64,000 nt of DNA. It comes from Frigoribacterium sp. CFBP 13712 (lineage in GTDB: Bacteria; Actinomycetota; Actinomycetes; Actinomycetales; Microbacteriaceae). Positions 1-64,000 of the stretch are shown piece after piece. The notes beneath the pieces were generated by a model, which was not told where the DNA came from, did not search any database, and worked only from the letters and a program-made list of their open reading frames with translations. Within the stretch, counting starts at the first letter, position 1. Every line of letters starts with the position of its first letter. Both the position numbers and the translations under genes were made by a program. The stretch lies in the NCBI RefSeq assembly GCF_014842255.1, contig NZ_JACYVH010000004.1, positions 1 through 64,000 on the forward strand, in the 5' to 3' direction.

Positions 1-112
1 TGGAGCCGCTGTTGGAGTCCATCGAGCACGCGGCGAGCGAGAACACGAGGGCGCCGGAAGCGACGAGGCCGAGTCCGACCTTGGTGATCTTCTTACGGGA
101 GAAAGCATTCAT
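1..112 (-). CDS. lipoprotein, N-terminal part only
   Basis: The gene runs off the left edge; only the first 37 codons are visible. They encode a type II signal peptide: a basic start (RKK at residues 6-8), a hydrophobic stretch at about residues 12-28, and the lipobox S-L-A-A-C with the lipidated cysteine at residue 29, followed by a Ser/Asn-rich linker. The mature protein should be anchored on the outer face of the membrane. AAAGGACC lies 7-8 bases before the ATG. The mature domain is outside the window, so no function (for example ABC binding protein) can be assigned. Confidence 0.75.
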   Translation of the reverse strand, partial: MNAFSRKKITKVGLGLVASGALVFSLAACSMDSNSGS

Positions 113-263
113 GATCAGGTCCTTTTCTGTGATTCCCGGTGGGGATGAAAAGGATTCGCCACCCTCCCCCGAAAGGATTGGAACGATCTTCTTTCGTTAT
201 CGCCCCGTTACCTGCGCGGGCGACCGGTGATCCGTCGCGCGCCTCCTCAGGGGGGGGTACGAC

Positions 264-294
264 GAAGGGGCCGGGCACATGGCCCGGCCCCTTC
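264..294 (-). terminator. hairpin terminator after the small membrane gene
   Basis: A perfect 13-bp stem (264-276 with 282-294, starting GAAGGGGCCGGGC) encloses a 5-base loop. It lies just beyond the stop codon of the minus-strand gene ending at 302. There is no strong T tract, as is usual for high-GC actinobacterial terminators. Confidence 0.7.
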
Positions 295-301
295 GGCTGG
301 A

Positions 302-592
302 TCAGCCCTGGAACGTCTGGACGGCGATCATCGCTCCGACGACCATCGAGGCGATGTTCGCCGCGATGCCCACGAAGCCGAGGATGATGCCGACGAGCGC
401 CATCGTGCGGGCGTTCTCGCGCTTGCGTGACAGGAAGCCGAGGATGACGGCCGCGATCGCCATGAGGATCCACAGGATCGGGAAGAACGGGCTGAGCACG
501 ACGCTCACGATGCCGAAGACGAGCGACAGGACGGCCATCGTCTTCTTCTGCGTGGCGGGCGTGGCGTCGGGTGCCGGGTTGGCGTAGGTCAT
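302..592 (-). CDS. small membrane protein, DUF4190-like
   Basis: A 96-residue protein with a polar Pro/Ala/Thr-rich N-terminus (residues 1-18) and two or three hydrophobic segments at about 19-54 and 64-93, separated by a basic loop S-R-K-R-E-N. This build resembles the DUF4190 family of small actinobacterial membrane proteins, whose function is unknown. The start at 592 is preceded by AAGGGGAA, 5-7 bases away. The gene stands alone between hutH (opposite strand) and the hairpin at 264-294. The family assignment is tentative; that it is a membrane protein is clear. Confidence 0.7.
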   Translation of the reverse strand: MTYANPAPDATPATQKKTMAVLSLVFGIVSVVLSPFFPILWILMAIAAVILGFLSRKRENARTMALVGIILGFVGIAANIASMVVGAMIAVQTFQG

Positions 593-751
593 GGGTTCCC
601 CTTGGTGTGAAAGATGACAGGCCGTCGTGATCGAACGGCCCGGTACGGATCGAAGATACCGGCAACCGGGGCGGCAGGCACGGACTCGACTCGAAAGGCG
701 CCCACGGCGCGCCCACGGTGCGCGGCCGGGGCGACGCGGTGTGATGTGGTC

Positions 752-2335
752 ATGACCGACTCGACCCGCGCCTCCTCGTCCACCACCGCCCCCGACGAGA
801 CGCCCGTCGTCGTCGGGATCGGCCCCGTCTCGGCCGCCGACGTCGTGCGCGTGGCGCGCCACGGCGTCCGCATCGGGATCGCCGAGGAGGCGCGGGTCGC
901 CGTGGCCGCCAGCCGCACCGTCATCGACGCGCTCGCCACCGACGACCGCCCGCACTACGGCATCTCGACGGGCTTCGGCGCCCTCGCCACGACCTACATC
1001 GACGCCGACCGTCGCACGCAGCTGCAGAAGAGCCTCGTGCGCTCGCACGCCGCCGGATCGGGGCCCGAGGTCGAGCGCGAGGTCGTGCGGGCCCTGATGA
1101 TGCTGCGCATCTCGACCCTGCTGACCGGGCGGACGGGCATCTCCCCCACCACCGTCGAGCGCTACGTCGATCTGCTGAACGCCGGCATCACGCCGATCGT
1201 CGCCGAGTACGGCTCGCTCGGCTGCTCGGGCGACCTGGCCCCTCTCGCCCACTGCGCGCTGGCCCTGATGGGAGAGGGCGACGTGCGCGACGCGTCGGGC
1301 ACGGCCATGCCTGCCGCCGAGGCCCTGGCGGCCGCCGGCATCGAACCGGTCGTGCTCGCCGAGAAGGAGGGTCTGGCGCTGATCAACGGCACCGACGGCA
1401 TGCTCGGCATGCTGACCCTCGCCCTCGCCGACCTCGACCTGCTGCTCGCCACCGCCGACGTCTCGGCCGCGCTGTCGATCGAGGCGCTGCTCGGCACCGA
1501 CGCCGTGTTCGCGGCCGATCTGCACGCGCTCCGCCCGCAGGCCGGGCAGCAGTCGTCGGCCTCGAACCTCCGCCGACTGCTCGCCGGGTCGCCCATCGTC
1601 GCGAGTCACGCCCACCCGGGTCACACCGTCGTGCAGGACGCCTACTCGCTGCGCTGCGCCCCGCAGGTGCACGGCGGCGCGCGCGACACCGTCGACCACG
1701 CCCGCCTGGTCGCCGACCGCGAGCTCGCCTCGGCGGTCGACAACCCCGTCGTCACCGTCGACGGGCGCGTGCAGTCGAACGGGAACTTCCACGGGGCGCC
1801 GGTCGCCTACGTGCTCGACTTCCTGGCGATCGTCGTCGCGGACGTCGCGAGCATGTCCGAGCGGCGCACCGACCGCCTCCTCGATCCGCATCGCAACCAC
1901 GGGCTGCCGGCGTTCCTGGCGCACGACGCCGGGGTCGACAGCGGACTGATGATCGCGCAGTACACGTCGGCGGGCATCGTCTCGACGCTGAAGCGGCTGG
2001 CCGTGCCGGCGTCGGTGGACTCGATCCCGTCGTCGGCCATGCAGGAGGACCACGTGTCGATGGGCTGGTCGGCCGCCCGCAAGCTGCGGACCGCCGTCGA
2101 CGGACTCGCCCGCGTCGTGGGCATCGAGGTGCTGGCCGCTGCTCGCGCCCTCGAGCTGCGCGCCCCGCTCGAGATGGGGGCTCCGGCGCGCGCGGTCGTC
2201 GAGGCCCTGCGGCCCGAGGTCGGCGGACCGGGGCCGGATCGCTGGCTCGCGCCGGAGATCGACGCCGCGCACGCCGCCGTCGCGTCGGGCCGGGTGCGGG
2301 CTGCGGCCGAGTCGGCCGTGGGGGCGCTGGACTGA
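752..2335 (+). CDS. hutH: histidine ammonia-lyase
   Basis: Deaminates L-histidine to trans-urocanate and ammonia, the first step of histidine degradation. The 527-residue protein has the conserved YGISTGFG segment (about residues 69-76) and the prosthetic-group loop G-S-L-G-C-S-G-D-L-A-P-L. The tripeptide that cyclises to the MIO electrophile is Cys-Ser-Gly at 158-160 instead of the commoner Ala-Ser-Gly; I recall the Cys variant from streptomycete HutH. The start at 752 was chosen because the following residues align with the family; no strong ribosome site precedes it, so it may be translated without a leader. No other hut gene is adjacent, so the rest of the pathway must lie elsewhere. Confidence 0.93.
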   Translation: MTDSTRASSSTTAPDETPVVVGIGPVSAADVVRVARHGVRIGIAEEARVAVAASRTVIDALATDDRPHYGISTGFGALATTYIDADRRTQLQKSLVRSHAAGSGPEVEREVVRALMMLRISTLLTGRTGISPTTVERYVDLLNAGITPIVAEYGSLGCSGDLAPLAHCALALMGEGDVRDASGTAMPAAEALAAAGIEPVVLAEKEGLALINGTDGMLGMLTLALADLDLLLATADVSAALSIEALLGTDAVFAADLHALRPQAGQQSSASNLRRLLAGSPIVASHAHPGHTVVQDAYSLRCAPQVHGGARDTVDHARLVADRELASAVDNPVVTVDGRVQSNGNFHGAPVAYVLDFLAIVVADVASMSERRTDRLLDPHRNHGLPAFLAHDAGVDSGLMIAQYTSAGIVSTLKRLAVPASVDSIPSSAMQEDHVSMGWSAARKLRTAVDGLARVVGIEVLAAARALELRAPLEMGAPARAVVEALRPEVGGPGPDRWLAPEIDAAHAAVASGRVRAAAESAVGALD

Positions 2336-2467
2336 CGCGTCGCCTGGCCGCCGCGGGGGGTTCGGCGGGTCCGTGTCGGCGGCGGCGGGTGCGCTGGGCT
2401 GACGCGGCGGGGGCGCGGCGGGTCCGTGTCGGCGGCGGCGGGTCAGCGCTGACCCGCCGCGGATGAC

Positions 2468-2599
2468 GGGAACCCGCCGAACCCCCTCGGGACATGCAGG
2501 AGGCGCGGTGCGGGAACCCGCCGAACCCGATGGGGACACGCGGGAGGCGCGGGGCCGGAACCCGCCGGACCACGCGGGGATACGCAGGAGGCGCGGTGC
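2468..2599. repeat. three tandem 44-bp imperfect repeats
   Basis: Units begin at 2468, 2512 and 2556, each exactly 44 bp. Each opens with a GGAACCCGCCG-type segment and closes with a GGAGGCGCGG-type segment. The last unit runs into the hairpin at 2586-2624. The array fills most of the 297-base gap between the convergent hutH and mmpL genes. The bases before it (2340-2460) are also GC-rich and repetitive (GGCGGCGGCGGGT twice) and hold no gene. Confidence 0.85.
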
Positions 2600-2624
2600 G
2601 GGATCTCCCCGCACCGCGCCTCCT
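2586..2624. terminator. AGGAGGCGCGG inverted-pair hairpin between convergent genes
   Basis: A perfect 17-bp stem (2586-2602 with 2608-2624) with a 5-base loop, made from two inverted copies of AGGAGGCGCGGTGCGGG. It sits between the ends of hutH (plus) and mmpL (minus), so it can stop transcription from both sides. Confidence 0.75.
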
Positions 2625-2632
2625 CGGTTCCG

Positions 2633-5236
2633 CTACGCCCGGTGCGCGGGCGGGCCGTCCGACCCCTGCACGTGCGGAGCACCGTCGGGTGCGGCACCCT
2701 CGATCACGTGCGACGCGTGCTCGCCGTCGGCGTTCGCGGCGGCGTCGGTCGAGCTGCCGGGGTGCGACCGCTCGAGCGAGGCTCCCTCGACGTCGACGTC
2801 GGGCAGGATCCGGTCGAGCCACTTCGGGATCCACCACGCGGCGTCGCCCAGCAGGTGCATCACCGCGGGGATCAGCAGCAGGCGGACGACGAAGGCGTCG
2901 ACCAGCACGCCGAGCGCGAGCCCCAGACCGATCGACTGGATCATCACCGAGTTCGAGAACACGAAGCCGGCGAACACCGCGGTCATGATCAGCGCGGCCG
3001 CGGTGACGACGGTGCGCCCCGCGTGGACCCCGCGCTGCACGGCGAGACGCGCCCCCGCACCGTGGGCGTACGACTCGCGCATGCCGCTGACGAGGAACAG
3101 CTGGTAGTCCATCGCGAGCCCGAACAGCACGCCGACCATCAGGATCGGCAGGAAGCTCAGGATGGGCCCCGGGTCGTGCACGCCGAAGACGGGCGCCAGC
3201 CAGCCCCACTGGAACACCGCGGTCACCCCGCCGAACGCCGCGAACAGCGACAGCACGAACCCGATGGTCGCCGTGATCGGCACGAGGATCGACCGGAACA
3301 CGAAGATCAGGATGATCAGCGAGAGCCCCACGACGACGAGCAGGTAGAGCGGCAGCGCGGCCGACAGCTTCTCGCTGACGTCGATGTTGCCGGAGGCGTT
3401 GCCGGCGACTCCGAACTCGGACACCCCGTCGAGCTCGAGACCGCGCAGATCGCGGACGAGCTGCTCGGTCGACTCGTCGGTGGGACCACCGTCGGGCACG
3501 ACCTGGAAGGCCAGCAGCGTGTCGTCGTCGGAGGCGCCGATGGGCGCGACGGCGACCACGTCGGACTGGTCTTTCAGCAGTGTTCCGACGCGGACCTGCT
3601 CGGCGACGAGATCGTCGTCGGACACGGCCTCGTCGAGATCGGCGACGACGAGCAGCGGACCGTTGACCCCGGCGCCGAACTTGTCGGCGACGAGCGTGTA
3701 CGCCTTGTACGCGCTCGAGTCGACGGGCTCGGACGAGCCGGCCGGCAGACCGAGGCGCATGGAGAGCGCGGGGATCGCCACGATCAGCAGCACGATGACG
3801 CCGCCGATCAGGGTGAGAACGGCACGGCTGGTCTTCATGGGCTTGCTCGGCACGCGGACCGGGCCGGTGTGACCGACTCGGGCGCGGACCTTCTTCGGCA
3901 GGATGCGCATCCCGACGATCGAGAGGAGCGCCGGCGTGAGCGTGATCGCGATGAGGATGGCGGCCAGCACGCAGACCGCGCCGACCGTCCCCATCAGGCC
4001 GAGGAACGGGATGCCCGTGAGGTTCAGCGCGAGCAGGGCGATGAGCACCGTCGAGCCGGCGAAGACGACCGCGTTGCCCGACGTGCCGTTGGCCAGCCCG
4101 ATCGACTCGGGCAGCGGGGTGCCGTCGCGGAGCTGCGTGCGGTGCCGGTTCAGGATGAAGAGCGAGTAGTCGATGCCGACCGCGAGACCCAGCATCACCC
4201 CCAGCACGGGCGTGACCGACAGCATCTCGACGGTGCCCGAGAGGGCGAGCGAGGCGAGCACGCCGACACCCACGCCGATCAGCGCGTTGATGAGCGGCAG
4301 ACCGGCGCCGATGAGGGTGCCGAGCATGACGAGCAGCACGATGGCGGCGATGACGACACCCGCCACCTCGCCCGGTCCGAGGATCTCGGGGATGGAGGCG
4401 GCGATGTCGTTCGACACCTCGGCGCGGACGCCGTCGATGTCGGCCTCGTTCATCTCGGCGACCACGGCCTCCTTCGACTCGGCCGGGACGAGGTTCAGCG
4501 CCTCGTCGAACTGGATGGTCGCGACGGCGGTCGTCTCGTCGGTCGAGACCTGACGGATGTCCTCGGCGAGGGCGAGCAAGGCCGCGCCGTCCTCCAGGGT
4601 CGAGCTCTGCGTCTCGAGCTCGGTGCGGCTGGAGTCGAGGGTCGCCTGCTGCTCGTCGATCTGCTGCTGGCCGGCGTCGATCTGAGCCTGCTGCGCGTCG
4701 AGCTGCGGCTGCGCGGCGGCGAGCTGACCCGCGGCCTCGGCCTGGGCGCGCGCGGCGTCGAGCTGCTGCTGACCGGCGGTGAGCTGGTCTTGCGCCGCGT
4801 CGATCTGCGACTGGCCCGCCTCGAGCTGCGCGGTGCCGTCGGTGATCTGCTGACGACCGTCGGCGACCTGCTGCTGCTGATCGTCGAGCTGCTGCTGCGT
4901 ATCGAAGGGGTTCGTGCTGCCCTTGACGTCGTCGAGCTCTTCGGTGGACGTCAGCAGATCGCCGACGGCGGTCTTCTGCGCGTCGGTGAAGGGAGCGTCG
5001 TCGGTCGTGGTGAACACCACGGTGCCGGTGCCGCCGCTGGCCTGCGGGAACTTGTCGGCCAGCTCGTCGCTGACCTCCTGGGTGGCGGTGCCGGGGATGC
5101 TGACGGCGCTCGTGAGCGTGCCGCCGAACAACGCGAACGCGCCGCCGGCGAGGCCGAGCACGACGAGCCAGGCGACGACGACCGTCCAGGCCCGGCGGGC
5201 GGCGAACCGTCCGAGTCGATAGAGCAGAGATGCCAT
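2633..5236 (-). CDS. MMPL/RND-family membrane transporter
   Basis: A proton-driven exporter of the MMPL branch of the RND superfamily. In 867 residues it shows a first membrane helix at about 15-38, a large outer loop, a block of helices around 290-460, a second loop, and a final helical block around 630-800. The first loop carries a long Gln/Ala-rich repeat (about 112-215, with recurring A-Q-L-D-A-type units) that should form a coiled coil, as in actinobacterial YdfJ-like proteins. GGAGGA lies about 9 bases before the ATG. It follows a tetR gene on the same strand by 142 bases and is probably repressed by it. The cargo (drug, lipid or glycolipid) cannot be inferred. Confidence 0.88.
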   Translation of the reverse strand: MASLLYRLGRFAARRAWTVVVAWLVVLGLAGGAFALFGGTLTSAVSIPGTATQEVSDELADKFPQASGGTGTVVFTTTDDAPFTDAQKTAVGDLLTSTEELDDVKGSTNPFDTQQQLDDQQQQVADGRQQITDGTAQLEAGQSQIDAAQDQLTAGQQQLDAARAQAEAAGQLAAAQPQLDAQQAQIDAGQQQIDEQQATLDSSRTELETQSSTLEDGAALLALAEDIRQVSTDETTAVATIQFDEALNLVPAESKEAVVAEMNEADIDGVRAEVSNDIAASIPEILGPGEVAGVVIAAIVLLVMLGTLIGAGLPLINALIGVGVGVLASLALSGTVEMLSVTPVLGVMLGLAVGIDYSLFILNRHRTQLRDGTPLPESIGLANGTSGNAVVFAGSTVLIALLALNLTGIPFLGLMGTVGAVCVLAAILIAITLTPALLSIVGMRILPKKVRARVGHTGPVRVPSKPMKTSRAVLTLIGGVIVLLIVAIPALSMRLGLPAGSSEPVDSSAYKAYTLVADKFGAGVNGPLLVVADLDEAVSDDDLVAEQVRVGTLLKDQSDVVAVAPIGASDDDTLLAFQVVPDGGPTDESTEQLVRDLRGLELDGVSEFGVAGNASGNIDVSEKLSAALPLYLLVVVGLSLIILIFVFRSILVPITATIGFVLSLFAAFGGVTAVFQWGWLAPVFGVHDPGPILSFLPILMVGVLFGLAMDYQLFLVSGMRESYAHGAGARLAVQRGVHAGRTVVTAAALIMTAVFAGFVFSNSVMIQSIGLGLALGVLVDAFVVRLLLIPAVMHLLGDAAWWIPKWLDRILPDVDVEGASLERSHPGSSTDAAANADGEHASHVIEGAAPDGAPHVQGSDGPPAHRA

Positions 5237-5347
5237 GGTGCTGGGTTCCTCCAGAAGGTGAAGCGGGGTGTGCTGCGGTGGGGGTGGTGGAGCCTCGCGT
5301 CGCGTCGTCGGGAAGGAGGTGCGGGTCGGCCGTCGCGGGCGGCGGCC

Positions 5348-5380
5348 GGGGGGCGGTCGGGGGGCGGTCGGGGGGCGGTC
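5348..5380. repeat. three tandem 11-bp GGGGGGCGGTC repeats
   Basis: Exact copies at 5348, 5359 and 5370, the last touching the tetR stop codon. They lie in the tetR-mmpL intercistronic gap. The G-rich runs could form a strong RNA structure that lowers mmpL expression, but this is only inference; the tract may also be slippage-prone filler. Confidence 0.8.
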
Positions 5381-6023
5381 AGTCGGCGGGTGCGTACCCG
5401 CGTCGGACGGTCGAGACGAGTCGGTCGAGGAGGGCGTCCCACTCGGCGCGCGAGGCGGGGTCGAGGGAGGCGCCGGTCGCGGTGATCCAGCGGTGCGAGA
5501 CGACGGCGATGCCGTTCATCATCGAGCTGACCAGGATCTCCGCCTCGAGTCCGTCGGCGTCGCTGCCACGGACGGCGAGCTCGGCGGAGAGCTCTTCGGT
5601 CGTGCGGGTGAAGACGTCCTGGATGAGGTGGTGCGACCGCGGATCGGTGCCGTCGTCGCCGAGCACCGTCCAGAGGTAGGCGATCACGGCGGGCAGGTCG
5701 ATGCCGCGCATGGCGGCGGTGATCTCGGAGAACATCGACGCCGGCGAGCCGTCTCCGACGGGGGTCGCCGCGGTCGCGGCCCGGAACTCGTCGACGGCGC
5801 CGGTGAGCACGCGGGTGCAGGCCGTCATGACGACCTCGTCGAGCGAGGCGAAGTGGTTGAAGACGGTGCGGCGCGAGACGTCGGCCCGCTCGGCGAGCTC
5901 GTCGACGCTGAACCTCGGGGCGCCCCGTTCGGCGATCAGGGCGTCGGCGGCGTCGACGATCGCGAGGCGGTGCCTGGCCTTGAGGGCGGCACGGCGATCG
6001 GGCGCGAGGGTCTTGACGGTCAC
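5379..6023 (-). CDS. TetR-family repressor of the adjacent mmpL
   Basis: A 214-residue regulator. Residues about 15-60 form the TetR DNA-binding fold, with the recognition segment A-D-V-S-R-R-T-V-F-N-H-F. The C-terminal part is the divergent ligand-binding domain. It is the first gene of a tetR-mmpL operon, and two CACTnnGTG-type palindromes lie directly before its start (6029-6059), indicating self-repression and control of the exporter. The inducer is unknown. Confidence 0.88.
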   Translation of the reverse strand: MTVKTLAPDRRAALKARHRLAIVDAADALIAERGAPRFSVDELAERADVSRRTVFNHFASLDEVVMTACTRVLTGAVDEFRAATAATPVGDGSPASMFSEITAAMRGIDLPAVIAYLWTVLGDDGTDPRSHHLIQDVFTRTTEELSAELAVRGSDADGLEAEILVSSMMNGIAVVSHRWITATGASLDPASRAEWDALLDRLVSTVRRGYAPAD

Positions 6024-6028
6024 GTGCC

Positions 6029-6059
6029 TACACTAAGTGCACCGACGCACTCGGTGCAC
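6029..6059. promoter_or_regulatory. double palindromic TetR operator
   Basis: Two similar 13-base sites, TACACTAAGTGCA (6029-6041) and CGCACTCGGTGCA (6046-6058), are spaced 17 bp apart. Together they also form the longer inverted repeat GTGCACCGA-N5-TCGGTGCAC (6037-6059). They begin 6 bases before the tetR start. This is the pattern expected for two TetR dimers binding on adjacent helix faces. Confidence 0.75.
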
Positions 6060-6192
6060 GGTGCGGGGCTGGGGATCGACTGGGACTTCGGAGGCGCGCC
6101 GAGGCGAGTAAGCTCGCGGCTGGCCGCACGAGGGCCGCGAATTCAAGGGTCGATGGGGATCCGCACACCATCGACACCCGCAGGAGCTCAGC

Positions 6193-7491
6193 ATGAGCGA
6201 AGATCACCGTAAGCACGTCGTCATCGTCGGCGGAGGGTTCGCCGGCATCGCCGCCGTCAGGGCGCTGCGCGATGCCGACGTCCGCGTGACCCTCGTCGAT
6301 CGCCACGTCTACAACATGTTCCAGCCGCTCATGTACCAGGTCGCGACCGGCGGCCTCAACGCCGGCGACGTCACCTACTTCCTGCGGAGCCTCCGCTCGC
6401 GGCAGTCGAACGCCGACTTCCGTCACGGTCTGCTCACCACCATCCGCCCGGACGAGCGCATCATCACCCTGCGCGACGGCGAGGAGATCGCCTACGACGC
6501 CCTCGTGCTCGCGAACGGCGTGAACACCAGCTACTTCGGCACCAAGGGCGCGTACGAGTACGCCTACTCGATGTACTCGCGCTCGCAGGCGCTGCGGATC
6601 CGCGACGAGCTCTTCACCCAGCTCGAGAACGCGGCCGCGTCGCAGGGCAGCGGGGAGGTGCGGGTCGTCATCGTCGGCGGCGGTGCGACCGGCGTCGAGA
6701 TGGCCGGCTCGCTGGCCGAGCTGCGCGACCAGGCCCTGAAAGACGCCTACCCCGAGATCGACGCCTCGAGCATCACGATCACGCTCGTGCACCGCAGCGG
6801 CGAGCTGCTGAAGCCCTTCGCCCCGCGCCTCCGCCGCTACGCCGCCAAGGTGCTGCGCAAGCGCGGCGTCGATCTGCGCCTCGACACGGGTGTCGAAGAG
6901 GTGCGCCCCGACGGGGTCGTCGCCGCCGACGGCGAGTTCATCCCGGCCGAGCTCGTCATCTGGGCGACCGGCGTCGCCGCGCACGCCGAGGTCGCCGGCT
7001 GGGGTGTGCCGCAGACCCACGGCGGGCGCATCCAGGTGAACGACGACCTCACGGTCAAGGGCCTGAACTGCATCTTCGCCGCAGGCGACATCGCCGCCAC
7101 CGACGACGCCCTCGCGCAGCTGGCCCAGCCGGCCATCCAGGGCGGCGAGCACATCGGCGAGCAGATCCAGCGGATGTTCGCGGGCAAGCCGCTGACCAGG
7201 TTCAAGTACCACGACAAGGGCACCATGGCCACGGTCGGCACCAACGCCGCCGTCGTCCAGCTGCCGAACGGCTTCACCCTGACCGGCCCGATCGCCTGGC
7301 TGCTCTGGGTCTTCGTGCACATCACGAGCCTGCTCGGCAACGGCAACCGCCTGTCGACCCTCACCCACTTCACCGTCCGGTACCTCTGGGCGATGCGCAA
7401 GCGGGCCATCCCGATCGTCGGCGACGTGCGCCCGGTGCGCCCGAACGGCGACCGTGCGCCCGAGAAGTGGCAGACGGAGAAGACCGAGTAG
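6193..7491 (+). CDS. ndh: type II NADH dehydrogenase (FAD-dependent, non-pumping)
   Basis: Transfers electrons from NADH to the quinone pool without pumping protons, on the cytoplasmic membrane surface. The 432 residues hold the FAD site G-G-G-F-A-G near the N-terminus, a second nucleotide fold V-G-G-G-A-T-G-V-E-M-A-G around residue 160 for NADH, the AAGDIA segment near 300, and a hydrophobic C-terminal stretch (about 355-380) that anchors the protein. AGGAG lies 8 bases before the ATG. It stands alone, followed by a strong hairpin at 7522. Confidence 0.9.
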   Translation: MSEDHRKHVVIVGGGFAGIAAVRALRDADVRVTLVDRHVYNMFQPLMYQVATGGLNAGDVTYFLRSLRSRQSNADFRHGLLTTIRPDERIITLRDGEEIAYDALVLANGVNTSYFGTKGAYEYAYSMYSRSQALRIRDELFTQLENAAASQGSGEVRVVIVGGGATGVEMAGSLAELRDQALKDAYPEIDASSITITLVHRSGELLKPFAPRLRRYAAKVLRKRGVDLRLDTGVEEVRPDGVVAADGEFIPAELVIWATGVAAHAEVAGWGVPQTHGGRIQVNDDLTVKGLNCIFAAGDIAATDDALAQLAQPAIQGGEHIGEQIQRMFAGKPLTRFKYHDKGTMATVGTNAAVVQLPNGFTLTGPIAWLLWVFVHITSLLGNGNRLSTLTHFTVRYLWAMRKRAIPIVGDVRPVRPNGDRAPEKWQTEKTE

Positions 7492-7521
7492 CGCCTCCTC
7501 GGCCACCCCGCCACGAAATCA

Positions 7522-7553
7522 ACAGCCCGCCACCGGATTCGGTGGCGGGCTGT
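7522..7553. terminator. bidirectional hairpin between ndh and fruA
   Basis: A perfect 14-bp stem (ACAGCCCGCCACCG at 7522-7535 with 7540-7553) and a GATT loop lie between two convergent genes, 30 bases after ndh and 22 bases beyond the fruA stop. Confidence 0.85.
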
Positions 7554-7575
7554 CGAGTGTGTGGCGGCGTGGGGC

Positions 7576-9666
7576 CTAGGCGACGACGGGGCTGCGCTGA
7601 CCGACGACCGAGCCGGCCTCGGCCGCCTCGACCGACGCGTCGGCACCGGCCGGCGTCGAGCGACGGACGAACTTCTTCAGCAGCACGAGCACGACCGCGC
7701 TCACCACGGTGCCGGCGAGGATCGCGACGACCCACATGCCGAGACCCGTGATCGCGAAGAACACGAAGAAGCCTCCGTGCGGGGCCTGCGACGTGACTCC
7801 GGCGGCCATCGAGATGGCTCCGGTCACCGCGCCTCCCACCATGCTGGCGGGGATCACGCGCAGCGGGTCGGCTGCAGCGAACGGGATGGCGCCTTCGGAG
7901 ATGAACGACGCGCCCAGCAGCCAAGCCGCGGTGCCGTTCGAGCGCTCGACCTGGGTGAAGCCCTTGCGGTACAGCACCGTCGACGCGAGCGCCATCGCGA
8001 GCGGGGGCACCATGCCCGCGCCCATGACGGCGGCCATGATCATCAGCGGTGCGGGGTTGTCGGTCAGCGAACCGGCCGAGAGACCGGCGACCGCGAACGA
8101 GTACGCGACCTTGTTGACGGGTCCACCGAGGTCGACGCACATCATCAGACCGAGGATGACGCCGAGGATGATCGCCCCGCCGCCGTTGAGGCCGTTCAGG
8201 AAGTCGGTCAACGCGACGGTCAGCGCGGCGATGGGGCCGCCCAGCACGAGGACGAGCAGACCGGACGCGAAGATCGAGCCCACCAGCGGGATGATCACGA
8301 CGGGCATCAGACCGCGCAGCCACCGCGGCACGCTCAGACGGCCGATCCAGTAGGCGGCGAAGCCGGCGAGCAGACCGCCGACGAGACCGCCGATGAAGCC
8401 GGCGCCCATGAAGACGGCGACGGCACCGGCGACGAAGCCGGGCGCGATGCCGGGTCGATCGGCGATGGCGTAGGCGATGTAACCGGCCAGGGCGGCGACC
8501 AGGAAGCCCATCGACAGATTGCCGATCTGGAACGCGGCGGCACCGAGGAAGTACTGCAGACCCTCGGGCGGCAGGTTGGTCAGCGAGTAGTCGGTCAGCA
8601 CGGTCGCGGCGTTGCCGGCGATCTCGTAGCCCGACAGCAGGAACCCAAGCGCGAGCAGCAGACCGCCGCCGGCGACGAACGGGATCATGTACGACACGCC
8701 GGTCAGCAGCCAGCGCTTGAGCGACGAGCCGAAGCCCTGCTTCTCGGCGGTCGAGCCCGCGGCGGCACCGGCGGCACCGGCCGTGCCGCCCACGCGGGCG
8801 GCGTTCGGGTCCGTGGCGGCGGCCAGGGCCTCCTTCACCATGGCGTCGGGAGCGTCGACGCCGCGCTTGACCGGTCCGCGGACGACGGGCTTGCCGGCGA
8901 AGCGGCCCTGGTCGCGCACGTCGACGTCGACGGCGAAGATCACCGCGTCGGCCTCGGCGATGACGGCCGGGTCGAGCGGAGTGACCTTGCCCGAGCCCTG
9001 CGGCTCGATCTGCAGGTCGGCGCCGAGGCGCTTGGCCGCGGCGACGAGGGCGTCGGCGGCCATGAAGGTGTGCGCGATGCCGGTCGGGCAGGCGGTGACG
9101 CCGACCAGCTTCGGGCGGCGGGCGCCGTCGGTCGAGCCGGCGGCACCGGCGGCCGAGGAGGCGCTGGTCGCGTCGGTCGCGGACGCCGCGGTCGCGCCGC
9201 GCGTCTCGGCGACCTCGCCGCTGACCTCGTCGTCGACGAGCTTCACGATGTCGGCGGGGGTCTTCGCCGCGCGGAGGGCCGCGGTGAAGTCGTCGCGGAT
9301 GAGCGCACGGGCGAGCGTCGAGAGCACCGTCATGTGGTCGCTGTCGGCGCCCTCGGGCACCGCGATCATGAAGACGATGTCGGCGTCGCCGTCGGGTGCG
9401 CCGAAGGGCACGGTACGGGCGAGGCGCGAGAACGCCAGCGTGGGCTCGGTGACCGAGGCCGACCGGGCGTGCGGGATGGCGATGCCGCCGGGCACGCCGG
9501 TGCCGACGGAGGCCTCGCGCTTGATGGCGTCGTCGGCGAGCGAGTCGGCCGAGCCGGCGCGTCCGGTCGCCGCGACACGGGCGGCCAGGGCGCGGATCAC
9601 GTCGGTCGACGTGCCGCCCAGGTCTTCGTCGAGACCGACGAGGTCGGTGCTGATGAGGGATGACAT
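7576..9666 (-). CDS. fruA: fructose-specific PTS enzyme II, domains A-B-C
   Basis: Takes up fructose across the cell membrane and phosphorylates it to fructose 1-phosphate. The 696 residues hold, in order, an EIIA domain with the phosphorylated His66 (in G-I-A-I-P-H-A-R), an Ala/Ser/Thr-rich linker (about 150-183), an EIIB domain with Cys193 (in V-T-A-C-P-T-G-I-A-H-T), another linker near 280-300, and the membrane EIIC domain (about 310-670). It is the last gene of a deoR-fruK-fruA operon, starting 33 bases after fruK, so uptake, activation and control of fructose are encoded together. Confidence 0.95.
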   Translation of the reverse strand: MSSLISTDLVGLDEDLGGTSTDVIRALAARVAATGRAGSADSLADDAIKREASVGTGVPGGIAIPHARSASVTEPTLAFSRLARTVPFGAPDGDADIVFMIAVPEGADSDHMTVLSTLARALIRDDFTAALRAAKTPADIVKLVDDEVSGEVAETRGATAASATDATSASSAAGAAGSTDGARRPKLVGVTACPTGIAHTFMAADALVAAAKRLGADLQIEPQGSGKVTPLDPAVIAEADAVIFAVDVDVRDQGRFAGKPVVRGPVKRGVDAPDAMVKEALAAATDPNAARVGGTAGAAGAAAGSTAEKQGFGSSLKRWLLTGVSYMIPFVAGGGLLLALGFLLSGYEIAGNAATVLTDYSLTNLPPEGLQYFLGAAAFQIGNLSMGFLVAALAGYIAYAIADRPGIAPGFVAGAVAVFMGAGFIGGLVGGLLAGFAAYWIGRLSVPRWLRGLMPVVIIPLVGSIFASGLLVLVLGGPIAALTVALTDFLNGLNGGGAIILGVILGLMMCVDLGGPVNKVAYSFAVAGLSAGSLTDNPAPLMIMAAVMGAGMVPPLAMALASTVLYRKGFTQVERSNGTAAWLLGASFISEGAIPFAAADPLRVIPASMVGGAVTGAISMAAGVTSQAPHGGFFVFFAITGLGMWVVAILAGTVVSAVVLVLLKKFVRRSTPAGADASVEAAEAGSVVGQRSPVVA

Positions 9667-9699
9667 GGTGTTCTGCTCCTTGGGTGTGGGCGACGCTGC

Positions 9700-10668
9700 T
9701 CAGAGGTGCCCGACGGCCGCGGGGGCCACCGGGACGACGTCGATGTCGTCAGGGAAGGTCTGGTCGAGGGAGGGGACGATGCTGCCGGGCAGGGCCGCCG
9801 CGGCGGCTCCCGACGCGACGGCCTGGGCGAGGCGCGCGGGGGCGGGAGCGCCCGTCGTCTCGGCGAGCAGGTAGCCGGACAGCGACGAGTCGCCGGCGCC
9901 CACCGTGCTCAGGGCGGTGATGACGGGGGCCGCGGCGAACCACGAGCCCTCGCCGTCGATCAGCAGGGCGCCGGCGCTGCCGAGGGTCAGCAGGACGGTC
10001 TCGACGCCGAGCCCGCGGAGGCGACGCGCGCCCTCGACGGCGGACGCGGGGTCGGCCTCGTACTCGGCGGGGTCGCCGCCGACGATCTCGGCGAGCTCCT
10101 CCGCGTTCGGCTTGACCAGATCGACGCCGACGCCCGAGGCGATGAGAGCGGCGAAGGGCTCGCCCGACGAGTCGACCGCGATGCGGGGTGCGTCGTCACC
10201 GCAGGAGGCGCGCACGGCCCGGACGACGTCGGCCAGCCAGGTGGTCGGCAGGCCGGGCGGCAGCGAGCCGGCCAGCACCAGCCACGAGGCGAGCGGCGCG
10301 TGCTCGACGATCAGCGCTGTCAGCGCGTCGGCGTGGGCGCTGAGATCGGGGCCGAGCTCGTTGATCTTGGTGGTCGTGCCGCCGGGCTCGGTGACGGTGA
10401 CGTTCGAGCGCAGGCGCACGTCGATCGGGAGGTTGACCGTCGGCACGCCCCGCTCGCGGAGGGCGACGAGCACCGGGTCGTCGAGCGCGCCGGGCAGCAC
10501 GGCGACCGTCTCGGCACCCGAGGCGACCAGTGCGCGCGAGACGTTGACGCCCTTGCCGCCCGGCTCGTCGGTTGTGCTCACGGACCGCTGGACGGCACCG
10601 CGCTGCAGCTGACCCGAGAGCTCGATGGTGCGGTCGAGCGAGGGGTTCGCGGTGACGGTGAGGATCAT
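9700..10668 (-). CDS. fruK: 1-phosphofructokinase
   Basis: Phosphorylates fructose 1-phosphate to fructose 1,6-bisphosphate. This PfkB-family kinase has the N-terminal M-I-L-T-V-T-A-N-P-S-L-D, the substrate segment P-G-G-K-G-V-N-V-S-R, and the ATP/catalytic segment S-T-V-G-A-G-D-S near residue 250. I give the family-typical start at 10668 (322 residues). An in-frame ATG at 10773 overlaps the deoR stop as ATGA and has GAGGTGAT 9 bases before it, so a form with a 35-residue Pro/Gln/His-rich extension may be the real product. Operon with the deoR gene before it and fruA after it. Confidence 0.9.
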   Translation of the reverse strand: MILTVTANPSLDRTIELSGQLQRGAVQRSVSTTDEPGGKGVNVSRALVASGAETVAVLPGALDDPVLVALRERGVPTVNLPIDVRLRSNVTVTEPGGTTTKINELGPDLSAHADALTALIVEHAPLASWLVLAGSLPPGLPTTWLADVVRAVRASCGDDAPRIAVDSSGEPFAALIASGVGVDLVKPNAEELAEIVGGDPAEYEADPASAVEGARRLRGLGVETVLLTLGSAGALLIDGEGSWFAAAPVITALSTVGAGDSSLSGYLLAETTGAPAPARLAQAVASGAAAAALPGSIVPSLDQTFPDDIDVVPVAPAAVGHL

Positions 10669-10769
10669 GCGGGCTGCTCTCTGCGGATCGACTCGGTGCG
10701 GATCGGCGTGCTGGGGGTCGAGATGCTGCGGGCTCGGGCTCTCGGAGACCGGCTGCTGAGGGGTGGCGG

Positions 10770-11558
10770 TCATGCGACGATCACCTCGACGTCGGCCTCG
10801 GCGAGCGCGTCGGCCAGATCGGGGGCGGGGGCGGCGTCGGTGACCACGGTGTCGATCTCGGGGAGGCGCGCGAACCGGACCAGCGCCTCCTCGCCGTGCT
10901 TGGTGCGGTCGATGACGGCGACGATCCGACGCCCGGCACGGACGTAGGCGGCCTTGACCGCGCCCTCGAACTCGTCGGGGGTAGACAGGCCGAACCCGGC
11001 GCTGACGCCGTTGGCCCCGACGAAGACGATGTCGGGGCGGAGGGCCTGGATCTGCTCGACGGTGGTCGTGCCGACGGCCGCGCTGGTGAGCCCGCGCACG
11101 CGACCGCCGAGCAGGTGCAGTTCGATGTGCGGGCTGTGCTGCAGCAGCGCGGCGATCGGAACGGCGTTCGTGATGACCGTGAGCACGGTGCCGGTCTCGG
11201 CCGGGACCCACGTGGCGAGCTGCGCCGCGACGGCCGCGGTGGTCGTGCCGGCGTCGATCGCGATGGAGCCGGTGAAGGTGGCGGGGACGAGCCGGGCGGC
11301 GGCGGAGGCGACGGCGGTCTTCTCGGGCGAGTGCTGCCCCTCGCGCTCGCTGAGACTCAGCTCGCGGATGCTGGAGCGCCCCGCGGCGACGGCTCCGCCG
11401 TGCACGCGCTGGAGGAGACCGGACTGCTCGAGCTGATCGAGGTCGCGGCGGACGGTCTCGGGGGTGACGTCGAAGCGGACGGCCAGATCGGCGACGGAGA
11501 CGCGGCCCACGGTGCGCAGGTCGTCGGCGATGGACTCGTAGCGCTCTGTCGCGTACAT
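10770..11558 (-). CDS. DeoR-family regulator of the fructose operon
   Basis: A 262-residue DeoR/GlpR-type regulator. An N-terminal winged helix (about 1-57, with V-T-P-E-T-V-R-R-D-L-D) precedes a sugar-phosphate sensing domain with the D-A-G-T-T-T segment (about 102-107) and the C-terminal V-G-A-N-G region. As first gene of the fructose operon it most likely responds to fructose 1-phosphate or fructose 1,6-bisphosphate and controls its own operon. The promoter and repeated T-rich boxes lie just upstream. Confidence 0.88.
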   Translation of the reverse strand: MYATERYESIADDLRTVGRVSVADLAVRFDVTPETVRRDLDQLEQSGLLQRVHGGAVAAGRSSIRELSLSEREGQHSPEKTAVASAAARLVPATFTGSIAIDAGTTTAAVAAQLATWVPAETGTVLTVITNAVPIAALLQHSPHIELHLLGGRVRGLTSAAVGTTTVEQIQALRPDIVFVGANGVSAGFGLSTPDEFEGAVKAAYVRAGRRIVAVIDRTKHGEEALVRFARLPEIDTVVTDAAPAPDLADALAEADVEVIVA

Positions 11559-11619
11559 CCCGGTGACCTCTTCGTCGTCTGCGTGCTCTCACGACGGGTG
11601 CTCTCGTCGTGCTGACGAG

Positions 11620-11672
11620 ACTCTACGTCGATGAACCCACAGAAAACAAGATCAGCGAAGAGAAACGCAGAA
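11620..11672 (-). promoter_or_regulatory. fructose operon promoter with T-rich direct repeats
   Basis: Read on the minus strand, TTGTTT (11649-11644) and TAGAGT (11625-11620) are spaced by 18 bases, a fair sigma-A promoter. Two similar T-rich boxes, GCGTTTCTCTT and TTGTTTTCTGT, overlap and precede the -35 element and are candidate DeoR sites. The assignment rests on position and pattern only. Confidence 0.45.
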
Positions 11673-11695
11673 TCCGCGAGTCGGGCGCTCAGGGG

Positions 11696-12907
11696 TCACG
11701 GGTGTCTGCGCTTGGCCCGCTGCGCGAACGCGTCGAGGGCGACGAGCACGTCCGGCGCCTCGAACACCCGGTCTCGCCGCGCCTCGCCGATCGGCCGGAT
11801 GATCCCGTCGGCGGCGAGCCGGTCGATGCCGGCCCGCGCGTTGTTGGTCGCGACACCGAGCTCACGGGCCACGAGCGACACGTCGACCACGGGCTGGCGC
11901 TGCAGCAGATCGAGCATCCGGTGCCCTGCCGAGCCCTGGCGAGCGCTCGTCAGATCACCCCACTCGAGGCGGAGTTCGGTCAGATCCGTGACGAGCGCCC
12001 TGCCGTTGACGACCGCTGCGAGCGTCGCGTCGACGAAGGCCCGGACGACGGGCTCGACCTCGCCCTCGCGATAGGCCCCGAGCGCCGCAAAGTACCCGGA
12101 CGTGTCACTGAGCAACCCGGCCGAGACGGGCACGGTGACCTGCCTCGTGATGCGCAGTCGGCGGAGCATGGAGTGCACGATGGCCCGACCCGTCCGCCCA
12201 TTGCCGTCGGGGAACGGATGGATGGTCTCGAACTGCGCGTGCGTCAGGGCGACATGGGCGAGGGCCGGGATGTCGACCCGTCGTGCGAAGCGGATCAGGT
12301 CGTCCATGGCGGCGGGCACCCGGTCGGCGTGCGGCGGGACGAAGTCGGCGGTGTGCGGGCTGCGACCGGAGCCCCCGATCCAGACCTGCTGATCACGCCA
12401 CGAGCCCGTGAGGTGCGGCTGGTCGTCGGCCAGCAGCGCCGCGTGCATGCCGATCACCGCAGCCTCGTCGAGGTCGTCCGCCAGGGTGAGCGCCGCCTCC
12501 ATCGCGTGCACGTTCGCCACGACCAGCCGTGCGTTCGGGCCGGCCTTCTTACCGAGGGCCGCCAGGGCGATGCCTCGGGGCAGAGCCGTGAGATTCTCGA
12601 TCTCGGAGCTCGAGGCGCTCTCGCTCCGCAGCAGGATGGCGGCGAAGGGAGCGGTGAAGGCCCCGACCTCGGTGTCGAAGCGGGACAGCTCGGCGACGGC
12701 GTCCTCCGCATCGACGACGAGATCGGCGGACAGCCCGGGAGGCGCGGTGGCGGCGATCTCGGGCGTCACCGCTGCGAGATACGGACCCCGCGCCCGGAGT
12801 CTGGCACGGCGCGAGGCCGGTGCATGCTCGTCGTCGTCCCACGCGTACGACTCGAACCGGACGCCTGGCCATGCCGCCGATGCGGCAGAGGACGCGACTG
12901 ACTCCAT
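11696..12907 (-). CDS. Fic-domain AMP-transferase-type protein, class II, with winged-helix tail
   Basis: Fic proteins move AMP or another nucleotide onto hydroxyl side chains of target proteins. The 403 residues contain the full active-site motif H-P-F-P-D-G-N-G-R-T-G-R from His230. The inhibitory motif S-x-x-x-E-N (Ser100-Asn105) lies before the Fic core, which defines class II and suggests self-inhibition. A C-terminal part (about 325-400) looks like a winged helix, so the protein may also bind DNA. A cluster of CCATGG palindromes sits right before its start. No partner antitoxin gene is adjacent. The target is unknown. Confidence 0.88.
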   Translation of the reverse strand: MESVASSAASAAWPGVRFESYAWDDDEHAPASRRARLRARGPYLAAVTPEIAATAPPGLSADLVVDAEDAVAELSRFDTEVGAFTAPFAAILLRSESASSSEIENLTALPRGIALAALGKKAGPNARLVVANVHAMEAALTLADDLDEAAVIGMHAALLADDQPHLTGSWRDQQVWIGGSGRSPHTADFVPPHADRVPAAMDDLIRFARRVDIPALAHVALTHAQFETIHPFPDGNGRTGRAIVHSMLRRLRITRQVTVPVSAGLLSDTSGYFAALGAYREGEVEPVVRAFVDATLAAVVNGRALVTDLTELRLEWGDLTSARQGSAGHRMLDLLQRQPVVDVSLVARELGVATNNARAGIDRLAADGIIRPIGEARRDRVFEAPDVLVALDAFAQRAKRRHP

Positions 12908-12920
12908 GCGACGATCTTAG

Positions 12921-12987
12921 CCATGGTTATGGACTTAACCATGGTTAAGAGAATCTCTCAGCCATGGTTGCCTCGATGACCATGGTC
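12921..12987. promoter_or_regulatory. cluster of four CCATGG palindromic boxes before fic
   Basis: CCATGGTTA occurs at 12921, the perfect 14-bp palindrome TTAACCATGGTTAA at 12935-12948, CCATGGTT at 12962, and the palindrome GACCATGGTC at 12978-12987. They occupy the fic promoter region within 80 bases of its start. Repeated near-identical palindromes suggest a multi-dimer operator, possibly bound by the Fic protein's own winged helix. Confidence 0.6.
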
Positions 12988-13028
12988 AGTGAGGTGCGGT
13001 GTCGACGCCTCGGAGAAGGAGGCGCGGG

Positions 13029-13733
13029 TCAGGCGGGCTCGACCGCCGAGTCGCGCGATCGTGCACGACCGACGGCGAGGCCGCGCTGCGAGGACCAGAA
13101 CGAGCGGGCGGTCTCGACCAGTTCGGCGGCGCCGACGTTCGCGCCGAAGGCGAGCGAGCCGGGCTCGAGCGAGATGCCGTCGGCGAGGCTCGGCAGCGCG
13201 ACCGGGTCGAAGCCGATCGCATCGACGATCTCGGCGACGCGGGCCAGGGCCGCCTCGTCGTCGGCGGCCAGCGCGATCGCCTTGCGCTCGGGGTCGCCGG
13301 CGGGCAGCGCGCCCTCATCGAGGTCGTGATAGCCCATGTGGTTGAAGCCCTTGACGATGATCGAGTCGGGCAGGTGCCGCTGCACGAGCTCGCTCGTCGA
13401 CTGCCGCACGTCGGCCAGGTCGTCGCGGATGCCGTCGGTCTCCCACCAGTAGTTCATCGCGTCGACGACGATCTTGCCGGCGAGGGCGTCGACCGGCACG
13501 GAGTCGAGCTTGCCGAGCGGGAGCGCGAGCACGACGATGTCGGCCTCGCGGGCCGCCTCCTCCGACCAGACGGCCCGGGCACCCGGGGCGATCACGTCGA
13601 CGATCAGGCGGATGCGCGCGGGGTCGCCCGACCCGGAGAGGAGCACCGGGTGCCCCGCGGCGTGCAGGAGGCGGGCGAGCACCGTGCCGACCTTGCCGGC
13701 GCCGAGGATTCCGATGGTGGCAGGAGACGTCAT
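13029..13733 (-). CDS. NADP-binding oxidoreductase, F420-dependent NADP reductase-like
   Basis: A 234-residue protein with an N-terminal Rossmann fold ([11 protein letters not shown], about residues 6-16) of the F420_oxidored type, followed by the V-D-A-M-N-Y-W segment and a small all-helical end. The family includes F420H2:NADP oxidoreductases and related dinucleotide enzymes; the exact substrate is uncertain. The start at 13733 fits the fold, but no good ribosome site is visible. A single copy of the AGGAGGCGCG element lies right after the stop codon (13017). Confidence 0.78.
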
Positions 13734-13777
13734 GCGTCGTGCAACCACAGAGCCGCTGTGGTCATTCCTGGTGCGGA

Positions 13778-14188
13778 TCAGGCCCCGGGGAAGTACTGCC
13801 GGATGAGGTCCTGGATGAACGGGACGACGTCCTGCACCTGGTCGACCCCGGCGATCGCCACGGCGACCAGCGGCCAGAGCGACACGAGCAGCGTCGAGAT
13901 GACGGCCGCGACACCGAGGATCCAGGCGAGCGCGCCGTTGCGGACCTTGATGATCAGCACCAGCAGCACGAGGGCGAGGATGTAGCCGATCGCCAGCGCC
14001 GCGACGATCTGGCCGACGGGCACGTCGAGGGCGCCGGCCGTGCCGCCGTCCGCCGCGCCGATCAGCGTCAGCACGGGCACGAGCACCCCGACGACGATCA
14101 GGAAGCAGACGATCGCCGAGGTGATCAGCGCCGCCCAGACCGCCCGAGGGCGGGGGCGTCGGGTCGAGCCCGACCGGGCGCCGCGCAT
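13778..14188 (-). CDS. small membrane protein ending the Asp23 operon
   Basis: A 136-residue protein with a basic start and three or four hydrophobic segments (about 17-44, 58-83, 88-112). I do not recognise a named family. Its start overlaps the stop of the Asp23-family gene before it (TGATG at 14186-14190), so it is translated with the envelope-stress operon and probably works with those membrane proteins. Confidence 0.75.
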
Positions 14189-15180
14189 CAGCGGGCCTGG
14201 CCGTTCTCGTCGCGGGCCGCCTCCGCGGCGGCCGCGTCGGCGGCGACGTCCGCAGCAGCCTGCGCGGCGTCGGCGGCAGCCTGCGCCGCGTCCGCTGCGG
14301 CCTGCGCGGCGGAGGGGGCGGCCGTCGGGGTCCCGCTCGCGTCGGACGAGGTCTCGCTCGCGTCGTCCGAGGTCTCGTTCGCGTCGCCAGAACGCTCTGC
14401 GTCGTCGGGCGCTTCGCGGGCGCGGCGGGCGTCGCTCTCGGCCGCGTCGGCAGCCGCATCAGCGTCGTCGGCGGCGTCACGGCGGTCGGCGTCGCGGCGG
14501 CCCTTCTCGTCGTCCACGGCGTCGGCGATGCCGTCGAGGGCGTCGGCCGTCTTGCTCTTGGCCGTGTCGACGACGTCGGCGGCGACCGTCTTCGTGGTCT
14601 CGAGCGCGTCGGACGCGCCCTTCTTACCGTTCTCGAGCGCGTCGGACGCACCCGCCTTGGCCTTGTCGGCGGTCTCGGAGGCCTTCGCGCCGGCGGTGTC
14701 GAGCGCCTCCTTCGCCTGGGCCTTCTTCTCGGCGATCGCCCGCTCGCGCTGCTCCTTCTTCTCGGCGTCGGCCGCGGCCTTGGCGGCGTCGGCCTCGTCG
14801 AACGGGCCGTGCACGTCGGTCACGGTCACGTCGATCGTCACCGGCTCGCCGTCGAGCTGACCGACCGCGTGACGGACCTGGGTGCGGATGGTGTCCGCCA
14901 GCTCGGTCACGTTGGTCGGGTACTCGGCGACGACGGACACGTCGACGGCCAGACCCGTGTCGGTCGTGGTGACCTTCACCCCGGCCGAGTCCGCCGAGCC
15001 GACGGCGTTGCGGACGGCGCCGACGACGCGGGCCGCTCCGGTGCCGAGACGGTGCACGCCCGTCACGCCGAGCACGGTGACCGCGATGGTGCGCTCGAGT
15101 CGCTGCTCGGGCGTCTCGGGAGCGGACTGACCGGCCGAGTCGAGGTCGATGGGGGTGACGTGGTGGGTGGACTCGGACAT
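14188..15180 (-). CDS. Asp23/Gls24-family protein with long alanine-rich repeat tail
   Basis: The N-terminal 120 residues form an Asp23/Gls24 domain ([11 protein letters not shown], and V-V-A-E-Y-P-T-N-V near 85), found in cell-envelope and alkaline-stress proteins tethered near the membrane. The remaining 200 residues are unlike the family: a charged Ala/Lys/Glu helix (125-180) with repeated A-S-D-A-L-E units, an acidic stretch, and three or four copies of an A-A-Q-A-A-A-D unit at the end. This resembles LEA-type or coiled filaments, so the protein may be an extended scaffold. It lies in the seven-gene Asp23 operon; the low-complexity tail is typical of fast evolution. Confidence 0.82.
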
Positions 15181-15328
15181 GAGGCCGTCCTTTCTTCGTG
15201 ATGCGGGAGGCGGTCTGCGCGATGCAGGCGGCGGGGTCGTGCGGGTCGGGGGACGGCGATGGCCCTCGTCCTCGTCGGAGGTCGAGGGCCATCACCGGGG
15301 TGGTGCGGATGCTGCTGCGGAGCGCTTC

Positions 15329-15934
15329 TCAGTCGAGGCGCGTGGCCGAGGCCATCTGCGTGCGGAGACCGCCGTTGATCTGGATGACCACGGGCGTCTC
15401 GGTGCCGAGCAGCTCGTCCCAGCGGGCGACCGCCTGGTCGATGCTGCGACGGATCTCCACGGGCGAGGCGCCCTTGCGAGCGTCCGCGGTGACGCGGAGG
15501 ACGTTCTCGCCCTTGACGCGGAAGGCGGTGACGTCGATCGAGACGATCCCCGCGGTGTCGGCCAGCGCCTCCTCGAGGACCTGCTCGGCGACCTTCGCGT
15601 CGATGACGAGGCGTCCACCGGTCGGCTCGTCACGGCCCGACCCCTCGTGGACGGTCAGCAGCTCGCCGGTCTGACCGTGCCCCTGACGGAGCGCGAACCA
15701 GACGAGCAGGAGGATCAGCACCAGGGAGGCGGCGGCGACGACCCAGAGGATCCAGACCTGGTCACCCGACAGGGCGTCGGAGACCGGACCGGACGCGTCG
15801 GAGGCGGCGCCGGAGACGGTGTCGCGGACGTCGGGCCAGAGGGCCCCGACCGCCACGGCCGCACCGCCGGCGAGCAGCACGAGGCCGATCACGAAGACGA
15901 GGAGACGGTTGAGGGCGCGATTGGTGTTGTTCAT
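15329..15934 (-). CDS. AmaP-like membrane anchor of Asp23 proteins
   Basis: A 201-residue protein with two membrane helices (about 8-33 and 60-82) followed by a soluble domain (about 100-200) that resembles the C-terminal part of AmaP, the alkaline-shock membrane anchor that binds Asp23 in firmicutes. It would hold Asp23-family proteins at the membrane. Its ATG overlaps the stop of the preceding gene (ATGA at 15931-15934), so the two are translationally coupled. Confidence 0.78.
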   Translation of the reverse strand: MNNTNRALNRLLVFVIGLVLLAGGAAVAVGALWPDVRDTVSGAASDASGPVSDALSGDQVWILWVVAAASLVLILLLVWFALRQGHGQTGELLTVHEGSGRDEPTGGRLVIDAKVAEQVLEEALADTAGIVSIDVTAFRVKGENVLRVTADARKGASPVEIRRSIDQAVARWDELLGTETPVVIQINGGLRTQMASATRLD

Positions 15935-16509
15935 GCTCCGACCGTTCCTTTCTTGGACAGACGCACGGTGTGCGTGAGCGCGGGGCTGAAGTCGTACGCG
16001 TCGAGCTCGTCGCGGACGGCCTCGTCGATGCTGCGCACGTCGGTGTTGCGACCGGAGGTGCGGGTCACCTCGATCAGGGCCTTCCGCTTGCCGACGCTGA
16101 CGCTGACCTGCGAGGGGTCGACGTCGCCGGCGTAGCTCGCGGTGCGGGCCAGCGAGCGGGCGATGACCCGGTCGTCGACGATCGCCGCGGTGCGACCGAC
16201 CTGACCGCCTCGACGACCGCGGCGCCCGGGGGCGAGTGCGACGACGATGAGGACGATGCCGATCACGGCGACGACGGCGCCGATGGCCGTGAGCACGCCC
16301 ACGGCGCCCCCGGCGGCGCCGAGCACGGCGCTGGCGGCGTCGGCCGGAGCGACGAGCAGCGGCTGCTGCCCGATCGCGGCGAGCACGGACTCCGTGCCGA
16401 TCCAGGCGAGGACGACGATCAGGATCACCGCGAGGGTGATCGCGATGACCGCACGCGACGAGTGCGTCTCACGACGCACGACGCGGCGGTAGAGCGGACT
16501 GCTGCTCAT
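15931..16509 (-). CDS. DUF6286-type membrane protein of the Asp23 operon
   Basis: A 192-residue protein with two hydrophobic segments (about 19-42 and 65-92), a basic linker rich in Arg and Gly (about 93-105), and a soluble alpha/beta domain. The layout matches the DUF6286 proteins that accompany Asp23/DUF2273 genes in actinobacteria. Function unknown; coupling to both neighbours by 4-base overlaps makes a shared membrane complex likely. Confidence 0.75.
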   Translation of the reverse strand: MSSSPLYRRVVRRETHSSRAVIAITLAVILIVVLAWIGTESVLAAIGQQPLLVAPADAASAVLGAAGGAVGVLTAIGAVVAVIGIVLIVVALAPGRRGRRGGQVGRTAAIVDDRVIARSLARTASYAGDVDPSQVSVSVGKRKALIEVTRTSGRNTDVRSIDEAVRDELDAYDFSPALTHTVRLSKKGTVGA

Positions 16510-16859
16510 GAGACCCGCTTCCTTTCACGGAGTTCGGCGCCGGTGATCTGGAGATCGACGCGATCGATGGACGACCCGGTCAACTGCAGGACCCGGTCGC
16601 GGATGGTGCCCTGCGCCGAGGTGAGGCGTTCGAGCAGGGTGCCCGACGAGCGGGCGGGGATCCCCAGCGGAGTGATCCGGATGGGGGTCTTGGCGATCAC
16701 GCTGAGCGCGCCGTCGCGGTCGGCCAGTTCGACCGACACATCGGACGCGGTGACCTCGAGGGCCTCCGCGGTGACGGCCGACACGACCCGGCGGACGGCA
16801 CGCGACGTGATCTTGTTCCGGCCGTGGAGGGTCTGGTCGGCCGTCACCGCCGCGGTCAC
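16506..16859 (-). CDS. Asp23/Gls24-family protein, short
   Basis: A 117-residue protein. The segment A-V-R-R-V-V-S-A-V-T-A-E-A-L and the later alternating beta pattern match Asp23/Gls24 domains. I chose the GTG at 16859 because it overlaps the preceding stop as GTGA and its product begins directly with the domain; a longer upstream extension would read through the DUF2273 gene in another frame. Confidence 0.75.
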   Translation of the reverse strand: MTAAVTADQTLHGRNKITSRAVRRVVSAVTAEALEVTASDVSVELADRDGALSVIAKTPIRITPLGIPARSSGTLLERLTSAQGTIRDRVLQLTGSSIDRVDLQITGAELRERKRVS

Positions 16860-17044
16860 GACGACCGCCGCCCGCGGAGGGCGTCCGCGAGACCGCGGAC
16901 GTCGAGCTTGCCCTCGACGACACGACCGACGCCGAAGCCGATCGCCATGGCGATGGCCACGAAGACGAAGGCCCAGAATCCGAAGGCCACCGCCGTCAGC
17001 GCGAGGACCGCGCCGACGAGGATGCCGGTTGTCGTGGCGGTCAC
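16856..17044 (-). CDS. DUF2273-type small membrane protein
   Basis: A 62-residue protein with one long hydrophobic hairpin (about 6-45), a G-F-G-V-G-R segment, then E-G-K-L-D-V-R, the signature layout of DUF2273 proteins of Asp23 operons. GTG start overlapping the previous stop (GTGA). Too short to be obvious by length alone, but its place between two Asp23-family genes with 4-base overlaps on both sides supports it strongly. Confidence 0.8.
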   Translation of the reverse strand: MTATTTGILVGAVLALTAVAFGFWAFVFVAIAMAIGFGVGRVVEGKLDVRGLADALRGRRSS

Positions 17045-17481
17045 TTGACGCGGCTGTCGTCGGTGTCGTCGTCGTTGTCGTCCGAGGGGATGTAGACGTC
17101 GGAGACGGTGACGTTGATCTCGGCGACCTCCATGCCGACGACCTGCGAGATGGCCTCGGCGACCGACTTGCGGACGTCGTCGGCGACGCGCTGCAGCTCG
17201 ACGGGGTACTCGGCGACGATGACGATGTCGGCGGCGACCTGCTTCTCGCCGACCTCGACGGAGACGCCCTGGCTGCGGTCCTGCTGGTTGATGGCGTTGC
17301 GGATGGCGCCGATGGCACGGGCCGCTCCGTTGCCGAGGTCGTGGACTCCACGGACCTCGCGGGCGGCGATGCCGGCGACCTTCGAGACGACGCCGTCGGC
17401 GATCGTGTTCTTGCCGGTGGCCGACGAGCCCGAGGTCTTCGCGGCGGCGGAGCCGGTCGTGGTGGGGGTGACGTTGCTCAT
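17041..17481 (-). CDS. Asp23/Gls24-family envelope stress protein
   Basis: A 146-residue protein and the first gene of the minus-strand Asp23 operon. After a Thr/Ser-rich start, the domain covers about residues 22-128 (I-A-D-G-V-V-S-K-V-A-G-I-A-A-R-E-V-R-G-V), ending in an acidic tail. AAGGAG lies 7 bases before the ATG at 17481. It diverges from a sigma-factor gene across a 257-base promoter region. Confidence 0.88.
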   Translation of the reverse strand: MSNVTPTTTGSAAAKTSGSSATGKNTIADGVVSKVAGIAAREVRGVHDLGNGAARAIGAIRNAINQQDRSQGVSVEVGEKQVAADIVIVAEYPVELQRVADDVRKSVAEAISQVVGMEVAEINVTVSDVYIPSDDNDDDTDDSRVK

Positions 17482-17607
17482 GGGATTGCTCCTTGATGTC
17501 GTTGTCGCTGGATGTCGTGGTCGCCGACCCGGGGAGGTCCGCGATGCCCGTGAAGCGGGACACATCATTCAGACGCATCGAGCATCTCGGAGGTCACGGT
17601 CGTTCAG

Positions 17608-17641
17608 GTTCCTATCAGGAACGATCGACGGGTCACTCGTT
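17608..17641 (+). promoter_or_regulatory. putative ECF-type promoter and palindrome in the Asp23/sigma divergent region
   Basis: GGAAC (17618-17622) and CGTT (17638-17641) are spaced by 15 bases, close to the GGAAC-N15/17-CGTT pattern of extracytoplasmic-function sigma factors, and face the sigma gene. GGAAC is also the right arm of the palindrome GTTCCTATCAGGAAC (17608-17622), so a mirrored GGAAC faces the Asp23 operon. Self-activation by the encoded sigma factor is a plausible inference. Confidence 0.45.
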
Positions 17642-17738
17642 TTCCGGCCGGACGACGGCCCCGGTCGGGGGGCCTCCACCGTTACCGGCCAGCGCGGACG
17701 CACCGCCTGCGACGAGGTGGTATCCACGAAGGGCGCGG

Positions 17739-18335
17739 GTGATCGACCCGCGCACCGCACGCCATGAGGAGGTCGTCATCACCACCGACGATCCCCTCCT
17801 CGACGCCGGCGACGCACTCCTCGCCGCTCGAGCCCGCGACGGCGACGTCCACGCGTACGAGGTCCTGGCCCGTCGGCACGGTCCCCTGATGCGCGTGTAC
17901 GCCTCGCGCCTCCTCGGCTCCGATCTCGAATCCGACGACGTCGTGCAGGACGCGTTCCTCACCGCATGGCGACGACTCGGAGATCTGGAGAACCCCGCGC
18001 AGGTCCGCAACTGGATGATGCGCATCGTCAGCAACAAGAGCATCGACCGCCTTCGCGCCCGGCGCGACCACGACGACATCGATCAGCGCGACCCCGCGGC
18101 ACCCCGGTCGCAGTCGCCCGACCGGGTCGTCGAGGCCCGCCTCCAGATGGACGCCATGTGGACGGCGCTCGACAAGCTCCCCCTCGACCAGCGACGCTGT
18201 TGGCTGCTGCGCGAGACCGCCGAGTACTCGTACGCCGAGATCGCCGAGGCCCTGGGCATGTCGGTCTCGACCGTCCGCGGGCGGATAGCCCGAGCACGCA
18301 CCTTCCTGATGACGGAGATGGAGGCATGGCGATGA
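17739..18335 (+). CDS. RNA polymerase sigma-70 family (ECF-type) sigma factor
   Basis: A 198-residue sigma factor with region 2 at about residues 38-105 (Y-E-V-L-A-R-R-H-G-P-L-M-R, then D-D-V-V-Q-D-A-F-L-T-A-W-R-R-L) and region 4 at about 138-190 (Y-A-E-I-A-E-A-L-G-M-S-V-S-T-V-R-G-R-I-A). The GTG at 17739 is the nearest in-frame start and has GAAGGG upstream. The next gene overlaps by ATGA. Standing back to back with the Asp23 operon, it is the likely regulator of the whole envelope-stress cluster. Confidence 0.88.
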   Translation: MIDPRTARHEEVVITTDDPLLDAGDALLAARARDGDVHAYEVLARRHGPLMRVYASRLLGSDLESDDVVQDAFLTAWRRLGDLENPAQVRNWMMRIVSNKSIDRLRARRDHDDIDQRDPAAPRSQSPDRVVEARLQMDAMWTALDKLPLDQRRCWLLRETAEYSYAEIAEALGMSVSTVRGRIARARTFLMTEMEAWR

Positions 18336-18970
18336 CGACACCCGACGACGCCCTGCCCGGTGCGACGCCTCCCGACGGCGCGCTGCCCGACGAGGCGCTC
18401 CCCGACGAGACCGTCGACGGGTACTCGGTCGAGCGTCTGAGCGACTACCTCGACAGCGGCAGGTCCCCCCGCGACGCCGGCATCGAGGGGTCCGCCGCGT
18501 GCCGTCTCTATCTGATCTCGCTGGCCCAGGTGCACGAGCTCTCGCGCGCCTCCCTCGAGAGCGAGGCCACCCGCGAGCCCGACCGCGACGGACTGTGGAT
18601 CAGCAGCCTGCTCGAGTCGATCAGGCGCGAGGTCGTCGGCGGCCGCGAGATCCCGGTCAGGCACCCCGACCCCGGCATCGACCTGCGCATCACCGAGGCC
18701 GCCGCCCGCGGTCTCGTGCGGCGGACGGGCGACGCGGACAGCGGCGTCGTGCTCGGCGCCACGACCTTCTCGGGCGACGTCACCCAGCCGGGCGAGCCCA
18801 TCACGGTCGAGGTCACGGCCGCCGTCCGCTACGGCCGCGACATGCGACTCGTCGCCGACGAGCTGCGCGCCCGCATCGTCGAGACGCTGACCCGACACAC
18901 CCACCTGACGATCGCCGCCGTCGACATCGTGATCGACGACGTCCTCCTCCCCCGAGCGGACGACCGATGA
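18332..18970 (+). CDS. Asp23-like protein downstream of the sigma factor, possible anti-sigma partner
   Basis: A 212-residue protein with an acidic Pro/Asp-rich start (about 1-28), a helical middle (Y-S-V-E-R-L-S-D-Y-L-D to about 110), and a C-terminal Asp23/Gls24-like domain (I-T-E-A-A-A-R-G-L-V-R-R, then V-E-V-T-A-A-V-R-Y-G). The start at 18332 overlaps the sigma stop (ATGA) and has GGAGG 7 bases before it; 18326 is also possible. Anti-sigma genes usually hold this position, and the N-terminal helical region with L-S-D-Y-L-D resembles the zinc-less anti-sigma entry helix; this role is inference. Confidence 0.7.
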   Translation: MTTPDDALPGATPPDGALPDEALPDETVDGYSVERLSDYLDSGRSPRDAGIEGSAACRLYLISLAQVHELSRASLESEATREPDRDGLWISSLLESIRREVVGGREIPVRHPDPGIDLRITEAAARGLVRRTGDADSGVVLGATTFSGDVTQPGEPITVEVTAAVRYGRDMRLVADELRARIVETLTRHTHLTIAAVDIVIDDVLLPRADDR

Positions 18971-19368
18971 GCACCGACGACCGACTCTCGCAGAACCTGA
19001 CCGACCTGCTGCGGCGGATCGACGGCGTGATCGACGTGTTCGACGCGCATCCCGCCGTCGAGTCGACCGTGCGCGCCGTCGCGGCCGAGCTCGACTGGGC
19101 CGAGTCGACGGGGCTCGTGCACGTGCACCGCTCCCCCGGGATCGTCGCCGTCACGGCGAAGGTCGCGACCGACCTCGACGGCTCCACGCCGGAGATCCTC
19201 GCGCGTGCAGCCGAGGCCCTGAAGGCACGGGTCGAGCAGGGCGCGGACGACGCGGGCGAAGGCGCGAGTGCGGGTGCGGGCGAGGGCGTCGACGGCGACC
19301 GCGCCGAGACGCTCGTGACCGTGACGGCGCATCTCGTCGACCGACCGAGCGGCCCCGCCTCCGTCTGA
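18967..19368 (+). CDS. small protein of the sigma/Asp23 operon
   Basis: A 133-residue acidic protein with a predicted alpha/beta core (about 1-90) and a Gly/Ala/Glu linker (about 95-115). The core has an Asp23-like rhythm, but I cannot assign it firmly. Its ATG overlaps the stop of the preceding gene (ATGA at 18967-18970), making it the third gene of the sigma operon. Confidence 0.72.
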   Translation: MSTDDRLSQNLTDLLRRIDGVIDVFDAHPAVESTVRAVAAELDWAESTGLVHVHRSPGIVAVTAKVATDLDGSTPEILARAAEALKARVEQGADDAGEGASAGAGEGVDGDRAETLVTVTAHLVDRPSGPASV

Positions 19369-19407
19369 CCGGGCCGCGGGACCACGCGGCGGCGTCGCGG
19401 GCCGCGG

Positions 19408-19447
19408 CCTGGCGCCGACGGGCCTGGCGCCGACGGGCCTGGCGCCG
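19408..19447. repeat. 15-bp tandem repeat CCTGGCGCCGACGGG
   Basis: Two exact units (19408 and 19423) and a partial third (19438) lie in the 209-base gap after the sigma operon. The core GGCGCC is itself palindromic. A single copy of the reversed AGGAGGCGCG element follows at 19499-19508. No gene is seen in this gap. Confidence 0.75.
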
Positions 19448-19577
19448 GGGGCCGATGGCGCCCCCGTGACCCGCCGGGGCTCCGGACGCGACGGGCACCG
19501 CGCCTCCTCGGCTCGGCGACCTTCGGCGTGTGTTCTGCGGTTTCATGGAGGACCACCCCGCACTCAGAAGGTCGTCC

Positions 19578-20531
19578 ATGCGCGCAGCCGTCGTCTATAA
19601 CCCCATCAAGATCGATCTCGATGCCGTCAAGGCGGTCGTCGATCGCGAGCAGAAGGCCGCGGGATGGGACGACACGCTCTGGTTCGACACGTCGAAGGAG
19701 GACCCGGGGCGCGGCGCCACGCTGGAGGCGCTGGAGGCGGGGGTCGACCTGGTCATCGCAGCCGGCGGTGACGGGACGGTGCGCATCGTCGCCGAGACGC
19801 TCGCCGATCACGACGTCGCCTTCGCCCTGCTGCCGTCGGGCACCGGCAACCTCCTCGCGCGCAACATGAACCTGACGCTCGACGACGTCGACCACTCGAT
19901 CCACACCGCGTTCACCGGTCAGGACCGCGCCATCGACCTCGGACGCATCGAGATCCGCGCCGGCGACGGCTCCATCTCGAAGCACGCGTTCCTGGTGATG
20001 GCGGGGGTCGGCATCGACGCGAAGATGCTCGCCGCCACCGACGAGGACCTCAAGGCGAAGATCGGCTGGCTCGCCTACGTCAAGGCGATCGTCGTCGCCC
20101 TGCGCGACGAGAACACCCTCAAGCTGCGGTACCGGTTCGACGACGGGCCCACGAAGCGATCGCACGTGAACACGGTGATCGTCGGCAACTGCGGCACCCT
20201 CACCGGCAACATCCTGCTGCTGCCCGACGCGGCTCTCGACGACGGCCAGTTCGACATCATGCTGCTGCGCCCCGAGGGTCTCGGCCACTGGCTGCAGATC
20301 ATCGGGAAGGTGCTGATCGAGAACGGCCTCGTGCAGCGCACTCCGCTCAAGCGCATCGTCGGCTCGCGCGAGATCGCGGCGATGAACTACGTCAAGGCGA
20401 AGCAGCTGACGGCCCGCCTGTCGGAGCCCCAGGAGATCGAGCTCGACGGCGACGGCTTCGGCAAGGCGATCGGGTTCCGCACGACGATGGACGCCGGGGC
20501 GCTGCGCGTGCGGGTGCCGCGCGACGCGTAG
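19578..20531 (+). CDS. diacylglycerol kinase-family lipid kinase
   Basis: A 317-residue member of the DAGK catalytic family (YegS/BmrU/LCB5 type), which phosphorylates diacylglycerol or related lipids at the inner membrane face. It shows the ATP-site motif A-A-G-G-D-G-T-V-R near residue 68, the L-P-S-G-T-G-N-L-L-A-R-N motif near residue 95, and the C-terminal E-L-D-G-D-G segment. AGAAGG precedes the ATG at 19578. It stands alone between the sigma operon and a hairpin at 20539. The lipid substrate is not certain. Confidence 0.87.
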   Translation: MRAAVVYNPIKIDLDAVKAVVDREQKAAGWDDTLWFDTSKEDPGRGATLEALEAGVDLVIAAGGDGTVRIVAETLADHDVAFALLPSGTGNLLARNMNLTLDDVDHSIHTAFTGQDRAIDLGRIEIRAGDGSISKHAFLVMAGVGIDAKMLAATDEDLKAKIGWLAYVKAIVVALRDENTLKLRYRFDDGPTKRSHVNTVIVGNCGTLTGNILLLPDAALDDGQFDIMLLRPEGLGHWLQIIGKVLIENGLVQRTPLKRIVGSREIAAMNYVKAKQLTARLSEPQEIELDGDGFGKAIGFRTTMDAGALRVRVPRDA

Positions 20532-20538
20532 CGCGACG

Positions 20539-20602
20539 AGACCCCAGCAATTCGCTCAGACCCCCTTGCGCGCACTGGGGTCAAAGCGAATTGCTGGGGT
20601 CT
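20539..20602. terminator. long nested inverted repeat between convergent genes
   Basis: An 18-bp perfect stem (20539-20556 with 20585-20602, starting AGACCCCAGC) encloses a second GACCCC/GGGGTC pair (20559-20564 with 20577-20582). It separates the lipid kinase from the convergent SDR gene. A related element occurs at 49020-49070. Confidence 0.75.
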
Positions 20603-20612
20603 GAGCCGAACG

Positions 20613-21398
20613 CTAGTACTTGGCCGACTGCCCGCCGTCGATCGGCACGACCGCCGCGTTGACGTACGTCGCGTCGTCCGACAGCAGGAACGCGACGACC
20701 GAAGCGATCTCGGCGGCCTCGCCGTAGCGCTTGGTCGGGTTGATCTGGATGAACTGCTCGGCGGCGCCCTTGGGGTCGTCGGCGTCGAGCTGGCGCATGG
20801 AGGCCTCGACCATGGGGGTCCAGATCGCTCCCGGCGCGATGGCGTTGACGCGGATGCCGAACTGGCCGTACTCGACGGCCGAGTTGCGGGTCAGCCCGAC
20901 GACGCCGTGCTTCGCGGCGGCGTAACCCGACTGGTTGCCGACGCCGCGGATGCCGCCGACGCTCGCCGTGTTGACGACCGCGCCGCCGTCGCCCTGGGCG
21001 CGCATGACGCCGAGCACCTTCTCGAGCCCGAGGAAGACGCCGCGGAGGTTGATCGACACGACCTTGTCGAACTCGTCGGCCCCGAAGTCCTCGGTGAGGT
21101 TCTGCCGACCCTCGATGCCGGCGTTGTTGAAGAACGCGTCGATGCGTCCGAAGCGCTCGAGCGTGGCGGTCACGTAGGCGTCGACGTCGGCTGCGCTCGA
21201 CACGTCGGCGACGGCGGTCAGCACCTCGGCACCGGGGACGGCGTCGAGCACGGCCTCCTGCGAGGCAGCGAGGCCCTTCTCGGAGATGTCGACGAGCGCT
21301 ACGCGCGCACCTTCCTGTGCGACACGGACGGCGGCGGCGCGGCCGAGGCCGGACCCCCCGCCGGTGATGAGGACGACCTTGTCGGTGAAACGCTCCAT
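20613..21398 (-). CDS. SDR oxidoreductase, levodione reductase-like
   Basis: A 261-residue classical short-chain dehydrogenase. The NAD site is T-G-G-G-S-G-L-G (residues 12-19), the active Ser/Tyr/Lys set is in N-T-A-S-V-G-G and G-Y-A-A-A-K-H, and N-N-A-G-I-E-G is present. From memory it closely resembles the levodione reductase of Leifsonia aquatica (including the ending V-P-I-D-G-G-Q-S), which reduces a cyclohexanedione with NADH; the natural substrate is probably another cyclic ketone or alcohol. GGAG lies 8 bases before the ATG. It diverges from a second SDR gene over a shared operator. Confidence 0.85.
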   Translation of the reverse strand: MERFTDKVVLITGGGSGLGRAAAVRVAQEGARVALVDISEKGLAASQEAVLDAVPGAEVLTAVADVSSAADVDAYVTATLERFGRIDAFFNNAGIEGRQNLTEDFGADEFDKVVSINLRGVFLGLEKVLGVMRAQGDGGAVVNTASVGGIRGVGNQSGYAAAKHGVVGLTRNSAVEYGQFGIRVNAIAPGAIWTPMVEASMRQLDADDPKGAAEQFIQINPTKRYGEAAEIASVVAFLLSDDATYVNAAVVPIDGGQSAKY

Positions 21399-21552
21399 GG
21401 GGATGACTCCGGTTCTCTCGGTGACTCGGCGGACCCGACGCTTCGCCGAGCCCTCGGCACGCGACGTCGCGCACCTCGTTTCACGCTACACCTGTCGCTT
21501 TACCCTCCCCCCAGGTCGTGCGGCGACGACATCCGGCCCGCTCCCAGCAAAA

Positions 21553-21569
21553 CGAGACAAACTGTCTCG
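21553..21569. promoter_or_regulatory. palindromic operator between the two SDR genes
   Basis: CGAGACAAACTGTCTCG is a perfect 7-3-7 inverted repeat, 36 bases before the start of the plus-strand SDR and within the divergent promoter region. The TetR gene at 22736 is a natural candidate binder. Confidence 0.65.
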
Positions 21570-21604
21570 AAATAAGCCGCCCGACCCGTGGAGAAGAGAC
21601 CCGC

Positions 21605-22630
21605 ATGCCCGAGAACACCGCCCCCCTGACCGGTTCGAGCACGATCGGCCGCTGGCTCGAGCACTCCGAGGGCGGGCCGGCCCTGCGGGGCGCGCTCGCC
21701 CAGGGCGGGGAGTTCGACGAGAGCACCCTCACCCCGGTGCTCGGCCTACCCCTGCAGCAGCTCGTGTCGCTCAGCCAGGGCCGACTGCCCCAGGAGCTCG
21801 TCGACGGCCTCGTGCTGCAGGTCAACGGCGGGGTCCGGCCCGACGACACCGACGACGCCGACGGCCCGTGGCGCGAGACCATCACCGCCGGTCGCTTCGC
21901 AGGGCGGACGGTCGTCGTGACCGGGGCCGCGGGCGGCATCGGAAAGGCCACCGCGTCGCGTGTCGCCCGAGAGGGCGGGCGCGTGATCGCCGTCGACATC
22001 ACCGCGCCGGGGCTGGAGGCGCTGGTCGCCTCCCTGCCCGACAGCACCGTCGAGACAGTGGTCGGCGACATCACCAGCCAGGCCGACATCGACCGCATCG
22101 TCGAGGTCGCGGGCGGCCGCATCGGCGCGCTGGCGAACATCGCCGGCATCAACGACGACTTCTCGCCGCTGCACGAGACGAGCGACGCCATGTGGGAGCG
22201 CGTCATCGGCATCAATCTGACCGGCGGTTTCAAGCTCTCGCGCGCCGTCATCCCGGTCATGCTCGCGGCGGGCCGGGGCTCGATCGTGAACGTCGCCTCC
22301 GAGGCGGGTCTGCGCGGCAACGCGTCGGGCAACGCCTACACGGTGTCGAAGCACGGCGTCGTCGGGCTGACGAAGTCGGCCGCGTTCATGTACGCGAAGC
22401 AGGGCCTGCGGGTCAACGCGGTCGCCCCCGGCGGCGTCGCGACCGGCATCCCGTTCCCCGCGAACGTGTCGGAGGCGGGTTCGGCGCGACTGCGGCCCTT
22501 CCAGGCGGCCATCCCGACCGTCGCCACGGCCGAGGAGCTCGCCGCGTCGATCACGTTCCTGCTGAGCGACGACGCGGTCAACATCAACGGCGCGGTGCTC
22601 GCCTCGGACGGCGGCTGGTCGGTCCAGTAG
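21605..22630 (+). CDS. SDR oxidoreductase with an extra N-terminal domain
   Basis: A 341-residue protein. Residues about 98-341 are a classical SDR: T-G-A-A-G-G-I-G for the cofactor, N-V-A-S-E, and the active Y-T-V-S-K-H. The first 75-80 residues are extra; they carry S-T-I-G-R-W-L-E-H-S and P-L-Q-Q-L, which recalls the C-terminal extension of some actinobacterial glycoside hydrolases (STVGEWL-type). This match is from memory. GGAGAAGAG precedes the ATG at 21605. Divergent from the levodione-reductase-like gene and followed by a tetR gene, it likely belongs to the same catabolic unit. Confidence 0.82.
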   Translation: MPENTAPLTGSSTIGRWLEHSEGGPALRGALAQGGEFDESTLTPVLGLPLQQLVSLSQGRLPQELVDGLVLQVNGGVRPDDTDDADGPWRETITAGRFAGRTVVVTGAAGGIGKATASRVAREGGRVIAVDITAPGLEALVASLPDSTVETVVGDITSQADIDRIVEVAGGRIGALANIAGINDDFSPLHETSDAMWERVIGINLTGGFKLSRAVIPVMLAAGRGSIVNVASEAGLRGNASGNAYTVSKHGVVGLTKSAAFMYAKQGLRVNAVAPGGVATGIPFPANVSEAGSARLRPFQAAIPTVATAEELAASITFLLSDDAVNINGAVLASDGGWSVQ

Positions 22631-22659
22631 GCGGCGCGCCTCTGCAGGCGGCGCATCTC

Positions 22660-22697
22660 AGGAGGCGCGGGTCGGCGAAGCCCAGGAGGCGCGGGTC
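22660..22697. repeat. two direct copies of CAGGAGGCGCGGGTCGGCGA
   Basis: Near-identical 20-base units begin at 22659 and 22683 in the gap between the SDR and tetR genes. They are members of the AGGAGGCGCG family in direct rather than inverted order, so they do not form a hairpin with each other. Confidence 0.8.
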
Positions 22698-22735
22698 GGC
22701 GATCACCGGCCCGCGCCGTGCACGAGGATGACCGT

Positions 22736-23338
22736 ATGACGACAGCACGCCCCGGCCGGGTCCGCAGCGAGGCGGCGCGCCTGGCCATCCTCGAGGCGAC
22801 GACGAGCGAGCTCGCCGAGCGCGGCTACGACAAGCTGTCGCTCGACCGGATCGCGGCGGCCGCCGGGGTCGGCAAGGCGACCATCTACCGCTGGTACCCG
22901 AACAAGGGGGCGCTGGTCGCCGAGGGGATGCTCTCGGGGCACCTCCTCCCCCGGGTCGCCGTGCCCAGCAGCGGTGATGTGCGCCGCGACGTCACGCACT
23001 GGCTGATCGAGACCTCCGCGTCGCTGACCGAGCCGACGACGGGGGGTCTCGTCCGTGCGACGATCGCGGCGACGGCCGAGGACGCCGACGTGGCCCGGCA
23101 CTACGACGACCACGTCACCTCCGTCGCCCGGGCCGAGCTCGTCGCACGGCTCGAGTCCGGTCGGCGCGACGGTCAGGTCGACGCCGACGCCCCCCTCGAC
23201 GCGCTCGTCGAGGCGCTGGTCGGCGTCGTCCTGCTGAACGTGCTGACCCGCCGCGAGCCCGACGCGACCGCGCTCGGCGCCACGGTCACGCTCCTCTTCG
23301 ACGGCGCCGGCTCGGCGGGAGGTCGCGGCGGTCGCTGA
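22736..23338 (+). CDS. TetR-family regulator
   Basis: A 200-residue regulator with an N-terminal helix-turn-helix (about 12-58; V-G-K-A-T-I-Y-R-W-Y-P-N-K) and a divergent C-terminal ligand-binding domain. GAGGATG precedes the ATG at 22736. It follows the plus-strand SDR by 105 bases and may control the two SDR genes through the palindrome at 21553. Its 3' end overlaps the end of the convergent monooxygenase gene by 53 bases. Confidence 0.86.
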   Translation: MTTARPGRVRSEAARLAILEATTSELAERGYDKLSLDRIAAAAGVGKATIYRWYPNKGALVAEGMLSGHLLPRVAVPSSGDVRRDVTHWLIETSASLTEPTTGGLVRATIAATAEDADVARHYDDHVTSVARAELVARLESGRRDGQVDADAPLDALVEALVGVVLLNVLTRREPDATALGATVTLLFDGAGSAGGRGGR

Positions 23339-24572
23339 TGGCGACCCCCTCGCCGGCAGCAGCGGCAGTGCCTGCGGCAGCGGCGGCGGCATGCGGGCCG
23401 GTGCGGAACGGCGTGCCGTTCAGCCGGTGGTCGCCCAGGGCCCGCTCGCGGTGGATCGCGGGGTTGTGCGAGGCGATCGTGCGCGCATTGCGCCAGTGCC
23501 GGTCGAGCGACCGGTCCGCGTCGACGGCCGACGCGCCTCCCACCTCGAAGAGCGAAGTCGCCGCCTCCAGCACCAGGGGCAGCACGACCTGCTGCGCCTC
23601 GAAGACGGTGGCCAGCGCCCGCTGGTACTCGTCTTCGCCGGCCCCGTCGTCGCCGTCGAGCGCGTCGAGACCCCGCACGGCGGACAGCGTGATCGCCTCG
23701 ACCGACGACGCGATCGCCGAGAGACGACCGACGACGCTCTGGACAGACGGATCCTCCCGGGGCAGCGACACGCCCGCCACCCCGAACGTGCGGGTGCGCG
23801 GGCGGACGAACCCGACCGCGTCGCGCAGCACGGCCCGCGCCGTGCCGGCCTGCGCCGCGAGCAGCACCAGCTGGTACAGCGCCTGCGTGTAGGCCAGCGG
23901 TCGACGCTCGGCGTTCTCGCTCCAGGGCAGCACCTGTCGAGGGTCGACCTCGACGTCGTCGAACACGGTCGTGCCGCTGCCCGTGAGGCGCTGACCGAAC
24001 CCGTTCCAGTCGTCGACGCGGGTGACCCCCGGCGCATCGGCCGGCACCGCCAGAGCCACGGCCTCGTCGCCCCGCCTCGCCCCGACCCAGATCCAGTCGG
24101 CGTAGATCGTGCCCGTGCTGTAGAACTTCCGCCCCGAGAGCAGCAGGCGACCGCCTCTCTCGTCGAGGCGCGTCTCGGTGGCCGTCGCGTCGCCGCGTTC
24201 CGCCTGGGCGTTGCCCACGAGGGTGCGACCGGCACCGAGCCTCCTGAGCCATTCGGTGCGGAGCGCCCCCTCGGGCTGCGCCCGCTGCGTCTCGACGAAC
24301 GCGATGTGACCGCGCAGCAGCTGGGGCAGGTTGGAATCGGCGGCGCCGAGGCGGATGAGGAGGCGGAACTCCTGTTCGAGGGAGATGCCCCAGCCACCGA
24401 ATGCGGTCGGCACGCGCAGGGCCCCGAAGCCCGCCTCCTTCAGGGCGGCGACCTCGTCACGAGGGAGGCGGCGGTCGCGTTCGCGCGCCACGGCGCCGTC
24501 TGCGATCGCCTCGATCACGGGGCCGAAGGCCGACTCGAGGCGCTCGTCGAGGTCGCGGTTCTGTTCGCTCAT
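23286..24572 (-). CDS. acyl-CoA dehydrogenase-fold monooxygenase, SfnB/DszC-like
   Basis: A 428-residue protein with the acyl-CoA dehydrogenase fold. The C-terminal R-H-W-R-N-A-R-T-I-A-S-H-N-P segment is typical of the SfnB/DszC branch, FMN-dependent enzymes that oxidise organic sulfur compounds, rather than true acyl-CoA dehydrogenases, which carry a catalytic Glu. It diverges from a methionine-type ABC importer, a pairing common in organosulfur use under sulfate limitation. The exact substrate is unknown. The last 30 residues are Ala/Arg-rich and probably disordered. Confidence 0.82.
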   Translation of the reverse strand: MSEQNRDLDERLESAFGPVIEAIADGAVARERDRRLPRDEVAALKEAGFGALRVPTAFGGWGISLEQEFRLLIRLGAADSNLPQLLRGHIAFVETQRAQPEGALRTEWLRRLGAGRTLVGNAQAERGDATATETRLDERGGRLLLSGRKFYSTGTIYADWIWVGARRGDEAVALAVPADAPGVTRVDDWNGFGQRLTGSGTTVFDDVEVDPRQVLPWSENAERRPLAYTQALYQLVLLAAQAGTARAVLRDAVGFVRPRTRTFGVAGVSLPREDPSVQSVVGRLSAIASSVEAITLSAVRGLDALDGDDGAGEDEYQRALATVFEAQQVVLPLVLEAATSLFEVGGASAVDADRSLDRHWRNARTIASHNPAIHRERALGDHRLNGTPFRTGPHAAAAAAGTAAAAGEGVAISDRRDLPPSRRRRRGA

Positions 24573-24624
24573 GCCGTCCTTTGTGTCACGGGCGGGACCG
24601 GTCGCGACAGTGCCCCGTCACATG

Positions 24625-24668
24625 ACGACACGTCGTGACACACGGCGAAAGACGGCGACACATGTCGC
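24625..24668. promoter_or_regulatory. two palindromes in the sulfur-gene divergent promoter
   Basis: ACGAC-AC-GTCGT (24625-24636) and GCGACA-CA-TGTCGC (24655-24668) lie in the 162-base region between the monooxygenase and the importer operon. Both are possible sites for a sulfur-responsive regulator; the factor is not encoded nearby. Confidence 0.5.
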
Positions 24669-24734
24669 ACGGCGCGGCGCGGGGCTCTGGCAGGGTTCAC
24701 AGCCATCACCCGCCCCTCGACGTCAGGAGTCACC

Positions 24735-25826
24735 GTGTCCGATCACGACGCACCGCAGCAGTCCGCACCGCAGCAGTCCGCACCGCAGCAGTCCGATCCG
24801 CAGGAGTCCGATCCGCGGGAGTCCGATCCGCGGGGGTCCGCAGGCGGAGGACGTGCACCCAGCGGGCTCCGCGCCTCCCTCGACGACTCTCGGCGGCGGC
24901 GGCGACGCGGGCTGCTCGCCGGCGTCGGGGTGGTCGTCGCGGCGGCGCTCGTGGGCGGCGGCTTCTGGGCGGGCACCGCCGTCGGGGGCGCCGACGCGCA
25001 GGCCGCGGGCTCGGGCGGGTCGGGCGAACGGCTCAGCGTGCGGATCGCGGGCAGCGGCGAGAGCGACCTCCAGGACGCCGTGAAGACGGTGGCCGCCGAG
25101 GAGGGGCTCGACGTCACGTGGGTCAACTTCGACGACTGGACGCTGCCGAACTCCGCGCTCGTCGCCGGCGAGGTCGACGCGAACGCCTTCCAGCACACGG
25201 CGTTCCTCAGCGCCTACAACGTCGCGAACGACACCGACCTGACCCCGGTGTTCTCCACCACGATCACGCAGTGGGGCGTCTTCTCGGCGACCCTGGACTC
25301 GATCGGCGACATCGGCCAGGGGGCCCGGATCGCCATCCCCGACGACGCCTCGAACGGCGGCCGCGCCCTGTTCATCCTCCAGGCCGCGGGATTGATCGAG
25401 CTGGGCCCCGACGTGGGCGTCTACCCGACCGTCGACGACGTGACGGGCAACGACCTCGGGCTCGAGTTCGTGCCGATCGGCGCGACGACGATCCCCACCC
25501 AGTTCGACGACCCGAGCCTCGACGCCGTGGTGGTCGGCACGTCGTACTTCGACCCCTCGCAGGACGTCGACGCCGACGACGCCCTCTACCTCGACGACTC
25601 GCTGAGCGCCGAGTCGCGGCCCTACGTCAACGCCGTCGTCACGCGCGCCGACGACGCGGACGACGAGGCGTGGACCCTCCTCGCCGACGCCTACGCCGAC
25701 CCGCGAGTGGCGGACGCGCTCGAGGAGGAGTCGTTCGGCGCCACGCAGCTCGTCGACGTGTCGGCCGCCGATCTCCGCAGCACGCTCGCCGAGCTCGAGA
25801 CCGCCGCGCGCGAGCTGGACTCGTGA
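24735..25826 (+). CDS. MetQ/NlpA-type substrate-binding protein with membrane-anchor N-terminus
   Basis: Binding component of a methionine/organosulfur importer, 363 residues. Unusually, it lacks a lipobox cysteine. Residues 5-35 are five-residue repeats of A-P-Q-Q-S and D-P-R-E-S type, then comes an Arg-rich stretch (R-R-R-R-R-R) and one hydrophobic helix (about 59-80) that would anchor it. The NlpA domain follows (about 98-360; N-A-F-Q-H-T and the later I-A-I-P-D-D). AGGAG lies before the GTG start at 24735. The stop overlaps the ATPase gene (GTGA). Confidence 0.84.
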   Translation: MSDHDAPQQSAPQQSAPQQSDPQESDPRESDPRGSAGGGRAPSGLRASLDDSRRRRRRGLLAGVGVVVAAALVGGGFWAGTAVGGADAQAAGSGGSGERLSVRIAGSGESDLQDAVKTVAAEEGLDVTWVNFDDWTLPNSALVAGEVDANAFQHTAFLSAYNVANDTDLTPVFSTTITQWGVFSATLDSIGDIGQGARIAIPDDASNGGRALFILQAAGLIELGPDVGVYPTVDDVTGNDLGLEFVPIGATTIPTQFDDPSLDAVVVGTSYFDPSQDVDADDALYLDDSLSAESRPYVNAVVTRADDADDEAWTLLADAYADPRVADALEEESFGATQLVDVSAADLRSTLAELETAARELDS

Positions 25827-26860
25827 CCGCCGCCCCGGTCGTGACCTTCGAGGAGGTCTCGAAGTCGTACACCGTGCAGGGCCGGCGCTTCGAGGCGCTC
25901 AGCGACGTGAACCTGGAGGTGCGGCGCGGCGAGGTCTTCGGCATCGTCGGCTACTCGGGGGCCGGCAAGTCGACGCTGCTGCGCACGGTGAACGCGCTCG
26001 AGCGGCCGACGAGCGGTCGGGTCGTGGTCGACGGGCGGGAGGTGTCGTCGCTGAAGGGCAGGGAGCTGTACGCGGCCCGCCGCCGGATCGGCATGGTGTT
26101 CCAGCAGTTCAACCTGCTGTCGTCGCGCACCGTCTACGGCAACATCGCCTATCCCCTGCGGCTGTCGGGGCTGTCCCGAGACGACACCGTCGACCGGGTC
26201 GACGAGCTGCTCGACTTCGTCGGACTCGCCGACAAGGCGCTCGAGTACCCGGCCAGACTGTCGGGCGGGCAGAAGCAACGGGTCGGGATCGCCCGCGCCC
26301 TCGCCAACCGGCCCGACGTGCTGATCTCCGACGAGGCCACCAGCGCGCTCGATCCGCAGACGACCGGCGAGGTGCTCGACCTGCTGCGCCGGGTCAACGA
26401 CGAGTACGGCCTGACGGTGCTGCTGGTCACCCACGAGATGGACGTCATCCGCGAGCTCGCCGACAGCGTCGCCGTGATGCAGGGCGGCCGGGTCGTCGAG
26501 AGCGGATCGGTCTACGAGCTCTTCGCCGACCCGCAGCACCCCACGTCGAGGCGGTTCGTCTCGTCGGTGCTGCACCACGAGGCGACTCCCGGAGCCCTCG
26601 CGCGGATCCGCGAGGTGCATACGGGACGCATCGTGCGCCTCCACGTCGAGGACCGCGAATCGAACGACCCGTTCCTCTCCCGCGTCGCCCGCACGCACGG
26701 CATCGACTTCAACGTCGTCTACGGCGGCATCAGCGAGCTGCAGTCGAGGCTGTTCGGCGATCTGACCGTCGAGCTGCTCGGCGACGACACGGCCATCGAC
26801 CGGGCGGTCGTCGACCTCCGACGGACGACGACCGTGACGGAGGTGACCGCCGGTGCGTGA
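25823..26860 (+). CDS. metN: methionine-type ABC importer ATPase
   Basis: A 345-residue ATPase that powers import through MetI. Walker A G-Y-S-G-A-G-K-S-T (near 44), signature L-S-G-G-Q-K-Q, Walker B V-L-I-S-D-E-A-T-S-A-L-D, then the switch His in V-T-H-E-M. A C-terminal NIL/ACT-like domain (about 265-340) is the part that senses methionine in MetN. GTG start overlapping the binding-protein stop; the next gene starts within its last 8 bases. Confidence 0.9.
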   Translation: MTAAPVVTFEEVSKSYTVQGRRFEALSDVNLEVRRGEVFGIVGYSGAGKSTLLRTVNALERPTSGRVVVDGREVSSLKGRELYAARRRIGMVFQQFNLLSSRTVYGNIAYPLRLSGLSRDDTVDRVDELLDFVGLADKALEYPARLSGGQKQRVGIARALANRPDVLISDEATSALDPQTTGEVLDLLRRVNDEYGLTVLLVTHEMDVIRELADSVAVMQGGRVVESGSVYELFADPQHPTSRRFVSSVLHHEATPGALARIREVHTGRIVRLHVEDRESNDPFLSRVARTHGIDFNVVYGGISELQSRLFGDLTVELLGDDTAIDRAVVDLRRTTTVTEVTAGA

Positions 26861-27533
26861 CATCGACCCCGCCGTCCTCTGGCCGAAGATCGTGACGGCG
26901 CTGCTGCAGACCCTGCAGATGGTGACCGTGTCGTTCGTCCTGGCGACGGTGCTCGGTCTCGTGCTCGGGCTCGTGCTCTACTCGACCCGGCGCGGCAACC
27001 TGCTGCAGAACGCGGTGGTCTTCACGTCGCTGAACGCGGTGATCAACGTGATCAGGCCCATCCCGTTCATCATCCTGATCGTCGCGATCTCGCCACTGAC
27101 CCGTGTCGTGATCGGCACGAGCATCGGCACGGAGGCCGCGATCTTCGCGTTGACGATCGTCGCGACGTTCTCGATCGCGCGCATCGCCGAGACGAACCTG
27201 GTGGCCGTCGACCGAGGCTCGGTCGAGGCGGGCGCCGCGATGGGGGCGTCGCCCGTGCGGGTGCTCGCGACGATCGTCGTACCCGAGGCCCTCGGACCCC
27301 TCGTGCTCGGCCTCACCTACATCTTCGTCGCCCTGGTCGACGCGACCGCCGTGGCCGGACTCGTCGGCGGAGGCGGACTCGGCAACCTCGCCATCACCTA
27401 CGGCTACCAGCGGTTCGACACGTTCGTCATGGTGACCGTGATCGTGCTGATCATCGTGCTCGTGCAGGTCGCGCAGCTGCTCGGCAACCTCGTCGCCCGC
27501 AAGGTGCTGCATGAGGAGCCAGCCGGTCGGTGA
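26853..27533 (+). CDS. metI: methionine-type ABC importer permease
   Basis: A 226-residue permease with about five membrane helices and the ATPase-contact loop E-A-G-A-A-M-G-A-S-P (near residue 128), followed by G-L-V-G-G-G-G-L-G-N-L, both typical of MetI. The GTG start at 26853 lies inside the end of metN, so the genes are coupled. Last gene of the three-gene importer operon. Confidence 0.9.
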   Translation: MRDIDPAVLWPKIVTALLQTLQMVTVSFVLATVLGLVLGLVLYSTRRGNLLQNAVVFTSLNAVINVIRPIPFIILIVAISPLTRVVIGTSIGTEAAIFALTIVATFSIARIAETNLVAVDRGSVEAGAAMGASPVRVLATIVVPEALGPLVLGLTYIFVALVDATAVAGLVGGGGLGNLAITYGYQRFDTFVMVTVIVLIIVLVQVAQLLGNLVARKVLHEEPAGR

Positions 27534-27620
27534 CCGGTCGGCGAGCGGTCAGCGACGCCGACGGGCAGCGCCGACGGGCCGAGCCGACACGGCGGGGGTT
27601 CGATGTGTACGGTCGTCCAC

Positions 27621-28208
27621 ATGACTGTCGACCACTTCGCCGGAGACGACCGCAGCAACCGCGAACGGATGCTCGCCGGAGACCTCTACATCGCCGACGA
27701 CCCCGAGAACGCGCGCCTCGCGCAACGGGCCGTGCGCCTCGCCGACGCCTACCATCGGGCGGCCGTGGAGGACGAGGCCGCCGCCAGGCCCCTCCTCGAA
27801 GAGCTGGTCGGATCACTCGGCGTCGACGCGTTCGTCAAGCCGCCCCTGTTTGTCGACTACGGCGAGAACATCCACATCGGGGCCCGCACGTTCGTCAACT
27901 ACAACCTCACGGCGCTCGACGTCGCCACGATCACCATCGGCGACGACTGCCAGATCGGGCCGAACGTCCAGCTGCTCACCCCCACGCACCCCGTCGACCC
28001 GCAGCCGCGACGCGACAAGCTCGAGGCCGCCCGGCCCATCACGATCGGCGACAACGTCTGGCTCGGCGGCGGAGTCATCGTCTGCCCCGGCGTGACCATC
28101 GGCGACGACAGCGTCATCGGCGCCGGGGCCGTCGTCACCCGCGACATCCCGTCGGGAGTCGTCGCCGTCGGCAACCCGGCGAGGGTCGTCCGACGCATCG
28201 CGACCTGA
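27621..28208 (+). CDS. sugar O-acetyltransferase (maltose/galactoside acetyltransferase type)
   Basis: A 195-residue left-handed beta-helix enzyme that acetylates sugars with acetyl-CoA. It has the N-terminal family segment M-L-A-G-D-L-Y, repeated I-G-x-x hexapeptides (I-T-I-G-D-D, I-T-I-G-D-N, V-T-I-G-D-D), the catalytic His in T-P-T-H-P-V-D, and the closing P-A-R-V-V-R-R. I prefer the ATG at 27621 over 27603 because the family begins near that point. It stands alone after the importer operon; its physiological sugar is unknown. Confidence 0.88.
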   Translation: MTVDHFAGDDRSNRERMLAGDLYIADDPENARLAQRAVRLADAYHRAAVEDEAAARPLLEELVGSLGVDAFVKPPLFVDYGENIHIGARTFVNYNLTALDVATITIGDDCQIGPNVQLLTPTHPVDPQPRRDKLEAARPITIGDNVWLGGGVIVCPGVTIGDDSVIGAGAVVTRDIPSGVVAVGNPARVVRRIAT

Positions 28209-28248
28209 CACGGATGCGCGACCGGCTCGGCGCCCAGGGCGACGAGGC

Positions 28249-28551
28249 TCAGGCTCGAGACGCCTCGCCGGCATGCTCGACGGCGTCGTCGACGATGTGC
28301 GAGACGTGTCGGTCGGCGACCGAGTAGATCGCCTCGCGGCCGACGCGCGTGACCTCGACGAGACCTGCCGATCGGAGGACGCGCAGATGCTGCGACACCA
28401 GGGGCTGAGCCAGACCCGAGGCCTCCACGAGCGCGGTCACGCCCGCCTGCCCCTCGCCGAGGAGGCGGAGGAGTCTGAGTCTCGAGGCCGACGACAGGGC
28501 CTTGAAGAGCTCCGCCGCGGAGTCGAGGGCATCGGTGCTCATGACCGACAC
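28249..28551 (-). CDS. ArsR/SmtB-family regulator
   Basis: A 100-residue winged-helix regulator: L-F-K-A-L-S-S-A-S-R-L-R-L-L-R-L-L, then A-Q-P-L-V-S-Q-H-L-R-V-L-R as recognition helix. Five His/Asp/Glu residues cluster in the last 25 residues (D-R-H-V-S-H-I-V-D-D), the place where zinc-sensing SmtB-type proteins bind metal. GGAGG lies 5 bases before the GTG at 28551; an ATG at 28542 is the alternative. It lies behind the His-rich gene at 28631 on the same strand. Confidence 0.85.
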   Translation of the reverse strand: MSVMSTDALDSAAELFKALSSASRLRLLRLLGEGQAGVTALVEASGLAQPLVSQHLRVLRSAGLVEVTRVGREAIYSVADRHVSHIVDDAVEHAGEASRA

Positions 28552-28572
28552 ATTAGCCTCCGCGAATGCGAC

Positions 28573-28600
28573 GAGGGCCCCACCGACCGGTGGGACCCTC
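28573..28600 (-). terminator. hairpin between the His-rich gene and the arsR gene
   Basis: A 13-bp stem with one mismatch (28573-28585 with 28588-28600; GAGGG-CCCACCG type). It lies 30 bases beyond the His-rich gene's stop codon, so read-through to arsR is probably partial. Confidence 0.65.
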
Positions 28601-28630
28601 GATCATGCGGCGCGGTCGGCCGTCGGACGA

Positions 28631-28786
28631 TCAGTGCTCGTCGTAGTGGTCGCCGTGCTGGGCGTGCTTGTGCTCGCCGTGGACGTAGTCGACGTGGTCG
28701 TCGTGAGTGACGGTCTCGTGGCCGCACTCGGTGCCGTGCTCGTGCTCGGTGACGGTGTGCTCGGCGTGGACTTCTGCATCGGTCAT
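28631..28786 (-). CDS. small histidine-rich metal-binding protein
   Basis: A 51-residue protein with 14 histidines, one cysteine (in E-C-G-H) and many acidic residues, ending in H-Y-D-E-H. Small actinobacterial proteins of this build are often labelled zinc transporter permease in databases, but there is no membrane segment; a zinc or copper buffer or chaperone is more likely. The start at 28786 is the ATG before D-A-E-V-H-A-E-H. Its neighbour is an ArsR/SmtB-type regulator. Below the length at which many gene callers act. Confidence 0.75.
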   Translation of the reverse strand: MTDAEVHAEHTVTEHEHGTECGHETVTHDDHVDYVHGEHKHAQHGDHYDEH

Positions 28787-28924
28787 GGTGGTGCCTCTCT
28801 CATCGGGGGGATGCACCCATCACATCAGACGCATGCATCTATGGCAATACGTTTATCCAATCGATGATGAGAACCGGAACCATCGTCACGTGATGTCCCC
28901 GCCGCGACCCCACACCGACGCGGC

Positions 28925-30130
28925 TCAGCCGATCCGCCCGATGCGGGACTGGATGGCCATGGTGGCGGCCCCGCGAGCCCAGATGCCGAAGTCCGAAGCG
29001 CCGATCAGGAGCTCGACGACCGACGCGTCGGGGTCTCGATCCTCGGCCAGCGCCTCCTCGATCCGCGTCCGCACGAGCGGCACCAGCCCGATGCCCTCGC
29101 CGGCCAGCACGACGGTGTCGACCATCGTGAGATTGGCGACCGCGGCGATGAACCGCCCCAGGGCACGACCGGCCTGCTCCGTCACCGTCCGGGCCGCCGG
29201 GTCGCCCGCACCGGCCAGAGCGAGGACGTCGTCGTACGAGACGTCCCTCCCCGACCCCTCCGAGACGGAGGCGCGGATGCTCGGGATCGACAGCATGGCG
29301 CTCGAGCACCCGCGATGCCCGTCCGAGCACAGCGGCCCGGTCGGGTCGAGGGGGTGGTGCGCCCCGAGCCCCAGCCCGGTGTCTCTGGTGATCCGCTGAC
29401 GCCCGTGCACGACCAGGCCGTACCCGACACCGGCACCGATCGTGATGACCGCGAAGTCGTCGACCCCCCGGCCCAGTCCGAACCAGTGCTCGGCCTCGGT
29501 GAGCGCGACGACGTCGTTCGCCACGACGACCGGCAGAGCCAGCCGGGTCGCGAGGAGCCCCCCGAGGTCGATGTCGGACCAGCCGAGGAAGGGCGCTCGG
29601 ACGACGACGCGCGAGCCCGACACCCGACCGCCGATCGAGACGCCGAGAGCGGTGGGCGCGACGGTGCCGACCGCGCTCGTGAGCTCCGCGACGATCTCGG
29701 CCACCGCCTCCACGATGCGCTCCGGCGAGTGGTCGCCGAGCTCGACCACGGCCTCGGCGAGGACCGCCGCACGGAGGTCCGTCGCGACCCCGAAGGCGTG
29801 CTCTCCGGTGAGCTTGACACCCACGTGCCAGTGGGCGTCGACCCGGACGTCCAGCGGTCGCACCGGGCGTCCGATGCCGCCCCGGGCGCGCTCGTCGCTC
29901 TCGATGAGGAACCCGTCGTCGAGGAGCGGCCTGCTCAGACGCGTGAGGCTGGCCGCCGAGAGCCCCAGCCGGCGGATCAGGTCGCTGCGGGCGATCGGCC
30001 CGTGGATGAGCACCTCGCGGGCCAGCTCGCGAGTGGGCGACCGCACGTCGGGACCGGTGCCGAGCGGAACCCCGACCTCGTCGCCTGAGAAGTGATCCGA
30101 TGCGCCCACACGCTCATCATGACCCACCAC
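28925..30130 (-). CDS. ROK-family transcriptional regulator
   Basis: A 401-residue NagC/XylR-type repressor: N-terminal winged helix (about 33-85; L-S-A-A-S-L-T-R-L), then a sugar-kinase-like fold (G-V-S-I-G-G near 165, A-N-D-V-V-A-L-T-E-A-E near 205, G-A-G-V-G-Y-G near 235). The ROK zinc motif CxCGxxGC is degenerate here (C-S-D-G-H-R-G-C), and the usual Glu after it is Ser, so sugar phosphorylation is unlikely. Several GTG starts lie close together, so the exact start is uncertain. No sugar operon is adjacent to show its target. Confidence 0.82.
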   Translation of the reverse strand: MVGHDERVGASDHFSGDEVGVPLGTGPDVRSPTRELAREVLIHGPIARSDLIRRLGLSAASLTRLSRPLLDDGFLIESDERARGGIGRPVRPLDVRVDAHWHVGVKLTGEHAFGVATDLRAAVLAEAVVELGDHSPERIVEAVAEIVAELTSAVGTVAPTALGVSIGGRVSGSRVVVRAPFLGWSDIDLGGLLATRLALPVVVANDVVALTEAEHWFGLGRGVDDFAVITIGAGVGYGLVVHGRQRITRDTGLGLGAHHPLDPTGPLCSDGHRGCSSAMLSIPSIRASVSEGSGRDVSYDDVLALAGAGDPAARTVTEQAGRALGRFIAAVANLTMVDTVVLAGEGIGLVPLVRTRIEEALAEDRDPDASVVELLIGASDFGIWARGAATMAIQSRIGRIG

Positions 30131-30192
30131 GACCGCTCGCGGAGACGGCGGGGCGTGCCCGGCCGCCGCCGCGAGGCCCTACCGTCGTTCGG

Positions 30193-31200
30193 GTGCCCTC
30201 CTCTCCGCCCGTCGACGCCCACCTGACCGGCGCCGTGTCCTGGCTCGAGCGGCACCAGATCGGCCTCTACCTGGCGGCGATCGTCGCAGCGGGCCTCGTC
30301 GGGCTCACCGTGCCGGCCGCGCACACCCTCGAGGTGGCGATCGAGCCCGTGCTCGCCCTGCTGCTCTTCGCGACGTTCCTCGGTGTGCCGTTCGCGACCA
30401 TCCGGCGGGCGCTCCGCGACGGGCGCTTCCTCGTCGCGATCGGGGTGCTGAACTTCGTCGTCGTCCCGGTGGTGGCGTTCGGCCTGTCGCGGTTCGTCGA
30501 CGACGAACCCGCCCTGCTGTTCGGGGTGCTCCTGGTGCTGCTCACCCCGTGCATCGACTACGTCATCGTCTTCGCGGGCCTCGCAGGCGGAGCCTCCGCC
30601 CGTCTGCTCGCGGCGGCACCGGTGCTGATGCTGGCCCAGATCCTCCTGCTCCCCCTGTACCTGCTGCTGATGATCGGCCCCGACGGCGTGGCCGTCGTCG
30701 AGATCGGGCCCTTCGCCCGCGCGTTCGTCGTGCTCATCGCCGTCCCGCTGTCGGCGGCCGCGGCGGTGCAGGCCGTCGCACGCCGTCATCGAGCCGGTGT
30801 CGCGATCGAGCGGACGATGCTGGCGCTGATGGTCCCGCTGATGACGGCGACGCTGTTCCTGGTCGTCGCATCGCAGGCCGGAGCCGTGGGCGCGTCGTTC
30901 GGCCGGCTGCTCGTGCTGGTGCCGATCTACGCGGGGTTCGTCGTCATCATGGTCGCCCTCGGCGTGGGGGCGGGACGGGTGTTCCGGTTCGACCCGCCCG
31001 CGACCCGGGCGCTGGTGTTCAGCGGCACGACCCGCAACTCGCTCGTCGTGCTGCCGCTCGCACTCGCGCTCCCGGCATCGATGTCGCTGGCGCCGGTGGT
31101 CGTCGTGACCCAGACCCTCGTCGAACTCGTCGGCATGGTGGTGCTCGTCCGAGTCGTCCCCCGACTCGTGCCGAGCCTGAGGGGGCGCCCTGCGAGCTAG
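30193..31200 (+). CDS. ACR3/bile-acid-symporter-family transporter
   Basis: A 335-residue protein with about ten membrane helices. The segments L-T-P-C-I-D-Y-V-I-V-F (a cysteine in helix 4) and T-T-R-N-S-L-V-V-L-P match the arsenite exporter ACR3 and its relatives in the bile-acid:sodium symporter superfamily. Arsenite export is the best guess, but no arsenate reductase or arsenite regulator is next to it. I chose the GTG at 30193 because the sequence before it is low-complexity and overlaps the divergent ROK gene. Confidence 0.75.
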   Translation: MPSSPPVDAHLTGAVSWLERHQIGLYLAAIVAAGLVGLTVPAAHTLEVAIEPVLALLLFATFLGVPFATIRRALRDGRFLVAIGVLNFVVVPVVAFGLSRFVDDEPALLFGVLLVLLTPCIDYVIVFAGLAGGASARLLAAAPVLMLAQILLLPLYLLLMIGPDGVAVVEIGPFARAFVVLIAVPLSAAAAVQAVARRHRAGVAIERTMLALMVPLMTATLFLVVASQAGAVGASFGRLLVLVPIYAGFVVIMVALGVGAGRVFRFDPPATRALVFSGTTRNSLVVLPLALALPASMSLAPVVVVTQTLVELVGMVVLVRVVPRLVPSLRGRPAS

Positions 31201-31201
31201 G

Positions 31202-31582
31202 TCACCGCTCCGCGAAGGCGTCGGGGTCGACCGGTCGCCGGGCCCTCGGGAGCCCCTGCACGACCAGCAGATACGACTCCGTGACGAGCTCGTCGACGAG
31301 GCCGGCATCGAGGCCGCCGTCGGGGTGCAGCGTGATCCAGTGCCGTTTGTTCATGTGATAGCCGGGAGTGATGTCGTCGTGGTCGCTGCGGAGCGCCTCC
31401 GAGTCGGCGGGTGACGATTTGAGGACGACGATCGGGTCGCCGCTCAGCGCCGTCTGCAGCATGAAGACCTTGTCGCGGACCTTGTAGACGTCCCACTCCT
31501 CGCCGAAGGGATGGGTCAGCTCGGCCCCGGGCAGCTCGTCCGCCCGAGCCGCGGCCCGCTGCTGGAGCTCGTCACGTCGCAT
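31202..31582 (-). CDS. MmcQ/YjbR-family protein
   Basis: A 126-residue protein of the MmcQ/YjbR (DUF419) family: L-P-G-A-E-L-T-H-P-F-G, then F-M-L-Q, and N-K-R-H-W-I-T-L-H-P near 85. The fold is a double-wing DNA-binding-like domain with unknown role. AGAGGA precedes the ATG at 31582. It converges on the ACR3-like gene with a single base between the stops. Confidence 0.86.
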   Translation of the reverse strand: MRRDELQQRAAARADELPGAELTHPFGEEWDVYKVRDKVFMLQTALSGDPIVVLKSSPADSEALRSDHDDITPGYHMNKRHWITLHPDGGLDAGLVDELVTESYLLVVQGLPRARRPVDPDAFAER

Positions 31583-31797
31583 GATGCGTCCTCTCATCCG
31601 GAGCCGTCCGTCCGTCCCTCCAGGCTAGGACGCGAGCGCGTCACGTCGCGGCGACGGCTCCGGGTTCGCCCCAGCGGGTCGTCGCGCGGGGCGGGACCAT
31701 GTCGCGCTCGATCGCCCGACGGGCCCATCATGGACTCATGCCCGATGCGGAGCCCTTAGCCGGCTGCGCACACGGCGCATGCAGGAGGATCGAGGTC

Positions 31798-32346
31798 ATG
31801 GACAGTGACACGGTGGCGTCGACTCCTCGCCTGACCCTCCGCCTGCATCGCGAGAGCGACCTCGATCGACTGGTCGCGATCTACTCCCGGCCGGACGTCG
31901 CCAGGTACCTCCTGGAGGAGCCGTGGACGGTCGAGTCCGGCCGGGTCCAGCTCGATCGACGGCTGCGTCGGACGGGTCTGGCCGAGCCCGTGGGTGCGCT
32001 CTCGCTCGTGATCGAGCGGGCGGGTCTGGCGATCGGGGCGATCTCGATCTGGCGGACGGAGGCGGAGCGGCGCACGGTCGAGCTCGGGTGGACGGTGGAT
32101 CCCGAGCACGGAGGCAGCGGCTACGCGACCGAGGCGGTCTCGGCTGGTCTGCGGATCGCGTTCGGACAGGACGACGTCCATCGCGTCGTCGCTCAGATGG
32201 ACGCCCGCAACACGTCGTCCGCTCGCCTCGCGACCCGGGTCGGCATGCGACAGGAGGCGCACCACCGTCAGGACTTCTGGAGCAAGGGCGAATGGACCGA
32301 CAGCCTGGTCTTCGCCATTCTCGCCGGAGAGCACCCTCCCCGGTAG
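31798..32346 (+). CDS. GNAT-family N-acetyltransferase
   Basis: A 182-residue acetyltransferase of the RimJ/RimL branch: R-L-T-L-R near the start, the acetyl-CoA loop G-G-S-G-Y-A-T-E-A near 105, and N-T-S-S-A-R-L-A-T-R-V-G-M near 142. It probably acetylates a protein N-terminus or a small amine. AGGAGGATC precedes the ATG at 31798. No operon partner. Confidence 0.87.
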   Translation: MDSDTVASTPRLTLRLHRESDLDRLVAIYSRPDVARYLLEEPWTVESGRVQLDRRLRRTGLAEPVGALSLVIERAGLAIGAISIWRTEAERRTVELGWTVDPEHGGSGYATEAVSAGLRIAFGQDDVHRVVAQMDARNTSSARLATRVGMRQEAHHRQDFWSKGEWTDSLVFAILAGEHPPR

Positions 32347-32354
32347 GCGGCCGG

Positions 32355-32738
32355 TCAGCGGGTGCGGAGGAGCTCGAGGAACTCGTCGGCCATCTCGAGC
32401 TGCCGGCGCAGCTTCTCCCGCCGCGTGATCGTCTGCTCGACGAAGCCGCTCAGCTCCGCACGCAGCTCCGCCCGACGGTTCTCGTCCGAGCCGTTCTCGA
32501 GAGCATCGATGATCCGGAGCAGATCCGCCATCTCGTCGAGACTGAATCCGAGGGGCTTCATGCGACGGATGAGGATGAGCCGCTCGTAGTCCGTCTCGGT
32601 GTAGAGCCGGAAACCGCCCTCGGTCCGACCCGAGGCCGACAGCAGGCCGATCTCGTCGTAGTGCCGCAGGCTGCGCAGCGACATCTCGGAACGCTCGGCG
32701 AGTTCACCGATGTGCATCATGCCGTTCGATGTCGCCAT
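32355..32738 (-). CDS. MerR-family regulator
   Basis: A 127-residue regulator: N-terminal MerR helix-turn-helix and wing (I-G-E-L-A-E-R, S-L-R-S-L-R-H-Y-D-E-I-G-L-L), then a long coiled-coil dimer helix (about 75-125). No metal-binding cysteines are present, so it is not a metal sensor of the MerR/CueR type. GGAGGT precedes the ATG. A typical MerR promoter-operator lies between it and the SulP gene, which it likely co-regulates with itself. Confidence 0.87.
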   Translation of the reverse strand: MATSNGMMHIGELAERSEMSLRSLRHYDEIGLLSASGRTEGGFRLYTETDYERLILIRRMKPLGFSLDEMADLLRIIDALENGSDENRRAELRAELSGFVEQTITRREKLRRQLEMADEFLELLRTR

Positions 32739-32755
32739 GTGTGACCGACCTCCTA

Positions 32756-32783
32756 CTCGACCCTTACGTTAGGGTAGAGTTCA
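32756..32783 (-). promoter_or_regulatory. MerR-type promoter with palindromic spacer
   Basis: The palindrome ACCCTTACGTTAGGGT (32759-32774) sits in the spacer after TTGAAC (32783-32778, minus strand). A palindrome inside an elongated 18-19 bp spacer is the hallmark of MerR-controlled promoters. It faces the merR gene; a promoter for the SulP gene must overlap or follow it. Confidence 0.65.
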
Positions 32784-32940
32784 ATTCGTCGGCTGATCAG
32801 CCGAGCACCAGAACTTCCTCCCGCCATTCTCCCGCCTTCAGATGCGGTCGAGCAGATGGCGTGGCGCCGACGCGCGCCGACCCCTCCGTCGACACCCACC
32901 CGGCTCACACGATGCGAGCCCCTCTCCCCCAGGAGTCCTC

Positions 32941-34455
32941 ATGACCACAGCGACCACCCCGTCCACCACGAGCCGGGACCGCGCCGAGCCCTCGGTGCTG
33001 ACCGCGCTCCGCACCCCGAAGATCCTCAGCCGGGAGGTCCTCGCCGGCCTCGTCGTCGCGCTGGCCCTCATCCCCGAGGCGATCTCGTTCTCGATCATCG
33101 CCGGCGTCGACCCCCGGGTCGGTCTCTTCTCCTCGTTCGTCATGGCCGTCTCGATCGCGTTCCTCGGCGGGCGCCCCGCGATGATCACCGCGGCCACGGG
33201 CGCCATCGCGCTCGTCATCGCACCCGTCGCCCGCGACCACGGACTGGACTACTTCATCGCGACGGTCATCCTCGCCGGGATCATCCAGATCGTGCTCGGC
33301 GTCCTCGGCGTCGCCAGACTCATGCGCTTCATCCCCCGCAGCGTCATGGTCGGCTTCGTCAACGCCCTGGCGATCCTCATCTTCACCGCTCAGCTGCCGA
33401 ACCTCATCGGCGTGCCGTGGCTGGTCTACCCGCTCGTGGCGGTCGGCATCGTCGTCATGATCCTCATGCCGCGCCTGACGCGGGTCGTCCCCGCTCCGCT
33501 CGTCGCGATCGTGCTGATCACCGTCGCCGTCGTCGTGACCGCGATCGACGTGCCCACCGTCGGCGACGAAGGCGAGCTGCCCCGCAGCCTGCCCGAGCTC
33601 CTCATCCCCGGCGTCCCCCTCACCTGGGACACCCTGAGCATCATCGCCCCCTACGCGTTCGCGATGGCGCTCGTCGGACTCCTCGAGTCGCTGATGACCG
33701 CGAAGCTCGTCGACGACATCACCGACACCCCCTCGCAGAAGACACGCGAGTCGCTCGGTCAGGGCGCGGCGAACATCCTCTCCGGCCTCTTCGGCGGGAT
33801 GGGCGGCTGCGCCATGATCGGCCAGACGATGATCAATGTGAAGGCCTCCGGCGCGCGCACCCGCATCTCGACGTTCCTCGCCGGCGTGTTCCTGCTGATC
33901 CTCGTCGTCGCGCTCGGCGACGTCGTCGCGATCATCCCGATGGCGGCCCTCGTCGCCGTCATGATCATGGTCGCCGTCGCGACCTTCGACTGGCACAGCA
34001 TCCGCCCCTCGACCCTGAGGCGGATGCCGATCGGCGAGACCATCGTCATGGTCGCCACCGTCGCGGTCGTCGTCGTCACCCACAACCTCGCGATCGGCGT
34101 CGTCGTCGGCGTCATCACCGCCATGGTCGTCTTCGCGCGCGGCGTCGCCCGCCTCGCCACCGTGGAGCGCACACTCGCCGATGACGGCACCGCAGCGCAC
34201 TACACCGTCACCGGGGCGCTGTTCTTCGCCTCCAGCAACGATCTCACCACCCTGTTCCGGTACCGCGACGACCCCGAGCGCATCGTCATCGACCTCACGC
34301 AGGCGCACGTCTGGGACGCCTCCACCGTCGCCGCCCTCGACGCGGTCACGACGAGATACGAGCGGCGCGGCAAGCACGTCGTCCTCGAGGGGATGAACGA
34401 GGCCTCCAGCCGGATGCACGACCGGCTCGCCGGCAGGCTGGGCGCCGGCCACTGA
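32941..34455 (+). CDS. SulP-family anion transporter with STAS domain
   Basis: A 504-residue transporter of the SulP/SLC26 family, probably moving sulfate, bicarbonate or another anion. The membrane part (about 28-405) holds the [12 protein letters not shown] family segment and [15 protein letters not shown]; a STAS domain follows (about 420-500; [13 protein letters not shown]). AGGAG lies before the ATG at 32941. The substrate cannot be told from sequence; the divergent merR gene suggests inducible expression. Confidence 0.88.
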
Positions 34456-34516
34456 CCCGTCCGCCTGCGCGCCCGCGAGCGGCGAGACGTCGGCGCAGGG
34501 CTCGACGCTTCGGGGG

Positions 34517-36418
34517 CTACGACCCGCCCCGCGCCTCCTCGTCGGCCGCGACGTCCTTCTGCACGGCGAACTGGGTCCGGTGCAGCTCTTCGTAGCGGCC
34601 CGCCGCGGCGATCAGCTCGTCGTGCGTGCCGCGCTCCACGATGGAGCCGTCCTCCACCACCAGGATCATGTCCGCGCTGCGGATGGTGGAGAGGCGGTGC
34701 GCGATCACCATCGCCGTCCGACCCTCGAGCGCCTCGCTCAGCGCCGCCTGCACGGCCGCCTCGGACGTGGAGTCCAGGGCCGCCGTCGCCTCGTCGAGGA
34801 TGACGACGCGCGGCTGGGCGATCAGGAGGCGCGCGATGGTCATCCGCTGACGCTCGCCTCCCGAGAGCCGGTAGCCGCGCTCCCCCACCATCGTGTCGAG
34901 CTGGTCGGGCAGCGAGCGGATGAGCGGCTCGAGCCGCGCACGGCGGATGGCGTCCCACACCTCGTCGTCGGACGCCTCGGGCCTCGCGAACCGCAGGTTG
35001 GAGAGGATCGTCTCGTGGAACAGATGGCCGTCCTGGGTCACCATGCCCAGGGTGCGCCGCAGGGAGGCGGAGGTCACGTCGCGGACATCCGTCCCCGCGA
35101 GGCGGACGGCGCCGCCGTCGACGTCGTACAGGCGCGAGAGCAGCTGCGCGATCGTCGACTTGCCGGCACCGGACGTGCCGACGAGGGCGACCGTCTGCCC
35201 CGGCTCGATGCGGAACGACACACCGTGCAGCACCTCGTCGCCACCGCGGGTGTCCAGTGTGGACACCTCCTCGAGGGAGGCGAGGGACACCTTGTCGGCG
35301 GACGGGTAGGCGAAGCGGACGTCGTCGAACTCGACGGCCACCGGGCCCTCGGGCACGACGACGGCGTCGGGCTTCTCGGTGATGAGCGGTTCGAGGTCGA
35401 GCACCTCGAAGACGCGCTCGAAGCTGACCACGGCGCTCATGATCTCCACCCGGGCGTTCGCGAGACCGGTCAGCGGCACGTAGAGGCGGGTGAGGAGGAG
35501 CGCCAGGGTGACCACCTCGCCGGTGTCCAGCTGACCGGCCAGGGCGAGGAACCCGCCGAGCCCGTAGACGAGCGCCAAGGCGAGCGCGGAGACGAGCGTC
35601 AGCGCGGTGACGAAGACGAACTGCAGCAGCGCACTGCGGACGCCGATGTCGCGGACCCGGGCGGCGCGGACGCGGAACTCCTCGGCCTCCTCGTCGGGGC
35701 GGCCGAACAGCTTGACGAGGGTGGCGCCGGGTGCCGAGAAGCGCTCGGTCATCTGGGTGCTCATCGCGGAGTTGTGGTCGGCGGCCTCGCGACGGAGCGC
35801 GGCGAGACGGCTGCCCATGCGCCGCGCGGGCACCAGGAAGATGGGAAGCATGATCACGGCGAGGACCGTGACGAGCCAGGACGTGCTGAGCATGACGATC
35901 AGGGTGAGGACGAGGGCCACGATGTTCGTGACCACGCCCGACAGCGTGCCGCTGAAGGCCTGCTGGGCGCCGATGACGTCGTTGTTCAGACGGCTCACGA
36001 GGGCGCCCGTCCGGGTGCGCGTGAAGAACGCGATCGGCATCTTCTGCACGTGGTCGAACACGGCGGTGCGGAGGTCGAGGATCACGCCCTCGCCGATCCG
36101 CGCCGAGAACCAGCGCGTCACGAGCGACACGGCGGCGTCGGCCACGGCGACCGCGGCGATGAGGACGGCGAGCCGCACGATCGTGGCCACCTCGCCCCGC
36201 GCGACGATGACGTCGACCACCCGGCCGGCCAGCACCGGCGTCGCGACCGCGAGGAAGGCCCCGACGATCGACAGGGCGATGAACACCACCAGCCTGGACC
36301 GGTAGGGCACCGCGAACTTCATGATGCGCCGCACGGCCTCGCGGGAGATGCCGTGCTGGCCGTCTCTCGCGCTCGAGATCTTGTAGAGCGAGCTCCAGGC
36401 CGCGCCTTCCATGCTCAT
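34517..36418 (-). CDS. ABC exporter, fused membrane and ATPase domains
   Basis: A 633-residue half transporter of the multidrug/lipid type. Six membrane helices lie at about 40-320; the ATPase domain (about 360-610) has Walker A G-T-S-G-A-G-K-S-T, signature L-S-G-G-E-R-Q-R, Walker B V-V-I-L-D-E-A-T-A-A-L-D and the switch in I-A-H-R-L-S. It would work as a homodimer, as no second half is adjacent. It converges with the SulP gene; a copy of the AGGAGGCGCG element lies within its last codons. Confidence 0.9.
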   Translation of the reverse strand: MSMEGAAWSSLYKISSARDGQHGISREAVRRIMKFAVPYRSRLVVFIALSIVGAFLAVATPVLAGRVVDVIVARGEVATIVRLAVLIAAVAVADAAVSLVTRWFSARIGEGVILDLRTAVFDHVQKMPIAFFTRTRTGALVSRLNNDVIGAQQAFSGTLSGVVTNIVALVLTLIVMLSTSWLVTVLAVIMLPIFLVPARRMGSRLAALRREAADHNSAMSTQMTERFSAPGATLVKLFGRPDEEAEEFRVRAARVRDIGVRSALLQFVFVTALTLVSALALALVYGLGGFLALAGQLDTGEVVTLALLLTRLYVPLTGLANARVEIMSAVVSFERVFEVLDLEPLITEKPDAVVVPEGPVAVEFDDVRFAYPSADKVSLASLEEVSTLDTRGGDEVLHGVSFRIEPGQTVALVGTSGAGKSTIAQLLSRLYDVDGGAVRLAGTDVRDVTSASLRRTLGMVTQDGHLFHETILSNLRFARPEASDDEVWDAIRRARLEPLIRSLPDQLDTMVGERGYRLSGGERQRMTIARLLIAQPRVVILDEATAALDSTSEAAVQAALSEALEGRTAMVIAHRLSTIRSADMILVVEDGSIVERGTHDELIAAAGRYEELHRTQFAVQKDVAADEEARGGS

Positions 36419-36466
36419 CGCGGTTCCAATCGTCGCAGCCGATCCCCTCTCGTCAGGATAGAGCGG

Positions 36467-37114
36467 TCAGCCCTGCCGGTCCGCGCGGCGACGGCGGACG
36501 ACGCCGCGCCCGGTGAGGAACGCCGCGTACCCGAGCAGCCCGACGCCAACGGCCGGCACGAGCCACGCGCGCGCGCCCGCCGAGACGCCCGTGTTCAGCC
36601 GCCCCAGCCACGGCACCGAGTACCAGACCTCGCCCATGACCTGCCCCTCGACGACGGCGTCGCGATCGGGCTCGGCGTTGGCGTCGCCCTTCAGCGTGAA
36701 CGTGCGGCCCGCCTCCCCGACGGTCACCCCCACCACACGATGCGAGATGACGCCGGGCACCCCGGGGCGGATCTGATAGGTCACGACGTCGCCGACCCGG
36801 ATGTCGGCCGGATCGACCGGGCGCACCACCACGAGCGTCCCGGGAGGCAGACCGGGCTCCATCGAGCCGGTCAGGATGGTCAGCGGCACGCCGCCCACCA
36901 CCCGCGGCACGACCACGGCGAGCAGCCCGACGGCCACGACGCCGATCAGCACGACCACCGCGACGGCCTGCGCGAGCATCGAGCCGAGGCCCCGGCCCTG
37001 CCGATCCGACCCGCCCCGCGCGTGCGAGCCCGAGCCCGAGCCCGACCGCGAGCGGGAGCCCGACCGCGAGCGCGACCCCGCCCGCGACCCCGACGGCGGG
37101 GCCGCGTGCGTCAC
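36467..37114 (-). CDS. SipW-type signal peptidase I
   Basis: A 215-residue signal peptidase of the archaeal/ER (SipW) type: serine in L-T-G-S-M-E-P (Ser84) and histidine in V-I-S-H-R-V-V-G (His125) instead of the bacterial Ser-Lys pair. One helix before the active site (about 47-72) and one after (about 185-205) anchor it. The first 35 residues are a Ser/Arg/Gly repeat encoded by a slippage-prone hexamer tract (37020-37085). Its GTG overlaps the preceding stop (GTGA). It ends an operon of alternate-signal-peptide surface proteins, its expected substrates. Confidence 0.85.
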   Translation of the reverse strand: MTHAAPPSGSRAGSRSRSGSRSRSGSGSGSHARGGSDRQGRGLGSMLAQAVAVVVLIGVVAVGLLAVVVPRVVGGVPLTILTGSMEPGLPPGTLVVVRPVDPADIRVGDVVTYQIRPGVPGVISHRVVGVTVGEAGRTFTLKGDANAEPDRDAVVEGQVMGEVWYSVPWLGRLNTGVSAGARAWLVPAVGVGLLGYAAFLTGRGVVRRRRADRQG

Positions 37115-38409
37115 GACGACGCCCCGAGGGTGAACAGCTGGGTCTCCGACGACGTGCACGCCGACACCTGCATCTGCGTCGTCACACCCGACCCGGTGCT
37201 GGTCAGGCACAGCGAGTTCCTGTCTCGGAACTGGAACATGCCCGTCCCGGTGCCGACCGGCACGGCGGTCCAGCGCTGAGCGCTGATCGCGTTGTCCGAG
37301 CGCAGCACGGACTGGCGATCGCTGGCGCTGTCCCAGTACAGACCCGAGACCGCGGGCGAGGTGATCTTCAGGTACTGCCCCTCGGCGACGAACTGCCACA
37401 GCTGCGTCGTGGTGCCCCGGCAGCCGCTCGACCAGAGCGGTGATCCGCTCGTCGAGCCGCCGACCGTCGCGCACCGGTTCGTGGCGACGTCGCGGACGAC
37501 GTACCGATCGCTGTTGGTGAAGTACGCGGTCGCGTGCCGGATGGCCGGTGACGCCGGGGAGGTGCGGGCCGGGTTCGACGCGTCGAGCGCGCGGATGGCG
37601 TACGCGTAGTACCGGAAGGCCCCCAGCCCGGTGTCGGTGTAGCTGCGCGTCGACGCCGGCACGGTGCCGACGAGCACCCCGTCGCGGTAGACGCCGTAGC
37701 GGGACACCGCAGCCGAGTCCGACGAGGCGGCCCAGGTCAGCGAGATGCTGCTGTCCGTCTCGGAGGTCTTGGTCGGCGCCCCGGGCGTGAGGGTGTCGGC
37801 GACGGTCTGCGTCGACGTCGCCGAGCCGGCGCTGGTCCATGAACCGAGGCGCGCGGTGAGCGCGGCGGTGAGCCTCGCCGTCTGGCCCACCGAGTCGAAC
37901 CGGTCGGCCTGGGTGATCGACGTCTGGACGCACCAGGACGAGGAGGCGCCGACCGGCAGGGTCCCGGAGGGTGCGCCGACCGTCGCCCACGTTCCCGACG
38001 AGGCATCGGCGGGTCGGCTGCCGCAGCGACCCGAGGTCAGCGGCCAGAGTGAGACGCGGGTCGCGGTGGCGAGGGTCGAGCCGCCCGCGGGGGTGATGGC
38101 GAGAGTCCACGGGGCGGGCACGGTGCCGGCGTTGGCGACCGTGACGGTCGCCAGATGCGAGAGGGCGGACGACGAGTACGTCGTGGCCAGGCTCTCGACA
38201 CCGGTCAGCGCGACGGCCAGCCGACCGGTCGAGGTGGTCGCCGAGGCGGTCTGCACGGGTGCCGTCCAGGTCGCCTCGGCGGGCACGGCGATCAGCGCCG
38301 TGAGCACGGCGACGACGAGGGCGGCGCCCCACACCGGGGCGCGACGCACCGAGCGGCGCGGGCTCGGTGGCCGGCGCGACCCGCGATGCGATCGGGTGTT
38401 CGTGGGCAC
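37111..38409 (-). CDS. secreted protein with fibronectin III-like and ricin-type lectin domains
   Basis: A 432-residue exported protein: a basic start and hydrophobic segment (about 28-50) ending in A-E-A-T-W-T, a beta-rich domain (about 55-210) with T-N/A-G-T-V-P patterns as in SipW-dependent camelysin/TasA proteins, a fibronectin type III-like domain (about 215-300; S-I-S-L-T-W-A-A-S-S-D), and a C-terminal ricin/CBM13 trefoil (about 315-432; N-R-C-A-T-V, L-W-Q-F-V). It probably binds cell-surface or extracellular glycans. The GTG at 38409 follows the previous stop by 2 bases. Confidence 0.78.
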   Translation of the reverse strand: MPTNTRSHRGSRRPPSPRRSVRRAPVWGAALVVAVLTALIAVPAEATWTAPVQTASATTSTGRLAVALTGVESLATTYSSSALSHLATVTVANAGTVPAPWTLAITPAGGSTLATATRVSLWPLTSGRCGSRPADASSGTWATVGAPSGTLPVGASSSWCVQTSITQADRFDSVGQTARLTAALTARLGSWTSAGSATSTQTVADTLTPGAPTKTSETDSSISLTWAASSDSAAVSRYGVYRDGVLVGTVPASTRSYTDTGLGAFRYYAYAIRALDASNPARTSPASPAIRHATAYFTNSDRYVVRDVATNRCATVGGSTSGSPLWSSGCRGTTTQLWQFVAEGQYLKITSPAVSGLYWDSASDRQSVLRSDNAISAQRWTAVPVGTGTGMFQFRDRNSLCLTSTGSGVTTQMQVSACTSSETQLFTLGASS

Positions 38410-38411
38410 GG

Positions 38412-38975
38412 TCAGACCTGCGTTCCGGTGAGACGCAGGGCGAGGGCGAGGTCGCCGAGTCCCTGCGAGGTGCTCCGACCGTCGTCGCCCATCGCGACGG
38501 AGACGCAGAGCGTGCGGGACTCCCCCGCGGCGAGGACGACGCTGGTCGGCGCCGACGCGGCGGCAGGTCGATCGGTCGCGGTGCCCGACCAGACGGAGGC
38601 CGCGCGGCCCGCGCGGCAGTCGGTCGCCGAGGTGGCCGTGCCCAACCCGAGCAGGAGGGCGGGCACGGGCGCCGTGTCGGCGTGGACGCTCGTCACGGTC
38701 GCCGCGGCCACCCCGAGCGAGAGCCCGACGGTGCCGGTGTTCGTCGCCGTGACGGGGCCGCGCAGGGTGAGCCCGGGGTAGAGCGGGTCGGCGGGCAGGG
38801 CGAGCGCGTCGAGGGTCAGCGACGCCGACCCCGACGTCACGACGACAGGACCGTCGGAGGTGCTGGCCGAGTCGCTGAGTCGGGCCGACGAACCGCCCAC
38901 CTCGCCGAGCGACACGACGGCCGCCACGACGGTCGCGACGACCCCCACGACGAGCCACGTGCCGCGGGCGCCCAC
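38412..38975 (-). CDS. exported SipW-operon protein, unknown function
   Basis: A 187-residue protein with an N-terminal hydrophobic segment (about 6-22) and a Ser/Thr/Ala-rich beta-type exterior domain that includes V-T-A-T-N-T-G-T-V-G-L, a pattern seen in TasA-like subunits. Two cysteines (about 133 and 163) could form a disulfide. I do not recognise a named family. Its GTG overlaps the preceding stop (TAGTG at 38973-38977). Confidence 0.72.
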   Translation of the reverse strand: MGARGTWLVVGVVATVVAAVVSLGEVGGSSARLSDSASTSDGPVVVTSGSASLTLDALALPADPLYPGLTLRGPVTATNTGTVGLSLGVAAATVTSVHADTAPVPALLLGLGTATSATDCRAGRAASVWSGTATDRPAAASAPTSVVLAAGESRTLCVSVAMGDDGRSTSQGLGDLALALRLTGTQV

Positions 38976-39541
38976 TAGATCTGGGTCAGGGTCACGGCGA
39001 CGGCCCCGAGGTCCACCGAGCCGAGCTGCGTGTCGTTCTCGAAGCCGACCGTGGTGCTCTTCGGGAACTCGATGGTGACCGCCACGGTGACGTCCTCCTC
39101 GAGGCCGTCGCGCCCGGTCACGGTCACGGCGTCGGGGGTCGTCGTGATGCCGTCGCCGGTGGCGGTCAGCTGGGCCGTCGACGAGAGGTAGTCGGCGAGC
39201 GCCACGTCGGACGACGACGTCGAGCTGGCCTCGATCGAGGCGGGGTCGAGGGTGAAGGCCGCGTTCAGGCCGTCTCCGTGCGCGGTGACGGTCATGTCGC
39301 GCGAGTAGACGACGACGTCGCCGGGCACGATCGGGTAGCCGGCGATGGTCGACTGCGGTGCGCCTCCGTTGACCGTCCAGGTGGCGGCCTCGGCGCTGGG
39401 TTCGACCTCGAGGCCACCGGAGACGATCGTGCCGCCGGCCGTCTCGGCGCTGGTGTTCCAGAGCGCGAACGTGCCCGCGCCCCCCAGGAGGAGGGTGACG
39501 CCGGTGGCGGTGGCGATGGTGCCCTTGACGATGGTCTTCAT
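38975..39541 (-). CDS. alternate-type signal peptide protein, TasA/camelysin-like
   Basis: A 188-residue exported protein, first gene of the operon. The N-terminus M-K-T-I-V-K-G-T-I-A-T-A-T-G, followed by L-L-L-G-G-A-G-T-F-A-L-W and N-T-S-A-E, is the alternate signal peptide that SipW-type peptidases process in actinobacteria. The mature part is beta-rich with D-V-V-V-Y-S-R-D near 77, as in TasA/camelysin proteins that form surface fibres or matrix in Bacillus. A matrix or surface-fibre role here is inference. Confidence 0.83.
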   Translation of the reverse strand: MKTIVKGTIATATGVTLLLGGAGTFALWNTSAETAGGTIVSGGLEVEPSAEAATWTVNGGAPQSTIAGYPIVPGDVVVYSRDMTVTAHGDGLNAAFTLDPASIEASSTSSSDVALADYLSSTAQLTATGDGITTTPDAVTVTGRDGLEEDVTVAVTIEFPKSTTVGFENDTQLGSVDLGAVAVTLTQI

Positions 39542-39691
39542 GGTGCGGTCCTTCCGGGCGGCACGGGTGCCGTCGGCTGGTGTCCCGGCTCCTGGCGACC
39601 GTGGTCGGCTCCACTCGGTTCAGGGAGAGGGCGACCGTCGGGAGGAGGCACTTGAGATGCCGCGGGAGGCGGCACAGGCAGGGGACGGTAT

Positions 39692-39775
39692 CTGCATGCA
39701 GGACCGGTGGATCCACCGGGATGTCTGCTTATCTCAACCATCTCACGGATCGGTGCGATCGATGCGGATGCATCG
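39692..39775. promoter_or_regulatory. three palindromes in the long leader of the SipW operon
   Basis: CTGCATGCAG (39692-39701), the perfect 16-mer CCGGTGGATCCACCGG (39704-39719) and CGATGC-GGAT-GCATCG (39760-39775) lie in the 301-base gap between the SipW operon and the hxlR gene. The remaining bases of the gap hold no gene. They may be operator sites for one or more dimeric regulators; the reversed AGGAGGCGCG element ends the gap at 39835-39844. Confidence 0.55.
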
Positions 39776-39842
39776 GAAGCGCAGGCCGATTGCCAGGGTC
39801 ACTCCGGCGGGCGGGTGCCGATCGGGACCCGACCCGCGCCTC

Positions 39843-40238
39843 CTAGGCGATCCGCTCGTCGTATTCGCCCCAGGCCTCTCGCACGTCGCCGAAGTGCTCG
39901 ATCGACCATTCTTCGAGCGCCTTGAGCGGCGCGCAGAGGGTGCGACCGGCCGTCGTGAGCTCGTACTCGACGCGGGGCGGCACCTCGGCGAACACCGTGC
40001 GGGTCACGAGCCCGTCGCGCTCGAGACCGCGCAGCGTCTGCGTCAGCATCTTCTGCGAGATGCCCGACACGCTCTTGCGGATCTCGGTGAAGCGGTGCGG
40101 GCCCGACTCGAGGGTGCCGACGATCAGGACCGTCCACCGGTCGCCGATGCGATCGAGCACCCGCCGCGTGGGGCAGCCGTCGGCATAGGGGTCGAGCGTG
40201 AGAGAGGGGTCGGTTACCAAGAAGTGCCTACTTCCCAA
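39843..40238 (-). CDS. HxlR-family regulator
   Basis: A winged-helix regulator of the HxlR type: C-P-T-R-R-V-L-D-R-I-G-D-R-W-T-V-L-I near residue 22, G-I-S-Q-K-M-L-T-Q-T-L-R-G-L-E-R-D-G-L-V as recognition region. The full open length is 131 residues with a TTG start; a start a few codons later is equally possible. It diverges from an NAD(P)-binding protein gene 72 bases away, the usual HxlR/oxidoreductase pairing for redox or quinone sensing. Repeated CCAAGA boxes lie in the shared promoter (near 40219-40242). Confidence 0.85.
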   Translation of the reverse strand: MGSRHFLVTDPSLTLDPYADGCPTRRVLDRIGDRWTVLIVGTLESGPHRFTEIRKSVSGISQKMLTQTLRGLERDGLVTRTVFAEVPPRVEYELTTAGRTLCAPLKALEEWSIEHFGDVREAWGEYDERIA

Positions 40239-40310
40239 GAGTGACTAATGGATCTACCGTAGCCGTGCGACCCCGCAGCGGGGAAGCCCCAGCACAAGAA
40301 GGAGCACGCC

Positions 40311-40961
40311 ATGAGCACCATCACCGTCGTCGGAGGAACCGGCTACGCCGGCAGCGCCATCGTCCGCGAGGCCGCATCGCGCGGTCACGAGGTCGTCTCG
40401 TTCAGCCGTTCCGTCCCCGCCGAGGAGGCGCGGGTCGACGGCGTCCGCTACGAGACCGGTTCGATGCTCGACGCCGAGGCCCGCCTCCGTGCCGTCACCG
40501 GCAGCGACGTCGTGGTCTCGTCGCTCTCACCCCGCGGCGAGCTCGACGGGAGGATCGTCGAGGCCGATCTGGCCCTCGCCGCCCTCGCGGCCGAGCACGG
40601 CGTCCGCTTCGGCGTCGTCGGCGGCTACAGCTCGCTCCGACTCGAGGAGGGCGGCCCGCGTCAGGCCGACACCGACCAGCTGCCCCCCGAGTTCGCGAGC
40701 GAGGCCAAGCAGATGAACGAGGTGCTCGAACTGCTCGGCGGCACGGACGACAGCCTCGACTGGTTCTTCGTCTCGCCCGCCCAGCTGTTCGGCGCGTACG
40801 CCCCCGGCGAGGCGCGCGGCGAGTACCGCACCGGCGGCGACCGGGCCTTCACCGACGCCGAGGGCGTCTCGGCCGTGAGCGGGCAGGACTTCGCCCTCGC
40901 GATCGTCGACGAGATCGACACCCCGAAGCACCGCCGCGCGCACTTCAGCGTCGCCTACTGA
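40311..40961 (+). CDS. NAD(P)-binding reductase, NmrA/YwnB-like
   Basis: A 216-residue Rossmann-fold protein: V-V-G-G-T-G-Y-A-G-S-A at residues 5-15, then V-G-G-Y-S-S-L near 100 and the F-V-S-P-A-Q-L-F segment near 152. Such atypical SDRs act as quinone or flavin reductases or redox sensors. AAGGAGCACG precedes the ATG. It is probably controlled by the divergent hxlR. Its last codons and stop are tandemly duplicated downstream (see repeat at 40947). Confidence 0.83.
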   Translation: MSTITVVGGTGYAGSAIVREAASRGHEVVSFSRSVPAEEARVDGVRYETGSMLDAEARLRAVTGSDVVVSSLSPRGELDGRIVEADLALAALAAEHGVRFGVVGGYSSLRLEEGGPRQADTDQLPPEFASEAKQMNEVLELLGGTDDSLDWFFVSPAQLFGAYAPGEARGEYRTGGDRAFTDAEGVSAVSGQDFALAIVDEIDTPKHRRAHFSVAY

Positions 40962-41034
40962 GCGTCGCCTACTGAGCGTCGCCTCACGGGCATCATCTGA
41001 CGGGCGTCGCCTGACGGGCGTCGCCTACTGAGCG
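40947..41034. repeat. 14-bp tandem repeat that includes a stop codon
   Basis: The unit AGCGTCGCCTACTG occurs at 40947 and 40961 exactly, with diverged GCGTCGCCT copies up to 41034. It contains the last codons and stop of the reductase gene (plus) and, on the other strand, supplies the final codons of the next gene (minus, stop at 41025-41027). Confidence 0.8.
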
Positions 41035-41588
41035 TCGCCCTGCAGGTCGGCCACGCGGTCGCCGGCGACCCGCTCGTCGAGCGCCCGGTCGTCGGCGCCG
41101 CGGTCGTCGACGGCGCTGCCGTCGAGCGCGCGGGTCGCCGCCTCCGTCACGTCGCGTGCGAGCGCGATGGCGTCCACCCGCAGCAGACGGGCCGCCCGCG
41201 ACCTCGACACGTCGAAGGCCACTGCGAGGGCGGAGGCTGTGTAGCCGGCCGCGCCGAGTTCGCGTGCGATGCGTCGCTGCTCGACCCGCGCCTCCTCGTC
41301 CGGGAGGTCGGGTCGGGTCGCAGCCGCCCAGCGACGCCGTGCGTCGTCGGGGATGTCGATCACGAGGCGCACGTCGATGTCCTCCGGGCGGACGGCCAGC
41401 CAGAGGGCGGCCAGCTCGCGCGACTCGTCGACCAGGGTGTCGACGTCGACCGCCGAACCGTGGGCGGTGAACGTGCCGGTGGTGCGATCGCCGCCCTCGG
41501 CGCCGGATCCGGTCACGACGACCGTCCACGACGTGGGCGTCGGCCGCACCGCGCGGGCGTGGACGGACCTTCTGCTCGGGGTGGTCAT
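41025..41588 (-). CDS. uncharacterised protein with a possible helix-turn-helix
   Basis: A 187-residue protein not recognised. Residues about 1-75 are beta-rich, and about 90-145 include G-A-A-G-Y-T-A-S-A-L-A-V-A-F-D-V-S-R-S-R, which has the spacing of a helix-turn-helix. The last 35 residues are acidic repeats with D-D-R and V-A-D/G-D-R. Position 41287-41296 holds a copy of the AGGAGGCGCG element, read here as E-E-A-R. A regulatory role is inference. Confidence 0.62.
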   Translation of the reverse strand: MTTPSRRSVHARAVRPTPTSWTVVVTGSGAEGGDRTTGTFTAHGSAVDVDTLVDESRELAALWLAVRPEDIDVRLVIDIPDDARRRWAAATRPDLPDEEARVEQRRIARELGAAGYTASALAVAFDVSRSRAARLLRVDAIALARDVTEAATRALDGSAVDDRGADDRALDERVAGDRVADLQGDAQ

Positions 41589-41776
41589 GTCGGGAGGCTC
41601 CTGTCATTGACGCCGATCGACGGTGAGACGGCCTGATTCTGACGACGGGCCCGAGTCGTGACGCTGTCGGTGCGCTTCGGGCCGCACCCCCATTAGACCC
41701 CCTATCGAGGGTGAGAGCGTCGCGAGCGCTCGAATCAGCCCACGTCGTCACCGTCTCATCTCTGAGACTCGATGAC

Positions 41777-41813
41777 GATCCATCTCAAGATTGATACGAT
41801 CGGGTGATGGATC
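41777..41813. promoter_or_regulatory. inverted repeat spanning the start of the HTH-Fic pair
   Basis: GATCCATC (41777-41784) and GATGGATC (41806-41813) form an 8-bp inverted repeat with a 21-base spacer. The right arm contains the start codon. Position and symmetry fit an autorepression site for the HTH protein. Confidence 0.5.
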
Positions 41814-42556
41814 TCCAGCAGCTGCCGATGCGCGCCCGTCAGGCCAGCCTGCTCGGTGCCACCGAACTCGCGGCCAGAACCGGGCTCAGCCGCCCGACGC
41901 TCTACAGGGTGCTCGGCGGGCGCCCCCCTCGCATCGACGACCTGCGCGAACTGGCCCTGGCCTGCGGATTCGACATCGACGCCGCACTGATCCCCGTCAG
42001 CGATCCCCTCGCCGCAGTCGCAGCGAGAGCCGCCCTGGGTGATCCCGACGTCGCCGAGTGGTCGGATTCCGCGACCGCGTGGCTCGAACGACTGCAGCGC
42101 TATGTCGCCGCAGGCTCGGAGGCCGACGTGCAGGTCGCGCTCATCGACGAGGCCGGCCGGGCGTCGGCGCCCGCCCAGCGGGAGGGCTCGATCCATCTGC
42201 GGGGCGACGCTCGCTATGTGGATCGCCTCGTCTCTGCCGGGTCCGCCTCCGGCGACGACTGGGCGCTCTCGGGCTGGGCGGCGCTCGATGCGATGGAGAT
42301 CGACGCCGACGCGCCGACCATCCTCTGGACACCCGAGCCGCGACGCGTCGCGCAACTGCTCGCCGACTCCTTCCGCCCCGGTCTCGCGGGGCTGTCGGAC
42401 CTCATCCTGACTCCGGCCCACCCGTCGGTGTTCGCCGGTGCGCTCGAGATCGACTCCGTGCGACTGGTCGCGCCGATCCAGGCGCACATCGACGCCGTCG
42501 GGCTCGGCGAGGCACCTCGCTCGGCCGCTCTGGCGCACCTCCGGCGAGAACGATGA
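41807..42556 (+). CDS. HTH protein paired with a Fic-like gene, possible antitoxin
   Basis: A protein of about 249 residues. Near the N-terminus A-T-E-L-A-A-R-T-G-L-S-R-P-T-L-Y-R-V-L-G-G (about 19-40) is a clear Xre-type helix-turn-helix. The remainder is alpha/beta with no family I recognise; similar combinations occur as antitoxin-like partners of toxin genes. The start is the ATG at 41807 or the GTG at 41804. Its stop overlaps the Fic-like gene (ATGA), so the two are made together. Confidence 0.75.
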   Translation: MDLQQLPMRARQASLLGATELAARTGLSRPTLYRVLGGRPPRIDDLRELALACGFDIDAALIPVSDPLAAVAARAALGDPDVAEWSDSATAWLERLQRYVAAGSEADVQVALIDEAGRASAPAQREGSIHLRGDARYVDRLVSAGSASGDDWALSGWAALDAMEIDADAPTILWTPEPRRVAQLLADSFRPGLAGLSDLILTPAHPSVFAGALEIDSVRLVAPIQAHIDAVGLGEAPRSAALAHLRRER

Positions 42557-43413
42557 CAGACGAGCAGTCACGGGGACTCGGGGCCGACGGGTACCGCACA
42601 CGGCCCGGGCGCCCCCCGGCCGCTACGACCGAGGCGCGAGCCGGCGCACCACGCAGGGGCCTCCGGGCGACGACCCCCGACGAGACCTTCGCCGCCACGG
42701 CCGTCCGCTGGGACATCACCCGCGTGCCCCTCGACCGCATCGAGAGCTCGTCGATCGAGCGGGCACGCCACCGATTCAGGGCGTCGCTACCCGATCTCGT
42801 CTGGAACGCCGCGGCACTCGAGGGCAACACCTTCACCCTCCCCGAGGTGCGGACGCTGCTCGACGGCGTGACGGTCGGCGGCCGGCCCCTCGACGACGAG
42901 AAGCAGGTGCTCGCCCTGGTCGACGGCTACACCCATCTCGACGAGCTCGTGGCGTCCGGCTCGTTCAGCCTGTCGAAGAGCGTCTCCGACGATCTCCATC
43001 GCCGTGTCGCCATCCATGAGGCGATCGAATCGGGCGGCTTCCGTGGCGAGGGGGACGTCGGAGGCGGGGGCACGGTCCGACTCGCCTCCGGCGGACTGGT
43101 CGTCGGTGTGCCCCAGAGCGAACTAGCCGGGCGTTTCGCCGCGTCGGCGGATTTCCTCGAAGCTCTCGACGATCCCCGAGAACGAGCCCTCGGCTACTTC
43201 GTCTCGGCGACCAGATCGCAGTTCTACTTCGACGGGAACAAGCGGACGGCCCGCCTGATGATGACCGGGCTGCTCATGTCCGAGGGCTACGAGGCGGTCA
43301 GCCTCCCGGTGGCGCGCAAGTTCGAGTTCAACAAGGCGCTCGACATCCTGTTCACCGACGACGACGCCACCCCGCTCATGGCGTTCATCGCAAGCTGCGC
43401 CTCGCGAGCCTGA
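42553..43413 (+). CDS. Fic-family protein with altered active-site motif
   Basis: A 286-residue Fic/DOC-fold protein. The motif reads Q-F-Y-F-D-G-N-K-R-T-A-R from residue 223, where active Fic proteins have H-x-F-x-D-G-N-x-R: the catalytic histidine is Gln and the following Phe is Tyr. The upstream A-A-L-E-G-N (about 87-92) matches the inhibitory-helix position but has lost its Ser/Thr. The first 45 residues are Pro/Arg/Ala-rich. Coupled to an HTH gene. It may be inactive as an AMP-transferase, use other chemistry, or act as a binding protein. Confidence 0.82.
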   Translation: MTDEQSRGLGADGYRTRPGRPPAATTEARAGAPRRGLRATTPDETFAATAVRWDITRVPLDRIESSSIERARHRFRASLPDLVWNAAALEGNTFTLPEVRTLLDGVTVGGRPLDDEKQVLALVDGYTHLDELVASGSFSLSKSVSDDLHRRVAIHEAIESGGFRGEGDVGGGGTVRLASGGLVVGVPQSELAGRFAASADFLEALDDPRERALGYFVSATRSQFYFDGNKRTARLMMTGLLMSEGYEAVSLPVARKFEFNKALDILFTDDDATPLMAFIASCASRA

Positions 43414-43422
43414 CCCTGCCGG

Positions 43423-44370
43423 TCACGCCCGGGCGTCGAACCGGCGTCGGTAGCTCGACGGCGTGCTGCCGAAGGCGCTCGCGAAGTTCTGCCGCAGCGT
43501 GACGGGATTGCCGAACCCGCACGACGAGGCGACCTGGTCGATCGGGAGGTCGGTCGTCTCGAGCAGGCGTCGCGCCTCGTCGAGGCGTCGTGATCGCACC
43601 CAGGCGGCCGGTGTCGTGCCGGTCGACGCCCGGAACGCCCGCACGAACGTCCGGCGACTCAGCCGCGCCTCCGACGCCAGACGGTCGACGCCGAGCTCGT
43701 CGCCGAGATGCTCGAGGGCCCAGGCGGTCGCGACCGCGATCGGGTCCGTCGCCGCATGCTGCGCGACGGGTCGCTCGATGTACTGCGCCTGACCGCCTTC
43801 GCGATGCGGTGCGACGACCAGGCTGCGGGCCACCCTGTTCGCGGCCTCCGCACCGAGGCGGGTCCGGACGACGTGCAGGCACGCGTCGATGCCGGAGGCG
43901 GTGCCCGCCGAGGTCAGCACGTCGCCGTGGTCGAGATAGAGGACGCCCGGCTCGACGGTGATACCCGGGTGCCTCCGCGCCAGCCCCTCGACGGCGTGCC
44001 AGTGGGTGACCGCGCTGCGACCCTCCAGCAGGCCGAGGTCCGCCACGGCGAGGGCGCCGAGGCAGAGACCGACGATCGTCGAACCCCGGTCGTGCGCCGC
44101 GAGCACGACCCGGCGTAACGCGGCGCCGGGCTCGCGGCCGTCGTCGACCCACGACGGGACGACGACCAGATCGGCGTCGGCCACGGCGTCGAGACCGGCG
44201 ACGCCGCCGAGCGAGTAGCCCTCGGCGGTCGTGATCGATCCGGCCCGCTCGGAGAACAGCGTCGTCCGCCATGGTCCGAGCCCCTGGCGGGCGACCTCGT
44301 CGAAGACGATCTGCGGCACCGACAGATGGAACATGGAGACGCCCTCGAAGGCGTAGACGGCGATCTTCAC
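43423..44370 (-). CDS. GlxA-family AraC-type regulator
   Basis: A 315-residue regulator: an N-terminal DJ-1/PfpI amidase-like domain (V-Y-A-F-E-G-V, G-L-C-L-G-A-L-A near 105, T-S-A-G-T-A-S-G near 155) and a C-terminal AraC domain (about 215-310; S-R-R-T-F-V-R-A-F-R, then F-G-N-P-V-T-L-R-Q-N-F). GAGGAGGT lies 6 bases before the GTG at 44370. It diverges from an isochorismatase-family gene and probably controls it. Confidence 0.9.
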   Translation of the reverse strand: MKIAVYAFEGVSMFHLSVPQIVFDEVARQGLGPWRTTLFSERAGSITTAEGYSLGGVAGLDAVADADLVVVPSWVDDGREPGAALRRVVLAAHDRGSTIVGLCLGALAVADLGLLEGRSAVTHWHAVEGLARRHPGITVEPGVLYLDHGDVLTSAGTASGIDACLHVVRTRLGAEAANRVARSLVVAPHREGGQAQYIERPVAQHAATDPIAVATAWALEHLGDELGVDRLASEARLSRRTFVRAFRASTGTTPAAWVRSRRLDEARRLLETTDLPIDQVASSCGFGNPVTLRQNFASAFGSTPSSYRRRFDARA

Positions 44371-44499
44371 GGGCGGACCTCCTCGATGGCCTGAATCCAT
44401 CGTATCGACGCACACGGGCCACTCGTGCGAGGCGCCCCCCGCGAGGAGGATCGTCGGTGGATCGCATCCCGCGCCGACGCCCTCGAACAAGGAGCCCCC

Positions 44500-45138
44500 A
44501 TGACCACACCGAACCGCGCCCTCATCGTCGTCGACGTCCAGCAGGAGTACTTCGCCGGCCCGCTCGAGATCCAGTACCCCTCCGTCGACGACTCCCTGGC
44601 CCGTGTCGCCGAGGCCATCGACGCCGCCTCGGCCGCCGGCATCCCCGTCGTGGTGTTCCAGCACACGTCGGGCGAGGGCTCCCCCGTGTTCGATCCGAGC
44701 ACCGAGGCGTTCGCCCTGCACCCCGAGATCGAGAGGCGTCGCCGCTCCGACTGGAAGTCGATCACCAAGCAGTACAGCTCGGTCTTCGCCGACACCGACC
44801 TGCTCGACTGGCTGCACGAGAACTCGCTCGACACCGTCACCCTGGTCGGGTACATGACGAACAACTGCATCCTCGCCTCGGCCGCCGGGGCCGAGGCGGT
44901 CGGCATCACCGCCGAGGTGCTGTCCGACGCGACGGGCGCCATCAGCCTCGGGAACGACGCCGGCCACGTCGACGCCGAGACCGTGCACCGCACCCTCATG
45001 GCCCTCCTCGATTCGAACTTCGCGGCCGTCGCCACGACGAAGGGGTGGACGACCGCGGTGTCGGCGGGCCAGCCGCTCGCCGCGAGCAACCTGCCCGAAT
45101 CGGCGACGGCGGGCGCCGCGCGCTTCCCCCGCGGCTGA
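44500..45138 (+). CDS. isochorismatase-family cysteine hydrolase
   Basis: A 212-residue hydrolase with the full catalytic set of this family: Asp12 (V-V-D-V-Q), Lys90 (S-I-T-K-Q-Y-S-S) and Cys123 (M-T-N-N-C-I-L-A-S). Family members hydrolyse isochorismate, nicotinamide or other amides; the GlxA-type neighbour often goes with amide or nitrile detoxification. The substrate is open. AAGGAG lies 5 bases before the ATG at 44500. Confidence 0.9.
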   Translation: MTTPNRALIVVDVQQEYFAGPLEIQYPSVDDSLARVAEAIDAASAAGIPVVVFQHTSGEGSPVFDPSTEAFALHPEIERRRRSDWKSITKQYSSVFADTDLLDWLHENSLDTVTLVGYMTNNCILASAAGAEAVGITAEVLSDATGAISLGNDAGHVDAETVHRTLMALLDSNFAAVATTKGWTTAVSAGQPLAASNLPESATAGAARFPRG

Positions 45139-45255
45139 CCGAAGAGGAGGAGGCACGGCCCGCCCGCGCCGGTCCGTCTCCGCTCGCCCGGCTCGCCGGA
45201 CGGGGGTTCCGGCAGGGCCTGGCTGGGCCTGGCGGGCGGCTCTAGGGTCGGTGAC

Positions 45256-46143
45256 ATGGATGAACGAGCCGAGGTCCGCGAGTTCCTCGCTTCACGCCGG
45301 GCACGGCTGTCGCCCGAGCAGGCGGGCGTCGTCAGCGCCGGCGGGCGTCGACGCGTCCCCGGGCTGCGGCGTGACGAGGTCGCCCGCCTGGCCGGTGTCA
45401 GCGTCGACTACTACACGCGTCTCGAGCGGGGGAACCTCGGCGGGGTGTCCGACAGCGTCCTCGACGCGATCTCCCGTGCGCTCGGGCTCGACCAGGCCGA
45501 GACCGACCACCTCCACGACCTCGCCAAGGCGTTCGCCCCGTCGCGTCGCAGGCCGCCCGTCGGCGCCGAGCAGAAGATCGCCCAGTCGCCCGTGCAGCAC
45601 ATGCTCGACGCGATGACCGGCGCGCCCGCCATGGTGACGAACACCCGCATGGACCTCGTCGCCGCCAACACGCTCGGCTTCGCCCTGTACTCCGACATGT
45701 ACCGCGGCACGCTGCGCCCCGGCAACCACTCGCGCTACATCTTCCTCGACCCGGGCGCGCGCGACTTCTACCCCGACTGGGAGCGCGCGGCCAACGTCAA
45801 CGTCGCCATCCTCCGCCGCGACGCCGGGCGCGACCCCCACGACGCCGGGATCGCCGCGCTCGTCGGCGAGCTCTCGATCCGCAGCGACGAGTTCCGCACC
45901 CGCTGGGCGGCGCACGACGTCCGCCGCCACTACACGGGCGCGAAGCAGTTCCGGCATCCGGTCGTCGGCCTGCTCGAACTCGACTTCCAGGCGATGGAGC
46001 TGCAAGACACCCCGGGCCACTCGCTCACCGTCTACACGGCCGTGCCCGGCTCGCCCTCCGACGAGGGGCTCAGGCTCCTCGCCTCGTGGGCCGCGACCGA
46101 GCACATCGTCGAGCGCGACCACACGATCGACACCGCCTCCTGA
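45256..46143 (+). CDS. Xre-type regulator with MmyB-like ligand domain
   Basis: A 295-residue regulator: helix-turn-helix at about 32-90 (G-L-R-R-D-E-V-A-R-L-A-G-V-S-V-D-Y-Y-T-R-L-E-R-G), then a PAS-like MmyB domain (about 110-280; N-T-R-M-D-L-V-A-A-N). This class is widespread in actinobacteria and often controls an adjacent oxidoreductase or transporter; here an MFS exporter follows 88 bases later on the same strand. Confidence 0.88.
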   Translation: MDERAEVREFLASRRARLSPEQAGVVSAGGRRRVPGLRRDEVARLAGVSVDYYTRLERGNLGGVSDSVLDAISRALGLDQAETDHLHDLAKAFAPSRRRPPVGAEQKIAQSPVQHMLDAMTGAPAMVTNTRMDLVAANTLGFALYSDMYRGTLRPGNHSRYIFLDPGARDFYPDWERAANVNVAILRRDAGRDPHDAGIAALVGELSIRSDEFRTRWAAHDVRRHYTGAKQFRHPVVGLLELDFQAMELQDTPGHSLTVYTAVPGSPSDEGLRLLASWAATEHIVERDHTIDTAS

Positions 46144-46231
46144 CCCTCCACCCTCCGCCGCCCCGCGGCATCCTCCCCGCCACCGGGCACGCCCCGAGGA
46201 GGCGCGTCTCCGCGCCCGAAAGGACCTCACG

Positions 46232-47443
46232 ATGGCCACCGCGCCCGTCCCCACCCGCTCGACCCGCGCCTCCGGCCCCACCGCGCCCGTCGACCGTCTG
46301 CCGCTGCTCTCGCTCGTCGTCCTCGCGACGATGGGGTTCATCCTCGTCGCGATGGAGACGATGCCGGCGGGTCTGCTGCCCGTCATCGCGGACGGCCTCG
46401 ACACGAGCGAAGGCGCCGTGGGTCTGCTCATCAGCGCCTACGCGCTCGGCACCGTGCTGGCGACCGTGCCGGCCATCGCGCTCACCCGGGGGATGCGACG
46501 CAAGCCGCTCCTCCTGATCGCCATCACCGGGCTGGTCGTGGCGAACACCGTGACGGCGCTCTCGCCCGTGATCGCGCTCGCCCTGGTGTCGCGGTTCGTC
46601 GCCGGGGCCTTCTCGGGCGTGATCTGGGGCATGCTCGCCGCCTACGGCCGCCGCATCAGCCCGCCGAGCCGCGCCGGTCTCTCGCTCGCCGTCGTCTCGG
46701 CCGGCGCACCCGTCGGCTTCGCGTTCGGCACGCCGCTCGGCTCGTGGCTCGGCATGACCTTCGACTGGCGCTGGTCGTTCGGCGGATTGACCCTGATCGG
46801 CGTCGTGGTGTTCGCGCTCGTGGCCGCGGTCGTCCCCGACGCCGCACCGGCACCCGAGGGGGCGCGCCTGTCGCTCGGGCGAGTGTTCCGCATCCCCGGC
46901 ATCGCGGTGATCCTCGCGGTGATCGCCGCCTGGATGCTCGCGCACAACACGATCTACACGTACGTCTCGCCGTACCTGCGGGCCGGCGGCTCGGGGCTCG
47001 GAGTCGACGTGATGCTGCTGATCTACGGCGTCGCCTCGATCGGCGGGATCGTCGTCACCGGGGCGCTGCTCGACCGGTACCCGCGGGCGCTGCTGCACGG
47101 CAGCGTCGCGCTCTTCGTGGTCGCCGGGGTGATCCTGCTCGCGGGTCACGCGTCGGTGCCGGCCGTCGTCGTCGCCGCGGTGCTCTGGGGCGTGACGTTC
47201 GGCGGGGCGTCGGCTCAGCTGCAGGCGGCCCTCACGACCGTCGGCGGAGACAACGCCGACGTCGCGAACGCGTTCCTGCCGGTGGCGTTCAACGTGGCGA
47301 TCTTCTTCGCCGGCATCGTCGGGGCGGCTCTGCTGACCACGGCCGACGGCCTCGTGCTGCCCGTGCTGATGATCGGGTCCGGGGTCGTGGCGTTGGCGCT
47401 GACCGTGTACGGGCGGCGCGACGCGTTCCCCGCGGCACTCTGA
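46232..47443 (+). CDS. MFS transporter, drug:H+ antiporter type
   Basis: A 403-residue transporter with 12 predicted membrane helices. E-T-M-P-A-G-L-L-P in helix 1 and R-F-V-A-G-A-F-S-G in helix 4 place it with DHA1-type sugar/drug exporters (AraJ/YdhP group). AAAGGA precedes the ATG. A copy of the AGGAGGCGCG element (46197) lies in its promoter region. It is likely controlled by the Xre regulator just upstream. Confidence 0.88.
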   Translation: MATAPVPTRSTRASGPTAPVDRLPLLSLVVLATMGFILVAMETMPAGLLPVIADGLDTSEGAVGLLISAYALGTVLATVPAIALTRGMRRKPLLLIAITGLVVANTVTALSPVIALALVSRFVAGAFSGVIWGMLAAYGRRISPPSRAGLSLAVVSAGAPVGFAFGTPLGSWLGMTFDWRWSFGGLTLIGVVVFALVAAVVPDAAPAPEGARLSLGRVFRIPGIAVILAVIAAWMLAHNTIYTYVSPYLRAGGSGLGVDVMLLIYGVASIGGIVVTGALLDRYPRALLHGSVALFVVAGVILLAGHASVPAVVVAAVLWGVTFGGASAQLQAALTTVGGDNADVANAFLPVAFNVAIFFAGIVGAALLTTADGLVLPVLMIGSGVVALALTVYGRRDAFPAAL

Positions 47444-47531
47444 CCGTCGCTGGGTCGCCCGCGACGAAGGCCCTGCCGATCGTTCGGGAGAGCCTTCGCC
47501 CTGGCTTCATCGCATGCGGTGATGCGCGGGA

Positions 47532-47705
47532 CTACGGGCGGATCAGCACCCTGAACGCCTCGTGGGAGTCCATCAGTTGGCAGCCCTCCGCGATCTCCCA
47601 CAGGCGCACTTTGCGGTCGAACACGCGGCCCGGGTCGATGGTTTCGTCGAGCACCTGACAAGTGGAGCTGACGATCGACTGGGGAGTGCTCGACGCCAGG
47701 TACGA
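47532..47705 (-). pseudogene. remnant of a zinc-type alcohol dehydrogenase gene
   Basis: On the minus strand a 58-codon frame without a usable start ends at 47532. Its last 40 residues (I-D-P-G-R-V-F-D-R, E-G-C-Q-L-M-D, A-F-R-V-L-I-R-P) match the C-terminus of zinc-dependent alcohol dehydrogenases from memory. The region before it carries P-Q-S-I-V, part of the cofactor domain, so at least 60-80 residues between are deleted. A TAG at 47706-47708 closes the frame upstream. Confidence 0.5.
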
Positions 47706-47825
47706 CTACACAGCCATCGTCTGAATGTCGGAACCGGGATCACCGTCGCAGAAGGGGCTGTCGCGTCTGGCTGACCCTCTGAGAGTTGGTCGAAGTCGTT
47801 TGGTCAGCGTAAGACACGGCGCGAG

Positions 47826-48041
47826 CTAGTCGCACCGTCCTCTGTGTAGGGGGGCTCTCCTCGATGCAAGCATTCGGCCACGCTCCAAGCACCCTCGGAC
47901 CAACATCTCGTCGGGGCCGAGGATAAGACGAGGAAAGTTGAACCCGTACTGCGTCTGCTCGCCGTGGATGAAGCGGAGCTCGTCCGGGGAGTCGAAATCG
48001 ATGGTGCCCGAGACCTGGATGGTGGTGCTGGTGCCACGACC
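47826..48041 (-). pseudogene. open fragment without a start codon
   Basis: A 72-codon minus-strand frame between stops at 48042-48044 and 47826-47828. Its sequence (T-I-Q-V-S-G-T-I-D-F-D-S-P-D-E-L, then G-F-N-F-P-R-L-I-L) looks like real protein, but no ATG, GTG or TTG lies at the front, and the last 20 codons lose protein character. I read it as a decayed gene. The rest of 47444-48054 has lower GC than its surroundings and no intact gene. Confidence 0.35.
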
Positions 48042-48054
48042 CTAGCCCGAGCGG

Positions 48055-48639
48055 TCAGTCCTCGGGGTGCAGGCTCTCATCGGCGGGCATCGTCCTCCAT
48101 GCGGTGAAGTGCACGGTGAGGTCGGCGCGCGACGGGGCGCAGCAGAAGGGGCCGGCGCTCGCCGCGGCATCGGGAGCGAGCGGGGCGACCCGCACCAGAC
48201 GCCAGGGCTCGGCGTCGACCCGCGCCCGGACCGTGAGCGCATCCCCCGAGCGGCTGGCTCGGATCGTCACGGTCCGGCCGGTCCAGTCGACCGGTGACAG
48301 CGACCAGTCGGACTCTCCTCGCGTCACCACGGCACCGAGGCTCTGCTCGCCGTCGCTGAGCTCCACCCCGGCCTTGACCCAGGTCTCGGGGTCGACCGAG
48401 ACGAAGAGGCCGGCCTGATCGAACTGGGCGGCGAAGTCGAGCACGAACGACACCTCCATCGCCGTGCCCTGCGGGAAGGGCGCGACCAGGGCGTGCTCGG
48501 TGTCATGGACGAACCCGTACGAGGTGAGGCGCCAGGCGTCGCTGCCCTCCGTCGCCGTGACCCGCATCCCGTCGACGGCGACGGCGACCGCTGTCGGCTC
48601 GGTGGTCCAGGTGCCGGTGGTCCAGGCGATGTCGGTCAT
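48055..48639 (-). CDS. DUF1349 concanavalin-like protein
   Basis: A 194-residue beta-sandwich protein of the DUF1349 family: D-A-W-R-L-T-S-Y-G-F near 35, A-M-E-V-S-F-V-L-D-F-A-A-Q-F-D-Q-A-G-L-F near 60 and F-C-C-A-P near 163. The family resembles carbohydrate-binding sandwich folds, but the role is unknown. It has no signal peptide. It stands alone. Confidence 0.86.
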   Translation of the reverse strand: MTDIAWTTGTWTTEPTAVAVAVDGMRVTATEGSDAWRLTSYGFVHDTEHALVAPFPQGTAMEVSFVLDFAAQFDQAGLFVSVDPETWVKAGVELSDGEQSLGAVVTRGESDWSLSPVDWTGRTVTIRASRSGDALTVRARVDAEPWRLVRVAPLAPDAAASAGPFCCAPSRADLTVHFTAWRTMPADESLHPED

Positions 48640-48707
48640 GGCGTCCTCGTTCTCGGTGGTCGTCGGGGGTGACGGCGGCAGCGGCGGCAGCGGTGGCGCC
48701 GGCGGCG

Positions 48708-48929
48708 TCAGCGCTCGTGCGTCGGGGCGTCGCCGGCCTGGAGGGCGGCGTGCTGCCTCTCGACGCGTCGGTTCACGGCCATCGCCCGCAGCCCGACCAC
48801 GATCGAGAACGAACCGCTGACGATCATCAGCACGCCCAGGAGGCCGCTGTCACCTCGCGTGAGCAGCGCACCGCACACGACCACCACGGCGGAGAGGATG
48901 AGCTGCAGGGTCGTCCATGTCGTCGTCAT
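48708..48929 (-). CDS. small two-helix membrane protein
   Basis: A 73-residue protein with two hydrophobic segments (about 8-24 and 30-47) and a charged tail. Unknown family. I keep it because the hydrophobic pattern and codon use look genuine and it lies in line with the neighbouring minus-strand genes, but no strong ribosome site is seen. Confidence 0.55.
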   Translation of the reverse strand: MTTTWTTLQLILSAVVVVCGALLTRGDSGLLGVLMIVSGSFSIVVGLRAMAVNRRVERQHAALQAGDAPTHER

Positions 48930-49019
48930 CCCTCGACCCTACGAGCCTCCGACCGCGAGCGGCTCGCCCGCACGGCGGAGCGCGCGGCGGAGGCGCGGCG
49001 CTCAGACCCCAGGAGGTGG

Positions 49020-49070
49020 CCGAGACCCCAGCGCGCAGGCGGGGGTCTCGGCGACCCGCTGGGGTCTCGG
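49020..49070 (-). terminator. GAGACCCCAGC inverted repeat after the third fic gene
   Basis: A 14-bp perfect stem (CCGAGACCCCAGCG at 49020-49033 with 49057-49070) lies 18 bases beyond the stop of the fic gene. It shares the GAGACCCCAGC core with the hairpin at 20539-20602. Confidence 0.7.
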
Positions 49071-49088
49071 CGTCTCAGCGGACGTGCG

Positions 49089-50288
49089 TCACGCCCCCCG
49101 CAGTCGGGTGATGCGCTCGCGGATGCGGGAGTCGAGATCGTCGAACTCGTCGAGGACGTCCATCGCCGCGTAGGCCCGGCCGCGGACGCGCTCCGTGACG
49201 GCTTCGACGATGTGGTTCTCCGCCAGCACCTCGACGCCGCGATACACGCTCCGCTCAGGGAGGTCGCGCAGCTCGTCGACGAGCTGCTCGACCGTGAAGA
49301 CGGGCAGCGTCAGCAGAACGGGCAGGATCCGGTCGGCTGCACTGCCTGCCCGAGGTCGGGCCTGTTCCCGCCAGTCCTCCACGTACCGGGCGAATCGGCG
49401 CGCAGTGCCTCGCGCCTCACGGGCCGCGGTCTCGACAGAGAGCGCGAGGTCGGTGACGATCGGCGCGACGTCGCCGGTGCGGTAGGCGGTGAGCAGCGAG
49501 AAGTAGTGGGTCGTGTCCGCAGCGAGGGCGCTCGCCACAGGCAGCACCGTGTGCGGCGTCACGCCGCGGCGGCGGAGGATCGCCCCGATGAGCGCCCGGC
49601 CGATGCGGCCGTTGCCGTCGGTGAACGGGTGGATGCTCTCGAACTGCGCGTGGGCGATCGCCGCCTGAGTGATCGGTTCGACGTCGGCCCGGTTCGAGAA
49701 GACGACCAGATCGCGGAGGAGGGCGGGGACGTCATCCGGGGGCGGCGGGACGTAGAGCGCGTTCCGCGGGGAGTGCTGCGAGCCGCCGATCCAGTTCTGC
49801 ACGTCGCGCACGCGTCCGGCGTACGGGCGCTCGGTCACGTCCGGGTCGTCTCGCATGAGCGCCCCGTGCGCGGTGAGGATCTCGTCGAGCGCGATGGTCG
49901 CACCGGAAGCAGCGATGAGCTTCGTGATGGCGGCCCCGGCGGCCACCATCGACATCGCCGAGTCGTTCTCCTTCAGGCCGCCGATGGCCCGTGCGAACGC
50001 GAGGGGCGATGCCTCGACGTGTTCGATACGGCTCGAGGCCACCGACTCCATGCGGATCAGGAAGCCGGCGAGCGGGCTGAGCACACCGTCGGCGACCCGC
50101 TCGAGGTCGGTCGCCTCGTGGCGGGCTCGAGAGAGATCGCGACTTGAGACGACGGGTACCTCGAGATCGGCGATCATCGGGGGGATCGACGCCCGGACCT
50201 CGGAGAGCATCCGGTCTTCCCGCGTGCCGCGGCGGCTCGCGCTAGCCCAGGGCACGGTTCGCGTCGTGTGGGCCGGCCACTCCGCCAT
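49089..50288 (-). CDS. Fic-domain AMP-transferase-type protein
   Basis: A 399-residue Fic protein with the active motif H-P-F-T-D-G-N-G-R-I-G-R from His220. The inhibitory helix before it reads S-S-R-I-E-H (Ser85-His90): the ATP-blocking Glu89 is kept, but the usual Gly/Asn after it is His. The C-terminal part (about 295-395) resembles a winged helix. The same layout as the protein at 11696-12907, though sequence identity is limited, so they are distant paralogs or independent acquisitions. No antitoxin gene is adjacent. Confidence 0.88.
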   Translation of the reverse strand: MAEWPAHTTRTVPWASASRRGTREDRMLSEVRASIPPMIADLEVPVVSSRDLSRARHEATDLERVADGVLSPLAGFLIRMESVASSRIEHVEASPLAFARAIGGLKENDSAMSMVAAGAAITKLIAASGATIALDEILTAHGALMRDDPDVTERPYAGRVRDVQNWIGGSQHSPRNALYVPPPPDDVPALLRDLVVFSNRADVEPITQAAIAHAQFESIHPFTDGNGRIGRALIGAILRRRGVTPHTVLPVASALAADTTHYFSLLTAYRTGDVAPIVTDLALSVETAAREARGTARRFARYVEDWREQARPRAGSAADRILPVLLTLPVFTVEQLVDELRDLPERSVYRGVEVLAENHIVEAVTERVRGRAYAAMDVLDEFDDLDSRIRERITRLRGA

Positions 50289-50424
50289 CGGGCATCCTCT
50301 CGTCGACGACCGAACTCATGATGACAGTTGTCGAGCCTAGATGACAATAGCGAGGAGGTCGTCGCCGCTCGGTGTCGGCGCGGTGCCGGTCCGACCGACA
50401 CCGCGCCTCCTGCAGGCCCCGAGG

Positions 50425-50781
50425 TCAGTCGGTCGGGGGCGTGTAGAACTGCAGGTCGTTGCCCTCGGTGTCCTTGAACGGCAGGATGCGGCCCCACGGG
50501 TGCTCGCTGATCGTGCCGGTCACGTCGGCGCTGCGCGACTGCAGGTCGGCCAAGGCGTCCTCGAGGGTGCCGTCGGGCTGGAACGTGATGACCGCGCCGC
50601 CCTCGCTCGACGCCGCGGCCTCCTCGCGACCGTTCAGGCCGATCATCAGGCCGTTCGCGTCGATCTCGGTCCAGTCGTCGCTCTCGCTCGTCACCGTGAG
50701 ACCGAGTGCGTCACGGTAGAACGCCGTCGCCCGCCCCATGTCGGTCACGGGCACCCACACTGTTGCCACTCCGCTTGCCAT
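50425..50781 (-). CDS. VOC/glyoxalase-fold protein
   Basis: A 118-residue vicinal-oxygen-chelate protein made of two beta-alpha-beta-beta-beta units: V-W-V-P-V-T-D-M-G-R-A-T-A-F-Y-R-D-A-L-G-L near the start and I-L-P-F-K-D-T-E-G-N-D-L-Q-F-Y at the end. Such proteins act on methylglyoxal, antibiotics or other small molecules; the metal ligands are not fully conserved. AAGGAG lies 6 bases before the ATG at 50781. Confidence 0.86.
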   Translation of the reverse strand: MASGVATVWVPVTDMGRATAFYRDALGLTVTSESDDWTEIDANGLMIGLNGREEAAASSEGGAVITFQPDGTLEDALADLQSRSADVTGTISEHPWGRILPFKDTEGNDLQFYTPPTD

Positions 50782-50923
50782 GTCGACTCCTTCGTCCGCC
50801 ACCGGAATGCCCGATGCAGCGTCTGATCCTTGCTACGCCCCGCACCGTGCGAGCCGTGTCGCTAGTCAGGGCACTTTCCCATCCGGAGGCGTGTCTCACG
50901 GGGGCCGTCGCCCTACCGACCCA

Positions 50924-50972
50924 CCCGCAGGAGGCGCGGTGCCGGTCGGACTCGCACCGCGCCTCCTGCGGG
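50924..50972. terminator. perfect 19-bp AGGAGGCGCGG hairpin
   Basis: CCCGCAGGAGGCGCGGTGC (50924-50942) pairs perfectly with 50954-50972 around an 11-base loop. It lies in the 335-base gap between the divergent VOC and alcohol dehydrogenase genes, where a terminator is not required; the rest of the gap holds no gene. Another single copy lies at 50402-50411 just beyond the VOC gene's stop. Confidence 0.7.
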
Positions 50973-51116
50973 CCGTCTCCTCGGGGGGCCCTCTCAGGGC
51001 CACCCACGGTCGGCGCGGGAGCGTAACGTCGCAGACGGAGGGCCCGTCGTCGAGCACCGTGTTCCGACCCGCCCCTCGAACCCCCGCGAACCGAACCCAC
51101 CACCCCCAGGAGAACC

Positions 51117-52163
51117 ATGCGCACCGTCAACGCCTACGCGGCACCGTCCGCCACCGAGCCCCTCGTCAAGACGACCATCGAGCGCCGCGACGTCGGCCCG
51201 AAGGACGTCATGATCGACATCGCCTACGCCGGCATCTGCCACAGCGACATCCACACCGTCCGCGGCGAGTGGGGCGAGATCCAGTACCCGCAGGTCGTCG
51301 GTCACGAGATCGTCGGCACCGTCTCGGAGGTCGGCTCCGAGGTCACCAAGCACAAGGTCGGCGACCGCGTCGGCGTCGGCTGCATGGTCAACTCGTGCGG
51401 CGAGTGCGAGTACTGCAAGCGCGGCGACGAGCAGTACTGCGCCAAGGGCAACGTCGGCACCTACACGGGCGTCGACCCCGCCGACGGCACCATCACGCAG
51501 GGCGGCTACTCGCAGGCCGTCGTCGTCACGGAGGACTTCGTGCTCCGCGTGCCCGAGTCGCTCGACTACGACAAGGTCGCCCCGCTGCTCTGCGCCGGCA
51601 TCACCCTGTACTCGCCCCTGCACCACTGGGGCGTGACCGAGGGCACCAAGGTCGCCATCGTCGGCATGGGGGGACTCGGCCACATGGGCGTCAAGATCGC
51701 CGCCGCCCTCGGCGCCGAGGTCACCGTGCTGTCGCAGACCACCTCGAAGAAGGACGACTCGCTGCGCTTCGGCGCCAAGGCGCACTACGCGACCAGCGAC
51801 GAGCAGACCTTCACCGACCTGGCGAACTCGTTCGACCTGATCATCAACACCGTCTCGGCGAAGGTCGACATGGGCGCGTACCTCGGTCTGCTGGCCGTCG
51901 ACGGCACGCTCGTCAACGTCGGCGCCCCGTCCGAGCCGCTCGAGGTGCCCGCGTTCGCGCTCATCCCCGCGCGTCGCAGCTGGGCCGGTTCGGCCATCGG
52001 CGGCATCCGCGAGACGCAGGAGATGCTCGACTTCTGCGCCGAGCACGGCATCGTGCCCGAGACCGAGCTCATCGACGCCGACCAGATCAACGAGGCGTAC
52101 GAGCGCGTGCTGAAGTCCGACGTCCGCTACCGCTTCGTCATCGACGCCGCGACGTTCGCCTGA
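51117..52163 (+). CDS. NADP-dependent zinc alcohol dehydrogenase, YahK/CAD-type
   Basis: A 348-residue medium-chain dehydrogenase that reduces aldehydes. Catalytic zinc ligands C-H-S-D-I-H (Cys near 38), G-H-E (near 61) and Cys near 158; structural zinc set C-G-E-C-E-Y-C near 93-99; cofactor loop G-M-G-G-L-G-H-M near 180. The A-G-I-C-H-S-D pattern matches the cinnamyl-alcohol-dehydrogenase/YahK branch. AGGAGAACC precedes the ATG. It stands alone. Confidence 0.92.
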
Positions 52164-52293
52164 GCCCAGGCCCGGCGGCCCGGGGCTTCCGAGCTCCGGG
52201 CCCCGAGCTCTCGGCCCGGGGCCCAGGCTCCGAGGCTCCGTCCTCAGTGCCCGAGCGATAGGCACCGGTTATCCGCATTGCGCAACCCCGACA

Positions 52294-52319
52294 GCCGGCT
52301 GACCGAACCGTCAGCCGGC
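52294..52319. promoter_or_regulatory. inverted repeat before the alpha/beta hydrolase gene
   Basis: GCCGGCTGAC (52294-52303) pairs with 52310-52319 around CGAACC, 55 bases before the hydrolase start. It could be an operator or a leader hairpin. The 120 bases before it (52164-52290) are a GC-rich palindromic tract that probably ends transcription of the alcohol dehydrogenase gene; no gene is seen there. Confidence 0.5.
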
Positions 52320-52373
52320 CCGGGTACGAACGTGGGGGGAAGGCCGCAGCAGCGGCCGGGAAGGCACAACCTC

Positions 52374-53210
52374 ATGACTGAGATCACCGCCCACCACGGG
52401 CTCTTCAAAGACACGAACCTCCACGTCGACGACTTCGGCGGCTCGGGACGCACCGTCGTGCTCATCCACGGCTGGCCCCTCTCCGGCGAGTCGTGGAGCA
52501 AGCAGGTCCCCGCGTTCCGCGACGCCGGCTACCGCGTCGTCACCTACGACCGCCGAGGCTTCGGACGCAGCGACAAGCCGAAGACCGGATACGACTACGA
52601 CCACCTGACCGAAGACCTGCACACGGTCCTCACCGAGCTCGACCTGAACGACGTCACGCTCGTCGGGTTCTCGATGGGCGGCGGCGAGGTCGCCCGCTAC
52701 TTCACGAAGTACGGCACCGAGCGTCTGCACAGCGTCGTCTTCGCCTCGGCCGTCCCGCCGTACCTGATGAAGACCGACGACAACCCCGAGGGCCCTCTCA
52801 CCAAGGAGGCGGCGGCCGACATGACCGCCGGCCTCACCAAGGACGAGGACTCCTTCTACGACGAGTTCACCACCGGCTTCTTCTCGGTCGACGGCGTGCT
52901 CAAGGTCTCCGAGGCCGACCGCCAGGACGCCCTGCGTCTCGCGAAGCAGGCCGACAAGGCCGCCGCGCTCGAGGCCATGGCCTCGTTCGCGAACACGGAC
53001 TTCCGTGACGACCTCGCCAAGGTGACCGTGCCCACGCTGGTCATCCACGGCGACGGCGACGCGACGGTCCCCTACGAGGGTTCGGGTGCTCGTACGCACA
53101 AGGCGATCGCGGGCTCCGAGCTGCACGTCATCGCGGGAGCGCCTCACGGCGCCAACGTGAGCGACGCCGACGAGTTCAACCGCGTCGTGCTCGCCTTCCT
53201 CGCGAAGTAG
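52374..53210 (+). CDS. alpha/beta hydrolase, non-heme chloroperoxidase/esterase-like
   Basis: A 278-residue hydrolase: oxyanion segment H-G-W-P-L-S (near 31), nucleophile G-F-S-M-G-G-G-E (Ser near 98), acid in H-G-D-G-D-A-T-V-P near 230, and His in G-A-P-H-G-A-N near 258. The closest group by pattern is the cofactor-free chloroperoxidase/arylesterase family. I use the ATG at 52374; the frame before it is low-complexity. It is followed by a terminator hairpin at 53239. Confidence 0.9.
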   Translation: MTEITAHHGLFKDTNLHVDDFGGSGRTVVLIHGWPLSGESWSKQVPAFRDAGYRVVTYDRRGFGRSDKPKTGYDYDHLTEDLHTVLTELDLNDVTLVGFSMGGGEVARYFTKYGTERLHSVVFASAVPPYLMKTDDNPEGPLTKEAAADMTAGLTKDEDSFYDEFTTGFFSVDGVLKVSEADRQDALRLAKQADKAAALEAMASFANTDFRDDLAKVTVPTLVIHGDGDATVPYEGSGARTHKAIAGSELHVIAGAPHGANVSDADEFNRVVLAFLAK

Positions 53211-53238
53211 CACTGCTCGCTGAGTAGCACTGCACCCC

Positions 53239-53281
53239 AGGAGGCGCGGTGCCGGTCCTCGAGACCGGCACTGCGCCTCCT
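53239..53281 (+). terminator. AGGAGGCGCGG hairpin after the hydrolase gene
   Basis: A 19-bp stem (53239-53257 with 53263-53281) around a 5-base loop, with one G-T wobble, 29 bases after the hydrolase stop. Same family as the hairpins at 2586 and 50924. Confidence 0.8.
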
Positions 53282-53327
53282 CGGTTCCCGGCCCGCGCCG
53301 GGCCGCCGTCGAGCCGCGACCCGTACG

Positions 53328-54644
53328 GTGGCAGAGGTGAACAGCTCGCAGCACACCATCTGGTGGCACGTCTACCCGCTCGGCTTCGCAGGTGCGGACA
53401 CGACCGGGGCGGATCGCTCGCCGGCACCGCGCCTCCTCGACCTCGTGCCCTGGCTCGACCATCTACTGGCTCTCGGTGCGAACGGACTCGCCCTCGGGCC
53501 GGTCTTCGAGTCGTCGACGCACGGCTACGACACGATCGACTGGCTCGCGGTCGATCCGCGTCTCGGGACCGAGGCCGACCTGGTCACCCTGATCGAGGCG
53601 GCGCACGCGAAGGGCGTGAAGGTGATGCTCGACGGCGTCTTCAACCACGTCGGGCCCGAGTTCCCGGCGCTGATCGAGGCGCGGAACGACCCCTCGTCGC
53701 CGGCGGCCTCATTGTTCCGCCGTGACGACGACGGCAGCCTGGGCACCTTCGAGGGCCACGGCGGGCTGATCGCGCTCGACCACGACTCGCCCGAGGTCGC
53801 CCGTCTGGTGACCGAGGTGCTCACCTACTGGGCCGACCGCGGCGTCGACGCCTGGCGACTCGATGCGGCGTACGCGGTGCCGCCGGCGTTCTGGGCGACC
53901 GTGCTGCCGGTGCTGCGCGAGCGCCACCCCGACGTGTACGTGGTCGGCGAGGTGCTGCACGGCGACTACGTCGCGGCGGTGGCCGACGGCGGTCTCGACA
54001 GCGTGACGCAGTACGAGCTGTGGCAGGGCGTCTGGCACGGGCTGAACGACGTCAACCTGCACGAGCTCGAGTGGGCCCTGCAGCGTCACGACGGGTTCCT
54101 CGACCACTTCGTGCCGCTCACCTTCGTCGGCAACCACGACGTCACGCGCATCGCGAGTCAGATCGACGACGACCGGCACCACGACCACGCCCTGGCGCTG
54201 CTCTTCACGCTCGGCGGCACGCCGTCCGTCTACTACGGCGACGAACTCGGACTCCGGGCCCTGAAGGAGGAGCGGGTCGGCGGCGACGACGCCGTGCGCC
54301 CGGCGTTCCCCCCGGCGCCCGTCGACGCCCCGGGTGTCGGGGTGCCCGGCGCCCTCCCCGAGGTCCTCGCCCTCCACCAGCGGCTGATCGGCGTGCGACG
54401 CCGGCACCCGTGGCTGCACACCGCCCGCAGCCGCACCGTCTCGGTGTCGAACGAGACGCTCGTGCTCGAGGTCGTCGGCGACGGGCCGGGCGAGGCGCTC
54501 GTCGTGGCGCTGAACCTGGGCGACGACGAGCTGCGCGTGGCCGAGCCGGCGCCGGGCGAGTGGCTGGCCGGCCGCGACGCGGGGCTCGACGGCGACGTGC
54601 TGTCGGTCGGGCCGCACGGCTGGGCGGTCGTCGCGCGACGCTGA
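53328..54644 (+). CDS. GH13 alpha-amylase-family glycosidase
   Basis: A 438-residue glycoside hydrolase of family 13, acting on alpha-glucosidic bonds. The four family regions are present: D-G-V-F-N-H (about 102-107), A-W-R-L-D-A-A (nucleophile Asp179), V-V-G-E-V-L (acid/base Glu208) and F-V-G-N-H-D (Asp271). There is no signal peptide, so it acts inside the cell, and the C-terminal domain is short. GTG start at 53328 or 53337. The AGGAGGCGCG element at 53428-53437 lies within its coding sequence. Confidence 0.88.
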   Translation: MAEVNSSQHTIWWHVYPLGFAGADTTGADRSPAPRLLDLVPWLDHLLALGANGLALGPVFESSTHGYDTIDWLAVDPRLGTEADLVTLIEAAHAKGVKVMLDGVFNHVGPEFPALIEARNDPSSPAASLFRRDDDGSLGTFEGHGGLIALDHDSPEVARLVTEVLTYWADRGVDAWRLDAAYAVPPAFWATVLPVLRERHPDVYVVGEVLHGDYVAAVADGGLDSVTQYELWQGVWHGLNDVNLHELEWALQRHDGFLDHFVPLTFVGNHDVTRIASQIDDDRHHDHALALLFTLGGTPSVYYGDELGLRALKEERVGGDDAVRPAFPPAPVDAPGVGVPGALPEVLALHQRLIGVRRRHPWLHTARSRTVSVSNETLVLEVVGDGPGEALVVALNLGDDELRVAEPAPGEWLAGRDAGLDGDVLSVGPHGWAVVARR

Positions 54645-54695
54645 GGCGCGGGCGCGGGCGGGGTGCGGTCGCGCGGGATGGGGTGCGGTCGCCGA

Positions 54696-55877
54696 CTAGT
54701 CGTCGTCACGAGGTCCATGCGGACCGGAAGAGGCCGCGGCGTTCAGGGCGCGCACCGCGCGGGGCGCCATGGCCGCCGCGCAGGCGCCGACGACCAGGAC
54801 CACCGCGACGGTGACGACACGGGGCTCCAGGGCGAGGGCGGCCCCGCCCGCGACGGCGCCGATCGCCCCGCCCAGCAGCGCGGCCGCCTCGTAGGTGCCG
54901 AGGGCCTCGCCGACGCGGCCGTCGGCCGACCCCGTCACGAGCTCGAGCTCCACGGGCTCGACCAGCGCCCAGGCGGAGCAGGCGAGCACCCAGGCGATGC
55001 CGATGGCGAGGGGCTGATCGACGAGGAACAGCGCCGCCGAGGCCACCGTGCTGGCGGCGGTGGCGAGCACCAGCGTGCGGGGGGCGCCGAGGCGGGCTGC
55101 CAGGCGTCGCCCCGGGACGGGCAGCAGGGACCACACGACGAGGCCGGGGAGGAAGGTCAGGGCGATCGCATCGACGCCGAGCCCCTGCCCCTGCAGCTTG
55201 AGGAGGACGGCGAGGCCTACCGCGCTCTCGACGAGGGCGACGACGGAGACGAGGACGAGCAGCGGCAGGAGGCGACGTCGCAGCGCCCGCGACGCGACGC
55301 GGTCGCGCTCGGTCACGGTGCGACGGTGGTCGAGCCGCAGCAGGGCCGCGCAGCAGGCGAGGGCGGCCGCTGCCCCGAGGGCGAAGACGCCTCTGCTGCC
55401 CACCAGCCCCAGGGCGGACAACCCGACCACGTAGCCGACCCAGGTGCCGGTGGCCTCGCTGGAGATGAGGCGGGCGAATACGGCGGGCTCGTCGGCGGAC
55501 CCCTCGGCCACCATCGCCCGCACGGGCACGCGGAAGAGACTCGCACCGAGGCCGGCTACCGCAGCGGACACGATGGCGGTCGGCACGTCGGGGCTGAGCG
55601 CGTACCCGGCGGCCCCGAGCGCGAGCGTGGCGGCGCCGAGGGCGGCGACGCGGTTCCTGGCTCTGGTGTCGGCAAGGCGTCCCGCCGCGGCTCGGGCGAG
55701 GAAGGACACCACGAGCTCCAAGCCGACCACCACGCCGACGAGCGTCGACGAGGCACCGAGCGAGGCCGCAGCCCAGAGCGGCACGAGGAACCCCAGCACC
55801 TCCACCACGCCACCCACGGCTCCGGCCGTGGAGAGCGCGGTGGACACCCGCCTCGACGTCGTGAGATCAGCGCCCAT
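54696..55877 (-). CDS. MFS transporter
   Basis: A 393-residue major-facilitator protein with about 12 hydrophobic helices, the loop-2/3 signature G-R-L-A-D-T-R-A-R-N-R and a long central loop (about 190-215). The substrate is unknown. The start is the ATG at 55877 or 55883. It diverges from a carboxymuconolactone-decarboxylase/cupin pair over a region with two inverted repeats, suggesting shared control. Confidence 0.85.
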   Translation of the reverse strand: MGADLTTSRRVSTALSTAGAVGGVVEVLGFLVPLWAAASLGASSTLVGVVVGLELVVSFLARAAAGRLADTRARNRVAALGAATLALGAAGYALSPDVPTAIVSAAVAGLGASLFRVPVRAMVAEGSADEPAVFARLISSEATGTWVGYVVGLSALGLVGSRGVFALGAAAALACCAALLRLDHRRTVTERDRVASRALRRRLLPLLVLVSVVALVESAVGLAVLLKLQGQGLGVDAIALTFLPGLVVWSLLPVPGRRLAARLGAPRTLVLATAASTVASAALFLVDQPLAIGIAWVLACSAWALVEPVELELVTGSADGRVGEALGTYEAAALLGGAIGAVAGGAALALEPRVVTVAVVLVVGACAAAMAPRAVRALNAAASSGPHGPRDDD

Positions 55878-55992
55878 GCGCATCACCCCCGATCGGGCGA
55901 AAGTCTGGCACGCAGCGCCGGGCCGGACCATCCGCCGAGCGACGGAGGCGTGGAGCGGCCCTCGTGGGGTGCCACAGCAGTGCCCCCCATCT

Positions 55993-56040
55993 GATCTCCG
56001 CAGGGCGTTCGCTGGAGATCGCGACCACGAGACGTGGTCG
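55993..56040. promoter_or_regulatory. two inverted repeats between the MFS and CMD genes
   Basis: CGACCACG-AGA-CGTGGTCG (56022-56040) is a perfect 8-3-8 palindrome, and GATCTCC/GGAGATC (55993-55999 with 56014-56020) is a second, wider repeat directly beside it. They sit in the divergent promoter region about 30 bases before the CMD gene. Confidence 0.6.
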
Positions 56041-56069
56041 TCGACGACGAGAAGATGAGGAGAACGACC

Positions 56070-56414
56070 GTGGCAGAACAGCGCAAGCAAGTCGGGGGTG
56101 GACGGAACATGTTCGGGGACTTCGCTCCGAAGCTCGCCGCCCTCACCGACGACGTCCTGTTCGAGGACGTCTGGAACCGAACCGAACTGTCCGCACGCGA
56201 CCGGAGCCTGATCACGGTCGCCGTCCTCGCCGCCGGTGGGCACACCGGGCAGCTCGAGTTCCACCTGGGCCTCGCTGTCGAGAACGGCGTGACCCAGGAG
56301 GAGCTGATCGAGGCCATCACCCACGTCACCCTCTACGCCGGCTGGCCCAATGGCATGGCCGCGATGGGGGTCGCCAAGAAGCTCTTCACCACGGAAGACC
56401 AGGAGAAGTCGTGA
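56070..56414 (+). CDS. carboxymuconolactone decarboxylase-family protein
   Basis: A 114-residue CMD-fold protein: R-S-L-I-T-V-A-V-L-A-A-G-G-H-T-G-Q-L-E-F-H in the core and E-A-I-T-H-V-T-L-Y-A-G-W-P-N near 85. Members are decarboxylases or AhpD-like peroxidase partners; the CxxC of AhpD is absent. I chose the GTG at 56070, with AGGAG 7 bases before it; an ATG at 56055 is possible. The cupin gene overlaps its stop. Confidence 0.85.
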   Translation: MAEQRKQVGGGRNMFGDFAPKLAALTDDVLFEDVWNRTELSARDRSLITVAVLAAGGHTGQLEFHLGLAVENGVTQEELIEAITHVTLYAGWPNGMAAMGVAKKLFTTEDQEKS

Positions 56415-56812
56415 ACATCGAGCCCGCCACCCCTACGAGCAAGAACCCGCCCGAGCAGTTCGCCGGCGACGTCTGGCTCGACCCGATCGCACTGCCCCAC
56501 GAGGACGGCCAGCACATGGTCGTCGCCACCGTCCGCTTCGCCCCGGGCGCCCGGACCGCGTGGCACTCCCACGAGAAGGGCCAGTACCTGCGCGTCACCG
56601 CCGGCGTCGGCCGCTTCGGCACCCGCGACGGCCAGATCATCGACGTCCACCCCGGCCAGACGATCTACACCCCGCCCGGGCAGGAGCACTTCCACGCCGC
56701 CGCGCCCGGTGTGTTCATGGAGCACATCGCGATGCTCGAGAACGGCGACGACCCCGCCACGACCACCACCTGGCTCGAGCACATCGCCGACAGCGAGTTC
56801 GACGGCGGCTAG
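56411..56812 (+). CDS. cupin-domain protein
   Basis: A 133-residue cupin: metal ligands in W-H-S-H-E-K-G-Q-Y (two His and a Glu/Gln, near 51-59) and the second motif P-G-Q-T-I-Y-T-P-P-G-Q-E-H-F-H near 81-95. Cupin/CMD pairs are commonly found together (YhfM-type quinone/aldehyde handling), but the reaction is unknown. GTG start overlapping the previous stop (GTGA at 56411-56414). Confidence 0.87.
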   Translation: MNIEPATPTSKNPPEQFAGDVWLDPIALPHEDGQHMVVATVRFAPGARTAWHSHEKGQYLRVTAGVGRFGTRDGQIIDVHPGQTIYTPPGQEHFHAAAPGVFMEHIAMLENGDDPATTTTWLEHIADSEFDGG

Positions 56813-56829
56813 GTCGGCGAAGTCGCACG

Positions 56830-56862
56830 AAAAAGGCGGCCCACGTAGTGGACCGCCTTTTT
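56830..56862. terminator. A/T-tailed bidirectional terminator at the tRNA scar
   Basis: AAAAAGGCGG-C-CCAC pairs with GTGG-A-CCGCCTTTTT (56830-56844 with 56848-56862, one mismatch) around GTA. It has a T run on both strands, unlike the other hairpins here. It ends the cupin operon and, on the minus strand, lies 6 bases after the tRNA 3' end, where a tRNA terminator belongs. Confidence 0.9.
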
Positions 56863-56868
56863 ATTGTG

Positions 56869-56917
56869 TGCGCTTGGAGGGACTCGAACCCCCGACCTCC
56901 TGATCCGTAGTCAGATG
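56869..56917 (-). pseudogene. 3' part of a tRNA-Arg(ACG) gene, 5' half missing
   Basis: Read on the minus strand: the anticodon arm TCTGA-CTACGGA-TCAGG (anticodon ACG, arginine), a short variable loop, the T arm GGGGG-TTCGAGT-CCCTC, then the acceptor strand CAAGCGC and discriminator A. The D arm and 5' acceptor strand are absent: the matching bases would start before 56917, but the sequence there (GGGAGGGTTGCC on the plus strand) does not fit. This is the typical remnant left when an element integrates into a tRNA gene. Confidence 0.75.
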
Positions 56918-57077
56918 CCTGGGAGGGTTGCCGTTACGGCAAGAACTGGCAGTCGCTCACTGCGGGCCTGAATGCCGTCGGGCAGGTCACACCGACCCCG
57001 GCCCGACGACCTCTCGGCGGCCTCGTGCTCCGCCGTTCGACGCGGTCACCGAAGTAGAGACCGGCGGCGACGGCGGA

Positions 57078-57545
57078 TCACGACGACACGGAGCCGCGGT
57101 CGACGTCGATGACGCCTTTACGGAGGATGAAGCAGCCGTACGGGCCAGGGTCCGACGTCCGGACGACGGCGAAGGACCGGCGAGCCGCGGCGTAGAAGTC
57201 GAACCGTTCCACTGCCTCCACGGTGACCGGGTGGCCGGTGATCCCGTCGAGCGTGGCTTGGAACTCCAGTTGCACCGGCACGAGGCGCTCAGGGTCGTCG
57301 ACGACTGCCATCCTCTTGACGGGGGCTTCGACGAACGTGTCGAGAGGCATCAGCGAGAGGATCGCAGTACAGGCTCGAGGGAGGTCGCAGCCAGCGAGGT
57401 CGACGACCTTGCCGTGGGTCGTGTGGGCCGCGATGGAGGCTGCCGGGTGGTTCACGTCGCAGAGGAGCAGATCGTCTCCGTGCCCCATCGACATGAGGAC
57501 GAACAGCAGCTCGGCGGTCAGTGCACTGTCGATGCCCTTGAGCAT
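57078..57545 (-). CDS. RbsD/FucU-family sugar mutarotase
   Basis: A 155-residue enzyme that interconverts sugar anomers or ring forms. M-S-M-G-H-G-D-D-L-L-L near residue 18 and G-P-Y-G-C-F-I-L-R-K-G near the end fit the FucU (fucose mutarotase) side of the family better than RbsD. AAGGAG precedes the ATG. Last gene of the sugar importer operon, behind a hairpin at 57581, it would prepare imported sugar for the isomerase/kinase. Confidence 0.85.
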   Translation of the reverse strand: MLKGIDSALTAELLFVLMSMGHGDDLLLCDVNHPAASIAAHTTHGKVVDLAGCDLPRACTAILSLMPLDTFVEAPVKRMAVVDDPERLVPVQLEFQATLDGITGHPVTVEAVERFDFYAAARRSFAVVRTSDPGPYGCFILRKGVIDVDRGSVSS

Positions 57546-57580
57546 GACGACTCCTTCGGTGAGTGGTGGCTGGACGGGAC

Positions 57581-57622
57581 GGCGGAGGGGTCAGGGCGCC
57601 TGTGGCACCTGACCCCGCCGCC
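57581..57622 (-). terminator. hairpin between the permease and mutarotase genes
   Basis: GGCGG-A-GGGGTCAGG (57581-57595) pairs with 57608-57622 with one mismatch, around a 12-base loop. It lies 5 bases beyond the permease stop and should reduce but not abolish mutarotase expression. Confidence 0.65.
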
Positions 57623-57626
57623 ATGG

Positions 57627-58682
57627 TCACTCCCGGGCAGCGGCGCGGGTGTTGAGCTGGTCGAACGCGACCGCGACGAGGATCAGCAGGCCGATCGCGA
57701 TCTGCAGGTAGAACGAGTTCACCGCGAGCAGGTTGCCGCCGTTGTTCAGGACCCCGATCAGCAGCGCGCCGCAGGCGGCGCCGATCGCGCTTCCCCGTGC
57801 GCCGGACAGGCTGGCCCCGCCGATGACGCAGGCCGCGATGGCCTGCAGCTCGAAACCGGTGCCGGCTGTCGGGACTCCCGCCCCGAGGCGGGAGGTCAGG
57901 AGGACGCCCCCGACGGCGGAGAGCAGGCCGGCGATGCCGTAGACCGTGATGGTCACCAAGCGCACCGGGACGCCGGCCAGGCGGGCCGCTTCCGGGTTCG
58001 AGCCCACGGCGTAGACGTACCGGCCGAAGACGGTGCGCTTGAGAACGAAGGCCGCGATCGCCGCGATGACGACGAACAGGATCAGCAGGTTCGGGATGCC
58101 GGCGACCGAACCGTTGGCGATGGTCTGGAACTCCTCGGGCAGGCCCTGGATCGTGTTGGCGTCGGTGATGACGAGCACGACTCCTCGAGCGATGCCGAGC
58201 ATGCCCAGGGTCGCGATGAAGGGCGGGAGCTTGAACCTCGTCACGAGCAAGCCGGTGATGATGCCCAGCACGGCGCCGACCAGGGCCCCGAGGAGGAGCG
58301 CGAGGGGGATCGGGACCCCCGCGACGAGCAGCTGAGCAGTGACCGCGCCGGCCAGGCCGAGGATCGACCCGACCGAGAGGTCGATGCCGCCGGTGAGGAT
58401 CACCATCAACTGGCCGATCGCCAGGATGCCGAAGATGGACACCTGCCGGGCGAGGTTCGCGAGGTTGTTGCCGGTCAGGAAGTCGTCGCTCGCGAGCGTC
58501 AGGGCGCCGAACACGACGAGGAGGACGATGAGCACGCCGCTCTCGCGGCCGGCGATGCTGCCGAGGGTCGTGACCCGCGGCTTGGACGACGCGCGGGCGG
58601 CTGCGGCCGCGGCGTCGTCGCCGTTCCGCACCACCCGGATGGTCGTGGTCTCGATGGGTTCGCGCCACATCAACTTAGGCAT
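57627..58682 (-). CDS. sugar ABC importer permease (RbsC-type)
   Basis: A 351-residue permease with about ten hydrophobic segments (from residue 38 on). V-I-L-T-G-G-I-D-L-S-V-G-S near 80 and G-T-G-F-E-L-Q-A-I-A-A-C-V-I-G-G near 265 are hallmarks of RbsC/XylH-type permeases. The ATG at 58682 overlaps the end of the ATPase gene by 8 bases. Confidence 0.92.
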   Translation of the reverse strand: MPKLMWREPIETTTIRVVRNGDDAAAAAARASSKPRVTTLGSIAGRESGVLIVLLVVFGALTLASDDFLTGNNLANLARQVSIFGILAIGQLMVILTGGIDLSVGSILGLAGAVTAQLLVAGVPIPLALLLGALVGAVLGIITGLLVTRFKLPPFIATLGMLGIARGVVLVITDANTIQGLPEEFQTIANGSVAGIPNLLILFVVIAAIAAFVLKRTVFGRYVYAVGSNPEAARLAGVPVRLVTITVYGIAGLLSAVGGVLLTSRLGAGVPTAGTGFELQAIAACVIGGASLSGARGSAIGAACGALLIGVLNNGGNLLAVNSFYLQIAIGLLILVAVAFDQLNTRAAARE

Positions 58683-60282
58683 GGGGGACTTCCTCGATGT
58701 TCTGTCGGGTGACCGGGTCGGAGTGGGGGTCGTGGCTGAGCGGCGCGATGCCGTGCAGGTGGTCGGAGGGGTCGTCGACCCCGCCGCTGGCGAGGCGGAG
58801 CACGTCCTCCTCGGAGGCGCCGCCCGGCAGCTCACCGGCGACGGCGCCCTCGCGGAGGACGACGACGCGATCGGCGAGGCCGAGCAGCTCAGGGAGGTAG
58901 GACGAGACGACGATGACGGCGAGTCCGCGGCGGGCCAGGTCGTTGATGACGTCGTAGAGCTCGCCCTTGGCGCCGACGTCGATGCCCTTCGTCGGCTCGT
59001 CGAACATGATGACCTTGGGCTTGGTCAGCAGCCAACGTGCGAGGAGCACCTTCTGCTGGTTGCCGCCGGAGAGCGTCGAGACCGGCTGGTCGTAGGAGCC
59101 GGCGCGGATGCGCAGACTGTCGAGCAACGCGTCGGCCTCGTCTGACTGGGCCTTGCCGGGCAGCAGCCCTCGGCGGGACCCGACCCGGAGGCTCGCGATC
59201 GTGACGTTCTCCCGGATGGAGAGCTCCGGCAGCAGGCCGAGCACCTTCCGGTCCTCGGTAAGCAGGGCGACGCCGGCGTCCATCATCGTGCGCGGGCCGT
59301 CAGGCCGGACGACGGCGCCGTCGATCAGGATGTCCCCCGATGCGACGGGCTCGGAGCCGAAGACGCTGAGCAGCAGCTCGCTCCGCCCCGAGCCGAGCAG
59401 GCCGCCGATGCCGAGGATCTCGCCGCCTCGAGCCTCGAGGTCGACGGCAGGGCTGTCCGGCGTGCGCCGGAGGGCGCGGAGGCTCAGGCGGGCGGGATAG
59501 ACCTCTCGTGCCTCATCCGGGTAGAGCGACGACACTTCCCGGCCGACCATGGCGTTGATCAGGGTGTCCTCGGTGTAGTCGCTCATGGGGCCGCTCTGGG
59601 ACAGCTCGCCGTCGCGCAGCACCGTCACCCAGTCACCGATCGCGAACATCTCCTCGAGCCGGTGCGTGACGTAGAGGATCGCGACGCCCTCGCGTTTGAA
59701 CTTGCGGATCTGGTCGAGCAGACGGTCCGACTCGGCCTCGGTCAGCGCCGTGGTCGGCTCGTCGAAGACGATGACCTTGACCGCGTCGGCCGTGACGACC
59801 TTGGCGACCTCGACAAGCTGCTTCGTCGCTGCCGGCAGCCGCTCGACGATGACGTCGGGGTCGACGTCGGCGAGGCCGAGCGAGTCGAGGACGAACCGGC
59901 ACCGGTCGTGCAGGTCACGGGCCCGGATCACGCCGGAGCGTGACGGCAAGCGGCCCATGAACATGTTCTCGCCGACGGACAGGTGCGGCAGGAGGCTGAG
60001 CTCCTGGTAGACGGCCTGGACGCCCGCGGTGCGGAGGGCCCCCGGGGAGGCGGTGGTCACGGTGGCCCCGTCGATGTCGTAGTCACCCGAGTCTCGGTGC
60101 ACGGCACCGGTCAGGACTCTGATCAGAGTCGACTTGCCGGCACCGTTCTCGCCTGCCAGGCAGTGCACCTGACCGGGGACGAGCTTCAGCGAGACACCGC
60201 TGAGGGCCTGGACGGCACCGTAGGCCTTAGAGACGTCGGTGAGCTGCAGGACCGCAGTGCCCTCGGGCTCGCGGACGGTCAT
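58675..60282 (-). CDS. sugar ABC importer ATPase, duplicated (RbsA-type)
   Basis: A 535-residue protein of two ATPase halves. The first has Walker A G-E-N-G-A-G-K-S-T, and Walker B V-I-V-F-D-E-P-T-T-A-L-T; its signature is degenerate (E-R-L-P-A-A-T-K-Q). The second has a degenerate Walker A (G-L-L-G-S-G-R-S-E) but a full signature L-S-G-G-N-Q-Q-K. This uneven pattern is normal for sugar importers of this class. ATG overlaps the binding-protein stop (ATGA). The last 30 residues are an extra acidic/His-rich tail. Confidence 0.93.
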   Translation of the reverse strand: MTVREPEGTAVLQLTDVSKAYGAVQALSGVSLKLVPGQVHCLAGENGAGKSTLIRVLTGAVHRDSGDYDIDGATVTTASPGALRTAGVQAVYQELSLLPHLSVGENMFMGRLPSRSGVIRARDLHDRCRFVLDSLGLADVDPDVIVERLPAATKQLVEVAKVVTADAVKVIVFDEPTTALTEAESDRLLDQIRKFKREGVAILYVTHRLEEMFAIGDWVTVLRDGELSQSGPMSDYTEDTLINAMVGREVSSLYPDEAREVYPARLSLRALRRTPDSPAVDLEARGGEILGIGGLLGSGRSELLLSVFGSEPVASGDILIDGAVVRPDGPRTMMDAGVALLTEDRKVLGLLPELSIRENVTIASLRVGSRRGLLPGKAQSDEADALLDSLRIRAGSYDQPVSTLSGGNQQKVLLARWLLTKPKVIMFDEPTKGIDVGAKGELYDVINDLARRGLAVIVVSSYLPELLGLADRVVVLREGAVAGELPGGASEEDVLRLASGGVDDPSDHLHGIAPLSHDPHSDPVTRQNIEEVPHA

Positions 60283-61319
60283 CCGTTGGTCTCGGCAGTC
60301 TGCGGCTCGAGGAGCGACTTGATCTCGGGGCTGTCCATGTTGTCGCGGTCGGCCACCGCGACGCCGGGGTCGAGGCTGGCCGGCGGGATGCGGCCCTGGG
60401 TCGCCATCGCGGCCTCGACGACTCCCTGGTAACCGAGGAACCACGGGTTCTGCACGACCAGGGCGTCGATGCTGCCGTCGGCTAGGGCCGCGTTCTCCGC
60501 CGGGTCGGAGTCGAACGCGACCACGGCGATGTCGTCGGCGGCGTCGTTGTCCTTGATGGCGGTGGCCGCGCCGACGCCCGAGCTGTTGTTGTCCGCGAAG
60601 ACGCCCACGAGGTCCGAGTTCGCCGAGATCGCGTCGTTCACCTGTGAGGCGGCGGTGCCGATGTCGTTGTTGTTGTAGCTCTGCAGGCTGGAGTCGATGT
60701 CGGGGCAGTCGGTCGCGAGGCCTGCGCGGAAGCCGGCGTCACGGTCCTGGTTGGCCTCGATGCCGGCGATGGGCGCCTCGACGAGGACCTTGCCGGTGGT
60801 GGTGCCCTGCTCGGTGAGCAGCTGGCACATGCGCTCACCGGCGGCCGTGCCGGCGAGGATGTTGTTCGTGCCGATGTGGCCCTCGATCTCGGCCGTGACC
60901 TTCGTGTCCGCGGTGATGACCTTGATGCCCGCCTCGCGGGCGGTGTCGATCGAGGCGTTAAGGGCCTCGCTGGAGCTCGGGGCGATGAGGATCGCGTCGG
61001 CTCCGCGTGAGACGGAGTTCTCGACGAGCTGCACCTGGCCGGCGATGTCCGTCTCGGAGGTGGGGCCGAAGGTGTTCACCTCGATGCCGTAGTCGGCTGC
61101 CGCCGCCTCGGACCCGGCGAGGAGGGTCTGCCAGTAGGCGGAGTCGCTGGCGCGGATGATGACGTCGACCTTCACGCCGGCCGCCGCGCCTCCGTCCCCA
61201 CCTCCGCTCGAGGCGGCTTCGGAGACCGTCGCCCGGCCGCCGACGACGCCGAGAACGAGGGCGACGAGGGCGATCGCCGCTACGAGGGACAGGGAGAAGA
61301 CAGTTCTAGATCGCGCCAT
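60279..61319 (-). CDS. sugar ABC importer substrate-binding protein
   Basis: A 346-residue periplasmic-binding-protein-type protein of the RbsB/AraF group. An N-terminal hydrophobic segment (about 8-27) lacks a lipobox cysteine, so it is either secreted or held by an uncleaved anchor. V-D-V-I-I-R-A-S-D-S-A-Y-W and A-D-A-I-L-I-A-P-S-S-S-E-A begin the sugar-binding fold; F-A-D-N-N-S-S-G-V-G-A-A is the third-quarter signature. First gene of the importer operon after the hairpin at 61379. Confidence 0.9.
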   Translation of the reverse strand: MARSRTVFSLSLVAAIALVALVLGVVGGRATVSEAASSGGGDGGAAAGVKVDVIIRASDSAYWQTLLAGSEAAAADYGIEVNTFGPTSETDIAGQVQLVENSVSRGADAILIAPSSSEALNASIDTAREAGIKVITADTKVTAEIEGHIGTNNILAGTAAGERMCQLLTEQGTTTGKVLVEAPIAGIEANQDRDAGFRAGLATDCPDIDSSLQSYNNNDIGTAASQVNDAISANSDLVGVFADNNSSGVGAATAIKDNDAADDIAVVAFDSDPAENAALADGSIDALVVQNPWFLGYQGVVEAAMATQGRIPPASLDPGVAVADRDNMDSPEIKSLLEPQTAETNG

Positions 61320-61378
61320 TGCGTGTCCACCTAGGTGTGAGAAGGGTTCGGGTGTTCGTGTTCGAGGTGTTCTGGGAG

Positions 61379-61422
61379 GGGCCGGTGCCTCGCTCGACGG
61401 GGACCGTCGCGGGCACCGGCCC
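61379..61422 (-). terminator. nested hairpin between the isomerase and importer genes
   Basis: GGGCCGGTGCC (61379-61389) pairs with 61412-61422 and encloses a second stem, CGACGG (61395-61400) with CCGTCG (61404-61409). In the minus direction it lies between the isomerase stop and the binding-protein gene, so the importer either has its own promoter or receives attenuated read-through. Confidence 0.65.
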
Positions 61423-61443
61423 GGGAGCCTGGTGGCTCGTGGG

Positions 61444-62391
61444 TCAGGCGGTGTGGCCTGCGGGGGTGATGCTCAGCAGCTGGTTGCGGAGGCGCTGTGA
61501 GGCGATGCCGTCGGCCTGGTCGATGACCGAGGTGATGTGGTCGACGCCGACGGCCTCGATCTTCGCGATGAGGAGCTCGACGGTGGCGCGGTTGGTCTCC
61601 GCCTCCTCCTGTGCGTCTTCGCGGATCGGGAAGGTGTCGAAGTAGATGACGCCGTCGTAGTCGTGGCGGAGCAGGTAGTACAGGAACTCGATCGTCTCGA
61701 AGGGGTGGATCGAGCCGATCATGAGCCCGTCGTCGTGGTCGTTGTTGCCGTCGTTGAGGTGGACGCCCCAGAGCTTGCCCTCGGCGAGGAGGAGCGCGGC
61801 ACCGAAGCCGGGAGCGTCGCCAGCCATGAGCATGTGGGCGAAGTCGAGGGTCGCGCCGACGTTCGGCCGGTCGATGAGCTGGAGGACGTGCAGGGTCTGG
61901 CCGACGCTGCGGATGACGGAGTGGACGCGTTCCTCGTAGGGCTTGTACTCGATGCTGATGCGGACGTCGGGGCGGTAGTCGGCGAGCTCCTGGAAGGCCT
62001 CGACGATGCGGCCGAGGTCACGCGCGTAGTCCTTCTGGAACGTGTAGTCGAAGCCGTCGAAGCCGAGCCAGACCGTGACGAGGTCGCTGCCGCCGAGGGC
62101 CGCGGCGTCGATGCCCGCCTTCGTGAGCTCGATGGCCTCGCGGCGCACCGCCTCGTCGCGGTTGCTGTACTCGCCGTGGACGAAGTCCTTGCGGAACCGC
62201 ATGGCGACGCTGTTGAGGGTCAGTCCGAGCTCGTCGAGGAGGGGCTTCATGTCGGCGGGCTCGATGCCGACGAAGTGCTCGGGGTAGTTGAGGTCGACGT
62301 AGTCGATGCCCTTCGTCGCGCTGATGCGACGGAGGGCTGCGGCGGTGTCTCCACCGGCGATGAACGAGTTAAGGCGCGTGGCGAACTTCAT
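61444..62391 (-). CDS. TIM-barrel sugar isomerase/epimerase
   Basis: A 315-residue xylose-isomerase-like TIM-barrel protein. I-S-I-E-Y-K-P-Y-E (metal Glu near 150), G-A-T-L-D-F-A-H (Asp/His near 185), W-G-V-H-L-N-D-G-N-N-D near 215 and Y-F-D-T-F-P-I-R-E-D near 260 supply the expected metal ligands. It likely isomerises or epimerises the imported sugar before the divergent kinase. No ribosome site precedes the ATG at 62391; an in-frame upstream start near 62409-62427 is possible. Confidence 0.83.
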   Translation of the reverse strand: MKFATRLNSFIAGGDTAAALRRISATKGIDYVDLNYPEHFVGIEPADMKPLLDELGLTLNSVAMRFRKDFVHGEYSNRDEAVRREAIELTKAGIDAAALGGSDLVTVWLGFDGFDYTFQKDYARDLGRIVEAFQELADYRPDVRISIEYKPYEERVHSVIRSVGQTLHVLQLIDRPNVGATLDFAHMLMAGDAPGFGAALLLAEGKLWGVHLNDGNNDHDDGLMIGSIHPFETIEFLYYLLRHDYDGVIYFDTFPIREDAQEEAETNRATVELLIAKIEAVGVDHITSVIDQADGIASQRLRNQLLSITPAGHTA

Positions 62392-62420
62392 GAGGGAGAC
62401 CGTACGGAGCATGATCACTA

Positions 62421-62535
62421 TTGTCAAGCGTTGTCATTTTTGGTCAACCGCGATCGCCCAGCAGGCGTTGTTCAGTCCGTATATTCAACTCTCGGTGCTT
62501 TGACAACGATTGTCACGCTCGCCTAATGTCAAGCC
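62421..62535. promoter_or_regulatory. divergent promoters with an array of TTGTCA boxes
   Basis: Three boxes (TTGTCAAGCG, TTGTCATTTT, TGGTCAACCG) follow each other at exactly 10-bp steps from 62421. The palindrome TGACAA-CGA-TTGTCA lies at 62501-62515, and TGTCAAG at 62527. For the plus strand TTGACA (62500-62505), 18 bases, TAATGT (62524-62529) is a good sigma-A promoter for the kinase. For the minus strand TTGTCA (62506-62501), 17 bases, TATACG (62483-62478) faces the isomerase. The palindrome overlaps both -35 elements, so one bound regulator could silence both sides. Confidence 0.7.
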
Positions 62536-62576
62536 AGGCGACGCTGTGTCGTCGGCACAATGGAGTGGAGAACGGC

Positions 62577-63533
62577 ATGACGGCGAACGCCATCGTGGTT
62601 ATCGGGAGCATCAACTACGACCTGATCGTCAGTCAGGATCGACTCCCCCGCCGCGGTGAGACGCTCGTGTCGACCGGCTTCCGCAGCGACTTCGGCGGCA
62701 AGGGCGCGAACCAGGCGGTCCAGGCGGCGCGACTCGGCGCCCGAGTCCAGTTCGTGGGTGCGGTGGGCGCGGACCACTACGGGGCGATGTGTCGCGCGAA
62801 CTTGGAGCGCGAGGGCGTCGAGTGCCGTCTGCGCCCGACGGACGCGGTGAGCGGCCTGGGACTCGTGAACGTCGTGGGCGACGGGGAGGTGCACGCGACG
62901 ATCGTCGAGGGCGCCAACGCCGTCGTGACCGGTGACTGGGTCGACGCCGCCGCCGACCTCGTCACCTCCGCCGCGGTCGTCGTGCTGCAGAACGAGGTAC
63001 CGGCCTCGGCGAACGACCGCGCGATTGTCCTGGCGGCAGCAGCTGGCGTGCCAGTCATCTACAACGCGGCACCAGCCAGGCCCGTGCCGCTCGCGACGAC
63101 CCGCGCCTGCACGTGGTTCGTGGTGAACGAGGACGAGGCCGCCGAGTACCTGGGGCACGCCCTCGGCGACGTCGCCGACGACGACGCCATGCGTGCAGTC
63201 ATCGAGGAGCTGACGTCCTTCTGCGCGAACGTCGTCCTGACCCTGGGCAGTCACGGCTGCTATGTTTCTGCAGATCGGCGAGTGGAGTTCGTCGGGGCCG
63301 TGGAGGCCCGGGCGGTCGACACGACAGGCGCAGGTGACTCCTTCATCGGCGCGTTCGCCACGGCGATCGCTGACGGGGTCGACCCGTTCCAGGCGTCCCA
63401 GACGGCGGCCCTGGTCGCCTCGATCACGGTGGCGGGGATGGGTGCCCAGTCCAGCATGCCGACACGGGAGGAACTCGACCATGAAGTCGTTCGCGAGACA
63501 CCAGCTGATCCTCGACCGGGTCGCGCTGGGTGA
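62577..63533 (+). CDS. ribokinase-type sugar kinase (PfkB family)
   Basis: A 318-residue kinase: V-V-I-G-S-I-N-Y-D at the start, the substrate-site segment G-G-K-G-A-N-Q-A-V near 43, and the catalytic D-T-T-G-A-G-D-S-F near 258-266. The fold and motifs match ribokinase; given the FucU-like neighbour, the substrate could be another pentose or hexose. GGAG lies 8 bases before the ATG at 62577. The deoR gene begins within its last 53 bases. Confidence 0.9.
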   Translation: MTANAIVVIGSINYDLIVSQDRLPRRGETLVSTGFRSDFGGKGANQAVQAARLGARVQFVGAVGADHYGAMCRANLEREGVECRLRPTDAVSGLGLVNVVGDGEVHATIVEGANAVVTGDWVDAAADLVTSAAVVVLQNEVPASANDRAIVLAAAAGVPVIYNAAPARPVPLATTRACTWFVVNEDEAAEYLGHALGDVADDDAMRAVIEELTSFCANVVLTLGSHGCYVSADRRVEFVGAVEARAVDTTGAGDSFIGAFATAIADGVDPFQASQTAALVASITVAGMGAQSSMPTREELDHEVVRETPADPRPGRAG

Positions 63534-64000
63534 CTCGATCCTCATCGACGACCTCGTCACCGCGACGGGCGCGTCCCCCTCGACCGTGCGCCGCGACATC
63601 CGCGAGCTCGAGCGCTCCGGCCAGGTCGTCAGCCTGCGCGGGGGCGCCATCCGTGCCGAGGAACGCGCGGCGGAGCTGCCGGCGGCCCTGAAGTCGCAGA
63701 TCAACCGCGACGAGAAGGTCGCCATCGCCCGCGCCGCCGCCGCGATGGTCGTCGAGGGCGAGACGATCTACGTCGACTCCGGCACGTCGCTGACCGAGTT
63801 CATGATCGCGCTCCCCAACATCGGTGTCCACGTCATCACGTCGAACACCCAGGTTCTCGGGATGGTGCCGCGCCCCAGGGTCACCGTCACGGCGCTCGGG
63901 GGCGACTACCTCCCCGACATCGGCTCCGTGGCCGGCACGATGACCGACCGCCAGCTCGAGGATCTCTACTTCGACCGTGCGTTCATCGGCGTCACCGGCA
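63481..64000 (+). CDS. DeoR-family regulator, 3' end outside the window
   Basis: The first 173 codons are visible. Winged helix at about 5-58 (G-A-S-P-S-T-V-R-R-D-I-R-E-L-E-R-S-G), then the sugar-phosphate domain (V-D-S-G-T-S-L-T near 98, F-I-G-V-T-G at the edge). GGGAGG precedes the ATG. It overlaps the kinase gene by 53 bases and likely binds the TTGTCA boxes at 62421-62535 to control the whole sugar cassette. Confidence 0.9.
   Translation, partial: MKSFARHQLILDRVALGDSILIDDLVTATGASPSTVRRDIRELERSGQVVSLRGGAIRAEERAAELPAALKSQINRDEKVAIARAAAAMVVEGETIYVDSGTSLTEFMIALPNIGVHVITSNTQVLGMVPRPRVTVTALGGDYLPDIGSVAGTMTDRQLEDLYFDRAFIGVTG

Follow-up and report, generated by a model that had tools for sequence, protein, structure and literature searches.

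The question raised by this stretch of Frigoribacterium sp. CFBP 13712 DNA (the window: the whole 64,000 nucleotides analysed) is why a single 10-base word, AGGAGGCGCG, should be present in it 23 times as an exact match, both strands counted. The preliminary description had listed about 22 copies, all of which lie at exactly the positions given, and had overlooked a further one at 10203 (+). Its prediction of roughly one copy from base composition agrees with 100 dinucleotide shuffles of the window, which rendered a mean of 0.81 copies (maximum 4). In the whole 3.16-Mb genome the word occurs 1,492 times (724 and 768 on the two strands), which is 45 times the count of a reversed, uncomplemented control word (33 copies; 17 and 16). 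When a sample of 464 kb (the window together with positions 1-400000 of contig C1; 71% G+C) was compared with an order-4 Markov model, 172 copies were observed versus 6.7 expected, the best score of all 10-mers; an 824-kb sample contained 329 versus 11.7 (28 times the expectation). At orders 5-8 the expectation for the 464 kb rises to 19, 44, 89 and 158, since models of these orders are themselves fitted to subwords of the motif. The two outcomes named beforehand as contrary, a count close to a Markov expectation and confinement to one gene family or a few kilobases, were not observed: the count is far above both the order-4 expectation and the control word, and copies are distributed across the genome.

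The footprint of the motif extends over ∼16-18 bases (CCGAGGAGGCGCGGGTCG), and both of the longer forms described earlier were found, one of GGGTCG type and a hairpin type with GGTGC. The proposed count of one-mismatch neighbours gave a divided answer: in raw numbers they exceed the perfect copies (393 versus 335), which speaks against an uptake sequence, and it is the excess above expectation alone that favours perfect copies (323, versus 154 for one-mismatch copies). AGGAGG is the complement of the anti-Shine-Dalgarno sequence, and the high G+C content of the sample would make it conceivable that the motif simply follows from base composition, codon pairs or the Shine-Dalgarno-like AGGAGG. 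We give this explanation almost no credence, given the 28-fold excess over the order-4 expectation in both orientations, the presence of just 6 of the 329 copies in the 824 kb at a Shine-Dalgarno distance from a called start, and the lack of such an excess elsewhere among the genomes sampled from the family and phylum.

Within the window, where gene coordinates come from home-made gene calls, sense copies lie at 885..894 (+) in an aromatic amino acid lyase gene (746-2335, +), where the word reads E-E-A-R; at 34530..34539 (-) in an ABC transporter gene (34517-36418, -), close to its 3′-end; at 40423..40432 (+) in a gene for an NAD(P)-binding protein (40311-40961, +); and at 41287..41296 (-) in a gene with no Pfam match (41025-41588, -). 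Antisense copies are found at 767..776 (-) in the same lyase gene, at 10203..10212 (+) in a PfkB-family kinase gene (9700-10668, -; the copy overlooked before), at 17905..17914 (-) in a sigma-70-family (ECF-like) gene (17739-18335, +), at 34824..34833 (+) in the same ABC transporter gene, and at 53428..53437 (-) in an alpha-amylase-family gene (53328-54644, +). The copy at 39835..39844 (-) overlaps the end of gene 39843-40160 (-), and that at 13017..13026 (+) stands immediately beyond the 3′-end of gene 13029-13733 (-). Other copies are non-coding, at 238..247 (-; beyond the 3′-end of the small gene 302-592, -), 19499..19508 (-), 46197..46206 (+) and 50402..50411 (-; beyond the 3′-end of gene 50425-50760, -), or lie between convergent genes (2498..2507, +). 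At 22660..22693 (+), beyond gene 21605-22630 (+), AGGAGGCGCGGGTCG occurs twice in direct orientation, 24 bases apart. Head-to-head pairs occur at 2586..2624 (2586 +, 2615 -; hairpin of -43.2 kcal/mol), between the convergent lyase and MMPL transporter genes, and at 50929..50967 (50929 +, 50958 -; -48.1 kcal/mol), and the copy at 53239..53248 (+), beyond gene 52374-53210 (+), is matched by an imperfect inverted partner in a hairpin of -45.6 kcal/mol.

Across the 824 kb, 141 of the 329 copies (43%) are non-coding, against a non-coding share of 13.4% in the sequence (P = 3e-39); genic copies number 187, in all six reading relations, and one is at a gene edge. The three protein readings reported for the window, EEAR, RASS and PRLL, also lead the genic readings of the 464 kb (13, 16 and 13 of 91, respectively), and frames giving AGG or CCT codons are avoided by the genic copies of the 824 kb. 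The inverted pairs noticed at the outset correspond to 17 head-to-head neighbours (+ then -) less than 70 bases apart among the 329 copies, most of which are single. Such pairs would be expected if the motif were a multiplied transcription-terminator stem word, its isolated copies being by-products (of gene conversion, or half-terminators). The gene 3′-end is nearer than the 5′-end for 47 of 65 non-coding copies, and in Curtobacterium, the genome counts of which are low (22-85), the same stem word forms a hairpin that at 21 of 24 loci lies ≤40 bases from a called 3′-end. The predominance of single copies and the genic position of 187, in both orientations and with conservation at synonymous positions, nonetheless make this origin improbable.

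That conservation was measured between two Frigoribacterium species, represented by genomes G000 and G002. Of 126 aligned G000 sites, 119 were ungapped, and copies therefore differ mostly by substitution; 93 of these 119 sites (78%) were identical; the figure was 31.4% for 10-mers chosen at random and 37 of 102 for words with one mismatch. Motif positions were mostly 95-97% conserved, versus ∼81% in the flanks. Third codon positions in genic sites were conserved in ∼140 of 151 cases (93%), versus 1165 of 1618 (72%; P = 2e-9); the conservation is at the DNA level. A self-inserting mobile short repeat (REP or MITE), another early suggestion, would account for the strong consensus, and elements of that kind are present in these genomes (pairs of AGGAGTTGCC). 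It is very improbable as the source of the motif, considering the short footprint with no longer element around it, the mostly ungapped alignments, and the bias of genic copies against frames that would give AGG or CCT codons. In the more distant genome G006 the word has drifted, with a shift from A to G at its first base: the G000 sites were exact there in 21 of 78 cases, near the background of 22.5%, while in the reverse view 21 of 41 G006 sites were exact in G000. G006 favours the variant GGGAGGCGCG (69 versus 56 in 400 kb), and its 482 copies of GGGAGGCGCGG are the highest number among the 16 Frigoribacterium genomes (89-332 in the others).

Counting was extended to the relatives, as had been proposed. 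The motif was enriched in all 16 Frigoribacterium genomes (513-1,570 copies), whereas 24 other genomes of the family and order contained 4-52, the one furthest above its control being G023 (52 versus 14). None of 254 other genomes sampled from the family came near the Frigoribacterium counts (highest 216, control 75), nor did any of 395 other genomes sampled from the phylum (highest 149, control 62); among the sampled genomes the word is thus restricted to the genus. One genome of genus g70 (G107) showed a mild excess (216 versus 75 for the control), and 16 short loci from it revealed no distinct longer form of the word; one Curtobacterium genome (G061) had 56 copies versus 19. When ten other genomes were scanned for words of their own (20-40 kb each), the sole word scoring above the 14.1 that AGGAGGCGCG reaches in 40 kb was GGGTTGAGGAGGC of G023 (genus g9; score 15.5). 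It was rejected as a dialect, being an intergenic REP-like array in which 13 of 13 sites are non-coding; smaller excesses of it were seen in a few other genomes. Near the score of AGGAGGCGCG were the palindrome TGAGCGCTCA in Curtobacterium G053 (13.6) and ATTCCGGAGC in G016 (11.7).

Short words that are abundant genome-wide include HIP1 of cyanobacteria, Chi and KOPS; HIP1 is palindromic, while Chi and KOPS are polar. The word studied here is neither. Its + strand share in the 824 kb was 161 of 329 (P = 0.74), and on contig C1 it was divided 152/160 by strand while the polar word GGGGGAGT ran 66:1. The strand check that had been recommended was made relative to this polar word and revealed no bias: the two orientations were split 32/34 over 12 G007 stretches and 53/55 over 14 from G015. 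A replication signal, one of the alternatives first entertained, loses weight beside so strongly polar a word. The same even strand use weakens a Chi-like recombination signal, as does a search for the RecBCD component RecC (family PF04257), which gave a match in 0 of 16 Frigoribacterium genomes but in the control, E. coli, and in 2 of 8 further genomes. More generally, a genome-wide binding site of an intracellular protein (for nucleoid organisation, repair or recombination; HIP1-like or non-polar Chi-like) would fit the abundance, the use of both strands, the DNA-level conservation and the absence from prophage DNA. The lack of strand bias, unlike Chi or KOPS, the non-palindromic form, unlike HIP1, and the non-coding preference and head-to-head hairpins, which better fit uptake sequences, render it unlikely.

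Genes of the competence machinery are present. ComEC was found in all 16 Frigoribacterium genomes, DprA in all 12 searched (with dprA split in two of them and a full-length match in, for example, G002, strain Leaf263) and a match to a Tad-type T2SSE ATPase in all 16; the CFBP 13712 genome, the one inspected for both, has a Tad locus and ComEA. Three of the 16, CFBP 13712 included, have no PilB-type match and carry 1,204-1,492 copies, so that a type IV pilus as a necessary partner is unsupported. ComEC, DprA and T2SSE ATPases are also carried by motif-poor relatives; the machinery genes therefore do not explain the motif. In two species dprA is interrupted by prophage DNA, and this DNA (36.6 kb in the two species) contains no motif copy, versus 13.2 expected from genome density or ∼8 from the density of the fetched flanks. 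Three 20-kb stretches of G015, the third chosen after the first two had been seen, likewise had none (23.2 expected). The G+C content of motif-free DNA is lower (0.60-0.68), and the expectation is therefore already lowered by composition alone. The picture for islands was mixed, since those that G000 has and G002 lacks were not depleted (12 sites over 29.9 kb; 0.40 versus 0.37 per kb).

Taken as sequence evidence, these results suggest that AGGAGGCGCG(G) is probably the core of a DNA-uptake (self-recognition) sequence that is specific to the genus Frigoribacterium and serves natural transformation; we put the probability of this reading at about 0.65. The open-licence literature yielded no experiment on uptake or transformation in Frigoribacterium, so the function is one that we infer. 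A competence surface receptor, perhaps ComEA or else a Tad/Flp or type IV pilin, would bind word-bearing double-stranded DNA more tightly; ComEA and ComEC would bring in one strand, and DprA and RecA would recombine it. Word-bearing DNA would then enter more often, and uptake bias plus recombination would spread new copies and restore decayed ones, within the limits allowed by proteins and promoters. Paired copies may double as terminator-like hairpins after genes. A bolder version, tentative and on the whole doubtful, is that the word evolved independently of those of Neisseriaceae and Pasteurellaceae, as the first in Gram-positives; that its origin was a terminator stem word, still in use as a hairpin in the related Curtobacterium; that its receptor is of Tad/Flp (or ComEA) type; and that word-less prophages answer by integrating into dprA. 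If the uptake reading is true, this would be a third independent case of uptake specificity, in a high-G+C Gram-positive genus, and would mean that self-recognition in transformation evolves repeatedly, even without an outer membrane. It would also point to natural transformation in Microbacteriaceae, offer a genus with 16 genomes for matching receptor to word, and make word-tagged DNA a handle for the genetic tractability of these bacteria.

Among the matches listed in the open-licence literature there was no report of an actinobacterial or microbacterial uptake sequence, and none, with AGGAGGCGCG as text, of a paper on such bacterial repeats. According to a 2025 statement, Neisseriaceae and Pasteurellaceae are the only families in which sequence-specific uptake is known (PMC12616744). 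Another source (PMC1626085) gives as hallmarks of USS/DUS both orientations, many genic copies, a non-coding preference, inverted pairs and sharing within a genus, together with a strong consensus and regular spacing. The distribution had been called uptake-signal-like from the window, and most of these hallmarks, from orientation to sharing within a genus, are indeed matched; consensus strength gave the divided counts described above, and spacing had a CV of 0.84, within the random 95% range (0.81-1.13). The actinobacterium Micrococcus luteus transforms by means of a Tad/Flp pilus and has ComEA, ComEC and Tad genes (PMC4322843), and the CFBP 13712 genome resembles it in having ComEA, ComEC and the Tad set; term searches of three Micrococcus papers returned no mention of an uptake sequence. 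Like the neisserial DUS, the receptor of which is ComP, the word measures ∼10-12 bases, has no orientation bias and many genic copies, forms head-to-head pairs and has dialects. It is also far better conserved than its flanks, as seen here between G000 and G002 and, in PMC2397512, for the DUS (97% versus ∼85% in flanks; 71% exact in all six neisserial genomes). Unlike the DUS, it belongs to a different phylum and cell envelope, and it is unrelated in sequence. With the Pasteurellacean USS it shares a core with a weaker 3′ flank, a non-coding preference and sharing, with variants, inside a family (PMC1626085), while its 3′ flank is GGTCG, in place of the AT-rich segments of the USS, and its host is Gram-positive.

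The 22 exact copies of the 10-mer AGGAGGCGCG listed for the window in the preliminary description were all real, and one more was found at position 10203 (+ strand), giving 23. Composition had been said to predict roughly one copy, a figure borne out by shuffling (0.81). The own genome (3.16 Mb, 40 contigs) contained 724 + 768 copies, against 33 of a control in which the motif was reversed but not complemented. The excess also held in the proposed comparison with a Markov model, with 335 copies in contig C1 plus the window (832 kb) against 11.8 under an order-4 model. AGGAGGCGCG was the highest-scoring 10-mer in an 824-kb set; with its weaker surround, the motif reads CCGAGGAGGCGCGGGTCG. Its one-mismatch neighbours did not exceed expectation, apart from those changed at the first, seventh or last base.

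In eleven of 15 other genomes of the genus, the counts on the two strands coincided with those of named Frigoribacterium genomes, which identifies the genus as Frigoribacterium (Microbacteriaceae). Each of the 15 contained 513–1,570 copies, while 24 genomes of other genera contained 4–52 (the latter in genome G023, with 14 for its control). A family sample of 259 genomes, five of them Frigoribacterium, yielded no further strongly enriched genome, the top one (G107) having 216 copies versus 75 for the control. In a phylum sample of 396 genomes, which includes the own genome and has five family genomes in common with the family sample, counts outside Frigoribacterium peaked at 149 (control 62). 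Twelve Curtobacterium genomes had 22–85 copies, mostly no more than their own controls; G061 (56 versus 19) and G057 (85 versus 69) were above them. A hairpin built from AGGAGGCGCG was found in Curtobacterium in a collection scan, at no fewer than 24 loci among the 80 matches listed. It lay outside called genes at 24 of 24 listed loci, and at most 40 bases from a called 3′-end at 21; this element, mostly directly 3′ of genes, is terminator-like. It reads AGGAGGCGCGGTGCCAGCTGGCACCGCGCCTCCT, near-identical at loci L030, L033, L035 and 21 others, often with GGAC/GTCC flanking. Separately, the palindrome TGAGCGCTCA was over-represented in 40 kb of Curtobacterium G053 (L150, L151), and in G023, from another genus of the family, units of the GGGTTGAGGAGGCGCGAAGCGCCGTCTCG type were arrayed between genes as a REP-like repeat (L147, L148).

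Conservation was analysed by BLAST alignment of 400 kb of the own genome to the orthologous regions of G002 (86% identity) and G006 (81%). Relative to G002, 119 of 149 sites aligned without gaps, 7 with gaps and 23 not at all. The motif was exact at 93 of the 119 ungapped sites; for random 10-mers the rate was 31.4%, and for neighbour words, a set without the variants having C or G at base 1, it was 37 of 102. Identity was 95–100% at bases 2–10, 87% at the first base and ∼81% in the far flank, the conserved footprint running from -2 to about +5. At 47 genic sites, 92.7% of third codon positions inside the motif (n = 151) were identical, versus 72.0% of those flanking it (n = 1,618; P = 2 × 10–9). 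Against G006, 21 of 78 sites were exact, near background (22.5%); in the reverse view, 21 of 41 of that genome's own sites were exact in ours. The motif has drifted in G006: its 400 kb held 69 copies of GGGAGGCGCG versus 56 of AGGAGGCGCG, and genome-wide it had 482 of GGGAGGCGCGG, the most among 16 Frigoribacterium genomes. The first base matched at half of our sites, and four bases differed at 18 of 78. In Neisseria, many young DUS (DNA uptake sequences) are described as too different for point mutation (PMC2397512).

Genes were called with a home-made codon model. Among 329 copies in 824 kb, 187 were genic, 141 non-coding and one on an edge, non-coding DNA making up 13.4% of bases; the non-coding share was 48/124 in samples of G007 and 74/143 in those of G015. 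As had been described, the motif is read within genes in several frames and on both strands: the 187 genic copies occupied all six reading relations, those requiring AGG or CCT codons being least used (3 and 13 copies). AGG and CCT codons are rare. Gaps between convergent genes totalled 7.8 kb and contained 22 sites, against 36 sites within 28.3 kb of tandem gaps and 7 within 10.2 kb of divergent ones. The hairpins attributed to inverted pairs were recovered: three window stretches, two of them with exact pairs, folded at -43 to -48 kcal/mol (z ∼ -8). A simple scan of 50000–54000 found no T-run terminator at the hairpins there; we infer a terminator function for the motif hairpins. Intergenic inverted pairs GGCAACTCCT...AGGAGTTGCC (13164–13233 of locus L001 and other places in C1) make up a separate element of MITE- or REP-like type whose ends read GTCGGCAACTCCT; C1 has eight such pairs, six of them spaced 69–70 bases.

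A replication or recombination signal had been offered as an alternative. A polar word was present, GGGGGAGT (extended, CGGGGGAGTC), distributed 1:66 between the strands of C1 (30/30 on one strand when extended), with two minus-strand copies in the window. When G007 and G015, both complete genomes, were each sampled in 20 stretches of 20 kb, its strand switched around the genome; we take it to resemble KOPS/AIMS, and it is a candidate for such a role in FtsK-type translocation. AGGAGGCGCG was divided 152:160 on C1 and, in the strand-bias check, evenly relative to GGGGGAGT (32:34 in G007, 53:55 in G015, leaving out 8 and 6 stretches, respectively, that lacked the polar word or had it equally on both strands). 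Since AGGAGGCGCG is even between strands and GGGGGAGT polar, replication-linked and classical Chi roles for AGGAGGCGCG are unlikely; RecC was absent from all 16 Frigoribacterium genomes searched.

Of the competence machinery, ComEC occurred in 16/16 Frigoribacterium genomes, and likewise in 23/24 others; in the own genome it lies at C1:58585-61077 (minus strand), preceded by ComEA (SLBB plus helix-hairpin-helix; C1:61074-61709, minus strand). A Tad locus (C1:470241-473236) encodes a T2SSE ATPase, a T2SSF protein and a Flp-like DUF4244 protein carrying a G/XXXXEY site, plus two frames judged TadE/F-like by eye. An ATPase match like that of this locus was obtained in 16/16 Frigoribacterium and a PilB-type match in 13/16 (locus inspected in G004 only). 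Locus L276 (G015 C1:2385001-2405000), of lower G+C (0.68) and with zero motif copies, appeared by eye to contain an FtsK/Tra-like gene together with a second set of type IV pilus-like genes, an unusual one.

DprA was found in 12/12 Frigoribacterium genomes searched, in two of them as pieces 18 kb apart: G005, taken from its motif counts as F. faeni NBRC 103066 (C1:170430-188500; loci L281-L282), and G010, VKM Ac-2836 (C1:604243-622724; L278-L279). The intervening DNA has 60–61% G+C and is 71% identical between the two over the longest match. Both inserts were taken as putative prophages, because that of G010 codes for portal, head and tape-measure proteins (PHROGs) and that of G005 is similar to it, the latter assignment being by similarity only. 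They contained no copy of AGGAGGCGCG, versus 13 expected at genome density. The flanks retrieved, whose density would give ∼8, carried 11 sites over 53.4 kb (5 over 31.5 kb for one genome and 6 over 21.9 kb for the other). The insertions would possibly fit a phage conflict with transformation; in pneumococcus, recombination reportedly ceases when prophages disrupt comYC (PMC12637031). The dprA sites may instead be mere attachment sites.

Within the open-licence literature, longer result lists being judged by title, no report of an actinobacterial uptake sequence was found; according to a 2025 paper, sequence-specific uptake is known from no families other than Neisseriaceae and Pasteurellaceae (PMC12616744). 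Most likely, AGGAGGCGCG works like a DUS. We infer preferential uptake, the functional feature, and therefore make no claim of class membership. Among the hallmarks of DUS and of the pasteurellacean uptake signal sequence (USS) published in PMC1626085, strong consensus gave a mixed picture (393 one-mismatch against 335 perfect copies, but an excess over expectation of 154 against 323), and spacing lay within the random range (CV 0.84; random 0.81–1.13). AGGAGGCGCG does share other hallmarks: it is abundant, has the expected orientation pattern, forms pairs, prefers non-coding DNA and occurs throughout the sampled genus.
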